Part shown: positions 1 to 64,000 of the stretch, in pieces
Layout of the letters: every line of letters begins with the position of its first letter
Numbering within the stretch: position 1 is the first letter of the stretch
Assembly (NCBI RefSeq): GCF_037392515.1
Contig: NC_090288.1
Coordinates: forward strand, 124,001 to 188,000
Direction of reading: 5' to 3'
Source of the DNA: Haliotis asinina
Taxonomy: Eukaryota; Mollusca; Gastropoda; Lepetellida; Haliotidae
Length of the DNA: 64,000 nt
The notes under the pieces: generated by a model
Told to the model about the DNA's origin: nothing
The model's input: only the letters and a program-made list of their open reading frames with translations
Database searches by the model: none
Translations under genes and position numbers: made by a program

Positions 1-950
1 TTGAAGGTAAATTTACCCCGAAGTGAATCATGTTGTATTGGTCGAGGGATCAGGCTACATGTACCCGAATTACGATGCAGGCAGGCAGGCATGCAGGAAT
101 TCCAGCCACTATATATAGGGCAAGCACTGTACAGCGACAAATCAGGATGTAAATCATTTAATGGAGGCTGTATACTGCTGCTACTCTTTCACAACGCCGA
201 TAAGATTTCAGATTTCGATGAGCTACGAGAATCAGAGTGCACACTTAATTGAGATTCCGGTGTCTAGAGTGGGTGTGCTTAGCAGACTCACAGCTCGATT
301 CTTTGGGGGCACCTCATTCGTTTTTACATGTGTTTTCTCTACAACTCGTTGAGACTGTGTGACTGTTAGTACTATACAATCAGCATTAGTTGACAGAAGT
401 CAAACTGCCATCATCACCTGCGGGTATGCCTTCCAAACGGAACCACTCTTAGTGTGTCCACAAATATGCATCAACGTACCTTTCCTTGTTAAGTTAGCTG
501 CCAAGTTGGTTTTGTGAACGAAGTGAGCGAATTTCGGCGCCCCAAGACTCTAGGCAAGATCGAGGTATCAGCGGCTCCGGTGTGTCCCGTCGGAAGGGAA
601 TAAAAATCACCAACCCCAGTACCGTAACAGCCACTAAACTGACCGGACAGGACTTCATTCTGCGGGTACAACTATTAGAACTGAAACTTTACATTGACGT
701 GCGGCGTATTTATCTACCCTTGGTCCCTTTTCTCGCGGTTTGATTCGTAGAATGATTCACGTGGATGATAAGACTCGGTATATAGAGGAAGGAAATGTAT
801 TTAGAATAATATGTTACATACATGCATTTTAGAATTCTGGGACAAATTGTACCAGACAAGGTAAGGTGACATGACATTAGGTCCTGGATTTGACATCAAA
901 TAGAGTTGATAGACATATTTCTTGGTATCAGATGTTTGATAGGCACTAAC
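1..950. other. No gene recognised
   Basis: Non-repetitive AT-moderate DNA without a convincing coding exon, RNA gene or transposon terminus. Short open frames here have no recognisable motif and no exon-like splice context. Confidence 0.4.
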
Positions 951-954
951 TAGA

Positions 955-1050
955 TTCATCGCTGACGAAGGGACAAGTATTAGCCCAGAAATGCCGTGTG
1001 TAGATAATAAAGAAGTTACACATCCATAGCAAGTGTCTTGAATTACATAT
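955..1050 (+). mobile_element. Penelope-like element 3' end, solo relic
   Basis: The block shares its order of landmarks with the 3' ends of the two larger Penelope-like copies in this window (19530-19605 and 36540-36622): CTGACGA at 962-968, a short self-complementary spacer, GAAAT at 988-992, then an AAAGAAGTT-type motif and a CATCCAT-type end. No coding sequence is attached. I read it as a short 3'-end insertion or decayed fragment. Confidence 0.5.
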
Positions 1051-1229
1051 ACTGAACCAGAAAAGAAGCGTCGCGTTTCAAAAGCAAATGCAAAATTTTG
1101 TTCTTACAAAATAATGTCTTTGTTACAATTGTGTCTTTTTGTTAACATGTTTTTCTATCCAAATTGACAGTTATTACACACGTCAGTTCGTTGAAAAAGC
1201 TTATCGACCAAACGCACTTAAAAAGGCAG

Positions 1230-2330
1230 GCGTGGTTCCGCATGACATTCGTGAAAATGAAAATGCACGTGCAAATCGTGACAACCCTGCCAATGAACGT
1301 GAGTCCCAAACCCTCCTGAAATCATTTTCGTTTCGACACAATGACACGACTTACTTGAGACCAGAGGAACCATGTTATGGAAAGATTGCAGGTTTGCGGG
1401 ACTGCACACAGGGCAGTCAATAATGTTGATGTTAGGACTGCAGGCGTGGTATCAGGTCACTAACAGTATCCCAGACCGTCCACGCAGCAGACCACCTTCA
1501 CTAACACCACAACGTCAAGATCGACAAATTGTGCTCCACCATCTTGTAGGGTCGAGTACCCCCATATCAACGGGAGCAGCACGTCAGACTGCGGGAACAA
1601 CAGACCCATCAGTGCCGATACAGAGTGTTGACGTTTGCGCAGAAGAAACATCTGCTGTCACATACCATGTCGTAGTCCTGTTGTCACTGCTCATCACTGC
1701 CGTGAACGACTATAAAGGGTAACTCAGCACCGTAAACGGCGTTATCAACAATGAAAAACTGTGTTCTTTTTCTATCGATAACCGATATTGTGTATCGAGA
1801 GTCGATGGTAGAGTGAGAGTATGGTGAAGGCGTTGGGAACTGTTTTCTACTCAGTCTATTGTTTGAAGAGACTCGTGGAGTGGCCCAAGCATCCTGGTGT
1901 GGGCTGTAATCGGTCAGAGCCTGATAGTTGCCATCGTGGCGTTCCGGAATCTCGGTCCAGGATGAGGAAATAACACGCTCAGTTGACCAAGTCATAAGAC
2001 TCCACGTCGTGCCTCATTGTGGACGTTACAGAAACCCTATCTTACAGAGAAAGAGCTCGTGCTAACATTGGACTTCATAAGACAACATGGTATCCAAACC
2101 ATGCAATAGCCTGCACTCAGCCTTGATTTGAGTCCAGCAGAACACCTTTGTGACGAGGCTGAAAGAAGACTGAATGACATCCACTAAGGCATGTCACAGA
2201 GTATAACCTCAAGTGCCTATGGTCTTCATCCACCGGCTAAATCGTCCCATGTACAGACGTTCAACGCGTTCATTGGTACCCATAGAAGGCACACACAATA
2301 ATTACTTTGGGATAGTTCAATGGTATCATT
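1230..2330 (+). pseudogene. Tc1/mariner transposase relic
   Basis: Decayed transposase coding sequence with stops and frameshifts. Around 1790-1960 there are traces of the block preceding the second catalytic Asp. Around 2110-2185 the frame reads LSPAEHLCDEAERRLND, a degenerate form of the SPDLNPIEHLWDELERR block that carries the last acidic residue of the DDE triad in Tc1-type transposases. No terminal inverted repeats were identified. It is the same general type as the relic at 55607-56966 but too decayed to say whether it is the same family. Confidence 0.55.
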
Positions 2331-2339
2331 TCTGGTGAT

Positions 2340-3190
2340 TTTGTTTGTACGTACACTAAATGTAATTCCCGAAAATGTGTAAACCATATGGAGTGACATT
2401 AACATTTGGTTAATGTATTACTGTGTAGCATTTCTACTCCTCACTATGAAGGAGGGACTTGACGGCCGCAAATCATTGCCTCTCAACCACAGCCTAGATA
2501 TACATTATCACCGACATCCTGTGCGATCCGTACACAAACAAGGCTAACGCCAACATTTTAACTTTGAGTTTGATTTGACTGAAAAGAGGGTGCAGCCAGC
2601 GTCAGAGAAGGTTTTATGAATCTTTCACATGAGAATATTGAAATAATTAACCACTCTGTCTCATAATGGTTTATGGTTCTACTTCAGTGCTTTCATCTAT
2701 TAAAATCAATACTCATCATGTATAAGATTTCATGTTAACACACTAATGGTTACGTGACATCCGACGTGTTTGGGTCTAGTCTTCCGAGGTGATTCATATT
2801 TGTAACGTCTACATTTTAAAATACTTGCAGTTATTTTAACGCCCATTGCCTGTCGCATTTGTGATGTGTCAGTGTGTCAAATGGAAGAACATGTCAAACT
2901 CTCTGCACAAGCGTTGTACAGGTGTTGGCGATAACTGCTACGTGGCGATAACTGGTCGCTAGTCAATACCCATTCACACAAATGGACAAAGGGACGTAAC
3001 TCTGTATGTATTGACTAATATACTATCTTGCTGGCATGTCGTGACCAAATTAGGAATGTGGGGTTCTCATGTGCAGTGTTGGTCAAACTTTGCTATCACC
3101 AACTGAGAATAAACCGTGTAGTTTATCCCTGCTATTACGTATAAGTTATAATGTCAAATGCAGTAGCCCAGTATGGATGAGGGTGAGTGT
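2340..3190. other. No gene recognised
   Basis: Upstream flank of the 48-bp array. No coding exon, transposon end or RNA gene was seen. Confidence 0.4.
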
Positions 3191-3224
3191 GTTTGGTGTT
3201 TGAATGTTGTGTAATAGCAGATGC

Positions 3225-3715
3225 CATGTAATAGACATGAGTGTCAGTGTGTTTTGTCACAACAATAGGGGGCATGTAATAGACACGAGTATCAGTGTGT
3301 TTTGTCACAACAATAGGGGGCATGTAATAGACACGAGTATCAGTGTGTTTTGTCACAACAATAGGGGGCATGTAATAGACACGAGTGTCAGTGTGTTTTG
3401 TCACAACAATAGGGGGCATGTAATAGACACGAGTGTCAGTGTGGTTTGTCACACCAATAGGGGGTATGTAATAGACACGAGTGTCAGTGTGTTTTGTCAC
3501 AATAGGGGGCATGTAATAGACACGAGTGTCAGTGTGTTTTGTCACAACAATAGGGGGCATGTAATAGACACGAGTATCAGTGTGTTTTGTCACATCAATG
3601 GAGGGCATGTAATAGACACGAGTGTCAGTGTGTTTTGTCACAACAATAGGGGCATGTAATAGACACGAGTATCAGTGTGTTTTGTCACAACAATAGAGGG
3701 CATGTAATAGGCATG
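3225..3715. repeat. 48-bp minisatellite, about 10 copies
   Basis: Tandem units of about 48 bp, each beginning with CATGTAATAGACACGAG and containing GTTTTGTCACAACAATAG. One unit is a few bases shorter. Because 48 is a multiple of three, both strands show open frames; they have no exon features and are repeat artefacts. The array lies about 270 bp upstream of the start codon of the FAS1 gene, so it could fall within or next to its promoter. Confidence 0.9.
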
Positions 3716-3786
3716 TGTGCACATTAATTAACACATTAAGACATTAATAGATGGTATGCATGGTATGCAATGGGCACGTACGTGAG

Positions 3787-3789
<3 letters not shown>

Positions 3790-3850
<61 letters not shown>
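3790..3850. repeat. (GT)n microsatellite
   Basis: About 30 uninterrupted GT dinucleotides, 130 bp upstream of the FAS1-gene start codon. On the minus strand this is (AC)n. Confidence 0.97.
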
Positions 3851-3851
<1 letters not shown>

Positions 3852-3980
3852 AATCAGAGACCATATAGATAGAAATAGATGTGTTTACAGATAGGAACCT
3901 GCCGCTGTGTCACTTTGTAGATAGGATACTGCGTTCACGAGATAACAAACACGTGGCTCCACCTGGCGTCTCACGAAGAT

Positions 3981-4146
3981 ATGATCATAATGGCCACAGT
4001 TTGTTGTAGCGTGTTGCTGTTGTTGACTGCTGTGTCCGCCGCCGTAGCGGACGTGACGCTGTTTGATGATGCCAAGTACTATGGTGCCACTTCGTTTACA
4101 GATTACCTGACCCAAGCGGGTCTGAGCAGCATGCTGAAACAACCAG
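3981..4146 (+). CDS. FAS1 gene exon 1 (signal peptide)
   Basis: Encodes residues 1-55 plus the first base of codon 56. The donor reads CCAG|GTACCT. It contains the signal peptide and the first helix of FAS1 domain 1 (FTDYLTQAGLSSML). Confidence 0.87.
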
Positions 4147-7100
4147 GTACCTCCATACAGTCAGCTTTGGCTTACCATACACTTAGATAATATATTGCAT
4201 CAGTTATACGAAGACTGGTATATTAATTAGAACTTTATTTAATGCTATCATGCCCAGAGTTTAATAACAGCTGTATCATAACCTGATGAAGGAATATTAA
4301 GAGCTGTGAATACTATTGTTCATGGACACATGCTGTGGAAACTATATCGCAAGAATTGAATAGCAGCTATTTTGTAACATGATTGTCTGTTTTGTTATAT
4401 GGCCTTCCTGTCCTTCACGTCATTTATACCTGGAAAAGCCATATTCGGTTGTGTTCCCACACTGACACGATTCACCGTTGAATTTTATCCCTCACATGTT
4501 CATGTGCACGTCATGAACAGAGCATGCACGAGATTCACGAGACCGACGTTTTTAACAGTATATTATATGTGGATACTGTAATACATCAGTGGAATAATAA
4601 TATATTACACGTTGTCGGTGTGTTGTATACTGTGCACTCTTCAAATGACCTGCAGACGGTTGTGGAATGACAGCGTCTTGCATGCTAAATCCCATATCAC
4701 TTATCTTGTGACCACTTGAAAACCCACCTATCACTTTACGTCCATCCTCAATGGCCACATATCATTACATTTAACCCTCTTTGACAAAGGCGGTTCACCT
4801 ACCCCTCTGGCCAACCACACAGGTTCACCTAGCACCATATGTCACCACATGCCAAGTCCACCTAGCCCACATGTCCAGATGTCCAGGTACCCTATATGTC
4901 AATGTAGAAGTCCACCTACCCTATATGTCAATGTAGAAGTCTATCTAGTTCCATATGTCCAGGTAGAAGTCCACCTACCCTATATGTCAATGTAGAAGTC
5001 TATCTAGTTCCATATGTCCAGGTAGAAGTCCACCTACCCTATATGTCAATGTAGAAGTCTATCTAGTTCCATATGTCCAGGTAGAAGTCCACCTACCCTA
5101 TATGTCAATGTAGAAGTCTATCTAGTTCCATATGTCCTGGTAGAAGTCCACCTACCCTATATGTCAATGTAGAAGTCCACCTAGTTCATATGTCAATGTG
5201 GAAGTCCATCTAGTTCCATACGTCAATGTGGAAGTCCACCTACTCTACATCTCCACCTAGTTCCATATGTCAATGTGAAAGTCCACGTAGTTCCATATGT
5301 CAATGTCGAAATCCATCTAGTTCCATATGTCAATGTAGAAATTCATGTAGTTACATATGTCAATGTAGAAATCCATCTAGTTCCACATGTCAATGTAGAA
5401 ATCCATCTAGTTACATATGTCAATGTAGAAATCCATCTAGTTACATATGTCAATGTAGAAATCCATCTAGTTACATATGTCAATTTGGAAGTCCACGTAG
5501 TTCCATATGTCAATGTGGAAGTCCATCTAGTTCCATATGTCAATGTAGAAATCCATGTAGTTACATATGTCAATGTAGAAATCCATCTAGTTACATATGT
5601 CAATGTGGAAGTCCACCTACTCTACATCTCCACCTAGTTCCATATGTCAATGTGAAAGTCCACGTAGTTCCATATGTCAATGTAGAAATCCATCTAGTTC
5701 CACATGTCAATGTAGAAATCCATCTAGTTACATATGTCAATGTAGAAATCCATCTAGTTACATATGTCAATGTGGAAGTCCACGTAGTTCCATATGTCAA
5801 TGTGGAAGTCCATCTAGTCCCATATGTCAATGTAGAAGTTTATCTAGCATGTTGAATCAATGCAGAAGTGAGTGTCAGTGTTGGTGTTAGTTGGGAAGAT
5901 GTGATGCGTAAGTATAGATAATTCATACTCCGACAGTTGAAGTTAATCTCATTTAACCGTCCTAGGAAATCTAAGCCTCCTTGCACCTGTGCCGACGGCT
6001 TTCCAGTCTCTCCCATCCACCGTCAATCAGAGACTCAAGGATGACCCATCCTTCCGTAAAAACCTCATGTCCTACCACATCGTCACTGGCAGCATGGTCT
6101 CCACGTTTTTCAACAATGAAGAGCTGTTGCCCACTGTTGCAGGCGCTGCTGTCCGCATCAACAAGTACATCGTCAAAAGTGGCAAAGAGATTGTGAGTGG
6201 CAAGCCGGCAAGATCTTTACTTGTGAACGTGCCCGAGTATCTGTAGATAGTTATGTCCTACTGCCTGTGTTTCAAATGTCCATCATAATATTAATAATTA
6301 CGTCATTATTACTTAAAGAAATATTTCTCGGGGAGAAGTCTTTATAGTAGAACCTCACCATAGAAGAACATTGTCATAATAGAACCTCGTCACGTGTATT
6401 TCTCATCTCCAGCTTCAACCAGAAACCGAGGCCAGGTTGGGGATGGGAAACAATGCAACATGAAGAAATGGTACCGGTGTAACTTATTTTGACATTTATG
6501 TCACCATGTTAGGTGATCGCCGTATAGTAAGAATATATACTTCTTCAGGGTTGTCAACTTCAAATTGTCTTACACTTCGTTTGGGTTGTCAGCTTCATGC
6601 TGTCTCACTTTTCTCCAGGGTTGTGATTACACGATGCCATTTAGAAAGTGGTCAAATGCAACATATGTCATATTTGGGATTTCACTTTCTTAGTAAAGTA
6701 CAAATGCTAGTACTTTTTTCGGTTGAGTCCCATCCGGGATTCGAACCCGCACCCTCAGAGTCAGGCACCTAATCGCCAGCACACAAAGTCAGCCGCCTAG
6801 CCCGCTCAGTGGAAGTCGCGGTGGCTGAGCGCACACTTCACATTGTCATACTCTTCTTCTGGGTTGAACAATTTGCGTTGTCATAATTTTCTTCTGGGTT
6901 GCACACATCATGTTGTACTCTTCTGTGCTACTCACTTCATGTTGTCTTACTCTTCTTCTGGGTTGCACACTTCACGTTGTCTTACTCCTCTACTGAGTTG
7001 CACACTTCACGTTCTCTTACTCGTTTTGTTGTACACTTCTTATTATACAATGTATCAACTTTTTTACAGATGAAAGTCCATGTATTATTGTCTTTTGGTT

Positions 7101-7529
7101 AGATGCTCAAGTTTTATCGCGAGTTCAAATCATGTTCATGAGTGAGAGAATGAGAGAAATTATGACCTGTCTACAATGTCCAACTTTCCTTCTGGCAGAC
7201 GACAATGTCGGGCAGCCCCATCCTCCTCTCGGACCTACCCTGCAGTAACGGCATGCTGTTTATGATGAAGGGAGTTATCTACCCTGTACCTACAGGAAGT
7301 GCCTTCGACTATTTGGCCGGAAGTGACAACTTCAGCACCCTCCGCCTTGCCATCACCAAAGCCGGCTTGTCTCAGGAATTTGCAGGTCACCATCAATGAA
7401 TAACTTTCGGTTATTTGTTAGTGGATAGGTAAAGGTTACTTGTCGAATCACAGTTAGAGACTGTTAACAGTTCGTGTCTAGGGGTAGATGAGACGGGTGA
7501 GATCGTGAGCTTTATGGATAAGTACGTAC

Positions 7530-7584
<55 letters not shown>

Positions 7585-10500
7585 TATTTTAAAGCATCCT
7601 TCTTCAATATTTATGAGTACTATAAAGTACTGACACCCAACTCCAACCCCCGACCCCCAAGGAGCTAGAGTACAAAATGGATGACCACCTGTAAAAATGG
7701 AAGACCACCGGTAAGAATAGATGCATCATTTCTCAGAGTCAAGCTTATTTACCAGTGTGTATGAATATATGGAATTATAAGATTACTGGTCATCTGTTTA
7801 TCATGGCTGTTTATCATTCACCGATGGTTGAATGAAAGTTACCGATGGTTTGGGTGAGATGATGTCATGTTGTAATACGAGTGGTGGTGTTTTCAGCTCA
7901 TCACCAGACTGTATTTGCCCCATCTGATGCTGCCTTTGCCAGCCTACCCCCTGGCGTCCTTGATACCCTGCTGGACGACATCCCTCGACTGCGGGGTAGG
8001 TACAAGTCACTGTCTGCCTGGATTTCCACACCTTGATTGAGAAATATTCTGCTGACGATAAACACTGAAATATTTCAGTAGCTCGCAGTATGTTCACAGG
8101 CGTGCTGCAAACCCATGTGGTTAACTCAGGAACGTACTACAGTGCAGGGCTGTACGAAGGTCTAGTGCTTGAATCCATACAAGGCAAGCTTCAAATAGGA
8201 GTTGGTGGGTATAACTGATTTTTATCTTACCTTATCACAAAAAAATGAATTTTATTCAGTCATTTACATTGAAGTGGGAGTAGTGGAAATGATTGTCCCC
8301 AATGAATTTTCTTTACCTGAAAACAACAACAACTACAATAAATAACAGAAAATATGTTTGAGATAAGGTTAGTTAATCTATATAGTCCTGTTATCCCTTG
8401 TTTAGTTAGACGTCTCAGAATTTTTCCTAATTCAAAATGCCTGAGGCATAGTTGAAAGATGAAATAAAACAAGGGAAGCATTGGAAGAAGAATGAGTTAG
8501 GTCACAGGTTTAATTTGAAGACCTGCAAGCAGTCAGGAAGGGAACTGATGCAAAGAAAGATATGGAAAGAAACTCTGCTTTGGTTGATATCAAGGTAAGT
8601 AGATGTATAGTCTGGTTCATAATTATTGAGAATTTTTCTTCTTACTTTGAGCTATCCTAACACCTCAACTGATTCACTGATACTTAAAACTAAGTAATGG
8701 TATAAGGGAGGTAACTCATCTTGGCCTACTGAGTATAGTACAATTAGAGTTACCTCCCCTGAATTTGTAGCAGACGTCATTTTCCTCAGCACTGTCAACA
8801 ATGTCTGCTGAAGATAAAAGAAGGTTGATTTTTGAGTTGTGTAATCAAGGAATTGATTATGTAAATACATTGGCAGAGAGAACAGGAACTCCTCTTTCTA
8901 CTGTGTATAGAATTAGGAAGAATTTTAAAGAGGGAAAGGATTTTGGGCACCAGAAAGGAGCAGGGAGACCCAGAAAATTGGACTTCTCAGATCGCGTCCG
9001 GCTGGGAATTTTAGCGTCTAAAAAGCAAAGGGCAAGCATCTCCAACATCAGGTATGAAATGCTAGAAAGGGGATCAACAGTTGTATCAAAATCTACAGTT
9101 AGAAGAAATTTGATTGATCTTGGATGGGAGAAAAAGACTGGAATTCCTTCTCCTCTCATGAAACAAGAACATAAAGACAGGCGTGTTGAGTGGTGTTTGG
9201 CACATGAAAACTTTGACTGGGAAAATGTGATTTTTACTGATGAAAGCTCAATATGGGTATATCCCAATAATGTGAAAATATGGACAAAGTCTGCGTCAGC
9301 ACCGTTGTATCGACGACCTAAATACTGCCCAAAGTTTCATGTATGGGGAGGGATATCCTTATTAGGAACGACCCCGGTGTTTGTGTTTGAGGGAAATCTG
9401 ACAAGTCAACGCTACACTAACATATTAGATAATTTTCTCCTTCCAAGTGCACATGTGTTTTATGGAAATGACTGGATTTTGCAGCAAGATAATTATCCTA
9501 AACACACCGCAAAACATGCCAAGCATTGGTTTCAGGAGAAAAATGTGACTGCATTACCATTTCCTGCATATAGTCCTGACTTAAATCCCATTGAGAACAT
9601 TTGGGGGATGATGAAGGAATGTGTGAATCAAAAGGGGTTGACAAAAATTGAAGATATGAAGAGAGAAGTGGTCTGATGCTGGGACAGCATAACTCACGAG
9701 ACACTAACCTCTCTGATAGGAAGTATGCCTACCCGTCTTAGACTGTGCCGTGAAGCTCAAGGAGACTTGATAAAATATTAAATTGTTACCTACACAACAT
9801 GAAAAGGTCAGTTCACTTTCACAATACATTCAATTTTATCTGATTTGTTCTCGTTTAATAATATGAAATGCTTTAGCTATTCTCAATAATTTTGAACCAT
9901 ACTGTACTTACACAGAGGAGGGCACCCGGCTTCGTGATATTAAAGAACAGGTCAGTCGAGGTGTAAAACAGTCAAACCTTTTACCAGACGAAGAAACCAG
10001 CTTTCTTTTAAAGGGAAATGCCAAAGAGGAGTTATAAATTAGACCTAGAGTTGCACAAGAAGAACACACTCAGATCTGGAAAATACTGCAGGATGTTTTT
10101 GAAGACATGTTCAGTACATGAGCTTCAGAAATGATTTTTTGACAGATGACATCATGAAGGTGAGTCCCTGTGACAGTTTTCATATTCCCACAGTGAACTC
10201 ATTGACAGGGTCAGAAAAATGCTGCCATTGTACTTGACCGAAACCTGGCCCGAAACATCAATTGTAAGGGAGGCTTGACAACGGTAGAGAACAGAAGCAA
10301 CTAGCTCGTCAGTCACTAAAGCTGACCTTTCTTCAGCTCTAGGGACAAGCTTTCAAGATGAGAGAGGATGATTCTGCTAAAACCAAGTTATTTAGCAGAA
10401 CTGTATCAGGAGATATGAGCAATCAGCAAAGATCTAAGAGAAGAAGTACAGAAATCCATTGCCAAACACAAGAGGCAGTTAGACCAACTCTCTTGAATGT

Positions 10501-13500
10501 TCCACAAGACATTAGAACAGGTGCAGAATTCTCAATAACCGTCACCTCAAATGCAAGGCTACCATGTCTTTAATGACAAAAAGCATTTTGCCTGTGAGCG
10601 CCCAGATAATCCTCGGTAACAGAACCAGAGGCCGAGGATGCGCCAGAGGTCGCGATTACCAGCAAAGTAGAGGAGCTAAAACAAACCAGAACCAGGCCCA
10701 ATTTAATGGCAACAAGAGACTGGCTAGCCTGAAAACGGAAACCCTCTACTACCTTGAGTTGGGTAGTAGAAAGGTAGGGTGTTACAGACCCATCCATGTT
10801 TGGTGGTTTGCAACTCCAATATTGTCCAGTAGTTAGTTTCCATGGGTGGAGTGGAAACCAGTTGTTTGTTGGATACTGGGTTGGTGGTAACTACAATTAC
10901 AGAAGTTAAGCACTGGGAAAAACAATTCCTAAAAGAGGAATCTTGGTTGTTGACAACAGAGTGGGTGCACTGTTTATGGTGGAAGAAATCGAGCGACTCC
11001 CGTCAGGAAGGAGCATTAAGTTTCATGAAACTAATGATGGAACAAAAGTATACATGGAACAGGTAAGTGGATAACTGTCATATTATCATAGCAGTGAAAA
11101 CGAAGAAGCAATACCTGCTGACATCTCAAACTGTAACTGCACCACGGAAGAGAAAGAGAAACTTATTAAAAGCTTACAGTGATGTGTTTGCAAAGGATGA
11201 CCTTGACCTGGGATACAGACAATGTGAACGATCAGATTCACTCCGAAGATGATGCCTCTGTCTCCCAGTCTTATCACTAAATTCCACCAAACCAATTCTC
11301 TGAGGTTAGGGAACACATCAATTACAAAAAGAGCTTGGATGAACTTCATGGCAGCCAATGGTTCTCAAGACTGGACACGGCCAGTGGGTACAACCAAGTG
11401 GCAGTTGAAAAGAAAGACGAAAAATACTGCTTTTACCACTCCTTATGGGTTGTATGAGTACAACCGCATGCCTTTTGGGTTGTCAGGGGCTCCTGCTACA
11501 TTCCCGAGGCTTATGCAGCATTGTTCCAGACATTCCAAACTCTGCTGTTTACTTGGATGACATTGTTATGTTTGCCAAGTCTTTCGAGGAACACCATGCT
11601 CAGTAGGAGGAAGTATTCCAAATATAGAGAAAATATGGTTTACAGCATACACTCAGTAAATGTTACTTTCTGCACAGAGAGGTTAAATATGTCCGTGTCA
11701 TATCTTACGATTGTGTTGCAACTTATCCAGAGAAAGAGAAAGCTGTGGAAGAGTGGGAAGTACCCAAGCCATTGAAGGACTTGAGATCATTTCTGGGGTT
11801 TGCAAGCTACTACAGTTGATATGTTAAGGGTTTCTTTAACTTAGCACGACCCTTGCATAATGTAGTCAGCAGGTTGAAAACAAGTAAACCACAAACATCA
11901 TAAAAGTCTTCTTGGGATGAAAATTGTGAAGCCACTCTAAATACTTTGAAGGGTAAACTACTCCCAGCACCTGTGTTTTTGTATGCTGATTTTAACCAGC
12001 CGTTTATTGTTGAAACTGATGCCAGTCTACATGGTCTTGGTTCCATGTTATGCCAAGAGCAAGATGGTTAGAGAAGGAGTCTCCGGTATGCTAATTAACT
12101 AGAGAAGACCTGGTCTCATTCTCCCGACAAAATCTACAAACATCGCTAGATAATGCCAGGTGGGAAGAAAAGTAGGAAATCAAATCATCGGAAGTCAAAT
12201 TTGGACGATATTTTACTAGCCAGGAGTAAAACCGTTGAAATGGAGAGTGAACCGACTGAAGGTCAGGTGAATAAAGTGAATATTGCTACCCTTACATGTG
12301 AGTTAAAACAATTTATCACAGACTCGCCGAGCCAACAAACAAACGAGCTAACCAACAAACTCGCCTCTATCAAATGTCAAGTGAACAATTTAAAAGTCAA
12401 AACAGATCAACTTTTTCTTACAGTATAACTCGGATGGTATTATTGTAAACAGTTTAGAAATCGATCACCTCCAAAAGGAAATCGCTAATCTGCGTGAAGC
12501 TATGAACAGAAGTCTTCTAATCCAAGAGACACATTCCTTGAAGACTAACCTTTTAGTCTATGGAATTCCTTACGATAAGAATGTCGTGAACTTTTCACAA
12601 CACTTGGCTTACCGGATGTTGACAAAATGCATTTGGTGAATCTGCATCGTCTCCCAAGACAAAGCACCAACCCTACAACCTCACAAATGCCGAAACCGAT
12701 TGTGGCAAAATTTGTCAGCATGCTTGATCAACAGTCAGTGATGAATGCGATGTATAAAAACAATTCTATTCTTTGCAAACGGAAAATAACAAGTCGGAGC
12801 GACCTACCTGTTCTCTTGAAAAAATTCAGGTGCACGCTTGCCAATAAGGCGTATGAACTTAAAAAGCCTTTAATGTACATTCAAAGATCATGGAAAAGGG
12901 GATAGACATGACTCTATACTACAGGAAAAGCGCAAGCTACTCCTGGAAGCTACTTATCAGAAATAGAATCTGTTCAAGAAAAACTGGACGTGTTTGAGGG
13001 AAATCTGACAAGTCAACGCTACACTAACATATTAGATAATTTTCTCCTTCCAAGTGCACATGTGTTTTATGGAAATGACTGGATTTTGCAGCAAGATAAT
13101 TATCCTAAACACACCGCAAAACATGCCAAGCATTGGTTTCAGGAGAAAAATGTGACTGCATTACCATTTCCTGCATATAGTCCTGACTTAAATCCCATTG
13201 AGAACATTTGGGGGATGATGAAGGAATGTGTGAATCAAAAGGGGTTGACAAAAATTGAAGACATGAAGAGAGAAGTGGTCCGATACTGGGACAGCATAAC
13301 TCACGAGACACTAACCTCTCTGATAGGAAGTATGCCTACCCGTCTTAGACTGTGCCGTGAAGCTCAAGGAGACTTGATAAAATATTAAATTGTTACCTAC
13401 ACAACATGAAAAGGTCAGTTCACTTTCACAATACATTCAATTTTATCTGATTTGTTCTCGATTAATAATATGAAATGCTTTAGATATTCTCAATAATTTT

Positions 13501-15335
13501 GAACCATACTGTAAATTTTATCAGCAGCGGGAAATTTCAGATGTTGACTTAAACCAAGCATTTCAAGATATCACTGTTCCAAGTTTTTTAAACAACTTTT
13601 TTACTGTTAACAGCATCTGTCTCACCTTTTCATCACGTGTAGGAACCAATGAGGGGGGTCTGCAAGAGCTAATAATAGAAAGCCGTCTAACCTTCACAAA
13701 GTGCCTAAATGTGTTAACACTAACTATCAGGAAGTAATTCCTACTGATCCTTTAATTGGTAGTCTTCATAGGACAGAGAGTACACCAGCTAACCTGAGTG
13801 CGAGACTCATAAAAGAGGTAAGTAATGCACTAAAGCAGACAGACACGTAGCGGTGTATATGTATGGTGTATAACTAGTGGTTACCATTTCAGTCACATGT
13901 TTCAAAACACAAGAATGTTTGATGGTAGTTTCATTTGAGAGCTTAGTTGACCCTGTTCAAAAAGAGCAGGGCCATTGTGTATGTAGAATGACAAGACGCA
14001 CACTGCTTAGTAGAATTAGGTTAAAGTAGAACAGATATTTGTATTACAAATTATTCCAGTATCAGGTCAAAAGAAATATTTTAAAAAACATAAAGGTAAA
14101 CATTTGGTTATTATTTTCAATTTATGAGATGTAAACTGACACCAGGTGTTAAAGTTTATGTTTTCCTAAATACTTCAGGTAGTGAGGAAATTTCATTAAA
14201 AGACATGGGCTAGTGTTTGGGGATAAAGCTATATGTACTTGTCGTCTCGGGTTACATAACAATGACACATTAGGATGTTAATCTCAACTCCCTGGGGATC
14301 ATACAGCTCTTGCTGCCCACTGATATGGATTTCCTATCCTTACGAGGTACCCATGAACAGCTGGGTGGACTAGGACACTTAGTCACAGCTTGTCCAAATT
14401 TACTTCACGTTACTGTACCCGCAACTACGTGTTAGCATGTATTCATGTGCCCACCATCTGGTCACATACAAACGAATTCGCGGGTACACTAGAGGTTGTG
14501 AGAACACTGAAAAAGTCTGCTCACAAAGATGACTCCAAGGTGTCTTACACCCGGTCACAAATGGGTTTGATCCCCACACACGCTGGATTACTAGCCTGGC
14601 GTCTGAGACCGCTTCCCCACCTCATCCCACGGTTAACGCTAAACACATACCTCACATGCATTCGCATCACTGTTCCAACGACCCGTGAAGATCCAGGCTA
14701 GAACAGGTCTTCAGCAACCAATGTTTGCCACAAAATGGCGACTATACTTGTAAGAGGCCACTAGCAGGATCGGGTGGTCAGACTCGCTGAGTTGGTTGAC
14801 ACGTCATCGGTTCCCAATTGCGCAGATCAATGCTCATGTTACTGATCACTGAGCTGCCTGGTCCAGACTTGATCATATACAGAACGCCTCCATATAGCTG
14901 CAAAATTGCTGAGTGCAAACTAAACTCACTCACTCACTCACTCACTCACTGTTACCCCTTGTAAAACAAACCAGTAATAGCAATTTAAATGTAAGATCGT
15001 TTGTTAAACAGTGTTACTAGTAGGTATTACTAATATATACACTGGTGAAGGTAAAAGAATCTCATATCCTGATGATAAACCAGTTGAATATTATACAAGC
15101 AAGCTTATTCTGATTTTGCACCAACAGCTCTTAACGCAGTTATGTCCACTTTAATAAATAATATTAATAATGGATGTTTGTAAAGCGCCAAATGGTGTCA
15201 AGGTACATGAACTATTGTGTTTTGTTGCCAGTTGGCTTAACAGTGACAGTGAATGGGTCCAACATCACGACAGCCGATACAACAGTGACCAATGGCGTGC
15301 TCCACACGATCGACTCTGTCCTCATCCAGGCTTAA
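3981..15335 (+). CDS. Secreted two-domain fasciclin (FAS1) protein, six exons
   Basis: Exons 3981-4146, 5966-6192, 7199-7385, 7897-7995, 8079-8204 and 15232-15335 join without a frame error (intron phases 1,0,1,1,1) to 909 nt, 302 residues. All introns are GT-AG. Residues 1-24 form a hydrophobic signal peptide ending near VSAAVA. The first FAS1 domain covers about 25-162: NLSLLAPVPTAF block, later NGMLFMMKGVIYPV. The second covers about 163-302: TVFAPSDAAF block, then YYSAGL, and NGVLHTIDSVL at the C-terminus, the usual closing strand of a FAS1 fold. N-glycosylation sequons occur at N57, N175, N276 and N279. There is no C-terminal membrane segment or GPI-like tail, so a soluble extracellular protein is expected. 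FAS1 proteins (periostin/TGFBI/fasciclin family) act in cell adhesion and matrix; the specific role here is unknown. The start is chosen because it gives the signal peptide; a second ATG three codons on would also work. Confidence 0.88.
4147..4800 (+). other. FAS1 intron 1, unique part
   Basis: Intron sequence before the 30-bp array. No nested gene or transposon was recognised. Confidence 0.5.
4840..5860. repeat. 30-bp minisatellite with 59-bp dimers, FAS1 intron 1
   Basis: Monomers of 30 bp contain CATCTAGTTCCATATGTCAA and GTAGAA or GTGGAA. From about 4880 to 5170 the units alternate as a dimer of 59 bp; from 5170 on they run as 30-bp monomers. A block starting near 5224 recurs near 5601 (377 bp apart), showing a local segmental duplication. 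The open frames here on both strands (up to about 210 codons) come only from the unit length. The array ends about 105 bp before the exon 2 acceptor. Confidence 0.92.
5966..6192 (+). CDS. FAS1 gene exon 2
   Basis: Follows acceptor CGTCCTAG and ends at donor GAGATT|GTGAGT. It encodes residues 56-131, the core of FAS1 domain 1, including the LLAPVPTAFQSLP block and the SYHIVTG strand. Confidence 0.88.
6505..7060. repeat. About 36-bp degenerate tandem repeat, split by a SINE
   Basis: Units contain CTTCTGGGTTGCACACTTCA followed by GTTGTCTTACTC. Copies lie at about 6530-6620 and 6835-7060; the stretch between is a SINE insertion. It is intronic (FAS1 intron 2). Confidence 0.75.
6621..6832 (-). 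mobile_element. tRNA-derived SINE, 5' end inverted
   Basis: On the minus strand the element reads GGCTAGGCGGCTGACTTTGT, then the B box GGTTCGAATCCCGG, then a tail shared with 18101-18475 (GAAAGTGAAATC and CCACTTTCTAAATGGCATCG). The first about 23 bases of the family consensus, GTGGAAGTCGCGGTGGCTGA, are present in the opposite orientation at about 6808-6832. It lies in FAS1 intron 2 within the 36-bp repeat. Confidence 0.75.
7199..7385 (+). CDS. FAS1 gene exon 3
   Basis: Follows CTTCTGGCAG and ends at donor TTTGCAG|GTCACC. It encodes residues 132-193: the end of FAS1 domain 1 (NGMLFMMKGVIYPV) and the first helices of domain 2 (FSTLRLAITKAGLSQEF). Confidence 0.88.
7528..7583. repeat. (AC)n microsatellite
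   Basis: Uninterrupted AC dinucleotides in FAS1 intron 3. With the GT run at 3790-3850 this gives two long dinucleotide tracts flanking the first exons. Confidence 0.97.
7897..7995 (+). CDS. FAS1 gene exon 4
   Basis: Acceptor GTTTTCAG, donor CGGG|GTAGGT. It encodes residues 194-226 with the TVFAPSDAAFASLP signature of FAS1 domain 2, the best-conserved block in the protein. Confidence 0.9.
8079..8204 (+). CDS. FAS1 gene exon 5
   Basis: Acceptor ATATTTCAG, donor GTTG|GTGGGT. It encodes residues 227-268, including FTGVLQTHVV and YYSAGL, the central strands of FAS1 domain 2. A donor four bases downstream would shift the frame, so this one is chosen because the join to exon 6 then stays open to the stop. 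Confidence 0.85.
8205..8607 (+). other. FAS1 intron 5, left flank of the Tc1 insertion
   Basis: No exon or complete element was recognised. The last part may belong to the retroelement that continues at 9907, since the Tc1 element separates them. Confidence 0.4.
8608..9904 (+). mobile_element. Tc1-type DNA transposon, near complete
   Basis: A 1.3-kb element flanked by TA at 8606-8607 and 9905-9906. Terminal inverted repeats of about 26 bp match (left GTCTGGTTCATAATTATTGA; the right end is its imperfect complement, with three mismatches). It encloses one transposase frame at 8801-9676. The 3' half shares 522 bp, with about five differences, with the truncated copy at 12990-13511. Confidence 0.92.
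8801..9676 (+). CDS. Tc1-like transposase, C-terminally truncated by a nonsense mutation
   Basis: 291 residues. The N-terminal part (1-110) carries helix-turn-helix DNA-binding segments (STVYRIRKNF; GRPRKL, an AT-hook-like linker; KSTVRRNL). The catalytic core has IFTDESS (first Asp), LQQDNYPKHTA (second Asp) and YSPDLNPIENIW (Glu) with 34 residues between the last two: a DD34E transposase, which cuts and pastes the element at TA sites. It ends at TGA (9674-9676). The sister copy has CGA there and reads on for about 40 residues, so this is a C-to-T change at a CpG. The catalytic triad is intact but the C-terminus is lost, so activity is doubtful. It sits in the FAS1 gene's last intron, same strand. 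Confidence 0.9.
   Translation: MSAEDKRRLIFELCNQGIDYVNTLAERTGTPLSTVYRIRKNFKEGKDFGHQKGAGRPRKLDFSDRVRLGILASKKQRASISNIRYEMLERGSTVVSKSTVRRNLIDLGWEKKTGIPSPLMKQEHKDRRVEWCLAHENFDWENVIFTDESSIWVYPNNVKIWTKSASAPLYRRPKYCPKFHVWGGISLLGTTPVFVFEGNLTSQRYTNILDNFLLPSAHVFYGNDWILQQDNYPKHTAKHAKHWFQEKNVTALPFPAYSPDLNPIENIWGMMKECVNQKGLTKIEDMKREVV
9907..12070 (+). pseudogene. Ty3/gypsy-type LTR retrotransposon relic (gag-pol)
   Basis: Broken into several frames, but the domains are in the normal order. A basic Arg/Gly/Gln-rich gag tail lies near 10615-10700. A protease block with LLDTG is at about 10865. The reverse transcriptase core has YNRMPFGLSGAPATF (about 11460-11505) and YLDDIVMF (about 11548-11572). The RNase H start has FIVETDASLHGLG near 12003-12040. 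No integrase, LTRs or primer-binding site were recognised; the piece ends against a LINE fragment near 12070. It is a non-functional fossil in the FAS1 intron, immediately right of the Tc1 insertion. Confidence 0.8.
12153..12970 (+). pseudogene. LINE ORF1 fragment, frameshifted
   Basis: An open stretch 12153-12428 starts with a Lys/Ser-rich basic segment and continues as a polar helix-forming region (QQTNELTNKLASIK). After a frameshift, 12627-12905 reads VNLHRLPRQS and PIVAKFVSML, then LPVLLKKFR and LANKAYELKK, resembling the RNA-binding half of L1-type ORF1 proteins. It is cut on the right by the truncated Tc1 copy at 12990. No attached reverse transcriptase was found to the right. Confidence 0.6.
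12990..13511 (+). mobile_element. 5'-truncated second Tc1 copy
   Basis: Corresponds base for base in length to 9383-9904 (522 bp each), with about five substitutions. It keeps the 3' terminal inverted repeat and a following TA. It codes for the last 132 residues of the transposase, including the second Asp and the Glu of the DDE triad and the natural C-terminus (LCREAQGDLIKY, stop at 13386). The left end is an abrupt break within LINE sequence, so this copy cannot move by itself. Confidence 0.9.
13514..14705 (+). other. Intron sequence without a recognised gene
   Basis: Part of FAS1 intron 5. Short open frames, such as one at 14390-14701, lack recognisable motifs. The first 200 bp may be further LINE remnant. 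Confidence 0.35.
14706..14951 (+). mobile_element. tRNA-related SINE with (CACT)n tail, abalone-type
   Basis: Begins GGTCTTCAGCAACC. A-box-like TGGTCAGACTCGCTG and B-box-like GGTTCCCAATTG follow, and it ends in a CACT/ACTC tetranucleotide run. The same element lies on the other strand at 30602-30855, and a worn copy at 21838-21925. From memory this is a common abalone repeat. Confidence 0.75.
14952..15231 (+). other. End of FAS1 intron 5
   Basis: Unique sequence ending in the acceptor TTTTGTTGCCAG. Confidence 0.6.
15232..15335 (+). CDS. FAS1 gene exon 6 (terminal)
   Basis: Encodes residues 269-302 and the stop TAA (15333-15335). It contains sequons N276 and N279 and the closing FAS1 motif NGVLHTIDSVLIQA. 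The protein ends directly after this strand. It is separated from exon 5 by 7 kb of transposon-filled intron, yet the frame joins exactly. Confidence 0.88.
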
Positions 15336-15446
15336 GTCCACTCATGGAACACTCACTGAAGAAAGTTCTGGGTGGCCACAACACCTGGGTGTGATGTCAT
15401 ACCTTAGCTACAGGAACAATATGTACTCTGTATTTATGATTTGAAG

Positions 15447-15452
15447 AATAAA
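15447..15452 (+). terminator. Polyadenylation signal AATAAA
   Basis: Canonical hexamer 112 nt after the FAS1 stop codon, giving a short 3' UTR. Confidence 0.65.
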
Positions 15453-15690
15453 CGTTTTCACTGAACTCCTCAGCAACCATTTTCAAATATAATAGCTGTG
15501 AGCGGGTCGATATGCCGTATTTGTCTTTGGGATACGCCCGGGCATCTCTATGTAATGCACATAACTATTTACTTAAAATGTGTTTTCCCCACGTGTTTTT
15601 GTCTACTTCGTGACAGAATGCAAATGTTCGTGACACACATTGTGAGGCTCCGGCTGCAAGAAACATAGAACACTTACATAACATGTATTA
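15453..15690. other. Intergenic, nothing recognised
   Basis: No gene or repeat recognised; the LINE 5' region may start within it. Confidence 0.4.
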
Positions 15691-15962
15691 GTCGGATGTT
15701 ATGAAGACATCGTGCACAAAATCAGTATAAATGGTCATGTCAAAAACTGCAGTATCGCTGCCCATAAAATCACAGACATAGATGGTCAAGGTTAACCCAG
15801 GCAGAAAGAAAATAAGCAGTAGGGGTGGCGCTGATGGTCGCAATGCACACCCACTGAGCATACCGTTCCATTGCGAGAAGCGCCACCTGTAATGGCGAGG
15901 GTAGGCCGCACATGACACCATAGAAGTAGACATCCAGCTCTGGCGCATGCGTATAGGCACGA

Positions 15963-16493
15963 ATGTACAGCCGAACTGTAGAAAAAGCAAGTACAAATTG
16001 TGGTTTGGTGTTATCAGGGTGTTTCTTGCAAATTGCAATTTCTGCTTGTTGTCGGAATGTTGCTCATTGTGAGTGGCAACGTGGAGCCAAATCCGGGGCC
16101 CTGACACGTCAGACCCAGAGTAGACTGTCCGTGTCATCCACTGGTGTCCAGGTAGACAAGCGAAGACACCATGCTGCTGCTGGAGATACTGACGTCACAC
16201 GTGTCATCGGGATACTGCAGGATATACAGCACCAGCTCTCCAGTCTCAACAGTAAGTTTGATACATTCGAGTCTACTATAGAGACCATGAAGTCGGAGCA
16301 GGACAACATGGGAAAACTATTTGACAGACTAGAGGATGAAAAATTGATTCTGTCAGATAGAGTCGATAAATTAGAGTCACAGTTAATGAGAAACAACCTT
16401 ATATTTTTCGGAATGAAGGATGAAGAAAAAATGAAACGTGGTCAAGCTCGGAAGATAAAGTTAAAAACTTCTTGTGTAATGAATTACATATGA
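15963..16493 (+). pseudogene. LINE ORF1 relic with 2A-like motif
   Basis: Residues from about 60 on form a coiled coil: QDIQHQLSSLNSKFDTFES and then DRVDKLESQLMRNNLIFFGM, the usual bridge from coiled coil to RNA-binding domain in LINE ORF1 proteins. In another frame at 16057-16101 the sequence reads MLLIVSGNVEPNPGP, a 2A-like peptide (consensus DxExNPGP, here Asn in place of Asp), followed by a stop. A frameshift therefore separates the 2A-like leader from the coiled coil, and another breaks the frame after 16440. Confidence 0.7.
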
Positions 16494-16999
16494 GTGAGGC
16501 TGAGGGTCGTAATACCTACATAGAGCGAGCTCACAGCGCTGTTTACATCGTATAAAGACAGGGGGCGTGCGTATCAGACTGCTACAGATGAGCTAACAGA
16601 ACATACAGAGAGTCACCCGACTATACACAGTCGGTGAGAGGGACACGCAGGCAGCTTGGAGAGTTTGTCAAATACTATAGGGATAATGGCGACGATTGTT
16701 ACATATCCTAAAACAAGCCGATAGTGAATGGCTTGTGGTTGGAGTAAAACGTCCATAGCCAAGATATATAGAGACACAGTTACGTCCCTTTGTCAACACT
16801 CGGGACACAAGCGACACTCAGACTATCGGGACCCGGGACAGGTCTCAACGTAGCAGCCGACAAGCCAACACAGAGGAAACGGATGCCCCGAATGACAGAC
16901 CTATGGTGCGGCCGAGGCCAGGCTACTAAACAAATACGGATATGTACCATTTTAGACTCCGATTGACCAGAATCTATAAAGTTGCTTACATAGAACATT

Positions 17000-17740
17000 A
17001 ACAGACTTTATTCCAGTATCCGGACAGAAAAGAACAACCTGATACATTTGTGTACAAATTATAGTATTATTTGTTTCATAGAGACTTGGGGACGAAACAC
17101 TACAGATTTTGAAACTTTGTTTCCAGATTATACCTGTCTCCGATGTGTGAGACAACGTCGCTTTGGAGGAGGACGCTATGGCGGGGTTATTGTTGTTTAC
17201 GACGCCAAACTCCATTGTCCACTGTTTTAGTAGACTGAATATTGAATGGACAGATTGGGTGTTCTTTCTACACACCAACAAGTAATCTTTGGATTCGTAT
17301 ACGTCACAAATTCTGAGGCATATGTTAACAGGTTTCAAGAAATATGTGGTATGGAGCTGTTGGACTGGAGATTGTTGACCCTATCAACAGAATACTCCTC
17401 AGTTACTTTCTTTCTTTCTGGGGATATGAACGCACGAACTGGTAGTGAGCAATGTTTCATACAAAACGATGACCCGTTTTATCTGCCACTTGATGAATTC
17501 GAATATGACAATGATGGTTTTGATATATTACGATCTTCCAAAGATGTTGAGATAAATGATGAAGGGAAACAACTGCTACCAATATGTCGCAACTTAAATA
17601 TGCATATCCTAAATGGTAGGGCTGGAAATGATAGATCAGGAGATTTCTCTTTTATCAGTCAGCAAGGGAATAGTGTCATCGACAATTGTATAGTATCATC
17701 TGATTTATACACAAATGGAGTGAATGAGATCATCGACCGC
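17000..17740 (+). pseudogene. LINE apurinic endonuclease domain relic
   Basis: Two frames together show the endonuclease order: IICFIETWG (metal-binding Glu), RFGGGRYGGVIVVYDAKL, then VIFGFVYV, FLSGDMNARTG (catalytic Asp/Asn block) and DFSFISQQGNSVIDNCIV, the last catalytic region. A stop at about 17228 and a frameshift separate the halves. This domain nicks target DNA to prime reverse transcription in living relatives. Confidence 0.75.
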
Positions 17741-17745
17741 TGACA

Positions 17746-18100
17746 GTGAAGGTGAGTTTACCCTCTCACACAGGTGTACCACGTGACTCGCCCCACGCAC
17801 GCGCGCCTCATGCTCGGGTAGAACGTGTGGACAGATTTGTATGGAGAGACAGCGTGCATGGTGAGTTCCACCAGTATTTATCTAGTGTAATTGACAAATA
17901 TCCGTTGCTTTTCCTTGAACATTTGAACAAGGATATAGATAAAGCCATACATACATTTAATGAATTATTTAGCCAGTGTTTTAACGCTATGAATACGCAT
18001 AGTTCAAAGCATAACAAAACAGAGGGCTGAATATCAACAACACGCAACGAAAACCCAACCCATGTGGTTCGATCGAGAATGTGAGCAACTTAATCGGTAT
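17746..18100 (+). pseudogene. LINE ORF2 linker region
   Basis: Reads on from the endonuclease relic: VDRFVWRDSVHGEFHQYL, a helical segment, then MWFDRECEQLNR. The frame resumes beyond the SINE at 18484 (KKQFQKLCSEKKAKYEREIL, then NCTRFWRVIK), typical of the segment between endonuclease and RT. Confidence 0.65.
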
Positions 18101-18482
18101 TTACTGAGAAAGTGAAATCCTAAATATGACATATGTTGCATTAGACCACTTTCTAAATGGCATCGTGTACTCATAGCTTTCGGCCGTGGGAGCCGTGCCA
18201 GTTCACACTTATCAGAGGGGTACACAGAGGTCGCAGTCTAGACTACCAGTTGTCCGACTCTCATTTTTGTGGAAGTCGCGGTGGCTGAGCGAGTTAGGCG
18301 GCTGACTTTGTGTGCTGGTGATTACGTGCCTGACGCTGAGGGTGCGGGTTCGAATCCCGGATGGGACTCAACCAAAAGAGTACTAGAATTTGTTGTTTAC
18401 CGAGAAAGTGAAATCACTAATGACTTGTTGCATTTGACCACTTTCTAAAATGACATCGTGTAATCGTTAAGCGGTATAAGTA
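18101..18482 (+). mobile_element. tRNA-derived SINE pair, one full and one partial copy
   Basis: 18271-18465 carries GTCGCGGTGGCTGAGCG (A box region), GGTTCGAATCCCGG (B box, about 18347-18360) and the tail with CCACTTTCTAAAATGACATC. The tail alone also appears at 18101-18170. The insertion is bordered by similar CGGTAT sequences (about 18097 and 18474), a possible imperfect target duplication in the LINE. Confidence 0.8.
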
Positions 18483-18483
18483 C

Positions 18484-18671
18484 AAACTCCTGACTACATT
18501 TAGAAAAACAAATGACGGTGTGCGGTTGTAGAAAATACCTTGACGTTAAAAAACAGTTTCAGAAATTATGTAGTGAAAAGAAAGCCAAATATGAAAGGGA
18601 AATACTTGATGACATTCTTGACACAGCAAACGACAAGAACTGTACCCGTTTTTGGAGAGTAATCAAAACAT
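18484..18671 (+). pseudogene. LINE ORF2 linker, continued
   Basis: Continues the interrupted LINE frame between the SINE and the Penelope-like insertion (EREILDDILDTANDKN, then CTRFWRVIKT). Confidence 0.6.
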
Positions 18672-19605
18672 ATGATCGTGCAAGCCATAGTCTCCACCCT
18701 AGCCAGACGTGCCAAAGCCATCTGTGACCCAGCCCACCTCCAAGACGAAATTGACCACCTCAAGAGAACTTTCATCACCCTCAATGGATACCCAAAACAA
18801 TTCGTTGACCAGATTATAGCCACAACTCTCCAGCATCAGAACGACCGCCTCCCTAAACCTGAGCCTGCACCCATCCGAGTCAACATTCCATACCAAGGAA
18901 AGATAAGTCATCAAATCAGCCGACTCCTCAGAAAAACTGCCAGTGTTGATGTGACCTTTTATTCTGATAAGACACTGAAAAACATCCTTAGAGCAAATGG
19001 AAGAGGAGGAAGTGATCAAACCAACCCCAACCCCAAAGGCTGCATCTACAAGATAAACTGTGATTGCGGCAGCAGCTACATAGGTGAAACCTGCAGACCA
19101 TTCAACATCAGACTCAAAGAGCACCAAACTTCAGTAAGAAAATTAGATCTGAAATCGGCCCTCTCTGAACACATTGTCAACTATCCAAACCACTCCATCA
19201 ACTGGAAAAACACCGAGATCCTGGCTTCCAACATCAGTGATTGGCGGAGAAGGAAGCTTTGGGAAGCAATCAACATCAGAAGATTAGAACCTCAGATCAA
19301 TAGAGATCAAGGCGTGTACCTACCCTCTGCCTGGTGTTGTCAACAAGGACTCATAGACTCAATCTATCAGCTGTGTAAACAACTATGTACTGTTAAAACT
19401 TTCCTCCTTTCATCTCTCTTCTGTGATTGTACATACCTAATTACATTTATGTGCTTGTATATACATCTTACCTCTCTGGCTTCATGTATACCTATATATA
19501 TTCTGCTATGTTACCTATGTTCATTATCCACCTGACGAAGGGGCAAGAATTAGCCTTGAAACGTCGTGTTAAAAGAATTAAAGAAGTTGTCATCCATAAT
19601 AGTCT
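18672..19605 (+). mobile_element. 5'-truncated Penelope-like element
   Basis: An open frame of 287 codons (18672-19535) aligns with the end of the larger element's protein: ARRAKAICDP, PIRVNIPYQGKISHQISRLL, then the GIY-YIG nuclease start CDCGSSYIGETCRPF, KEHQTSVRKLDLKSALSEH and INRDQGVYLP. The RT catalytic part is missing because the copy starts inside it. The noncoding end (19530-19605) has CTGACGA at 19532 and GAAAC at 19558, like the other Penelope-like ends here. It interrupts the LINE. Confidence 0.85.
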
Positions 19606-20145
19606 TGTATTACCTCACCAACTTCTAAATGCCTTTGAAGAATTTTAAATCGCGAAAGTGCACATTCGCTCGTACTTTTGAACGTGAAGGTTCATACCTG
19701 AAAGATTCCGAATGCTATTTAACTTACGCTCGCTTCCATGTGATGCACGCGACTTACGTACAACCATGACAACGGTGAGTAAACAGTCGCTGAAAATGGT
19801 GTTTTTGGCAATATTCAAGGATGTCATCTTGCGGAAATATTAGCTAATGGTAACCATGTCAACAGAATCCCTAAAGTGTTTATACTGCAGGTCAAATAAT
19901 TGTGTTATATGCGGATTTGTGATTGTGAAGAGATCTGTGTCAGTGACCTGAATATTTTGAAAGTCCCTGCGATCCCTAAATAGTAGCCGTTGTCTGATTG
20001 GTTAAATCTATTTAACCGTCTCACGTTTGATTGGATGGTCATTGGTCGCTCAAACGTTACCTGACGCGACCTTCTACTAGGTTTTGTTAGACTCAGTGGT
20101 GGAGTGTAACGAAATACACTGAGACTAAGGTTACTTAGACTGTGC
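19606..20145. other. Unassigned insertion within the LINE relic
   Basis: No coding motif was recognised. It separates the Penelope-like fragment from the LINE reverse transcriptase start. Confidence 0.4.
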
Positions 20146-20689
20146 TATTGAAAAGTTAAAATGTGGTGAGGTACCGGGGGCGATGGTATACCAGCCGTCT
20201 CTAGACTCTTGTAGCCATTGTTAAACCCATTGTTTAACCATATCCTTGAGACGGAATGTTGCTTCGTGGAACTTAGGATTAATAGTGGCTTTATTCAAGT
20301 CTAGTGTAAAGCATGAACCATGGAATTACCAAAGATTTTCAATATTAGACACAATAAGGAAAGTTTTTCTTTCTATTATAAATGACCGTATACAGTCGTG
20401 GGTGGAAACACAACGTCTTATCTCGGAGTCTCAAGCCGGGTTTAGGGAGGGATATTGCCGTTGTTTGCCGTTTTTGGATGCTGACTGGTGTTTTGTGCGC
20501 TCGGTGACCGTTGTCGGGCGCTTTCGTACCTGATACGCGAGTTTGTGTCCATTTCAAACGATTAGTTTTCAACTACAGAGCGTTAGTTTCGGTTTCAGAT
20601 TATATTGTTGCAGTTTTTTGTGATTTTGCTCTGTTTTGGTATATATGAGTTTAGTTTTGATGATTTGTTCATCGTTTGCATGGTAGGCC

Positions 20690-21265
20690 TGCATTCGCAA
20701 CGGCAACAGGAAAAGGCATTTTGTCACTGCACAGTGGCAAAGAGATTACATGCAGTGGGAGTTAGTGTGTATTGTCACTTCCGTCGCATGACCATGTCCC
20801 TAAATATCAACGTAACAGACTTCAGTAAGTACAACGAATGTAACGGTGACAGGTCCATAATTGGCAGCAGGGCGCTGTTCACCGATGAAAGACACTTCAG
20901 TCTCTATGGCAGGGAACATGTAATGTATACAGATGTTGTGGTGAGTGTTCACCCCAATGTGTACGGGCGGTCCGTCCTAACAGGGGTGGTGGTGGTGTTT
21001 GGGTATGGAGCGGCATCATCAATGACGTAAAGTCACCTCTTGTATTTATTAATGGAATTCTGAACGCTCATCTATCCATTCATCAAGTCCTTCAGACAGC
21101 GCACTGTCGTCCGCACAAAATATACAGGGCACCATTTATCAACATGACAATGTGAACCCTCGCATCCAAGAGCAACTCGGAACTTTTCACCAGACATGAA
21201 TCCGATTGAACACTTGTGGAAGCATCTGGATGGATAAATAAGACGACGTCGACCATTTCCACAAG
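20690..21265 (+). pseudogene. Tc1/mariner transposase relic
   Basis: 20860-21030 reads ALFTDERHFSLYGREHV, which fits the first catalytic Asp block of Tc1-like transposases. 21141-21160 reads YQHDNV (second Asp block). 21197-21230 reads MNPIEHLWKHLDG (the Glu block) in a third frame. Frameshifts and stops make it non-functional. No terminal repeats were found. Confidence 0.65.
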
Positions 21266-21636
21266 ACTGACAAGAGCAGGAACATGCGCTCACAGAGGAC
21301 GGGAAATGGATACCCGCTTTCACTATGTCAATGAGAAGATATATCCATGTATGTACTGGCATGGCAGGCCATACACGGTACTGACTCGAACTAGCCTCCA
21401 CATTGTTATGGATATTAATTGTCGACAAAGACTTTAACAATCTGTATTGTATTTTTATCGCTAATTCTGGTTTAAAGTCAAACATAATAAAAAAAAACGT
21501 TAGAAAGAATTACATCTAGGGGCAATGACATCATAATACCTGTCACAGCATCAGGCATCAAGAGATAAACCAGCTGTAGCAGAATGTTGCAGTGACATTT
21601 GTTTGTATAACATGTTTAGAAGTTGGTGAATCAGAT

Positions 21637-21783
21637 GAGGACAAACTTTATGAATGACCAACTTCTTTATTCAGACGAAGCCACGTTTCAATACAGTTTC
21701 TTGTACCATTGTTTGCTTGACAACAATACAAGAATCTGTATCTTCAGGCAAGTAGTTGTTCATCCTTAAAGTTTGTCCTTGTC
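21637..21783. repeat. Small foldback element
   Basis: GAGGACAAACTTTATGAATG at the left is matched by an inverted, imperfect copy ending AAAGTTTGTCCTTG at the right. The left arm, read on the minus strand, has TTGAAACGTGG and AATAAAGAAGTTGG, resembling Penelope-like ends. Confidence 0.65.
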
Positions 21784-21837
21784 TAAAGCTGTTTGTGTAT
21801 TGTTCACACTACTCCAGGTATATGACTCAAACGATAA

Positions 21838-21925
21838 GAGTCTTGACTATACAATCCTGTGATCAACAGCATGAGCATCATTCTACATAACTATGACATG
21901 ATGACATGTCAACCAGTGGGCCTGT
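21838..21925 (-). mobile_element. Worn copy of the (CACT)n SINE
   Basis: Shares GTGATCAACAGCATGAGCATC and GATGACATGTCAACCAGT with the copy at 30602-30855, in the same orientation. Ends are lost. Confidence 0.6.
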
Positions 21926-21929
21926 ATGT

Positions 21930-23050
21930 AATAATATAGGGACTAACAATGTTACCTTCAGTATCAGTATGAGGTAGTAATAATGTCATACCATCAGTAG
22001 CAACAATGAGGCATTAATGACATCATACCAACTGAAGCCAATTATAGCAACAATGATCTTGGCAAAGATCCCCAAAAGACAAGTGACACACACTGAGATA
22101 CAAAATGCTTTTAATGCCTTTGATTTCTTTTCACTTGACAGTCTTTTCTCCAGACACTGGAAACTGTGAAGTATCATTCAGACAAACATGCACCACAACA
22201 CAGAGTTATTCATCTTAGACACAACCGACCTGGACTTACAATATCACGCTTTCAGCTACATATAAATATACTGCATGACAACTAGCATCAGACGGAGGGG
22301 ACAGGACAATCAAGGACAAGTGGTTAGTTATAGAAATTTACTGAACTAGCAGTAAAGTACACAGTATTTGCCACAGTCTCTAACCCTGTGTACACCAGAT
22401 GAACCAGTCTGACCCTGTGTACACAGGATGAACCAGTATGACATTGTGTCAGGTACATGCTCGAAGTAAGGGACTGTCTGAAGGCAGAAGAGATGTAGGT
22501 TCACATTATCAGCCAAGTATTTGTCCCAGTACAGGTTGTCAAGGAAAACCACACACTGGCTAAATGTGAACTGCAAAGTTTCTTATCTTACTTCACACAT
22601 AAATGTCATTTTCGGATTGAAAATAATAGAAGAGTGCTTAGCCAATGTACCCCACTTACATGCAAGTACATTTCAATGCATCCCCCTGCTAATGACAACT
22701 CATTCGGTACTTCGTGGTAGTACTTCCTTATCTCGAATAACATTGAATCACGCACGATGCAAGAAAATTACTGATGTTCTGCGAATGCAAATTGATGTAA
22801 GGGATGTAACTCTAAATCTGTTTTTCTTGTGTCATCTGCACAATCTAGCGATTACTACAAAAAGATCTGCCTCACATTACAATAAATACATTTTGACAAA
22901 ATGTAGTCCCTATGAGCATTAAGAAGGGGAAATACACCACAGCAATTTTACTGCGACAAGACAAGATGCAAGATTCGAATCATTTAATTCACACAGGTTG
23001 GCTAAGTTTACCCATGCTTCAAACAGTTCAAAATTAACATTGAGGTTTTT
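21930..23050. other. Intergenic, nothing firmly recognised
   Basis: Open frames at 22346-22576 (-) and 22521-22922 (+) overlap each other and show no known motif. No confident gene. Confidence 0.35.
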
Positions 23051-23053
23051 AGG

Positions 23054-23180
23054 AAGATAAATGTTGTTAACTGGTCCCTTGGGGCCTATGGGTTGATGTA
23101 CCCTCAGGCTCAGGGAACAGAAATAAACATCAAAGGGCACATGACCCCATGTCCCTCTCGTGACCAGTGAACAACTTATA
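23054..23180. repeat. Foldback repeat, copy A
   Basis: Ends are inverted repeats: GTTGTTAACTGGTCCCTTGG at the left against the complement of CTCGTGACCAGTGAACAAC at the right. The same family is at 59238-59401. Internal sequences are also related (GTACCCTC, TTTATTTCTGTTCCCTGAG on the minus strand). Confidence 0.65.
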
Positions 23181-23559
23181 ATGTACAGATCGTAACTTCC
23201 TTGTACAGCATGTACACTCCTGTACTGTGGGTGTGAAATGGAGACTGAGTAATTCAAATGGTCATGTGTGGTTGTGCCACATGGTCACTTGCTACACACA
23301 GGTAATCAACACAACACAATGACAGGTAAGTGCCCTATGGCTACAAACAATGCAGCTTCCATTGTTACTGTGGCATATGAGAAACACAAACCAAACACAG
23401 CATACAAACCACTGTGGACATGAGCTTCAATCATGACTGATCCACAATACTCTTATAGAAATGAGGTACTTGCTGATATGTTACTGTGTGGGGCACTTGA
23501 TGCTCTGTATATCAGCTAACCTTTCTCGAGTCATTACATGACAGATAAAATAGATTGCT

Positions 23560-23870
23560 GTTACACTGTTTGATATATATCCCCATAATATTGTCATATA
23601 GATGTGTTACACTGTTTGATATATATCCCCATAATATTGTCATAGGCTGTTACACTGTCATATAGATACCCTCAAAATACTGCCATACAAATTGCACTAT
23701 AACACTGTTTGATAGATACCCCCATAATGTCGTCATATAGATTGCTCTGTAACACTGTCAGATCCCCCCAAAATATTGTCATTCATATGGCTCTGTTACA
23801 CTGTCAGTTAGATGCCCCCATAGTATTGTCATATAGATTGCTCTGTTACACTGTTTGATAAATTCCTCAT
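23560..23870. repeat. Degenerate tandem repeat, about 50 bp
   Basis: Repeats of TGTTACACTGTTTGATA, then CCCCATAATATTGTCATATAG with variable spacing. Confidence 0.75.
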
Positions 23871-24093
23871 AATATGGAAGGTGGGGATGTATTTTTGTGT
23901 TTGTACCTTCATTTTGTTAACCTTTTCATACTTTTTACAAAATGCCTCAAAATCAAATAATTATGCCCAAATTTATGCATTTCTTTGCAAGATGGCCAGA
24001 ATATTGCCAGAAGCAGTTTCTCATATACCGAACCAAAGACCTACTGCAAACTATACTGTAGCGTAGTACCATTTCACCTCTAACAGATGGTGA

Positions 24094-24485
24094 GGGTGAT
24101 TACAGGTGCAGAGGGTGGATGATTACTGCTACAGAGGGTGGGATGATTACAGCTACAGAGGGTGGGATGATTACAGCTACAGAGGATGGATGATTACAGC
24201 TACAGAGGGCGGGATGATTACAGGTACAGAGGGTGGGATGATTACAGCTACAGAGGGTGGGATGATTACAGCTACAGAGGGTGGGATGATTACAGCTACA
24301 GAGGGTGGGATGTTTACAGCTACAGAGGGTGGATGTTTACAGCTACAGAGGGTGGATGATTACAGCTACAGAGGGCGGGATGTTTACAGCTACAGAGGAT
24401 GGGATGATTACAGCTACAGAGGATGGGATGATTACAGCTACAGAGGGTGGGTGATTACAGGTACAGAGGATGGGTCTATGCCAAT
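24094..24485. repeat. 24-bp minisatellite
   Basis: About 16 units of GATGATTACAGCTACAGAGG plus GTGG. The overlapping plus-strand open frame is a repeat artefact. It lies 1.2 kb beyond the F-box/WD gene's stop codon. Confidence 0.9.
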
Positions 24486-24529
24486 GAAGATGAGTGTGCA
24501 GATCCCACTGGCGTACAAGCCTCACTACT

Positions 24530-25080
24530 GATAATGTAAACACTCTGTCACACAGATATAACACAATCACCATTTGCAGAATGTTTACCAGACAGTTCTT
24601 GAAACTGGAAAAAGGAAGAACTGACACATCCAAATCTGGTGGAGATGGAGGATGCTTAATAGACTCCCACCTACATACACACATTGAAGTCAGTGTGACT
24701 AAAGGCTTGTGGGCTGGTGTATGATCTTTTTGTGGGTTTTCCCTAATGCTTAGCCCTAATATTGTCACACATTTACTGAAACAAATTAACATAATAATGG
24801 CCATTATGGATCTGAAAGTTTGACAGGTAGTCCACCAGTAGGATTCCTATAGAATCCTTGAAAACTGATGACAGATGTTGCATTTTCCTTTGATGCCTCC
24901 TCAGCTTTGACTGATGTTTAGTTCCTGGCTGATTGTGAAGAACCAAGCACTCAACAATAGTACAAACCACTCAAATAACAGATAATAGACCACATGTGAT
25001 GAAACCTGTCCGAAAATTCCCAACTTATTTGAAATGCCATCTGTAATGGCTATGTGGCCATGATATGAGTAGTCCATCAC
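24530..25080. other. 3' flank of the F-box/WD gene
   Basis: No exon or element was recognised. It may include 3' UTR of the minus-strand gene, but I could not place its polyadenylation signal. Confidence 0.35.
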
Positions 25081-25410
25081 TCAGAAGAAGAAATTCATCA
25101 GACTCTAAAGTTAACAGAGCATCATTCCCTGAAGATAACCAGAGTATAATTTTCTAATGCTCAGAGCATAATTTACGACAGTTAACCATTATTCCCTAAC
25201 ATTAACTGGAGCATCATTGCCAGTTGACCTGGGCATCATTGTCTAATGCTAACCAGACCTTCATTGAATAAAGTGAACTAGAGCATCTTTCTCTAATGCT
25301 CACAGAGCATCATTTTCTAAACATAACCAGAGCCTTATACCCTAACATTAACTGGAGCATCAATGCCTACAGTTAACCAGAGCATCATTCTCTAACGCGG
25401 TTAGACATAA
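25080..25410. repeat. Degenerate tandem repeat, about 30 bp
   Basis: Imperfect units with AACCAGAGCATCATTCTCTA and variants, about ten copies, 300-630 bp downstream of the minus-strand stop codon. Confidence 0.7.
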
Positions 25411-25713
25411 CACCTAGTGGGTGAGGGTATCAGACAAAACCCTGTGGAGGAAGGGGTCATATTGGGGGAGTGGGGTGGCCATAATTCTTTTATAGCAAAT
25501 TATGCACTGGTAGACTTGCATTGCTTTACCCAGCAAGAGAGTCTGATGAAGAGACATTTGAACACATGCACATGTAATATGAAAAGAACCTTGGCATATA
25601 TTTGTTATATTATAATATAAGTCATGGTTGAGTCTTCATGGTGCTAGGATACCATCTGTGTGAGATGCACAGGACACAGCAGGTTCCTTTCAGGATTAAG
25701 TTACTGTGATAAG

Positions 25714-25857
25714 TTAGCAGCAACTGAAGTCCCACAGTTTCACAGTCTTGTCGTAAGACCCTGACACAATGATGAAATCATTGAACTGCAGACAAGTCAC
25801 TCCATCCTTGTGATTCTGTAGGGTGACCAGCCGCTGCCCTGTCTCCAGATTCCACAC
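25714..25857 (-). CDS. F-box/WD gene terminal exon (WD6 end, WD7)
   Basis: Acceptor TTTCCAG (minus strand), stop TAA at 25714-25716. Starts VWNLETGQRLVTLQ and encodes WD7 with NHKDGVTCLQF and SGSYDKTVKLWDF. Confidence 0.92.
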   Translation of the reverse strand: MWNLETGQRLVTLQNHKDGVTCLQFNDFIIVSGSYDKTVKLWDFSCC

Positions 25858-28800
25858 CTGGAAACAACACCATACACAGACAGCTCAACAAAACACAACA
25901 GACACTCAGACAGAATAAACACAGTTCAGCAAAATAAAGATATGGTCATGTCTACATGCTGTGTCTGTCTACTCTCACCCTGATGGTCATATCTACATAC
26001 TGTGTCTGTCTACTCTCACCCTGATGGTCATATCTACTGTCTACTCTCACCCTGATGGTCATATCTACATACTGTGTCTGTCTACCCTCACCCTGATGGT
26101 TATATCTACATACTGTGTCTGTCTACTCTCACCCTGATGGTCATATCTACATACTGTGTCTGTCTTCCCTCACCCTGATGGTTTTATCTACATACTGTGT
26201 CTGTCTACTCTCATCTTGATGGTCATGTCTACACACTGTGTCTGTTTACCCTCACCTTGAGTCTGTCTACCCTCAACTTGATGGTAATGTTTACATACTG
26301 TGTCTGTTTACCCTCACCTTAATGGTTTTGTCATCTGCTGCACTGACTAGACGCCAACTGTCCGCTTGAAGACATCTGGAAGTCAACATGGAGTGCAAAA
26401 TGAAATAAGGAACAAACAAACCTGCATTTATTTGTACATGGAAGCATTTATTTTACTGTTCGTAGGCTAACTTTTCCAGGTTGAGGAACACTGAACAGTA
26501 ACATTGAGCAAGTGAAGTATTCCAACCTGACAACCCCAGTGTGGCCTTCTGCTGCCTTCCAGTCTATGGTATTGATGCACTCGCCACTGTGGATATCCCA
26601 GAATTTCAGATTGCAGTCCAGGGAGCCACTAACGATACGGGTTGCGTCAAACTGCAGACATGTGACAGCGTCATGGTGGCCAGACAGGGTTATCATGCAC
26701 AACCCTTGGTAGTTCCATACCTGCACAAAAAGAGGGTGGGTATTATAACAATCATGGACACCTGCACACAAAGAGGGTGGGTACTACAACAATCATGGAC
26801 ACCTGCACACAAAGAGGGTGGGTATTATAACAATCATGGACCCCCTGCACACAAAGAGGGTGGGTATTATAACAATCATGGACACCTGCACACAAAGAGG
26901 GTTGGTATTATAACAATCATGGACACCTGCACACAAAGAGCGTCAGTATTACAAGAATCACAGACACCTGCACACAAAGAGGGTTGGTATTATAACAATC
27001 ATGGACACCTGCACACAAAGAGGGTTGGTATTATAACAACCATGGACACCTGCACACAAAGAGGGTTGGTATTATAACAACCATGGACACCTGCACACAG
27101 AGAGGGTCAGTATTATAACAATCATGGACACCTCCACACAAAGAGGGTTGGTATTATAACAATCATGGACCCCCTGCACACAAAGAGGGTGGGTAATATA
27201 ACAATCATGGACCCCCTGCACACAAAGAGGGTGGGTAATATAACAATCATGGACCCCCTGCACACAAAGAGGGTCAGTATTACAACAATCATGGACACCT
27301 GCACACAAAGAGGGTGGGTATTATAACAATCATGGACACCTGCAACCAAAGATGACACGTATTATAAGAGCTGTGGACACATGCACATATAGGGGATCGG
27401 TATTATAACAATCATGGACACCTGCACACAAAGAGGGTGAGTATTACAACAATCATGGACACCTGCACACAAAGAGGGTCAGTATTACAACAATCGTGGA
27501 CACCTGCAACCAAAGATGACACGTATTATAAGAGCTGTGGACACATGCACATATAGGGGATCGGTATTATAACAATCATGGACACCTGCACACAAAGAGG
27601 GTCAGTATTATAACAATCATGGACACCTCCACACAAAGAGGGTTGGTATTATAACAATCATGGACACCTGCAACAAAAGATGACACGTATTATAAGAGCC
27701 GTGGACACATACACATATAGGGGATCGGTATTATAACAATCATGAACACCTCCACACAAAGAGGGTCAGTATTACAACAATCATGGACACCTGCACACAA
27801 AGAGGGTGGGTATTATAACAATCATGGACACCTGCACACAAAGAGGGTGGGTATTATAACAATCATGGACACCTGCACACAAAGAAGGTGGGTATTATAA
27901 CAATCATGGACACCTGCACACAAAGAGGGTGGGTATTATAACAATCATGGACACCTGCACACAAAGAGGGGGGGTATTATAACAATCATGGACACCTGCA
28001 CACAAAGAGCGTCAGTATTACAACAATCATGGACACCTGCACACAAAGAGGGTGGGTATTATAACAATCATGGACCCCTGCACAAAAAGAGGGTGGGTAT
28101 TATAACAATCATAGACACCTGCACAAAAAGAGGGTGGGTATTACAACAATCATGGGCACCTGCACAAAAAGAGGGTTGGTATTATAACAATCATGGACAC
28201 CTGCACACAAAGAGGGTTGGTATTATAACAATCATGGACACCTGCAACCAAAGATGACACGTATTATAAGAGCCGTGGACACCTGCACACAAAGAGGGTG
28301 GGTATTATAACAATCATGGACACCTGCACACAAAGAGGGTGTCTATTACAACAATCATGGACACCTGCACACAAAGAGGGTGGGTATTACAACAATCATG
28401 GACACCTGCACACAAAGAGGGTGGGTATTATAACAATCATGGACCCCATGCACACAAAGAGGGTGGATATTATAACAATCATGGACATCTGCACACAAAG
28501 AGGGTGGGTATTACAACAATCATGGACACCTGCACACAAAGAGGGTGGGTATTATAACAATCATGGACCCCATGCACACAAAGAGGGTGGATATTATAAC
28601 AATCATGGACATCTGCACACAAAGAGGGTGGGTATTACAACAATCATGGACACCTGCACACAAAGAGGGTGGGTATTATAACAATCATGGACCCCCTGCA
28701 CACAAAGAGGGTTGGTATTAGAACAATCATGGACACCTGCAGAAAAAGAGGGTGGGTATTACAAGAATCATGGACCCCCTGCACAAAAAGAGGGTAGGTA

Positions 28801-31800
28801 TTATAACAATCATGGACACCTGCACAAAAAGAGGGTGGGTATTATAACAATCATGGACACCTGCACAAAAAGAGGGTGGGTATTATAACAATCATGGACC
28901 CCCTGCACACAAAGAGGGTTGGTATTAGAACAATCATGGACACCTGCAGAAAAAGAGGGTGGGTATTACAAGAATCATGGACCCCCTGCACAAAAAGAGG
29001 GTAGGTATTATAACAATCATGGACACCTGCACAAAAAGAGGGTGGGTATTACAAGAATCATGGACCCCCTGCACACAAAGAGGGTCGGGATTACAACAAT
29101 CATGGACACCTGCACAAAAAGAGGGGGGGTATTATAACAATCATGGACACCTGCACACAAAGAGCGTCAGTATTACAACAATCATGGACACCTGCACACA
29201 AAGAGGGTGGGTATTATAACAATCATGGACCCCTGCACAAAAAGAGGGTGGGTATTATAACAATCATAGACACCTGCACAAAAAGAGGGTGGGTATTACA
29301 ACAATCATGGGCACCTGCACAAAAAGAGGGTTGGTATTATAACAATCATAGACACCTGCAACCAAAGATGACACGTATTATAAGAGCCGTGGACACCTGC
29401 ACACAAAGAGGGTGGGTATTATAACAATCATGGACACCTGCACACAAAGAGGGTGGGTATTACAAGAATCATGGACCCCATGCACACAAAGAGGGTGTCT
29501 ATTACAACAATCATGGACACCTGCACACAAAGAGGGTGGGTATTATAACAATCATGGACACCTGCACACAAAGAGGGTGGGTATTATAACAATCATGGAC
29601 CCCATGCACACAAAGAGGGTGGATATTATAACAATCATGGACATCTGCACACAAAGAGGGTGGGTATTACAACAATCATGGACACCTGCACACAAAGAGG
29701 GTGGGTATTATAACAATCATGGACCCCCTGCACACAAAGAGGGTTGGTATTATAACAATCATGGACACCTGCACACAAAGAGGGTTGGTATTATAACAAC
29801 CATGGACACCTGCACACAAAGAGGGTTGGTATTATAACAATCATGGACACCTGCAGAAAAAGAGGGTGGGTATTACAAGAATCATGGACCCCCTGCACAA
29901 AAAGAGGGTGGGTATTACAACAATCATGGACACCTGCACACAAAGAGGGTGGGTATTATAACAATCATGGACATCTGCACACAAAGGGGATTGGTATTAT
30001 AACAATCATGGACACCTGCACACAAAGAGGGTTGGTATTATAACAATCATCGACACCTGCACACAAAGAGGGTGGGTGTTATAACAATCATGAACACCTG
30101 CACACAAAGTGGGTTGGTATTATAACAATCATGGACACCTGCACACAAAGAGGGTGGGTATTATAACAATCATGGACATCTGCACACAAAGGGGATTGGT
30201 ATTATAACAATCATGAACACCTGCAAACAAAGAGGGTTGGTATTATAACAATCATGAACACCTGCACACAAAGATGATATGTATTATAAGAGCCGTGGAC
30301 ATGTACACACAAAGGGGATTGGTATTATAACAATCATGGACACCTGCAACCAAAGATGGTACATATTACAACAACACAGAAGACCTACACACCAACATAC
30401 TGTAACATACTAAATACAGGATATGGAAAGCGACTCCTACCTTGATGGTGTTGTCACAGGATCCTGACACAATCTTGCTCTCGTTGAAGTGAACACATAA
30501 TACTGCTGCATTGTGACCTCTGAAACAGACACAATCTTGAGTGACATGTATTACAAACATAGGATGGATGTGGCAACATGCAGGATGGACGTGAAAACAT
30601 GGAGTGAGTGAGTGAGTTAGTTTTACGCTGCACTCAGCAATATTCCAGCTTATGGCGGCGTTTTGTAAATAATTGAGTCTGTACCAGACAATCAAGTGAT
30701 CAACAACATGAACATCGATCTGCACAATTGAGAACTGATGACATGTCAACCAAGTCAGCAAGCCTGACCACCCGATCCCGCCTCTTACTACAAGCACAGT
30801 CGCCTTTTATGGCAGCATGTGTTGCTGAAGGCCTAGTCTACCTCGGGACCTACACTTGTTAGGATGAACTTGACAGTCTGTAGAATGAACATAGCATGGA
30901 CATGACAACATGTAGGGTGAACATGTCAACATGCAGAGTGAGCATGACAACATGTAGGATGGACATGACAACAAGTAGTATAAGCATGACAACATGTAGG
31001 ATGAACATGTGCGATGGACATGACAACATGTAGTGTGAACTTCACAACCTGTAGGGTGGATATAACATGTAGGATGAACATGACAACATGTAGTGTGAAC
31101 ATGTTTGCATGTAGGATGGACATGACATGTAGGACGGACAGGGCAACAAGTAGGATGCACAAAACAACATGTAGAGCGATCATGAGAACAAGTAGGAATG
31201 ACATGACAATTTGTAGGAAGGACATGACAACATGTAGGATGGACATGGAAACATGTAGGATGGACAAGACAGCATTTAGGATGGATATGACATGTAGGAT
31301 GAACATGACAACATGTAGTGTGAACATGACTGTGTAGGATCAATATAACAAGATGTAGAATGGACATGTCAACATGTACAATGGACATGTCAACATGTAG
31401 GATTGATATGACAAGATGTATGATGAACATGTCAAAATGTAGGATGGATATGACAATATGTAGGATAAACATGTCAAAATGTAGGATGGACATGACAAGA
31501 TGTAGGATGGCCATGACAAGACATAGGATGGCTATGTCAACATGTAGAATGACCATGACAAGATGTAGGATGGACATGACAAGATGTAGGATGGACATGA
31601 CAAGATGTAGGATAGATATGTCAACATGTAGAATGACCATGACAAGATGTAGGATGGCCATGTCAAGATGTAGGATGGCCATGACAAGGTGTAGGATAGA
31701 TATGTCAATATGTAGGATGGACATGACAAGGTGTAGGATAGATATGTCAATATGTAGGATGGACATGACAAGATGTAGGATGGCCATGACAAGATGTAGG

Positions 31801-34800
31801 ATGGCCATGACAAGGTGTAGGATAGATATGTCAAGATGTAGGATGGATATGTCAAGATGTAGGATGGACATGACAAGATGTAGGATGGCCATGACAAGAT
31901 GTAGGATGGCCATGACAAGGTGTAGGATAGATATGTCAATATGTAGGATGGACATGACAAGGTGTAGGATAGATATGTCAATATGTAGGATGGACATGAC
32001 AAGATGTAGGATAGATATGTCAATATGTAGGATGGACATGACAAGATGTAGGATGGCCATGACAAGATGTAGGATGGCCATGACAAGGTGTAGGATAGAT
32101 ATGTCAATATGTAGGATGGACATGACAAGGTGTAGGATAGATATGTCAATATGTAGGATGGACATGACAAGATGTAGGATGGACATGTCAAGGTGTAGGA
32201 TAGATATGTCAATATGTAGGATGGCCATGACAAGGTGTAGGATAGATATGTCAATATGTAGGATGGACATGACAAGATGTAGGATGGCCATGACAAGATG
32301 TAGGATGGCCATGACAAGGTGTAGGATAGATATGTCAATATGTAGGATGGACATGACAAGATGTAGGATGGACATGTCAAGGTGTAGGATGGACATGACA
32401 AGATGTAGGATGGTCATGACAAGGTGTAGGATAGATATGTCAATATGTAGGATGGACATGACAAGATGTAGGATGGCCATGACAAGGTGTAGGATAGATA
32501 TGTCAATATGTAGGATGGACATGACAAGATGTAGGATGGCCATGACAAGGTGTAGGATAGATATGTCAATATGTAGGATGGCCATGTCAAGATGTAGGAT
32601 GGCCATGACAAGGTGTAGGATAGATATGTCAATATGTAGGATGGACATGACAAGATGTAGGATGGCCATGACAAGGTGTAGGATAGATATGTCAATATGT
32701 AGGATGGACATGACAAGATGTAGGATGGATATGTCAAGATGTAGGATGGACATGACAAGATGTAGGATGGATATGTCAAGATGTAGGATGGACATGACAA
32801 GATGTAGGATGGATATGTCAAGATGTAGGATGGACATGACAACACAATCAGGGAGCGTATGACGTGATGATGTTTCTGAGAGACTCCTTACCGTAGTGTT
32901 CTCCTACAGTTGCCTGTCTTAAGGTCCCACACTTTGAGTGTCTTGTCATATGAGCCACTGATCACCTTGTCATCATCTACCTGTGGAAGAAGTTAAATCT
33001 CCATGCCTCATCTGTTAAGTCTTTGAATGTCATTTAGAAGTGAAAATACATAAGAATGAAGATTTTTATGGATATCAACTTCTTTATGAGAGAACACAAC
33101 GTTTCGGAGTTAATGCTTACTCCTTCATCAGGTGATTGAGAAAGGGATACAGAGGTGTATTTATATGTACAGGTAAAACAATAACAAAGTAACAAGTGGA
33201 ATGAGTTAACGAGAGCTAGTATAAACAAGCACTGATAGGAAGCCGATAGTTAGGATAACAATGATGGAAGCCAATGGTTACAGTTGATCGGATATGTTTA
33301 CATAACACAGATACGGGGTAAGGACGATGTACATGATTGGGGATAAGGATGGAAGCCAATGGTGATACATTACGCATGATAGGATGATGTACATAACACA
33401 CGATAGGGGGTGAGCATGTTTACATGAGGGTTGATGATGTACAAACACAAGTAGGTAAGGATGTACTCGGGTAGACTGGCTATACATGAGTTACATAGAT
33501 AGAATGTACACAGATAGATGAGATTAATTTATCAATAAGTCCCAGGCACTTGGTAGGTACACTCCTAGGTCGCGGTTGATGGCTGGTTTCTGTCTCCGGA
33601 TCTCGATGGCCTCTTGCAGTTTCCTTTGGCGCCAGTTGTTGCTGTTGGTAGATAGTATCCTGGTGTCCTCCCATCGAACTGAGTGTTCAGGGTTCTTGAG
33701 AATGTGTTCAGAGATTGCCGATTTCTATTCGAGTTTCCTGACTGAGGTCTGATGTTCCTTCATTCTGGTGTTGATTGGTCTCAGCGTTTCTCCAATGTAT
33801 AGGTCGCCACAGTTGCAAGGGATCTGGTAGATGCATCAATAATTGTGAAAACCAGTAATCATCTAACTTTCCTGTTACGATGCCGGGACAACAACCTCAT
33901 TCCCAGAGGATTTCAACTGTCATCTCCTGTCCCTCACTCACCTGCCATCAACAAGATACTCCACAATGCCAGCACCAGAATAGTCAAGCACCAGATACAG
34001 CACCTACGCCGCCACAAGTCCCATCTCCAAAAAGACATTGAAACCAGCAGAAGCCACCTATAAGACACCCTCGAGTCTGACCTCTACCACAAGACCCAGT
34101 CCTTAGCAGAGAAGACCAAGCAGCACCTCCATGAGAAAGTGAAAACTACCCACATCACCAAGTTCACCCAGTTACAACGTCCTTCCACCTCCAACATTCG
34201 TGAAGCTGACAACAACATCACCAACCTCAAGACAGTCATCAACCTCAGCAGCAAGCCTCTCACACCATCTCAGACGTCCCTCCTTGCTAAAGGCCTGAAG
34301 TATGTCCCAGTCGCCGCCAAGATCAACACAGATGCCTTCATCACCAGCATTGAAAGTGGACTTCAACAACTGGCTCCCAATGGCAACGTAAACTACCTCC
34401 GACACCAGAGTATAGACACCATCAACCAAGCTCCCAAGCCCCGCCCCAACCTCACGCACCAAGAGAGACAGGCCATCACCGAACTCAAGAAGGATGACAG
34501 CATCACCATCACCGAAGCTGACAAGGGCAAAGCAGCAGTCATCATGGACACCCCGGAATTCCTCCAGCTCGTCAACAACAGCCTCTCAGACACCACCACC
34601 TACATCAACATCAAGAAAGATCCGACGGCCAGACTGGAAAGACAACACAAGAAAACCCTGAAGGACCTCCATGAGAAGAGAGAAATCAACGACATCATCT
34701 TCAACCAGCTGAACCCTATCAACTCCCAAGCCCCATACGGAAGAGCCACCATCAAGATCCACTAGAACCCGCCCAAAGCCCGGATCCTAGTCTGCTCAAG

Positions 34801-37800
34801 AGGTTCAGTTTTCTACAACACCGCCCAGTTCCTCACACGTCTCCTCGCTCCACTTGGCAAAGATGGCAAGTCCTACATCAGCGACTCTTCATCCTTTGTC
34901 AAACAGCTGAAAGAATCCAACCCCACAGGCACCATGGTCAGCTACGACGTCGTGGACCTCTTCACCAACATCCCACTAGAAGAAGCCCTGGACATCCTTC
35001 GCAGCAAGTTAGCCAACCGGATAGAAGACTTGGACACCCAGCTCACCATAGACAGCATCACCAACCTTGCCCGCAGCTGCTTTGACACCTCCTACTTCAC
35101 ATTCAATGGTAAGATATACAAGCAGATCCACGGTCTCCCCATGGGCTCACCTCTTTCTCCTCTCATTACAGAAATCTTCATGACCTCCTTCGAGGAAGCA
35201 GCCCTCTCCACAGCTCCGTTCCAGCCCCTCTGTTGGTACCGCAAAGTCGACGACACCTTCACCACCATCGCCTATGACAACGACCCCAATGAGCTCCTCA
35301 ACCACCTCAACAACCAACATCCAAGAATCAAGTTCACCATGGAGACTGAGACCAACCAACACCTGCCCTTTCTCGATGTATCCCTCCACACCACAGACGA
35401 TGGACTTAGAACCTCAGTTTACCGCAAGCCGACGCACACCGACCAGTACATCCACTACAACTCCTGCCACCATCTTCAGATCAAGCAAGCTATCATCGCC
35501 ACCCTTACCAGACGTGCCAAAGCCCTCTGCCACCCCAATGCCCTAAACAATGAACTGGACCACCTCAGAAAGACATTCACCACACTCAACGGTTACCCTC
35601 CCCAGCTCGTCACAGCCACCATCAACAAGACCCTCAAGGACCGAGAACCCCGCCCCAAACCTTCTCCATCACCCATCAGAGTAACCATACCCTACCTTGG
35701 CCCCATCAGTCATCAAATATCACGCCTCATCAAGACCAAAGCCAGCATCGATGTCACCTTCTCCAGTGGCAAGACCATCAAGACCTACCTAAAAGCCAAC
35801 GGTAAAGGACCCAGCTGTGAACACCCTAACCCGAGAGGATGCATCTACCAGATCCCTTGCAACTGTGGCGACCTATACATTGGAGAAACGCTGAGACCAA
35901 TCAACACCAGAATGAAGGAACATCAGACCTCAGTCAGGAAACTCGACCAGAAATCGGCCATCTCTGAACACATTCTCAAGAACCCTGAACACTCAATTCG
36001 ATGGGAGGACACCAGGATACTATCTACCAACAACAACAACTGGCGCCAAAGGAAGCTGCAAGAGGCCATCGAGATCCGGAGACAGAAACCAGCCATCAAC
36101 CGCGACCAAGGAGTGTACCTACCATGTGCCTGGGACTTATTGATAAATTAATCTCATCTATCTGTGTACATTCTATCTATGTAACTCATGTATAGCCAGT
36201 CTACCCGAGTACATCCTTACCTACTTGTGTTTGTACATCATCAACCCTCATGTAAACATGCTCACCCCCTATCGTGTGTTATGTACATCATCCTATCATG
36301 CGTAATGTATCACCATTGGCTTCCATCCTTATCCCCAATCATGTACATCGTCCTTACCCCGTATCTGTGTTATGTAAACATATCCGATCAACTGTAACCA
36401 TTGGCTTCCATCATTGTTATCCTAACTATCGGCTTCCTATCAGTGCTTGTTTATACTAGCTCTCGTTAACTCATTCCACTTGTTACTTTGTTATTGTTTT
36501 ACCTGTACATATAAATACACCTCTGTATCCCTTTCTCAATCACCTGATGAAGGAGTAAGCATTAACTCCGAAACGTTGTGTTCTCTCATAAAGAAGTTGA
36601 TATCCATAAAAATCTTCATTCTCATCTGTTAAGCTCAGCAGTGTCCAATAGGGACATTACCAGGTACCAAGAACAGTGGCTTATTCAAAATTCAATAAAG
36701 CAAGACAAACCACAGGGGGTGGGGCACTGTCTTGCTTTTACTGAAAAGTAAAAGCCACAATAAGTGCTATTTACTGCTAGCTACTATACATGCTATTTCC
36801 TGGCAGCCACAAAAAGTGGACTTTACTGGCTGTCACAATAAGCTGACTTTCCTGGCAACCACAATAAGCTGACTTTACTAGCAGCCACAATAAGCTGGTT
36901 TTACTGGCAGCCACAATAAGCGCTGTTTGATGACAGACACAAAAAGTTCGCTTTACTGGCAGCCACAATAAGCGCTATTTACTGACAGCCACAGTAAGCT
37001 GGTTTTACTGGCAGCCACAATAAGCACTAATTACTGCCAGCCGTAATAAGTGCCCTTTACTGACAGCCACAATATGCTGGCTTTACTGGCAGCCACAATA
37101 TGCTGACTATACTGGCAACCACAATAAGTCTGCTTTACTGGCTGGAACATTATGCTGGCTTTACTGGCAGCCACAATAAGTCTGCTTTACTGGCAGAAAT
37201 AATGAGGGGGTTCACTGACGGCCAATAACACACAATTCTACATTTGCTTCAGTTATCATCTGAACTGTTCACCTCCATAAACATCAAGAAAGCTTTCCAA
37301 ACACATTACCTGTAGGCATCTGACTGTGTCTGTGTGTCCAATCATAGTGACTTTACAGGCAATGCTTGACCACGAATCTCTGGTGGACAAGTCCCAAACC
37401 TGTAAAAGACATCAGAATTCATTGAAAACACACACCTGTAGTTTTGAAGGCTCTGGTGTACGTTTGATAGTTTTGGTCGCTCTGGTGTATGGTTGATAGT
37501 TTTGATGGCTCTGGTGTACGGTTGATAGTTTTGGTGGCTCTGGTGTATAGTTGATAGTTTTGGTGGCTCTGGTGTATGGTTGATAGTTTTGGTGGCTCTG
37601 GTGTATGGGTGATAGTTTTGGTGGCTCTGGTGTACAGTTGATGCTGTTTGGGGAGATTGGAGGCATGTTGTCACGGGTGCTGCTTGGGGCGCTCTGGCAT
37701 GGGAGCCGACTGGGGGTGTTGTCTTGGGAGCCGATGAGGAAGGGTAGGGGGGTATGTGTGTTGTCATGGGTGCCAGTTGGCATCTGGGTGCCGGTGTAAG

Positions 37801-40800
37801 TGTGAGCAATGGCATGAACATACACTGTGTTCAAGCATGGAGCATACAGTTTGCTCCTAGACACCACTGTGTTCAAGCATGGAGTGGACAGTTTGCTCCT
37901 AGATACCACTGTGTTCAAGCATGGAGCATACAGTTTGCTCCTAGATACCACTGTGTTCAAGCATGGAGTGGACACTTTGCTCCAAGATACCACCGTGTTC
38001 AAGCATGGAGCATACAGTTTGCTCCTACATACCACTGTGGTCAAGCATGGAGCATACAGTTTGCTCCTAGATACCACTGTGCCCAAGCATGGAGGGTATG
38101 GTTTGCTCCTAGATACCACTGTGTTCAAGCATGGAGCATACAGTTTGCTCCTAGATACCACTGTGTTCAAGCATGGAGCAGACAGTTTGCTCCTAGATAC
38201 TGCTGTGTCCAAGCATGGAGCATACAGTTTGCTCCTAGATACCACTGTGTTCAAGCATGGAGCATACAGTTTGCTCCTAGATACTGCTGTGTTCAAGCAT
38301 GGAGCATACAGTTTGCTCCTAGATACCACTGTGTCCAAGCATGGAGCATACAGTTTGCTCCTAGATACCACTGTGTTCAAGCATGGAGCATACAGTTTGC
38401 TCCTAGATACCACTGTGTTCAAGCATGGAGTGTACAGTTTGCTCCTACATACTGCTGTGTTCAAGCATGGAGCATACAGTTTGCTCCTAGATACCACTGT
38501 GTCCAAGCATGGAGGGTATGGTTTGCTCCAAGGTACCACTGTGTTCAAGCATGGAGAGTATGGTTTGCTCCAAGGTACCACTGTGTTCAAGCATGGAGCA
38601 TACAGTTTGCTCCTAGATACCACTGTGGTCAAGCATGGAGTGTACAGTTTGCTCCTAGATACTGCTGTGTTCAAGCATGGAGCATACAGTTTGCTCCTAG
38701 ATACTGCTGTGTTCAAGCATGGCGTGTACAGTTTGCTCCTACATACTGCTGTGTTCAAGCATAGAGCAAACAGTTTGCTCCTAGATACTGCTGTGTTCAA
38801 GCATAGAGCAAACAGTTTGCTCCTAGATACTGCTGTGTTCAAGCATGGAGCATACAGTTTGCTCCTACATACTGCTGTGTTCAAACATGGAGTGTACAGT
38901 TTGCTCCTACATACTGCTGTGTTCAAGCATGGAGTGTACAGTTTGCTCCTAGACACCACTGTGGTCAAGCATGGAGCATACAGTTTGCTCCTACATACTG
39001 CTGTGTTCAAGCATAGAGCGTACAGTTTGCTCCTAGATACTGCTGTGTCCAAGCATGGAGCATACAGTTTGCTCCTAGATACTGCTGTGTTCAAGCATGG
39101 CGTGTACAGTTTGCTCCTACATACTGCTGTGTTCAAGCATAGAGCATACAGTTTGCTCCTACATACTGCTGTGTTCAAACATGGAGTGTACAGTTTGCTC
39201 CTACATACTGCTGTGTTCAAGCATGGAGTGTACAGTTTGCTCCTAGATACTGCTGTGTTCAAGCATGGAGTGTACAGTTTGCTCCTACATACTGCTGTGT
39301 TCAAGCATGGAGTGTACAGTTTGCTCCTAGATACTGCTGTGTTCAAGCATGGAGCATACAGTTTGCTCCTAGATACCACTGTGTTCAAGCATGGAGCAAA
39401 CAGTTTGCTCCTAGATACCACTGTGTTCAAGCATGGAGCATACAGTTTGCTCCTAGATACCACTGTGTCCAAGCATGGAGCATACAGTTTGCTCCTAGAT
39501 ACCACTGTGTTCAAACATGGAGCATACAGTTTGCTCCTAGATACCACTGTGTCCAAGCATGGAGGGTATGGTTTGCTCCGAGGTACCACTGTGTTCAAGC
39601 ATGGAGGGTATGGTTTGCTCCAAGGTACCACTGTGTTCAAGCATGGAGCATACAGTTTGCTCCTAGATACCACTGTGGTCAAGCATGGAGCATACAGTTT
39701 GCTCCTACATACTGCTGTGTTCAAGCATGGAGTGTACAGTTTGCTCCTAGATACTGCTGTGTTCAAGCATGGAGCATACAGTTTGCTCCTAGATACTGCT
39801 GTGTTCAAGCATGGCGTGTACAGTTTGCTCCTAGATACTGCTGTGTTCAAGCATAGAGCAAACAGTTTGCTCCTAGATACTGCTGTGTTCAAGCATAGAG
39901 CAAACAGTTTGCTCCTAGATACTGCTGTGTTCAAGCATGGAGCATACAGTTTGCTCCTAGATACTGCTGTGTTCAAGCATGGAGTGTACAGTTTGCTCCT
40001 AGATACTGCTGTGTTCAAGCATGGAGCATACAGTTTGCTCCTAGATACTGCTGTGTTCAAGCATGGCGTGTACAGTTTGCTCCTACATACTGCTGTGTTC
40101 AAGCATAGAGCAAACAGTTTGCTCCTAGATACTGCTGTGTTCAAGCATAGAGCAAACAGTTTGCTCCTAGATACTGCTGTGTTCAAGCATGGAGCATACA
40201 GTTTGCTCCTACATGCTGCTGTGTTCAAACATGGAGTGTACAGTTTGCTCCTACATACTGCTGTGTTCAAGCATGGAGTGTACAGTTTGCTCCTAGACAC
40301 CACTGTGGTCAAGCATGGAGCATACAGTTTGCTCCTACATACTGCTGTGTTCAAGCATAGAGTGTACAGTTTGCTCCTAGATACTGCTGTGTCCAAGCAT
40401 GGAGCATACAGTTTGCTCCTAGATACTGCTGTGTTCAAGCATGGCGTGTACAGTTTGCTCCTACATACTGCTGTGTTCAAGCATAGAGCAAACAGTTTGC
40501 TCCTAGATACTGCTGTGTTCAAGCATGGAGCATACAGTTTGCTCCTACATACTGCTGTGTTCAAACATGGAGTGTACAGTTTGCTCCTACATACTGCTGT
40601 GTTCAAGCATGGAGTGTACAGTTTGCTCCTAGATACTGCTGTGTTCAAGCATGGAGTGTACAGTTTGCTCCTACATACTGCTGTGTTCAAGCATGGAGTG
40701 TACAGTTTGCTCCTAGATACTGCTGTGTTCAAGCATGGAGCAAACAGTTTGCTCCTAGATACTGCTGTGTTCAAGCATGGAGCATACAGTTTGCTCCTAC

Positions 40801-43800
40801 ATACTGCTGTGTTCAAGCATGGAGCATGCAGTTTGCTCCTAGATACTGCTGTGTTCAAGCATGGAGCATACAGTTTGCTCCTAGATACTGCTGTGTTCAA
40901 GCATGGAGCGTACAGTTTGCTCCTAGATACTGCTGTGTTCAAGCATGGAGTGTACAGTTTGCTCCTAGATACTGCTGTGTTCAAGCATGGAGTGTACAGT
41001 TTGCTCCTACATACTGCTGTGTTCAAGCATGGAGTGTACAGTTTGCTCCTAGATACTGCTGTGTTCAAGCATGCAGTGTACAGTTTGCTCCTACATACTG
41101 CTGTGTTCAAGCATGGAGTGTACAGTTTGCTCCTACATACTGCTGTGTTCAAGCATGGAGTGTACAGTTTGCTCCTAGATACTGCTGTGTTCAAGCATGC
41201 AGTGTACAGTTTGCTCCTACATACTGCTGTGTTCAAGCATGGAGTGTACAGTTTGCTCCTAGATACTGCTGTGTTCAAGCATGCAGTGTACAGTTTGCTC
41301 CTACATACTGCTGTGTTCAAGCATGGGGTGTACAGTTTGCTCCTAGATACTGCTGTGTTCAAGCATGGAGCATACAGTTTGCTCCTAGATACTGCTGTGT
41401 TCAAGCATGGAGTGGACAGTTTGCTCCTAGATACTGCTGTGTTCAAGCATGGAGCATACAGTTTGCTCCTAGATACTGCTGTGTTCAAGCATGGAGCGTA
41501 CAGTTTGCTCCTAGATACTGCTGTGTTCAGGCATGGAGTGTACAGTTTGCTCCTAGATACTGCTGTGTTCAAGCATGGAGCATACAGTTTGCTCCTAGAT
41601 ACTGCTGTGTTCAAGCATGGCGTGTACAGTTTGCTCCTACATACTGCTGTGTTCAAGCATAGAGCAAACAGTTTGCTCCTAGATACTGCTGTGTTCAAGC
41701 ATAGAGCAAACAGTTTGCTCCTAGATACTGCTGTGTTCAAGCATGGAGCATACAGTTTGCTCCTACATACTGCTGTGTTCAAACATGGAGTGTACAGTTT
41801 GCTCCTACATACTGCTGTGTTCAAGCATGGAGTGTACAGTTTGCTCCTAGACACCACTGTGGTCAAGCATGGAGCATACAGTTTGCTCCTAGATACTGCT
41901 GTGTTCAAGCATAGAGCGTACAGTTTGCTCCTAGATACTGCTGTGTCCAAGCATGGAGCATACAGTTTGCTCCTAGATACTGCTGTGTTCAAGCATGGCG
42001 TGTACAGTTTGCTCCTACATACTGCTGTGTTCAAGCATAGAGCATACAGTTTGCTCCTACATACTGCTGTGTTCAAACATGGAGTGTACAGTTTGCTCCT
42101 ACATACTGCTGTGTTCAAGCATGGAGTGTACAGTTTGCTCCTAGATACTGCTGTGTTCAAGCATGGAGTGTACAGTTTGCTCCTACATACTGCTGTGTTC
42201 AAGCATGGAGTGTACAGTTTGCTCCTAGATACTGCTGTGTTCAAGCATGGAGCATACAGTTTGCTCCTAGATACCACTGTGTTCAAGCATGGAGCATACA
42301 GTTTGCTCCTAGATACCACTGTGTTCAAGCATGGAGCATACAGTTTGCTCCTAGATACCACTGTGTCCAAGCATGGAGCATACAGTTTGCTCCTAGATAC
42401 CACTGTGTTCAAACATGGAGCATACAGTTTGCTCCTAGATACCACTGTGTCCAAGCATGGAGGGTATGGTTTGCTCCGAGGTACCACTGTGTTCAAGCAT
42501 GGAGGGTATGGTTTGCTCCAAGGTACCACTGTGTTCAAGCATGGAGCATACAGTTTGCTCCTAGATACCACTGTGGTCAAGCATGGAGCATACAGTTTGC
42601 TCCTACATACTGCTGTGTTCAAGCATGGAGTGTACAGTTTGCTCCTACATACTGCTGTGTTCAAGCATGGAGCATACAGTTTGCTCCTAGATACTGCTGT
42701 GTTCAAGCATGGCGTGTACAGTTTGCTCCTAGATACTGCTGTGTTCAAGCATAGAGCAAACAGTTTGCTCCTAGATACTGCTGTGTTCAAGCATAGAGCA
42801 AACAGTTTGCTCCTAGATACTGCTGTGTTCAAGCATGGAGCATACAGTTTGCTCCTAGATACTGCTGTGTTCAAGCATGGAGTGTACAGTTTGCTCCTAG
42901 ATACTGCTGTGTTCAAGCATGGAGCATACAGTTTGCTCCTAGATACTGCTGTGTTCAAGCATGGCGTGTACAGTTTCTCCTACATACTGCTGTGTTCAAG
43001 CATAGAGCAAACAGTTTGCTCCTAGATACTGCTGTGTTCAAGCATAGAGCAAACAGTTTGCTCCTAGATACTGCTGTGTTCAAGCATGGAGCATACAGTT
43101 TGCTCCTACATGCTGCTGTGTTCAAACATGGAGTGTACAGTTTGCTCCTACATACTGCTGTGTTCAAGCATGGAGTGTACAGTTTGCTCCTAGACACCAC
43201 TGTGGTCAAGCATGGAGCATACAGTTTGCTCCTACATACTGCTGTGTTCAAGCATAGAGTGTACAGTTTGCTCCTAGATACTGCTGTGTCCAAGCATGGA
43301 GCATACAGTTTGCTCCTAGATACTGCTGTGTTCAAGCATGGCGTGTACAGTTTGCTCCTACATACTGCTGTGTTCAAGCATAGAGCAAACAGTTTGCTCC
43401 TAGATACTGCTGTGTTCAAGCATGGAGCATACAGTTTGCTCCTACATACTGCTGTGTTCAAACATGGAGTGTACAATTTGCTCCTACATACTGCTGTGTT
43501 CAAGCATGGAGTGTACAGTTTGCTCCTAGATACTGCTGTGTTCAAGCATGGAGTGTACAGTTTGCTCCTACATACTGCTGTGTTCAAGCATGGAGTGTAC
43601 AGTTTGCTCCTAGATACTGCTGTGTTCAAGCATGGAGCAAACAGTTTGCTCCTAGATACTGCTGTGTTCAAGCATGGAGCATACAGTTTGCTCCTACATA
43701 CTGCTGTGTTCAAGCATGGAGCATGCAGTTTGCTCCTAGATACTGCTGTGTTCAAGCATGGAGCATACAGTTTGCTCCTAGATACTGCTGTGTTCAAGCA

Positions 43801-46800
43801 TGGAGCGTACAGTTTGCTCCTAGATACTGCTGTGTTCAAGCATGGAGCATACAGTTTGCTCCTAGATACTGCTGTGTTCAAGCATGCAGTGTACAGTTTG
43901 CTCCTACATACTGCTGTGTTCAAGCATGGAGCATACAGTTTGCTCCTAGATACTGCTGTGTTCAAGCATGGAGTGTACAGTTTGCTCCTAGATACTGCTG
44001 TGTTCAAGCATGGAGTGTACAGTTTGCTCCTACATACTGCTGTGTTCAAGCATGGAGTGTACAGTTTGCTCCTAGATACTGCTGTGTTCAAGCATGGAGT
44101 GTACAGTTTGCTCCTACATACTGCTGTGTTCAAGCATGGAGTGTACAGTTTGCTCCTACATACTGCTGTGTTCAAGCATGGAGCATACAGTTTGCTCCTA
44201 GATACCACTGTGGTCAAGCATGGAGCATACAGTTTGCTCCTACATACTGCTGTGTTCAAGCATGGAGTGTACAGTTTGCTCCTAGATACTGCTGTGTTCA
44301 AGCATGGAGCATACAGTTTGCTCCTAGATACTGCTGTGTTCAAGCATGGAGTGTACAGTTTGCTCCTAGATACTGCTGTGTTCAAGCATGGAGTGTACAG
44401 TTTGCTCCTACATACTGCTGTGTTCAAGCATGGAGTGTACAGTTTGCTCCTAGATACTGCTGTGTTCAAGCATGGAGTGTACAGTTTGCTCCTACATACT
44501 GCTGTGTTCAAGCATGGAGTGTACAGTTTGCTCCTACATACTGCTGTGTTCAAGCATGGAGCATACAGTTTGCTCCTAGATACCACTGTGGTCAAGCATG
44601 GAGCATACAGTTTGCTCCTACATACTGCTGTGTTCAAGCATGGAGTGTACAGTTTGCTCCTAGATACTGCTGTGTTCAAGCATGGAGCATACAGTTTGCT
44701 CCTAGATACTGCTGTGTTCAAGCATGGCGTGTACAGTTTGCTCCTAGATACTGCTGTGTTCAAGCATAGAGCAAACAGTTTGCTCCTAGATACTGCTGTG
44801 TTCAAGCATAGAGCAAACAGTTTGCTCCTAGATACTGCTGTGTTCAAGCATGGAGCATACAGTTTGCTCCTAGATACTGCTGTGTTCAAGCATGGAGTGT
44901 ACAGTTTGCTCCTAGATACTGCTGTGTTCAAGCATGGAGCATACAGTTTGCTCCTAGATACTGCTGTGTTCAAGCATGGCGTGTACAGTTTGCTCCTACA
45001 TACTGCTGTGTTCAAGCATAGAGCAAACAGTTTGCTCCTAGATACTGCTGTGTTCAAGCATAGAGCAAACAGTTTGCTCCTAGATACTGCTGTGTTCAAG
45101 CATGGAGCATACAGTTTGCTCCTACATGCTGCTGTGTTCAAACATGGAGTGTACAGTTTGCTCCTACATACTGCTGTGTTCAAGCATGGAGTGTACAGTT
45201 TGCTCCTAGACACCACTGTGGTCAAGCATGGAGCATACAGTTTGCTCCTACATACTGCTGTGTTCAAGCATAGAGTGTACAGTTTGCTCCTAGATACTGC
45301 TGTGTCCAAGCATGGAGCATACAGTTTGCTCCTAGATACTGCTGTGTTCAAGCATGGCGTGTACAGTTTGCTCCTACATACTGCTGTGTTCAAGCATAGA
45401 GCAAACAGTTTGCTCCTAGATACTGCTGTGTTCAAGCATGGAGCATACAGTTTGCTCCTACATACTGCTGTGTTCAAACATGGAGTGTACAGTTTGCTCC
45501 TACATACTGCTGTGTTCAAGCATGGAGTGTACAGTTTGCTCCTAGATACTGCTGTGTTCAAGCATGGAGTGTACAGTTTGCTCCTACATACTGCTGTGTT
45601 CAAGCATGGAGTGTACAGTTTGCTCCTAGATACTGCTGTGTTCAAGCATGGAGCAAACAGTTTGCTCCTAGATACTGCTGTGTTCAAGCATGGAGCATAC
45701 AGTTTGCTCCTACATACTGCTGTGTTCAAGCATGGAGCATGCAGTTTGCTCCTAGATACTGCTGTGTTCAAGCATGGAGCATACAGTTTGCTCCTAGATA
45801 CTGCTGTGTTCAAGCATGGAGCGTACAGTTTGCTCCTAGATACTGCTGTGTTCAAGCATGGAGTGTACAGTTTGCTCCTAGATACTGCTGTGTTCAAGCA
45901 TGGAGTGTACAGTTTGCTCCTACATACTGCTGTGTTCAAGCATGGAGTGTACAGTTTGCTCCTAGATACTGCTGTGTTCAAGCATGCAGTGTACAGTTTG
46001 CTCCTACATACTGCTGTGTTCAAGCATGGAGTGTACAGTTTGCTCCTACATACTGCTGTGTTCAAGCATGGAGTGTACAGTTTGCTCCTAGATACTGCTG
46101 TGTTCAAGCATGCAGTGTACAGTTTGCTCCTACATACTGCTGTGTTCAAGCATGGAGTGTACAGTTTGCTCCTAGATACTGCTGTGTTCAAGCATGCAGT
46201 GTACAGTTTGCTCCTACATACTGCTGTGTTCAAGCATGGGGTGTACAGTTTGCTCCTAGATACTGCTGTGTTCAAGCATGGAGCATACAGTTTGCTCCTA
46301 GATACTGCTGTGTTCAAGCATGGAGTGGACAGTTTGCTCCTAGATACTGCTGTGTTCAAGCATGGAGCATACAGTTTGCTCCTAGATACTGCTGTGTTCA
46401 AGCATGGAGCGTACAGTTTGCTCCTAGATACTGCTGTGTTCAGGCATGGAGTGTACAGTTTGCTCCTAGATACTGCTGTGTTCAAGCATGGAGCATACAG
46501 TTTGCTCCTAGATACTGCTGTGTTCAAGCATGGCGTGTACAGTTTGCTCCTACATACTGCTGTGTTCAAGCATAGAGCAAACAGTTTGCTCCTAGATACT
46601 GCTGTGTTCAAGCATAGAGCAAACAGTTTGCTCCTAGATACTGCTGTGTTCAAGCATGGAGCATACAGTTTGCTCCTACATACTGCTGTGTTCAAACATG
46701 GAGTGTACAGTTTGCTCCTACATACTGCTGTGTTCAAGCATGGAGTGTACAGTTTGCTCCTAGACACCACTGTGGTCAAGCATGGAGCATACAGTTTGCT

Positions 46801-49800
46801 CCTAGATACTGCTGTGTTCAAGCATAGAGCGTACAGTTTGCTCCTAGATACTGCTGTGTCCAAGCATGGAGCATACAGTTTGCTCCTAGATACTGCTGTG
46901 TTCAAGCATGGCGTGTACAGTTTGCTCCTACATACTGCTGTGTTCAAGCATAGAGCATACAGTTTGCTCCTACATACTGCTGTGTTCAAACATGGAGTGT
47001 ACAGTTTGCTCCTACATACTGCTGTGTTCAAGCATGGAGTGTACAGTTTGCTCCTAGATACTGCTGTGTTCAAGCATGGAGTGTACAGTTTGCTCCTACA
47101 TACTGCTGTGTTCAAGCATGGAGTGTACAGTTTGCTCCTAGATACTGCTGTGTTCAAGCATGGAGCATACAGTTTGCTCCTAGATACCACTGTGTTCAAG
47201 CATGGAGCATACAGTTTGCTCCTAGATACCACTGTGTTCAAGCATGGAGCATACAGTTTGCTCCTAGATACCACTGTGTCCAAGCATGGAGCATACAGTT
47301 TGCTCCTAGATACCACTGTGTTCAAACATGGAGCATACAGTTTGCTCCTAGATACCACTGTGTCCAAGCATGGAGGGTATGGTTTGCTCCGAGGTACCAC
47401 TGTGTTCAAGCATGGAGGGTATGGTTTGCTCCAAGGTACCACTGTGTTCAAGCATGGAGCATACAGTTTGCTCCTAGATACCACTGTGGTCAAGCATGGA
47501 GCATACAGTTTGCTCCTACATACTGCTGTGTTCAAGCATGGAGTGTACAGTTTGCTCCTAGATACTGCTGTGTTCAAGCATGGAGCATACAGTTTGCTCC
47601 TAGATACTGCTGTGTTCAAGCATGGCGTGTACAGTTTGCTCCTAGATACTGCTGTGTTCAAGCATAGAGCAAACAGTTTGCTCCTAGATACTGCTGTGTT
47701 CAAGCATAGAGCAAACAGTTTGCTCCTAGATACTGCTGTGTTCAAGCATGGAGCATACAGTTTGCTCCTAGATACTGCTGTGTTCAAGCATGGAGTGTAC
47801 AGTTTGCTCCTAGATACTGCTGTGTTCAAGCATGGAGCATACAGTTTGCTCCTAGATACTGCTGTGTTCAAGCATGGCGTGTACAGTTTCTCCTACATAC
47901 TGCTGTGTTCAAGCATAGAGCAAACAGTTTGCTCCTAGATACTGCTGTGTTCAAGCATAGAGCAAACAGTTTGCTCCTAGATACTGCTGTGTTCAAGCAT
48001 GGAGCATACAGTTTGCTCCTACATGCTGCTGTGTTCAAACATGGAGTGTACAGTTTGCTCCTACATACTGCTGTGTTCAAGCATGGAGTGTACAGTTTGC
48101 TCCTAGACACCACTGTGGTCAAGCATGGAGCATACAGTTTGCTCCTACATACTGCTGTGTTCAAGCATAGAGTGTACAGTTTGCTCCTAGATACTGCTGT
48201 GTCCAAGCATGGAGCATACAGTTTGCTCCTAGATACTGCTGTGTTCAAGCATGGCGTGTACAGTTTGCTCCTACATACTGCTGTGTTCAAGCATAGAGCA
48301 AACAGTTTGCTCCTAGATACTGCTGTGTTCAAGCATGGAGCATACAGTTTGCTCCTACATACTGCTGTGTTCAAACATGGAGTGTACAGTTTGCTCCTAC
48401 ATACTGCTGTGTTCAAGCATGGAGTGTACAGTTTGCTCCTAGATACTGCTGTGTTCAAGCATGGAGTGTACAGTTTGCTCCTACATACTGCTGTGTTCAA
48501 GCATGGAGTGTACAGTTTGCTCCTAGATACTGCTGTGTTCAAGCATGGAGCAAACAGTTTGCTCCTAGATACTGCTGTGTTCAAGCATGGAGCATACAGT
48601 TTGCTCCTACATACTGCTGTGTTCAAGCATGGAGCATGCAGTTTGCTCCTAGATACTGCTGTGTTCAAGCATGGAGCATACAGTTTGCTCCTAGATACTG
48701 CTGTGTTCAAGCATGGAGCGTACAGTTTGCTCCTAGATACTGCTGTGTTCAAGCATGGAGCATACAGTTTGCTCCTAGATACTGCTGTGTTCAAGCATGC
48801 AGTGTACAGTTTGCTCCTACATACTGCTGTGTTCAAGCATGGAGCATACAGTTTGCTCCTAGATACTGCTGTGTTCAAGCATGGAGTGTACAGTTTGCTC
48901 CTAGATACTGCTGTGTTCAAGCATGGAGTGTACAGTTTGCTCCTACATACTGCTGTGTTCAAGCATGGAGTGTACAGTTTGCTCCTAGATACTGCTGTGT
49001 TCAAGCATGGAGTGTACAGTTTGCTCCTACATACTGCTGTGTTCAAGCATGGAGTGTACAGTTTGCTCCTAGATACTGCTGTGTTCAAGCATGGAGTGTA
49101 CAGTTTGCTCCTAGATACTCCTGTGTTCAAGCATGGAGTGTACAGTTTGCTCCTAGATACTGCTGTGTTCAAGCATGGAGTGTACAGTTTGCTCCTACAT
49201 ACTGCTGTGTTCAAGCATGGAGCATACAGTTTGCTCCTAGATACTGCTGTGTTCAAGCATAGAGTGTACAGTTTGCTCCTACATACTGCTGTGTTCAAGG
49301 ATAGAGTGTACAGTTTGCTCCTAGATACTGCTGTGTTCAAGCATGGAGTGTACAGTTTGCTCCTACATACTGCTGTGTTCAAGCATGGAGTGTACAGTTT
49401 GCCCCTAGATACTGCTGTGTTCAAGCATGCAGTGTACAGTTTGCTCCTAGATACTGCTGTGTTCAAGCATGGAGTGTACAGTTTGCTCCTAGATACTGCT
49501 GTGTTCAAGCATGGAGTGTACAGTTTGCTCCTAGATACTGCTGTGTTCAAGCATGGAGTGTACAGTTTGCTCCTACATACTGCTGTGTTCAAGCATGGAG
49601 TGTACAGTTTGCTCCTAGATACTGCTGTGTTCAAGCATGCAGTGTACAGTTTGCTCCTACATACTGCTGTGTTCAAGCATGGAGTGTACAGTTTGCTCCT
49701 ACATACTGCTGTGTTCAAGCATGGAGTGTACAGTTTGCTCCTAGATACTGCTGTGTTCAAGCATGCAGTGTACAGTTTGCTCCTACATACTGCTGTGTTC

Positions 49801-52800
49801 AAGCATGGAGTGTACAGTTTGCTCCTAGATACTGCTGTGTTCAAGCATGCAGTGTACAGTTTGCTCCTACATACTGCTGTGTTCAAGCATGGGGTGTACA
49901 GTTTGCTCCAAGATACTGCTGTGTTCAAGCATGGAGCATACAGTTTGCTCCTAGATACTGCTGTGTTCAAGCATGGAGTGGACAGTTTGCTCCTAGATAC
50001 TGCTGTGTTCAAGCATGGAGCATACAGTTTGCTCCTAGATACTGCTGTGTTCAAGCATGGAGCGTACAGTTTGCTCCTAGATACTGCTGTGTTCAGGCAT
50101 GGAGTGTACAGTTTGCTCCTAGATACTGCTGTGTTCAAGCATGGAGCATACAGTTTGCTCCTAGATACTGCTGTGTTCAAGCATGGAGCATGCAGTTTGC
50201 TCCTAGATACTGCTGTGTTCAAGCATGGAGTGGACAGTTTGCTCCTAGATACTGCTGTGTTCAAGCATGGAGTGGACAGTTTGCTCCTAGATACTGCTGT
50301 GTTCAAGCATGGAGCATACAGTTTGCTCCTAGATACTGCTGTGTTCAAGCATGGAGTGTACAGTTTGCTCCTAGATACTGCTGTGTTCAGGCATGGAGTG
50401 TACAGTTTGCTCCTAGATACTGCTGTGTTCAAGCATGGAGCATACAGTTTGCTCCTACATACTGCTGTGTTCAAGCATGGAGCATGCAGTTTGCTCCTAG
50501 ATACTGCTGTGTTCAAGCATGGAGCATACAGTTTGCTCCTACATACTGCTGTGTTCAAGCATGGAGCATACAGTTTGCTCCTAGATACTGCTGTGTTCAA
50601 GCATGGAGCATACAGTTTGCTCCTAGATACTGCTGTGTTCAAGCATGGAGCATACAGTTTGCTCCTAGATACTGCTGTGTTCAAGCATGCAGTGTACAGT
50701 TTGCTCCTACATACTGCTGTGTTCAAGCATGGAGTGTACAGTTTGCTCCTAGATACTGCTGTGTTCAAGCATGCAGTGTACAGTTTGCTCCTACATACTG
50801 CTGTGTTCAAGCATGGAGCATACAGTTTGCTCCTAGATACTGCTGTGTTCAAGCATGGAGCATACAGTTTGCTCCTAGATACTGCTGTGTTCAAGCATGG
50901 AGCATGCAGTTTGCTCCTAGATACTGCTGTGTTCAAGCATGGAGTGGACAGTTTGCTCCTAGATACTGCTGTGTTCAAGCATGGAGCATACAGTTTGCTC
51001 CTAGATACTGCTGTGTTCAAGCATGGAGCATACAGTTTGCTCCTAGATACTGCTGTGTTCAGGCATGGAGTGTACAGTTTGCTCCTAGATACTGCTGTGT
51101 TCAAGCATGGAGCATACAGTTTGCTCCTAGATACTGCTGTGTTCAGGCATGGAGTGTACAGTTTGCTCCTAGATACTGCTGTGTTCAAGCATGGAGTGTA
51201 CAGTTTGCTCCTAGATACTGCTGTGTTCAAGCATGGAGCATACAGTTTGCTCCTAGATACTGCTGTGTTCAAGCATGGAGTGGACAGTTTGCTCCTAGAT
51301 ACTGCTGTGTTCAAGCATGGAGCATACAGTTTGCTCCTAGATACTGCTGTGTTCAAGCATGGAGCATACAGTTTGCTCCTAGATACTGCTGTGTTCAAGC
51401 ATGGAGCATACAGTTTGCTCCTAGATACTGCTGTGTTCAAGCATGGAGCATACAGTTTGCTCCTAGATACTGCTGTGTTCAAGCATGGAGCATACAGTTT
51501 GCTCCTAGATACTGCTGTGTTCAAGCATGGAGTGGACAGTTTGCTCCTAGATACTGCTGTGTTCAAGCATGGAGCATACAGTTTGCTCCTAGATACTGCT
51601 GTGTTCAAGCATGGAGTGTACAGTTTGCTCCTAGATACTGCTGTGTTCAAGCATGGAGCATACAGTTTGCTCCTAGATACTGCTGTGTTCAAGCATGGAG
51701 TGTACAGTTTGCTCAAGGATACCACTCTGTTCATGAATGAAGTATAGAGCTTGCTCCTAGGTACCACTGTGGTCAAGCATGGAGTGTATGGTTTGCCACA
51801 GAACACCAAATGGTTTAGACACACACATTCTTACCTTGATAGTTTTGTCACTGGAGCCACTGACGAGTCTGCTTCCTTCTAGATGTAGACATCGTACTGT
51901 CCCACTATGGCCTACTAGTGTCTGCACTGACCAGGGTGCATTGGTGCGAATATTCCATACCTGTACATGCACAGCAACAAGGATTGGTGTACAATTGTAA
52001 CATCACACAAATGTTTCCTGTTGTTCACACATCTAACCTTAGTCTTATACCAAAGTCTAAAATAAATAACTTTTCATGACAAACTGTAACAAAAGTCATC
52101 AGAAGATGACATATCCTCCCAGTCTCCACATATTTGAAAGGACAAATCATCTGAAGGTTACTTGATACTTTTTTAGACTAAGTTTGAATCGTTTCCATGG
52201 AAATCATGAAAAATATAAATGCCACAAATCTGTAAACAGCAAAAGGCACCACTTCAAAATCTGTCTCATATATCTGCCAAGATCTGTTAAAAGATCTCAA
52301 ATGGTCTTCGACTTGTGCTCTGGAAACGAAGCCAATCCCTCCCTTTTGAGACTAAGTCCGAATTGTTTCCATGGAAATTGGGAAAAATAGAAATGCCAAA
52401 ACTTTGTAAATATCAAAAGGCACCACTTTGTGGTCTGCCTCAAATATCTGCCAAATTTTACTGAAATATACTAAATAGTTTTCGAGTTGTGCTCCAGAAA
52501 TGAGACCCATGCCTCCATTTTGAGATTTCATCAAAATCATTTCCATGGAAAACCAGAAAATGATAAATCAGAAAAACCTGTACATAGCAAAAGGCACCAC
52601 TTGGGATCTGCAACACATATCTGCCAAGTTTTGCTGAAAGATATTGAGACGTTTTTGAGTTCTGCTCAGGAAACGAAGCCCATCCCTCCATTTTGAGACT
52701 AAGTCTGAATCGTTTCCATGAAATCCCAGAAAATGATAAATCAGAAAAACCTGCACATAGCAAAAGGCACCACTTTGGGGCCTGCCACACATATCTGCCA

Positions 52801-55800
52801 AGTCTTACTGACAGATATTAGGAAGGTTTTGACTTTTGCTCCGAAAACGAAACACACCTCTCACTTTTGAGACCAAGTCTGAAACGTTTCAATGAAAACT
52901 GAGAAAATGATAAATAAAAAAAACCTGTAAATAGCAAAAGGCACCACTAGGTTCTGACTGATGTATCTACCAAGTTTTGCAGAAAAATATTGAATGGTTT
53001 TGGAGTTATGCTCCAGATACGATGCAAACCTCACCCATTAGACTAAGACCAAAACGTTCAATAGAAAAACAACAAAAAGATGAAAAAGCCAAAAATCTGT
53101 AAATAGCTAAAGGCACAGCCATTTTTTCAGTTTATTATATCTACCAAATTTGGTCTACAAATTTTCCAGAATTATGCTCAGGAAACAAAATTATTGCAGA
53201 CGGTCAGACGAGGCGTCGACTATCATTTTGATAACAAATGTACATCATCTGTCTTTTACCAAGACGACTTGTCCTTCTCAACCACAGCCCCTCCAACAAT
53301 TTGTCCTTCTCAACAACCATCCCTCCTACACCTTGTCTGTGTCATTCTCCACACCTCCAACACCTTGTCTTTGTCAGTCTCCACCCCTCCAACACCTTGT
53401 CTTTGCCAACCACCACTCCTCCAACACCATGCCTTTGTTAGTCTCCACCCCTCCAACACCTATTCTTTTGTCCTTCTCAATCATCACCCCTCCAAAACCT
53501 TGTAACCTTGTCTTTGTAACCTGCACCCCTCGAACACCTCGTCTTTGCAGCCTCCACCCCTCCAACACCTTGTCTTTGTCAGCCTCCACCCCTCCAACAC
53601 CTTGTCTTTGTCAACCTCCACCCCTCCAACACATTGTCTTTGTAATCTGCACCCCTCCAACACCTCGTCTTTGCAACCTCCACCCCTCCAACACCTTGTC
53701 TTTGTCAGCCTCCACCCCTCCAACACCTTGTCTTTGCAACCTGCACCCCTCCAACACCTTGTCTTTGCAACCTCCACCCCTCCAACATCTTGTCTTTGCA
53801 ACCTGCACCCCTCCAACACACTGTCTTTGTGAGCCTCCAAGCCTCCAACACCTTGTCTTTGCAGCCTCCACCCCTCCAACACCATGTCTTTGCAGCCTCC
53901 ACCACTCCAACATCTTGTCTTTGCAACCTCCACCCCTCCAACACCTTGTCTTTGTCAGCCTCCACCCCTCCAACACCTTGTCTTTGCCAACCACCACTCC
54001 TCCAACACCATGCCTTTGTTAGTCTCCACCCCTCCAACACCTATTCTTTTGTCCTTTTCAATCATCACCCCTCCAAAACCTTGTCCTTCTCAACCATCAT
54101 GGTGCAATACCTTGACTTTATCAGCCTCTACACCTCCAACACCTTGATTCTGTTAGCCCCCAACCCTCCAATACATTGTCTTTGTCGGCCTCCACCCCTC
54201 CAACATCTTGTCTTTGCAACCTGCACCCCTCCAACACCTTGTCTTTGCAACCTCCACCCCTCCAACACCTTGTCTTTGTCAGCCTCCACCCCTCCAACAC
54301 ATTGTCTTTGCAGCTCCACCCCTCCAACACATTGTCTTCGCAACCTCCATCCCTTCAACACCTTGTCTTTGTCAGCCTCCACCCCTCCAACACCTTGTCT
54401 TTGTCAGCCTCCACCCCTCCAACACCTTGTCTTTGCAGCCTCCACCCCTCCAACACCTTGTCTTTGCAACCTCCACCCCTCCAACACCTTGTCTTTGTCA
54501 GCCTCCACCCCTCGTCTTTGTAACCTGCACCCCTCCAAAACCTCCTCTTTGAAACTTCCACCCCTCCAACACTTTGTCTTTGTCAGCCTCCACCCCTCCA
54601 ACACCTTGTCTTTGTCAGCCTCCACCCCTCCAACACATTGTCTTTGCAACCTCCACCCCTCCAACATCTTGTCTTTGCAACCTGCACCCCTCCAACACAC
54701 TGTCTTTGTGAGCCTCCAAGCCTCCAACACCTTGTCTTTGCAACCTCCACCCCTCCAACACCATGTCTTTGCAGCCTCCACCCCTAACAACACCTTGTCT
54801 TTGCAACCTCCACCCCTCCAACACCTTGTCTTTGTCAGCCTCCACCCCTCCAACACCTTGTCTTTGCCAACCACCACCACTCCAACACCATGCCTTTGTT
54901 AGTCTCCACCCCTCCAACACCTATTCTTTTGTCCTTTTCAATCATCACCCCTCCAAAACCTTGTCCTTCTCAACCATCATGGTGCAATACCTTGACTTTA
55001 TCAGCCTCTACACCTCCAACACCTTGATTCTGTTAGCCTCCACCCCTCCAACACCTTGTCTTTGTCAGCCTCCACCCCTCCAACACCTTGTCCTTCTCAA
55101 CCACCACCAACAACCAACATGTTAATCTCCCCTCAATGGACGTTTCTCCTCCAAACGCCATATCTCATCTCTCACTGTAACTAGGCACTTACCTTTACTG
55201 TCTTGTCTGATGATCCACTGACAATACGAGTGTCGTCAAACTGAACACATGAAATACCTGAGGAAAGACATGGTATATAAGTTTGCTGCAGCTTCTCCTT
55301 TTACCTTTTGTATAAGGGTCATCAAATTGTTAGGCCCACAAACATTGCAAATGACTTTCTCTAAACAAGTTATATGTACACAGAGAACCAGATGAGCTGC
55401 CAAAATCAGTAACTCATGAAGGCATGAACAATCACTTGTTTTCTTCTAAACATATTTTATTCGCAGAGAAAAGTATTAGGAACAAGTTCTCCACCTTTTA
55501 ATACGCTCTCCTTGGTATGTATATAGATAACTCAGATTCCCGCAACTAAAGAGGACAGATAGTGGACAAGAAAGCAGTGCAAGTGAAAAAGAGATAGAGC
55601 TTTTATATGCTACTCAAAAAAGAAATGCATAGGCAGTATTTTTCCATTTAACTTTTTGAATTTGAATTACTGGCGTCTATGTAATCAGTATATCTATGGT
55701 GAACACTGTCTGCAAACATTTCCGAGTTTGAATCCAATGTCATTGAGGACAATTTGTCAAAACACACCAAAATCTGTTTTCCTCAAAAAATACAATAAAT

Positions 55801-58800
55801 TGTGAATGGGAAGAAATTCACGTTTCCTTTTGCACGCACATTCCATGCATCATTTCCAATAAAAGTCAGGTGATTCAATGCTCGTTCGACAGTTGACAAC
55901 CTTAAATTTGCTGTAAAAAGTCATGCCTAGACTTACTGAGGCTCAGCGCAACAATGCGATTGGTAATTTGGAGGCTGGAGACTCTCAGTCTGCAATTGCA
56001 AGGCAACTGAATGTGTCAGAGTACCAAAACATCCTCCACAACATCGGTAGTGCCAGGACTCGGAACAATTTGTGATCAGACTGTGAGAAACTGCTTACGT
56101 GAGGCTGGTATTCGTTCCAGAAGACCTTTGTGAGGACCTGTCCTTACGTGGCAAACATCGGCAACATCGGCAACAACACAGACAGTGGTGTCACCAACAT
56201 CTCCCATGGCCGATGCAAAGGTGGAAAACTGTTATCTCCAGTGATGAGTCATGTTACATACTGCGACATCCCGACAGAAGAGCATGCGTATATCGACATC
56301 GTAACAAACACTACGCTGTAAATTGTGTACAGGAAGTGGACAGATTTGGCGATGACAGTGTCATGGTTTGGGCTGTAATCTCATACAGTGACAGGACAGA
56401 TCTCATTCAAGTCCAGGGCCATCTGACAGCTCGACGTCACCATGATGAAATCATCAGGTATCATGTCCTTTCATGAACCGCCAGAACGTCATTTTTCAGC
56501 ATGATAATGCTCGGCCACATACAGTAAGAATAACCAGGGATTTCCTTGCCCAGAACAACGTTCAGGTTCTTGATTGACCCTCATGATTACTGGATCTTAA
56601 CCCTACTGAACATTTGTGGGACGAATTGGATCACTGTGTGACAGCATGACACCCAGCCACAAACGTTACCTGCTGTGTTTGTGGCCTTGAGGGAAGAGTA
56701 CCAATTCATTCCCAGGCACTTCATTCGGAATCTGGTCCAGTGTGGGATACCGATGCCAAGCAACCATTGATGCTACTGGTGGCCACACAAGATACTGACT
56801 GCTCTGCGACCTTGAAACACTTGTGATTTGTGATGTACAGTTTCTTGCATCATTGGACCGCCAATGTTCATTGAGGTTTTCTTCATGACTGCCCTGTATT
56901 ACTGAACCTTAAGTGTATAATTTGATAACAAGTTTCAGCCATGCCTTTCTTTTTCTGAGTAATTTATATATATATATATGTTATTAAAATCGTATTGTCT
57001 CATTGATGAATGACTGCACTAACTTGAATACATTTGTATCTTCACATGATGATAGGTCTGGACTTCCTTCTAACAAAAGTCTGAGGTCAACTGAAACATC
57101 TGCTAATGAACAAATGTGCCCCCAACAGATAGCATGAAGTTAACCATCTGTTGTTTGTACAATGGACATTCAAATAGATAGTGTTATGACTCCTCAATAA
57201 AATTACCACGTATAGAAATGGGATCAGTTTTCAGCATATCTCTCTATAAATCAGAGTTCAAACAAGTAACAGAACAACACAACTTGGTATGAATAATATT
57301 TAATTTTCTTTTACCACTCACATAATACTGTGGTGCATACGCATGGCTATCAGTGATACGTGATTTAAACTGGAAACACTTATTGAATTATGAACAGCGG
57401 CTGGTAAATTTTTCCAACAGCATATTGTAGAGGGAAAGAAGGACTCAGTAACCTTCCATTAGCATTAACAATAGCAGACCCTGAACTAAATATTAAAAAC
57501 TGAAAGTTCTTGCATACCTGCCTTACCCATTTGCCTTCAAAGTGTATTCATAGTGGCTAAAAAGTGTATTTTGAGGTGTGAAAGTGTACAATCTCACAAG
57601 CAATATGACCTGGCTCCTCCAAGCATGTCTCAACATCATTATATGCAGTGTCTGAACTTCAAAAACTGTTCGATTCACTGTTTTGGAGTTCACTATGAAG
57701 ATATTTATTTCACTGAATATCACTGCTTTCTTCAAACTATAAAATACACTGAATCATTTGCACACTGAACTATTCTTTAGCAGCTTTAAGCTTGTCAGAA
57801 TATGTTTAACTGATCTTAAAAATATAGTTGAGAGGCAGACGCCATTTTGTATACATGTCATATAGTCGGCAGCAATCCAAATATGTAATTTTCTGAATAA
57901 AATAAATATTTTATACTTATCCTGATTCATGCTTAATTGCTTATCTTGTGGCTATATCTCGTTGGTAATGATTGGCAAACACTGTGTTTGACTTCCATGA
58001 GCTGCCCTCCAATATAGTTGATAGTGAGCAATTTCCATGTAGCGCTAGAGTAGAGATGGAGATCTTGTTGACCCCTGTTTGTTTATGTAGAAGGCCACTG
58101 TTGAGTTGTCTGTGTGGATCATTAGTAGCTTGTCTCTCAGTGTTGTCAACCAGTGATGGATAGCATGAATCACTGCTTTCATCTCCAACTGGTTGATGTG
58201 AAGAGCTCGATCTTCCCCAGATTCCTGCTGCAACTCCATTGTTTAGATGGGCACCCCATCCTTGGAGAGGTGCGTCTACATAGAGATGGTTGTTTAATGC
58301 CAACTCTAACATGTAAGTTCCTGCGCAGACATACGACTGGTGAGTGCACCACAGTGGGTATGGTCTCAAGATGTCCAACATCGTAAACCGGTCTAACTAA
58401 GTCTCATTTGATGAAATACATGCTAAATAAAGATAAATTTAGTTAAAGGACCAAAATAATTGAAAGACTTATTTCTGTATCTGGGACCCCAGGTGCCTCC
58501 AGCTGCCCTCATCGGGCGACAGGGAGAGAGTGACAAGCATGGTCAGTCAGCTAACCGTTTGCAAAAGAAAAGGGAGGCTACTCATGAGTGAGTGTATTTT
58601 ACGTCCACTTATTTTAGAAGGGAACTTCAAGAGATTTCAGGTGTTCCACTACCTTCACCAGGGAAGAGGAGATAAGCAATTAAGCATGAGTCAGGAAAAG
58701 GCAAAAATAAATAAAATGATATATCATGTGTAATTTCCACAAAATCAGCGTGCTAAAGCAAATCATTAGTTCACATAGGTTTAAACTGAGGAATATTTCA

Positions 58801-59896
58801 GGGTACCTCTTCTCATCTGCTGTCTAGTCATCCTGGACCTATTCTGTTCAGTTGTTGCTTCCCTATATTACAGCTACCTTTAGTGAGGTGTCCTTGACAG
58901 TACCTTACCTTCAGTGATGTGTCCCCTTGACAATAGCTTAACTTCAGGCAGGTGTCCTTGACAGAGGCTTACCTTCAATGAGGGGTCATTGACTTACGTG
59001 AAGTGTCCCTTGACATTAGCTTACCTTGAGTGAAGTGTCCTTGACAGAGACTTACCAGCAGTGAGGTGTCCTTCACAGAGACTTACCAGCAGTGAGGCGC
59101 CATATGGCATTGATTTACTCTCGGGGATTGTGGCTTCTCCACAGCAGCACTTCCTTTAAGTATGGCTTGAATCAAATGCTGCTTCTCTTGATAGAGGCTT
59201 ACCATGATTGAGGCTTCTCTTCAGGGTGGCTACACTATAAGTTGTTCACTGGTCACGAGGGGTTCATGGGCTCAAGTAACCTCGAAATTTGTTTATGTTC
59301 CCCGAGCCCACAGGTCTAATGTACCCTCTAGGTTTGTTTATGTTCCCCGAGCCCACAGGCCCATGTACCTCGAGGGATCAGTGAACAACGTATTTATCTT
59401 ACCGAACATCTGAGTCTTCCTTAGAATGTGAGGCAAATCGTTTCGTCCCCATTGTGCAGACGAAAGCAAGCAAAATAAATTTAATGTTATCTCCCACTCA
59501 CTTTCAATCACAAAACATCGGTAACTTCCATGAATCATGCGTATTTCAATGTTATTTGAGACAAAGAAGTACTTCCATAAAGAACCAAATGAGTTTGGCA
59601 TTCCCAACAGTGTACATTGGAAAAAATACATTGTCTGTAAGCATGGTACGATGAAAAAAAATACAAGGGCGCTTAGCCAATCGGTAAGTGATATTCATGT
59701 GTGAGGTAAGATAATAGAGAATAGGCCTCTTAGACTGTGGTTACCTGAATGATGATAACCAACAAACGACTTCTACTGGGTGTGCTTTCAAGGAGTGTTA
59801 CTTACCCTGAGTGTGACCTTCGAATGTGCGGACTGTACATCTACCTCTCAGCCAGTTGTTCCTCAACCTGAATCTCTCCGCGAACACATTCTTCCA
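25714..59896 (-). CDS. F-box/WD40 repeat protein, 3' nine exons (5' end outside the window)
   Basis: Exons in coding order: 59806-59896, 55193-55257, 51835-51960, 37310-37399, 32892-32980, 30441-30519, 26527-26720, 26318-26375, 25714-25857. They join to 936 nt (311 residues plus stop), all GT-AG. Residues 1-26 (WKNVFAERF, NNWLRGRCTVRTF) match the end of an F-box/linker region. Seven WD repeats start at about residues 27, 69, 115, 155, 194, 239 and 279, each with GH or NH, (I/V)xCxQF, (I/V)SGSxDKTxK and (V/L)W(D/N). The protein ends KLWDFSCC. Seven repeats make one beta-propeller. FBXW7/beta-TrCP/MET30-type proteins recruit phosphorylated substrates to an SCF ubiquitin ligase; I infer this role but cannot name the orthologue. 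The visible gene spans over 34 kb, nearly all minisatellite introns. The F-box exon is expected beyond 64000. Confidence 0.9.
25925..26326 (-). repeat. 41-bp minisatellite seeded on a splice donor
   Basis: About ten units of 41 bp on the minus strand, pattern ACCATCAGGGTGAGAGTAGA then CAGACACAGTATGTAGATA. The first unit starts inside the coding exon: the exon's last nine bases ACCATTAAG are followed directly by the donor GTGAGGGTAAACAGACACAG. Later units keep ACCATC(A/G)(A/G)G and (G/A)TGAG. The array fills most of the last intron. Confidence 0.93.
26318..26375 (-). CDS. F-box/WD gene exon (WD6 core)
   Basis: 58 nt completing Arg245, then CLQADSWRLVSAADDKTIK. Acceptor CTTCCAG, donor ATTAAG|GTGAGG. 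The WD signature has AADDKTIK where the other repeats have GS(x)DKT. Confidence 0.92.
26527..26720 (-). CDS. F-box/WD gene exon (WD4 end, WD5)
   Basis: 194 nt: VWNYQGLCMITLS, then GHHDAVTCLQF, SGSLDCNLKFWDI, and GHTGVV starting WD6. Acceptor TTTTTGTGCAG, donor GTCAG|GTTGGA. The acceptor is also the first unit of the neighbouring 41-bp array. The following intron is only 151 nt and repeat-free. Confidence 0.92.
26720..30395 (-). repeat. 41-bp minisatellite of acceptor-like units
   Basis: About 85-90 units of 41 bp. On the minus (gene) strand each carries CCCACCCTCTTTGTGTGCAG followed by GTGTCCATGATTGTTATAAT. The first unit ends exactly at the true acceptor of the 26527-26720 exon. Variant units (CAACCAAAGATGACACG on plus) recur. 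The array runs to about 45 nt from the upstream donor at 30441, so it is practically the whole intron. Apparent plus-strand proteins across it are artefacts. Confidence 0.95.
30441..30519 (-). CDS. F-box/WD gene exon (WD4 core)
   Basis: 79 nt: completes Arg154, then GHNAAVLCVHFNESKIVSG and SCDNTIK. Acceptor CTGTTTCAG, donor ATCAAG|GTAGGA. Confidence 0.92.
30557..32843. repeat. 21-bp minisatellite with 63-bp higher-order unit
   Basis: Units of 21 bp, ATGTAGGATGGACATGACAA plus G, run from about 48 nt after the donor at 32892 to about 40 nt before the acceptor at 30520. From 31660 onward three variants alternate (GGACATGACAAG, GGCCATGACAAG, AGATATGTCAAT) as a 63-bp higher-order unit. The left part (30557-31330) is more worn and is interrupted by a SINE. 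The apparent proteins of 676 and 500 residues on opposite strands are artefacts of the 21-bp unit. Confidence 0.94.
30602..30855 (-). mobile_element. tRNA-related SINE with GAGT/CACT tail, abalone-type
   Basis: Plus strand starts GGAGTGAGTGAGTGAGTTAG and ends near TGTTGCTGAAGGCCTAG; box order places it on the minus strand. Worn 21-bp units lie on both sides, so it inserted into the array. Confidence 0.8.
32892..32980 (-). CDS. F-box/WD gene exon (WD3 core)
   Basis: 89 nt: VDDDKVISGSYDKTLK, then VWDLKTGNCRRTL and two bases of Arg154. Acceptor TTCCACAG, donor CTACG|GTAAGG. Confidence 0.92.
33053..33837 (-). repeat. Left inverted arm of the Penelope-like element
   Basis: Reverse complement of 35838-36622, with only a few substitutions. 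It therefore includes an antisense copy of the C-terminal coding sequence (GIY-YIG end) and of the 3' noncoding end. Confidence 0.93.
33101..33131 (-). ncRNA. Hammerhead-ribozyme-like core, left arm
   Basis: Mirror copy of the right-arm core, on the minus strand, identical in its conserved bases. Confidence 0.55.
33839..36151 (+). pseudogene. Penelope-like RT/GIY-YIG protein with two nonsense codons
   Basis: One frame throughout, interrupted by TAA at 34061-34063 and TAG at 34763-34765; no frameshift. Order: LTFLLRCRDNNLIPRGF near the start; ITEADKGKAAVIMD (about 34510-34551), a hallmark of the family; APYGRATIKIH just before the TAG; RT motifs VSYDVVDLFTNIPL, HGLPMGSPLSPL and YRKVDDTF (about 35240-35263, where YVDD is more usual); FLDVSL; then GIY-YIG nuclease CNCGDLYIGETLRP (about 35860-35901), KEHQTSVRKLDQKSAISEH and INRDQGVYLP. 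About 770 codons, close to full length for the family. 34934-36151 (405 codons) is fully open and covers the RT core plus the nuclease. Confidence 0.9.
35838..36622 (+). repeat. Right arm of the Penelope-like element
   Basis: 3' 785 bp of the element: end of the coding region to 36151, then about 470 bp of noncoding sequence. The inverted partner is 33053-33837. Confidence 0.93.
36544..36574 (+). ncRNA. Hammerhead-ribozyme-like core, right arm
   Basis: CTGATGA (36544-36550), one A, stem GGAGT (36552-36556) pairing with ACTCC (36565-36569) across an 8-nt loop, then GAAAC. Hammerhead ribozymes are known in Penelope-like elements. The extra A before the stem and the unresolved stems I and III keep this a candidate. 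Confidence 0.55.
36735..37203. repeat. 26-bp minisatellite
   Basis: About 18 units containing TTTACTGGCAGCCACAATAA with variable ends. It starts about 107 nt after the donor of the 37310-37399 exon in gene direction. Confidence 0.88.
37310..37399 (-). CDS. F-box/WD gene exon (WD2 end, WD3 start)
   Basis: 90 nt, phase 0 at both ends: VWDLSTRDSWSSIACKVTMI, then GHTDTVRCLQ. Acceptor CTTTTACAG, donor CTACAG|GTAATG. Confidence 0.92.
37438..37640. repeat. 29-bp minisatellite
   Basis: Seven units of GGCTCTGGTGTATGGTTGAT plus AGTTTTGGT, next to the acceptor side of the large intron. A Pro/His/Gln-rich minus-strand reading of 29 residues per three units is an artefact. Confidence 0.88.
37817..51800. 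repeat. 42-bp minisatellite, about 330 copies (14 kb)
   Basis: Unit: TTTGCTCCTAGATACTGCTG then TGTTCAAGCATGGAGCATACAG. It occupies nearly the whole 14.4-kb intron between exons 51835-51960 and 37310-37399, starting about 35-45 nt after the donor. Because 42 is 3 x 14 and the unit lacks stops in several frames, both strands read open for up to 1,848 codons (14-residue repeats); these are artefacts. Variant positions define a higher-order block of 117 units, repeated at about 38064-42976, 42977-47889 and partly beyond. Confidence 0.97.
51835..51960 (-). CDS. F-box/WD gene exon (WD1 end, WD2)
   Basis: 126 nt, phase 0: VWNIRTNAPWSVQTLV, then GHSGTVRCLHL and SGSSDKTIK. Acceptor GCATGTACAG, donor ATCAAG|GTAAGA. 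Confidence 0.93.
52150..53130. repeat. About 174-bp satellite-like tandem repeat
   Basis: Landmark GAGACTAAGT(C/T)(C/T)GAA recurs at about 52176, 52349, 52522, 52696, 52871 and 53041 (170-175 bp spacing). Each unit also has CGTTTCCATG(G)AAA, a stretch like AGCAAAAGGCACCACTT, and CTGCCAAG(T/A)TTT. About 5.5 worn copies in the intron left of the 55193-55257 exon. Confidence 0.85.
53275..55110. repeat. 31-32-bp pyrimidine-rich minisatellite
   Basis: About 57 units of CCTCCACCCCTCCAACACCT then TGTCTTTGTCAG or TGTCTTTGCAA. Plus strand is mainly C/T, minus strand G/A. A block of about 880 bp is duplicated (GTGCAATACCTTGACTTT at about 54102 and 54981). It starts about 80 nt after the donor of the 55193-55257 exon. 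The many Ser/Pro/Leu-rich open frames are artefacts. Confidence 0.94.
55193..55257 (-). CDS. F-box/WD gene exon (WD1 core)
   Basis: 65 nt: completes Gly31, then ISCVQFDDTRIVSGSSDKTV and K. Acceptor TTTCCTCAG, donor GTAAAG|GTAAGT. Confidence 0.93.
55262..55600 (-). other. F-box/WD intron, unique stretch
   Basis: No element or exon recognised between the acceptor and the Tc1 relic. Confidence 0.5.
55607..56966 (+). mobile_element. Tc1-like transposon relic with terminal inverted repeats
   Basis: Ends match imperfectly as inverted repeats (left TGCTACTCAAAAAAGAAATG; right end complement TTACTCAGAAAAAGAAAGGC). Inside, a transposase starts at 55923 (MPRLTEAQRNNAIGNLEAGD, an N-terminal helix-turn-helix start). 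Catalytic traces follow: VISSDESCY (about 56225), FQHDNARPHTVRITRDF (about 56490-56550), and LDLNPTEHLWDELDHCV (about 56585-56640). Frameshifts and stops inactivate it. It lies in the intron between the 59806 and 55193 exons. Confidence 0.85.
56967..57935. other. F-box/WD intron, nothing recognised
   Basis: Starts with a short AT dinucleotide run (56966-56980). No coding motif was seen in the remaining sequence. Confidence 0.4.
57940..58385 (-). pseudogene. DIRS-like retrotransposon RNase H fragment
   Basis: Minus-strand frames read YVDAPLQGWGAHLNNGVAAG, then after a frameshift HINQLEMKAVIHAIHHWL and MIHTDNSTVAFYINKQG. The D-A-S-x-x-GWGA type start, E in LEMKAV and D in HTDNST correspond to RNase H catalytic residues, and the wording is typical of DIRS-type pol proteins. 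Only this domain is left. Confidence 0.7.
58400..58860. other. F-box/WD intron, nothing recognised
   Basis: No repeat or coding motif identified. Confidence 0.4.
58865..59230 (-). repeat. About 33-bp degenerate repeat containing GGTAAG
   Basis: On the gene (minus) strand units read like GTCAAGGACACCTCACTGAA then GGTAAGC(T/C)(A/T). Most copies keep the donor-like GGTAAG hexamer. It lies about 580 nt downstream of the 59806 donor. Confidence 0.75.
59238..59401. repeat. Foldback repeat, copy B
   Basis: GTTGTTCACTGGTCACGAGG at the left is matched by the inverted CGAGGGATCAGTGAACAAC at the right. The middle has two direct copies of TTTGTTTATGTTCCCCGAGC. Same family as 23054-23180. Confidence 0.75.
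59806..59896 (-). CDS. F-box/WD gene exon (F-box/linker end, WD1 start)
   Basis: 91 nt: WKNVFAERFRLRNNWLRGR, then CTVRTFEGHTQ and the first base of Gly31. Acceptor TTTGTTGTAG, donor CAGG|GTAAGT. The opening resembles the LW(K/R)x(L/V) end of an F-box and the NW..G linker of FBXW proteins. It is the most 5' exon inside the window. Confidence 0.85.
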
Positions 59897-59934
59897 CTAC
59901 AACAAAGAGTTTCTTTAAGCAGCATTTTAGATGT

Positions 59935-60358
59935 TGATGAGGATGAAGTCTTTTATGGATACACAACTTCTTGCAGTGGATGTGACATTTTGGTGTAGAT
60001 CCTAACACTGTTACCAAGCAAATAGGGAAAGGTTGGTGTTGACATGAGGCTTGTGATAAGAGATGACAAGACCAGTGGGCAAGGGTCGCATATTCTTGAT
60101 CAGGCTTGATTAGCTGATCGTAAGTAGGAAGGATGTAATAACATTGATGGCCTTGTCATCTCCTATCACAACAAGCCTCATGTCAACACACTGTGCATCA
60201 ACCTCCTCTACTGCAGAAAACTCACATCCCCGCTAGGTATATATTCCTGCATATGTTGTGCATTGTTTGCTTGATAACGGTGTTTGAATCTACACCGAAA
60301 CATCACATCCACTGCAAGAAAGAAGTTATATCCATAAAAGACTTCATCCTCACAAGAA
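59935..60358. mobile_element. Palindromic non-autonomous element with Penelope-like ends
   Basis: The left end GATGAGGATGAAGTCTTTTA and the right end TAAAAGACTTCATCCTCAC are inverted copies, as are the inner arms (TGTTGACATGAGGCTTGTGA at 60037 against its complement near 60170-60190). The right arm carries TTGATAA, stem CGGTGT/ACACCG, GAAAC (60271-60301) and AAAGAAGTTATATCCATAAA, the same plan as the Penelope-like ends. No coding sequence. Confidence 0.75.
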
Positions 60359-60399
60359 TGAGAACAAGAAACATGAAAGTCCACATCCACAGTGCCAAC

Positions 60400-63300
60400 T
60401 TTAACATTGTCTACATCAATAATGCCTTCCTGAGCATTGTCTACATCAATACTGCCTACCTGAGCATTGTCTACATCAATACTGCCTATGTCTACATCAA
60501 TACTGCCTACCTGAGTATTGTCTACATCAATGCTGCCTACCTCAACACTGTCTACATCAATACTGCCTACCTGAGTATTGTCTACATCAATACTGCCTAC
60601 CTCAACATTGTCTACATCAATACTGCCTACCTGAGTATTGTCTACATCAATACTGCCTACCTGAGCATCAGTACTGACTACCTGAGTATTGTCTACATCA
60701 CTACTGCCTTCCTGAGTATTGTCTACATCAATACTGCCTACCTGAGCATTGTCTACATCAATACTGCCTACCTGAGCATTGTCTACATCAATATTGCCTA
60801 CCCGAGCATCAGTACTGCCTACCTGAGTATTGTCTACATCACTACTGCCTACCTGAGCATTGTCTACATCAGTACTGCCTACCTGAGCATTGTCTACATC
60901 AATATTGCCTACCTCAACACTGTCTACATCAATATTGCCTACCTCAACACTGTCTACATCAATAATGCCTACATCTACATCAATACTGCCTACCTGAGCA
61001 TTGTCTACATCAATATTGCCTACCTGAGCATTGTCTACATCAATACTGCCTACCTCAACACTGTCTACATCAATATTGCCTACCTCAACACTGTCTACAT
61101 CAATAATGCCTACATCTACATCAATACTGCCTACCTGAGCATTGTCTACATCAATATTGCCTACCTGAGCATTGTCTACATCAATAATGCCTACCTCAAC
61201 ACTGTCTACATCAATATTGCCTACCTTAACACTCTCTACATCAATACTGCCTACCTTAACACTGTCTACATCAATATTGCCTACCTCAACACTGTCTACA
61301 TCAATAATGCCTACGTCTACATCAATACTGCCTACCTGAGCATTGTCTACATCAATATTGCCTACCTCAACACTGTCTACATCAATATTGCCTACCTTAA
61401 CACTGTCTACATCAACATTGCCTACCTCAACACTGTCTACATCAATAATGCCTACATCTACATCAATACTGCCTACCTGAGCATTGTCTACATCAATAAT
61501 GCCTACCTCAACACTGTCTACATCAATACTGCCTACCTTAACACTGTCTACATCAATACTGCCTACATCTACATCAATACTGCCTACCTGAGCATTGTCT
61601 ACATCAATATTGCCTACCTCAACACTGTCTACATCAATAATGCCTACATCTACATCAATACTGCCTACCTGAGCATTGTCTACATCAATAATGCCTACCT
61701 CAACACTGACTACATCAATACTGCCTACCTTAACACTGTCTACATCAATACTGCCTACCTTAACACTGTCTACATCAATATTGCCTACCTCAACACTGTC
61801 TACATCAATATTGCCTACCTTAACACTCTCTACATCAATACTGCCTACCTTAACACTGTCTACATCAATATTGCCTACCTCAACACTGTCTACATCAATA
61901 TTGCCTACCTTAACACTGTCTTCATCAATATTGTCTACCTTAACACTGTCTTCATCAATATTGCCTACCTTAACACTGTCTTCATCAATATTGCCTACCT
62001 TAACACTGTCTACATCAATATTGCCTACCTCAACACTGTCTACATCAATAATGCCTACATCTACATCAATACTGCCTACCTGAGCATTGTCTACATCAAT
62101 AATGCCTACCTCAACACTGTCTACATCAATATTGCCTACCTTAACACTCTCTACATCAGTACTGCCTACCTTAACACTGTCTACATCAATATTGCCTACC
62201 TCAACACTGTCTACATCAATATTGCCTACGTCTACATCAATACTGCCTACCTGAGCATTGTCTACATCAATATTGCCTACCTCAACACTGTCTACATCAA
62301 TAATGCCTACGTCTACATCAATACTGCCTACCTGAGCATTGTCTACATCAATAATGCCTACCTCAACACTGTCTACATCAATATTGCCTACATCTACATC
62401 AATACTGCCTACCTGAGCATTGTCTACATCAATATTGCCTACCTGAGCATTGTCTACATCAATAATGCCTACCTCAACACTGTCTACATCAATATTGCCT
62501 ACCTTAACACTCTCTACATCAATACTGCCTACCTTAACACTGTCTACATCAATATTGCCTACCTCAACACTGTCTACATCAATAATGCCTACGTCTACAT
62601 CAATACTGCCTACCTGAGCATTGTCTACATCAATATTGCCTACCTTAACACTGTCTACATCAATATTGCCTACCTTAACACTGTCTACATCAATATTGCC
62701 TACCTCAACACTGTCTACATCAATAATGCCTACATCTACATCAATACTGCCTACCTGAGCATTGTCTACATCAATAATGCCTACCTCAACACTGTCTACA
62801 TCAATACTGCCTACCTTAACACTGTCTACATCAATACTGCCTACATCTACATCAATACTGCCTACCTGAGCATTGTCTACATCAATACTGCCTACCTCAA
62901 CACTGTCTACATCAATAATGCCTACATCTACATCAATACTGCCTACCTGAGCATTGTCTACATCAATAATGCCTACCTCAACACTGTCTACATCAATACT
63001 GCCTACCTCAACACTGTCTACATCAATACTGCCTACATCTACATCAATACTGCCTACCTGAGCATTGTCTACATCAATAATGCCTACCTCAACACTGTCT
63101 ACATCAATATTGCCTACATCTACATCAATACTGCCTACCTGAGCATTGTCTACATCAATAATGCCTACCTCAACACTGTCTACATCAATAATGCCTACGT
63201 CTACATCAATACTGCCTACCTGAGCATTGTCTACATCAATAATGCCTACCTCAACACTGTCTACATCAATATTGCCTACCTTAACACTCTCTACATCAAT

Positions 63301-64000
63301 ACTGCCTACCTTAACACTGTCTACATCAATATTGCCTACCTCAACACTGTCTACATCAATATTGCCTACCTTAACACTGTCTTCATCAATATTGTCTACC
63401 TTAACACTGTCTTCATCAATATTGCCTACCTTAACACTGTCTTCATCAATATTGCCTACCTTAACACTGTCTACATCAATATTGCCTACCTCAACACTGT
63501 CTACATCAATAATGCCTACATCTACATCAATACTGCCTACCTGAGCATTGTCTACATCAATAATGCCTACCTCAACACTGTCTACATCAATATTGCCTAC
63601 CTCAACACTCTCTACATCAGTACTGCCTACCTTAACACTGTCTACATCAATATTGCCTACCTCAACACTGTCTACATCAATATTGCCTACGTCTACATCA
63701 ATACTGCCTACCTGAGCATTGTCTACATCAATATTGCCTACCTCAACACTGTCTACATCAATAATGCCTACGTCTACATCAATACTGCCTACCTGAGCAT
63801 TGTCTACATCAATAATGCCTACCTCAACACTGTCTACATCAATATTGCCTACCTTAACACTGTCTACATCAATACTGCCTACCTTAACACTGTCTACATC
63901 AATATTGCCTACCTCAACACTGTCTACATCAATATTGCCTACCTTAACACTGTCTTCATCAATATTGTCTACCTCAACACTGTCTTCATCAATATTGCCT
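60400..64000. repeat. 30-bp / 21-bp minisatellite, runs off the right edge
   Basis: Main unit TGCCTACCTCAACACTGTCT then ACATCAATAT (30 bp), mixed with a 21-bp shortened unit (TGCCTACATCTACATCAATAC) and the variant CCTGAGCATTG. Larger blocks recur (CTTCATCAATATTGTCTACC at 61920 and 63381, 1,461 bp apart). On the gene strand the CCTGAGC variant reads GCTCAGGTAGGC. It lies in the intron 5' of the 59806-59896 exon. Ser/Thr/Leu-rich open frames are artefacts. Confidence 0.95.

Follow-up and report, generated by a model that had tools for sequence, protein, structure and literature searches.

Minisatellite arrays in the introns of an FBXW7-like gene of Haliotis asinina, two of them tandem copies of a splice junction

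The window analysed here, a stretch of 64,000 nucleotides of Haliotis asinina contig NC_090288.1, contains nine exons of an FBXW7-like gene on its minus strand, running from E1 (59896-59806) to E9 (25857-25714). The joined exons form a single open frame of 311 residues with a stop at its end, and all 8 introns have GT-AG ends. The architecture is that of an FBXW7-like F-box/WD protein, in which the linker after the F-box is followed by WD repeats (seven WD40 stretches in the 311 residues); the F-box itself lies upstream of the exons seen. The protein matched FBXW7 of known structure (chain 2ovp_B, E 1.1e-98, aligned from query residue 1), the top match in the structure list being a designed propeller. 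It could be aligned without gaps to a relative, with 255 of 311 residues identical (82%), and with one gap to sea-urchin FBXW7 (77% identity). The exon joins, including those at the arrays of introns E6/E7 and E8/E9, are thus right, and the exon model is sound. In addition, the conserved reading frame makes undisturbed, regular splicing likely. The coordinates of the exons, the tandem arrays and the mobile elements are given in Table 1.

Table 1. Exons of the FBXW7-like gene, tandem arrays and mobile elements in the window (a slash marks a splice junction)
Feature	Position	Strand	Description
Exon E1	59806..59896	-	Linker after F-box and first WD residues; donor CAGG/gtaagt
Exon E2	55193..55257	-	
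Exon E3	51835..51960	-	
Exon E4	37310..37399	-	
Exon E5	32892..32980	-	
Exon E6	30441..30519	-	
Exon E7	26527..26720	-	Acceptor is last unit of array If
Exon E8	26318..26375	-	Last 9 nt and donor are first unit of array Ih
Exon E9	25714..25857	-	With stop codon
Array Iup	60403..64000	-	Upstream of E1; unit of 30 bp in about 126 copies, truncated by the window edge; sense strand with 98 AGGTAGGC donor-like sites
Array Ia	58875..59221	-	Intron E1/E2; unit of 31 bp, regular over 58875-59097; 6 GGTAAG sites; weakly resembles donor E1
Array Ib	53259..55108	-	Intron E2/E3; 32-bp unit; sense strand G-rich
Second E2/E3 array	52170..53116	-	174-bp unit (TRF 52170-53022, similarity to 53116); polypyrimidine-ACAG/GT in some copies
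Array Ic	37825..51796	-	Intron E3/E4; 42-bp unit, about 333 copies
Array Ic2	37439..37642	-	Intron E3/E4; 29-bp unit; includes CAAAACTATCAA (12 nt shared exactly with the end of E3)
Array Id	36753..37196	-	Intron E4/E5; 26-bp unit
Array Ie	30892..32842	-	Intron E5/E6; 21-bp unit; resumes at 30550-30601 past SINE-like insertion
Array If	26719..30374	-	Intron E6/E7; 41-bp unit, about 88 copies, each copying 3' splice site; 60 CAG/GT, the last being the true acceptor
Array Ih	25942..26326	-	Intron E8/E9; 41-bp unit copying exon end and donor; 8 strong donors in a row, led by the true one
Reverse-transcriptase element	33020..36620	+	Intron E4/E5; RT ORF 34766-36148; 13-bp target-site duplication 33007-33019 and 36621-36633
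SINE-like insertion in array Ie	30602..30855		78% copy at 14685-14943
Interspersed repeat between donor E1 and Ia	59231..59714		Relative at 22583-23185

Arrays were called with Tandem Repeats Finder (TRF) over the window, and gaps were taken between the exon ends and the array edges given by TRF; all arrays come from one assembly. Seven of the eight complete introns hold one or two arrays (two each in E2/E3 and E3/E4), further arrays lie outside the gene, and the eighth complete intron, which is free of arrays, is 151 nt long. An initial annotation of the window had already noted this exception, and TRF recovered the arrays that it listed at the same places; missing from it were Ic2 (beside the E3/E4 acceptor), Iup and the 174-bp array. 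Its distances from donor to array agreed with ours within a few bases for E8 (0 nt, the Ih array entering the exon by 9 nt), E5 (49 nt), E4 (113 nt), E3 (38 nt) and E2 (84 nt). For E6, where the outermost units are degenerate, we measured 66 nt rather than 45 nt, and for E1, where 580 nt had been given, 584 nt to a degenerate piece and 708 nt to the regular 31-bp array. Equally short gaps on the acceptor side of several introns had been left out.

Some introns consist of almost nothing but array, as had been observed before: the share is 98% in E3/E4 and E6/E7. As a share of non-mobile intron length, arrays make up 82-98% in Ib, Ic, Ie, If and Ih, 62% in Id and 5% in Ia. After subtraction of arrays and recognised mobile elements, introns Ib to Ih measure 435, 259, 271, 115, 66, 151 and 84 nt, respectively, and 3841 nt remain in intron E1/E2. 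The earlier statement that every large intron carries an array is partly circular, since Ib to Ih would be only 66-435 nt long without arrays and mobile elements. Within Ic, 39645-44243 recurs at 44558-49156 (4.6 kb, 4913 bp apart, at most 10 mismatches), which could be the result of a recent unequal exchange or an assembly artefact. Because the unit of this array is 42 bp, 37412-51830 is open in several frames on both strands (up to 1855 codons), which could mislead gene predictors.

Two arrays, Ih and If, are tandem copies of their own splice junction. Ih starts inside exon E8 and repeats the coding end together with the donor, the true junction ACCATTAAG/GTGAGGGTAAACAGACACAG recurring as ACCATCAGG/GTGAGAGTAGACAGACACAG, with 7 decoy donors. 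Its unit matched its own donor with a score of 21 (0 of 2000 shuffles as high), and the continuation of the array 9 nt into E8 gave a wraparound score of 46, against a shuffle maximum of 17 (200 shuffles). The 9 copied bases encode Thr-Ile-Lys of a WD motif that is conserved in the relative, indicating that the array was copied from the exon. Array If consists of about 88 units that read CCCACCCTCTTTGTGTGCAG/GT, the final one being the true acceptor, CCCACCCTCTTTTTGTGCAG/GT; the unit equals the acceptor at 20 of 22 positions, with 2 more from the alignment (score 20, 0 of 2000 shuffles as high). The 3' splice site is repeated over 3.7 kb, 59 decoy CAG/GT preceding the true one; 37 of the 59 spacings between CAG/GT are exactly 41, and in 39 of the 60 sites the proportion of pyrimidines from -15 to -3 is 0.75 or higher. 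In a 40-nt junction matrix (16 arrays against 17 junctions), If and Ih reached 22 and 25, respectively, and the other sense-strand values were at most 15. In both arrays the unit includes an exon end with the adjoining splice site (9 coding nt and the donor in Ih, the acceptor and 2 exon nt in If) and the units carry AG/GT signals (the 60 CAG/GT of If and 8 donors of Ih), as in the so-called mirages of amphioxus. Since the spliced protein is conserved and a 41-bp unit would shift the frame, the exon-most copy must presumably be the true site.

A junction origin is firm in only these 2 of 9 tested arrays. The units of Ib, Ic, Id and Ie matched neither the donor nor the acceptor of their own intron. 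Tests against the own junction gave p<=0.03 in 4 of 17 cases, and tests against other junctions or the other strand in 14 of 289. The 12-nt match of Ic2 to the end of E3 is exact (p 0.002 and 0.006), but the array is found next to the acceptor, 14 kb away from E3. Ia resembles donor E5 (p 0.008) more closely than the donor of its own intron, E1 (p 0.03), and may therefore simply look donor-like. The unit of Iup, the donor of which is outside the window, did not match its own (E1) acceptor; its resemblance to acceptor E3, with which it has nothing to do (score 15, p 0.03), indicates how noisy such comparisons are. The 174-bp array, possibly a decayed acceptor copy, weakly resembles the E3 acceptor (p 0.075), with polypyrimidine-ACAG/GT in several units. 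When 17 flank regions were searched for degenerate continuation of the arrays, the donor side of Ih and the acceptor side of Ie stood out (0 of 200 shuffles each). Continuation was weak on the acceptor side of Ib (p 0.016, 60 shuffles), on the acceptor sides of Ic2 and If and on the donor side of Ia (p 0.025-0.035), and the remaining flanks among the 17 gave p values of at least 0.05. The sense units of Iup (8.6), Ia (11.0) and Ih (8.5), scored with a donor matrix that was assumed and not derived, fall within the range of the true donors (4.4-12.5). Donor score alone proves little, because antisense or control units (Ie, If and Ic2 antisense) also reached shuffle p values of 0.006-0.012.

The units of the arrays listed before are 41, 41, 21, 26, 42, 32 and 31 bp long, and those of two arrays added here 29 bp and 30 bp. 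None of 72 comparisons between them (36 pairs, both strands; shuffles, here as in the other tests, of single bases within one unit) reached p<=0.01, with 0.72 expected, and the smallest p was 0.023. Relatedness of the units was rejected on this basis, and the independent birth of each array, as proposed in the initial annotation, is supported.

It had further been proposed that the arrays are born by a process tied to the stretch just past the donors. Placement between donor and acceptor was tested six ways on n=7 introns, with corrections that were picked after the data had been seen. In the raw data, 6 of the 7 introns had their array closer to the donor, and the mean relative position was 0.20 (p 0.0024). 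The mean rose to 0.295 (p 0.029) when second arrays were joined to the first in their intron and mobile elements were kept, and to 0.315 (p 0.045) when recognised mobile elements were removed and arrays left unjoined. With both corrections it was 0.41 (p 0.20), the donor being the closer site in 5 of the 7 introns; the mean became 0.47 (p 0.40) when intron E1/E2 was omitted and 0.46 (p 0.36) when the intron of a fasciclin gene in the same window (see below) was added. The corrected median gaps are 66 nt (donor) and 84 nt (acceptor).

In the raw data the acceptor side is lengthened by elements and arrays that arrived separately. The mobile element in E4/E5 is flanked by a 13-bp target-site duplication; the empty intron measures 715 nt, and the distances from its array to the two splice sites are 113 and 158 nt. 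Ie is split by a SINE-like repeat in E5/E6, beyond which the array continues and stops 30 nt short of the acceptor. The second array of E3/E4 comes to within 39 nt of its acceptor, and the array of E6/E7 runs right up to the splice site. Of the donor-side gap in E1/E2, the interspersed repeat makes up 484 nt, and the acceptor-side stretch is not accounted for by recognised elements. The preference for the start of the intron largely vanishes after accounting for mobile elements and second arrays, and array fill accounts for most of the apparent donor placement. A weak donor bias may be left, but it hinges on array delimitation (p 0.03-0.045 with one correction, 0.20 with both). When an array fills its intron, donor distance alone carries little information, and the tempting error of relying on it is corrected here.

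Starting from what is directly observed, namely the array anatomy, the junction copies, the exon model, the unrelated units and the mobile-element insertions, we propose, with a probability of about two in three, that short introns were inflated by tandem duplication in place between their splice sites. The FBXW7-like gene would have started with introns of approximately 70-300 nt, and in almost every intron a stretch of 20-42 bp would have duplicated in tandem in place and grown to 7-333 copies, presumably via slippage and unequal exchange. Exons and minimal splice signals would set the limits of this growth, so that an array comes to fill the space between donor and acceptor, with approximately 100 nt or less left on either side. 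For two introns at least, the seed would have straddled a junction and given a mirage: the last 9 coding bases of E8 with the donor in Ih, and the polypyrimidine tract with CAG/GT of the E7 acceptor in If, the exon-most site being the one that would be used. The remnants of introns Ib to Ih argue for inflation in place, as they are comparable in scale to the 151-nt array-free intron. The unexplained 3841 nt of intron E1/E2 argue against short ancestral introns, and the donor bias that persists with only one of the two corrections, like the small number of arrays with a firm junction copy, also counts against the proposal. We think it rather unlikely that introns of this genome grow mainly by mirages, with tandem duplication seeding preferentially at splice junctions and the arrays close to donors and acceptors in the other introns being old mirages with junction copies decayed beyond recognition; if this were true, splice junctions would be hotspots of minisatellite birth, shaping the evolution of intron size.

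A process just downstream of donors (transcription, R-loops or replication slippage) would account for the raw placement and for what remains of it with a single correction, and the sense strands of Ib and Iup are strongly G-rich. However, the placement signal does not survive both corrections, If grows from the acceptor, and the array of the fasciclin gene is nearer its acceptor. R-loops would require a G-rich sense strand; sense G-skew was +0.56 in Iup, -0.04 in Ia, +0.68 in Ib, +0.09 in the second E2/E3 array, -0.05 in Ic, -0.60 in Ic2, +0.13 in Id, -0.48 in Ie, -0.05 in If and +0.30 in Ih. With no common sign over these ten arrays, R-loops, which the initial annotation had suggested, were rejected as a general cause. 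A donor-linked process seems quite improbable. Alternatively, the genome may be rich in minisatellites and the long introns those that chanced to gain one, the gene being not special. Array density supports this, being 0.26 per kb for the gene region and 0.27 per kb elsewhere in the window (period >=15, TRF score >=100, overlapping rows merged by hand, n=17), as does the 27-bp intronic minisatellite described in a TSSK1-like gene of abalone (PMC6905558). Per kb of non-array DNA, however, the densities are 0.89 (gene region) and 0.30 (p 0.035), and chance gain offers no account of units that copy their own splice junction; we regard it as unlikely. This background reading and inflation in place overlap.

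It is also conceivable that the arrays made the introns, by duplication of an AGGT-bearing exon stretch that yielded new introns (Rogers model), the arrays being remnants. AG/GT is present in the units of Ih, If, Ia and Iup, and the model has been described for amphioxus globins (PMC3087553) and, with 188 cases, in a review (PMC3443670), but Ib, Ic, Id and Ie have no junction copy, and for this gene we hold it to be very improbable. Finally, the repeated splice sites might be functional decoys or recursive splice sites under selection. The donor-like motif is kept somewhat better than other columns in Ih (0.953 vs 0.899, rank 4 of 41 windows) and Iup (0.944 vs 0.829, rank 9 of 30). There is no sign of selection on inner copies in the largest case, If (CAGGT 0.927 vs 0.931, rank 30 of 41), or in Ia (0.842 vs 0.859), and use of an inner copy of a 41-bp unit shifts the frame, so that such a function is hardly credible.

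Mirages, tandem copies of 5' or 3' exon-intron boundaries with splicing intact, have been described in amphioxus for Adh3, the globins BflGb6 and BflGb9, troponin C and PGBD5; AG/GT is found in many units, and intron gain has been suggested (PMC3087553, PMC3902484). As described there, they are like Ih and If in being minisatellite-like copies that span the boundary, with AG/GT in the units. The globin mirages have 3-6 units of approximately 150-160 bp and those of Adh3 units of 10-72 bp, whereas here about 88 copies of the acceptor junction extend over 3.7 kb. Unlike in the amphioxus cases as described, further introns of this gene hold arrays that lack a junction copy, and our case is known from sequence alone. 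Of the length instability between alleles or tissues that marks mirages, the near-identical 4.6-kb duplication in Ic may be a hint, unless it is an assembly fault. Intron gain by tandem genomic duplication of AGGT also copies splice signals (PMC3443670); in that account one duplication creates an intron, whereas existing introns were apparently enlarged here. Human internal tandem repeats with units of approximately 30 bp at exon-intron boundaries of duplicated genes alter introns as well (PMC2812944), but are described as having about 4 copies, 160 bp on average, in recent paralogs, against up to 333 copies here. The 27-bp minisatellite of the Haliotis discus hannai TSSK1-like gene, located in intron 3 and length-polymorphic, is an ordinary intronic one, with no splice-junction copy mentioned in the portion of the source referred to here (PMC6905558). 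Among the literature matches listed, in the portions that we refer to, there was no report of junction-copying arrays in a mollusc.

Mirages being a known kind, what is unusual here is the copy number, and that further introns of this gene contain unrelated arrays alongside. If inflation in place holds, junction-copying minisatellites would not be confined to amphioxus and humans, and a gene could carry competing splice sites by the dozen (here 59 decoy acceptors over 3.7 kb) with its protein conserved. The gene would then be a natural test bed for the choice of the spliceosome among near-identical sites, and also for intron growth via in-place tandem duplication versus mobile elements. In a human interferon-induced gene, minisatellite units reportedly act as splice donors, several of which are used (a 1995 study), whereas the donor repeats described here have been seen in genomic DNA only.

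The ORF of the element in intron E4/E5 matched RVT_1 (E 6.9e-8), and we take this element to be Penelope-like. It has inverted end repeats (33059-33134 and 36541-36616), and related pieces are present at 18674-19606. Both ends of 59936-60352 match these end repeats, and this stretch is probably a short internal-deletion derivative of the element; minus this stretch, Iup would end approximately 90 nt from acceptor E1. On the plus strand, at 3921-6246, lies a gene whose second exon frame matches a Fasciclin domain (E 7e-10); in its intron, 4147-5965 according to splice sites set by eye, a 30-bp array is found 118 nt from the acceptor and 747 nt from the donor. No Pfam family was found for the first fasciclin exon frame, a Tc1-like ORF (56087-56473) and 18663-19532. 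A DDE_3 transposase frame is present at 8771-9676, and its C-terminal half recurs 4 kb on, at 12912-13388, with apparently the same protein sequence, which looks like a recent duplication or a partial copy.
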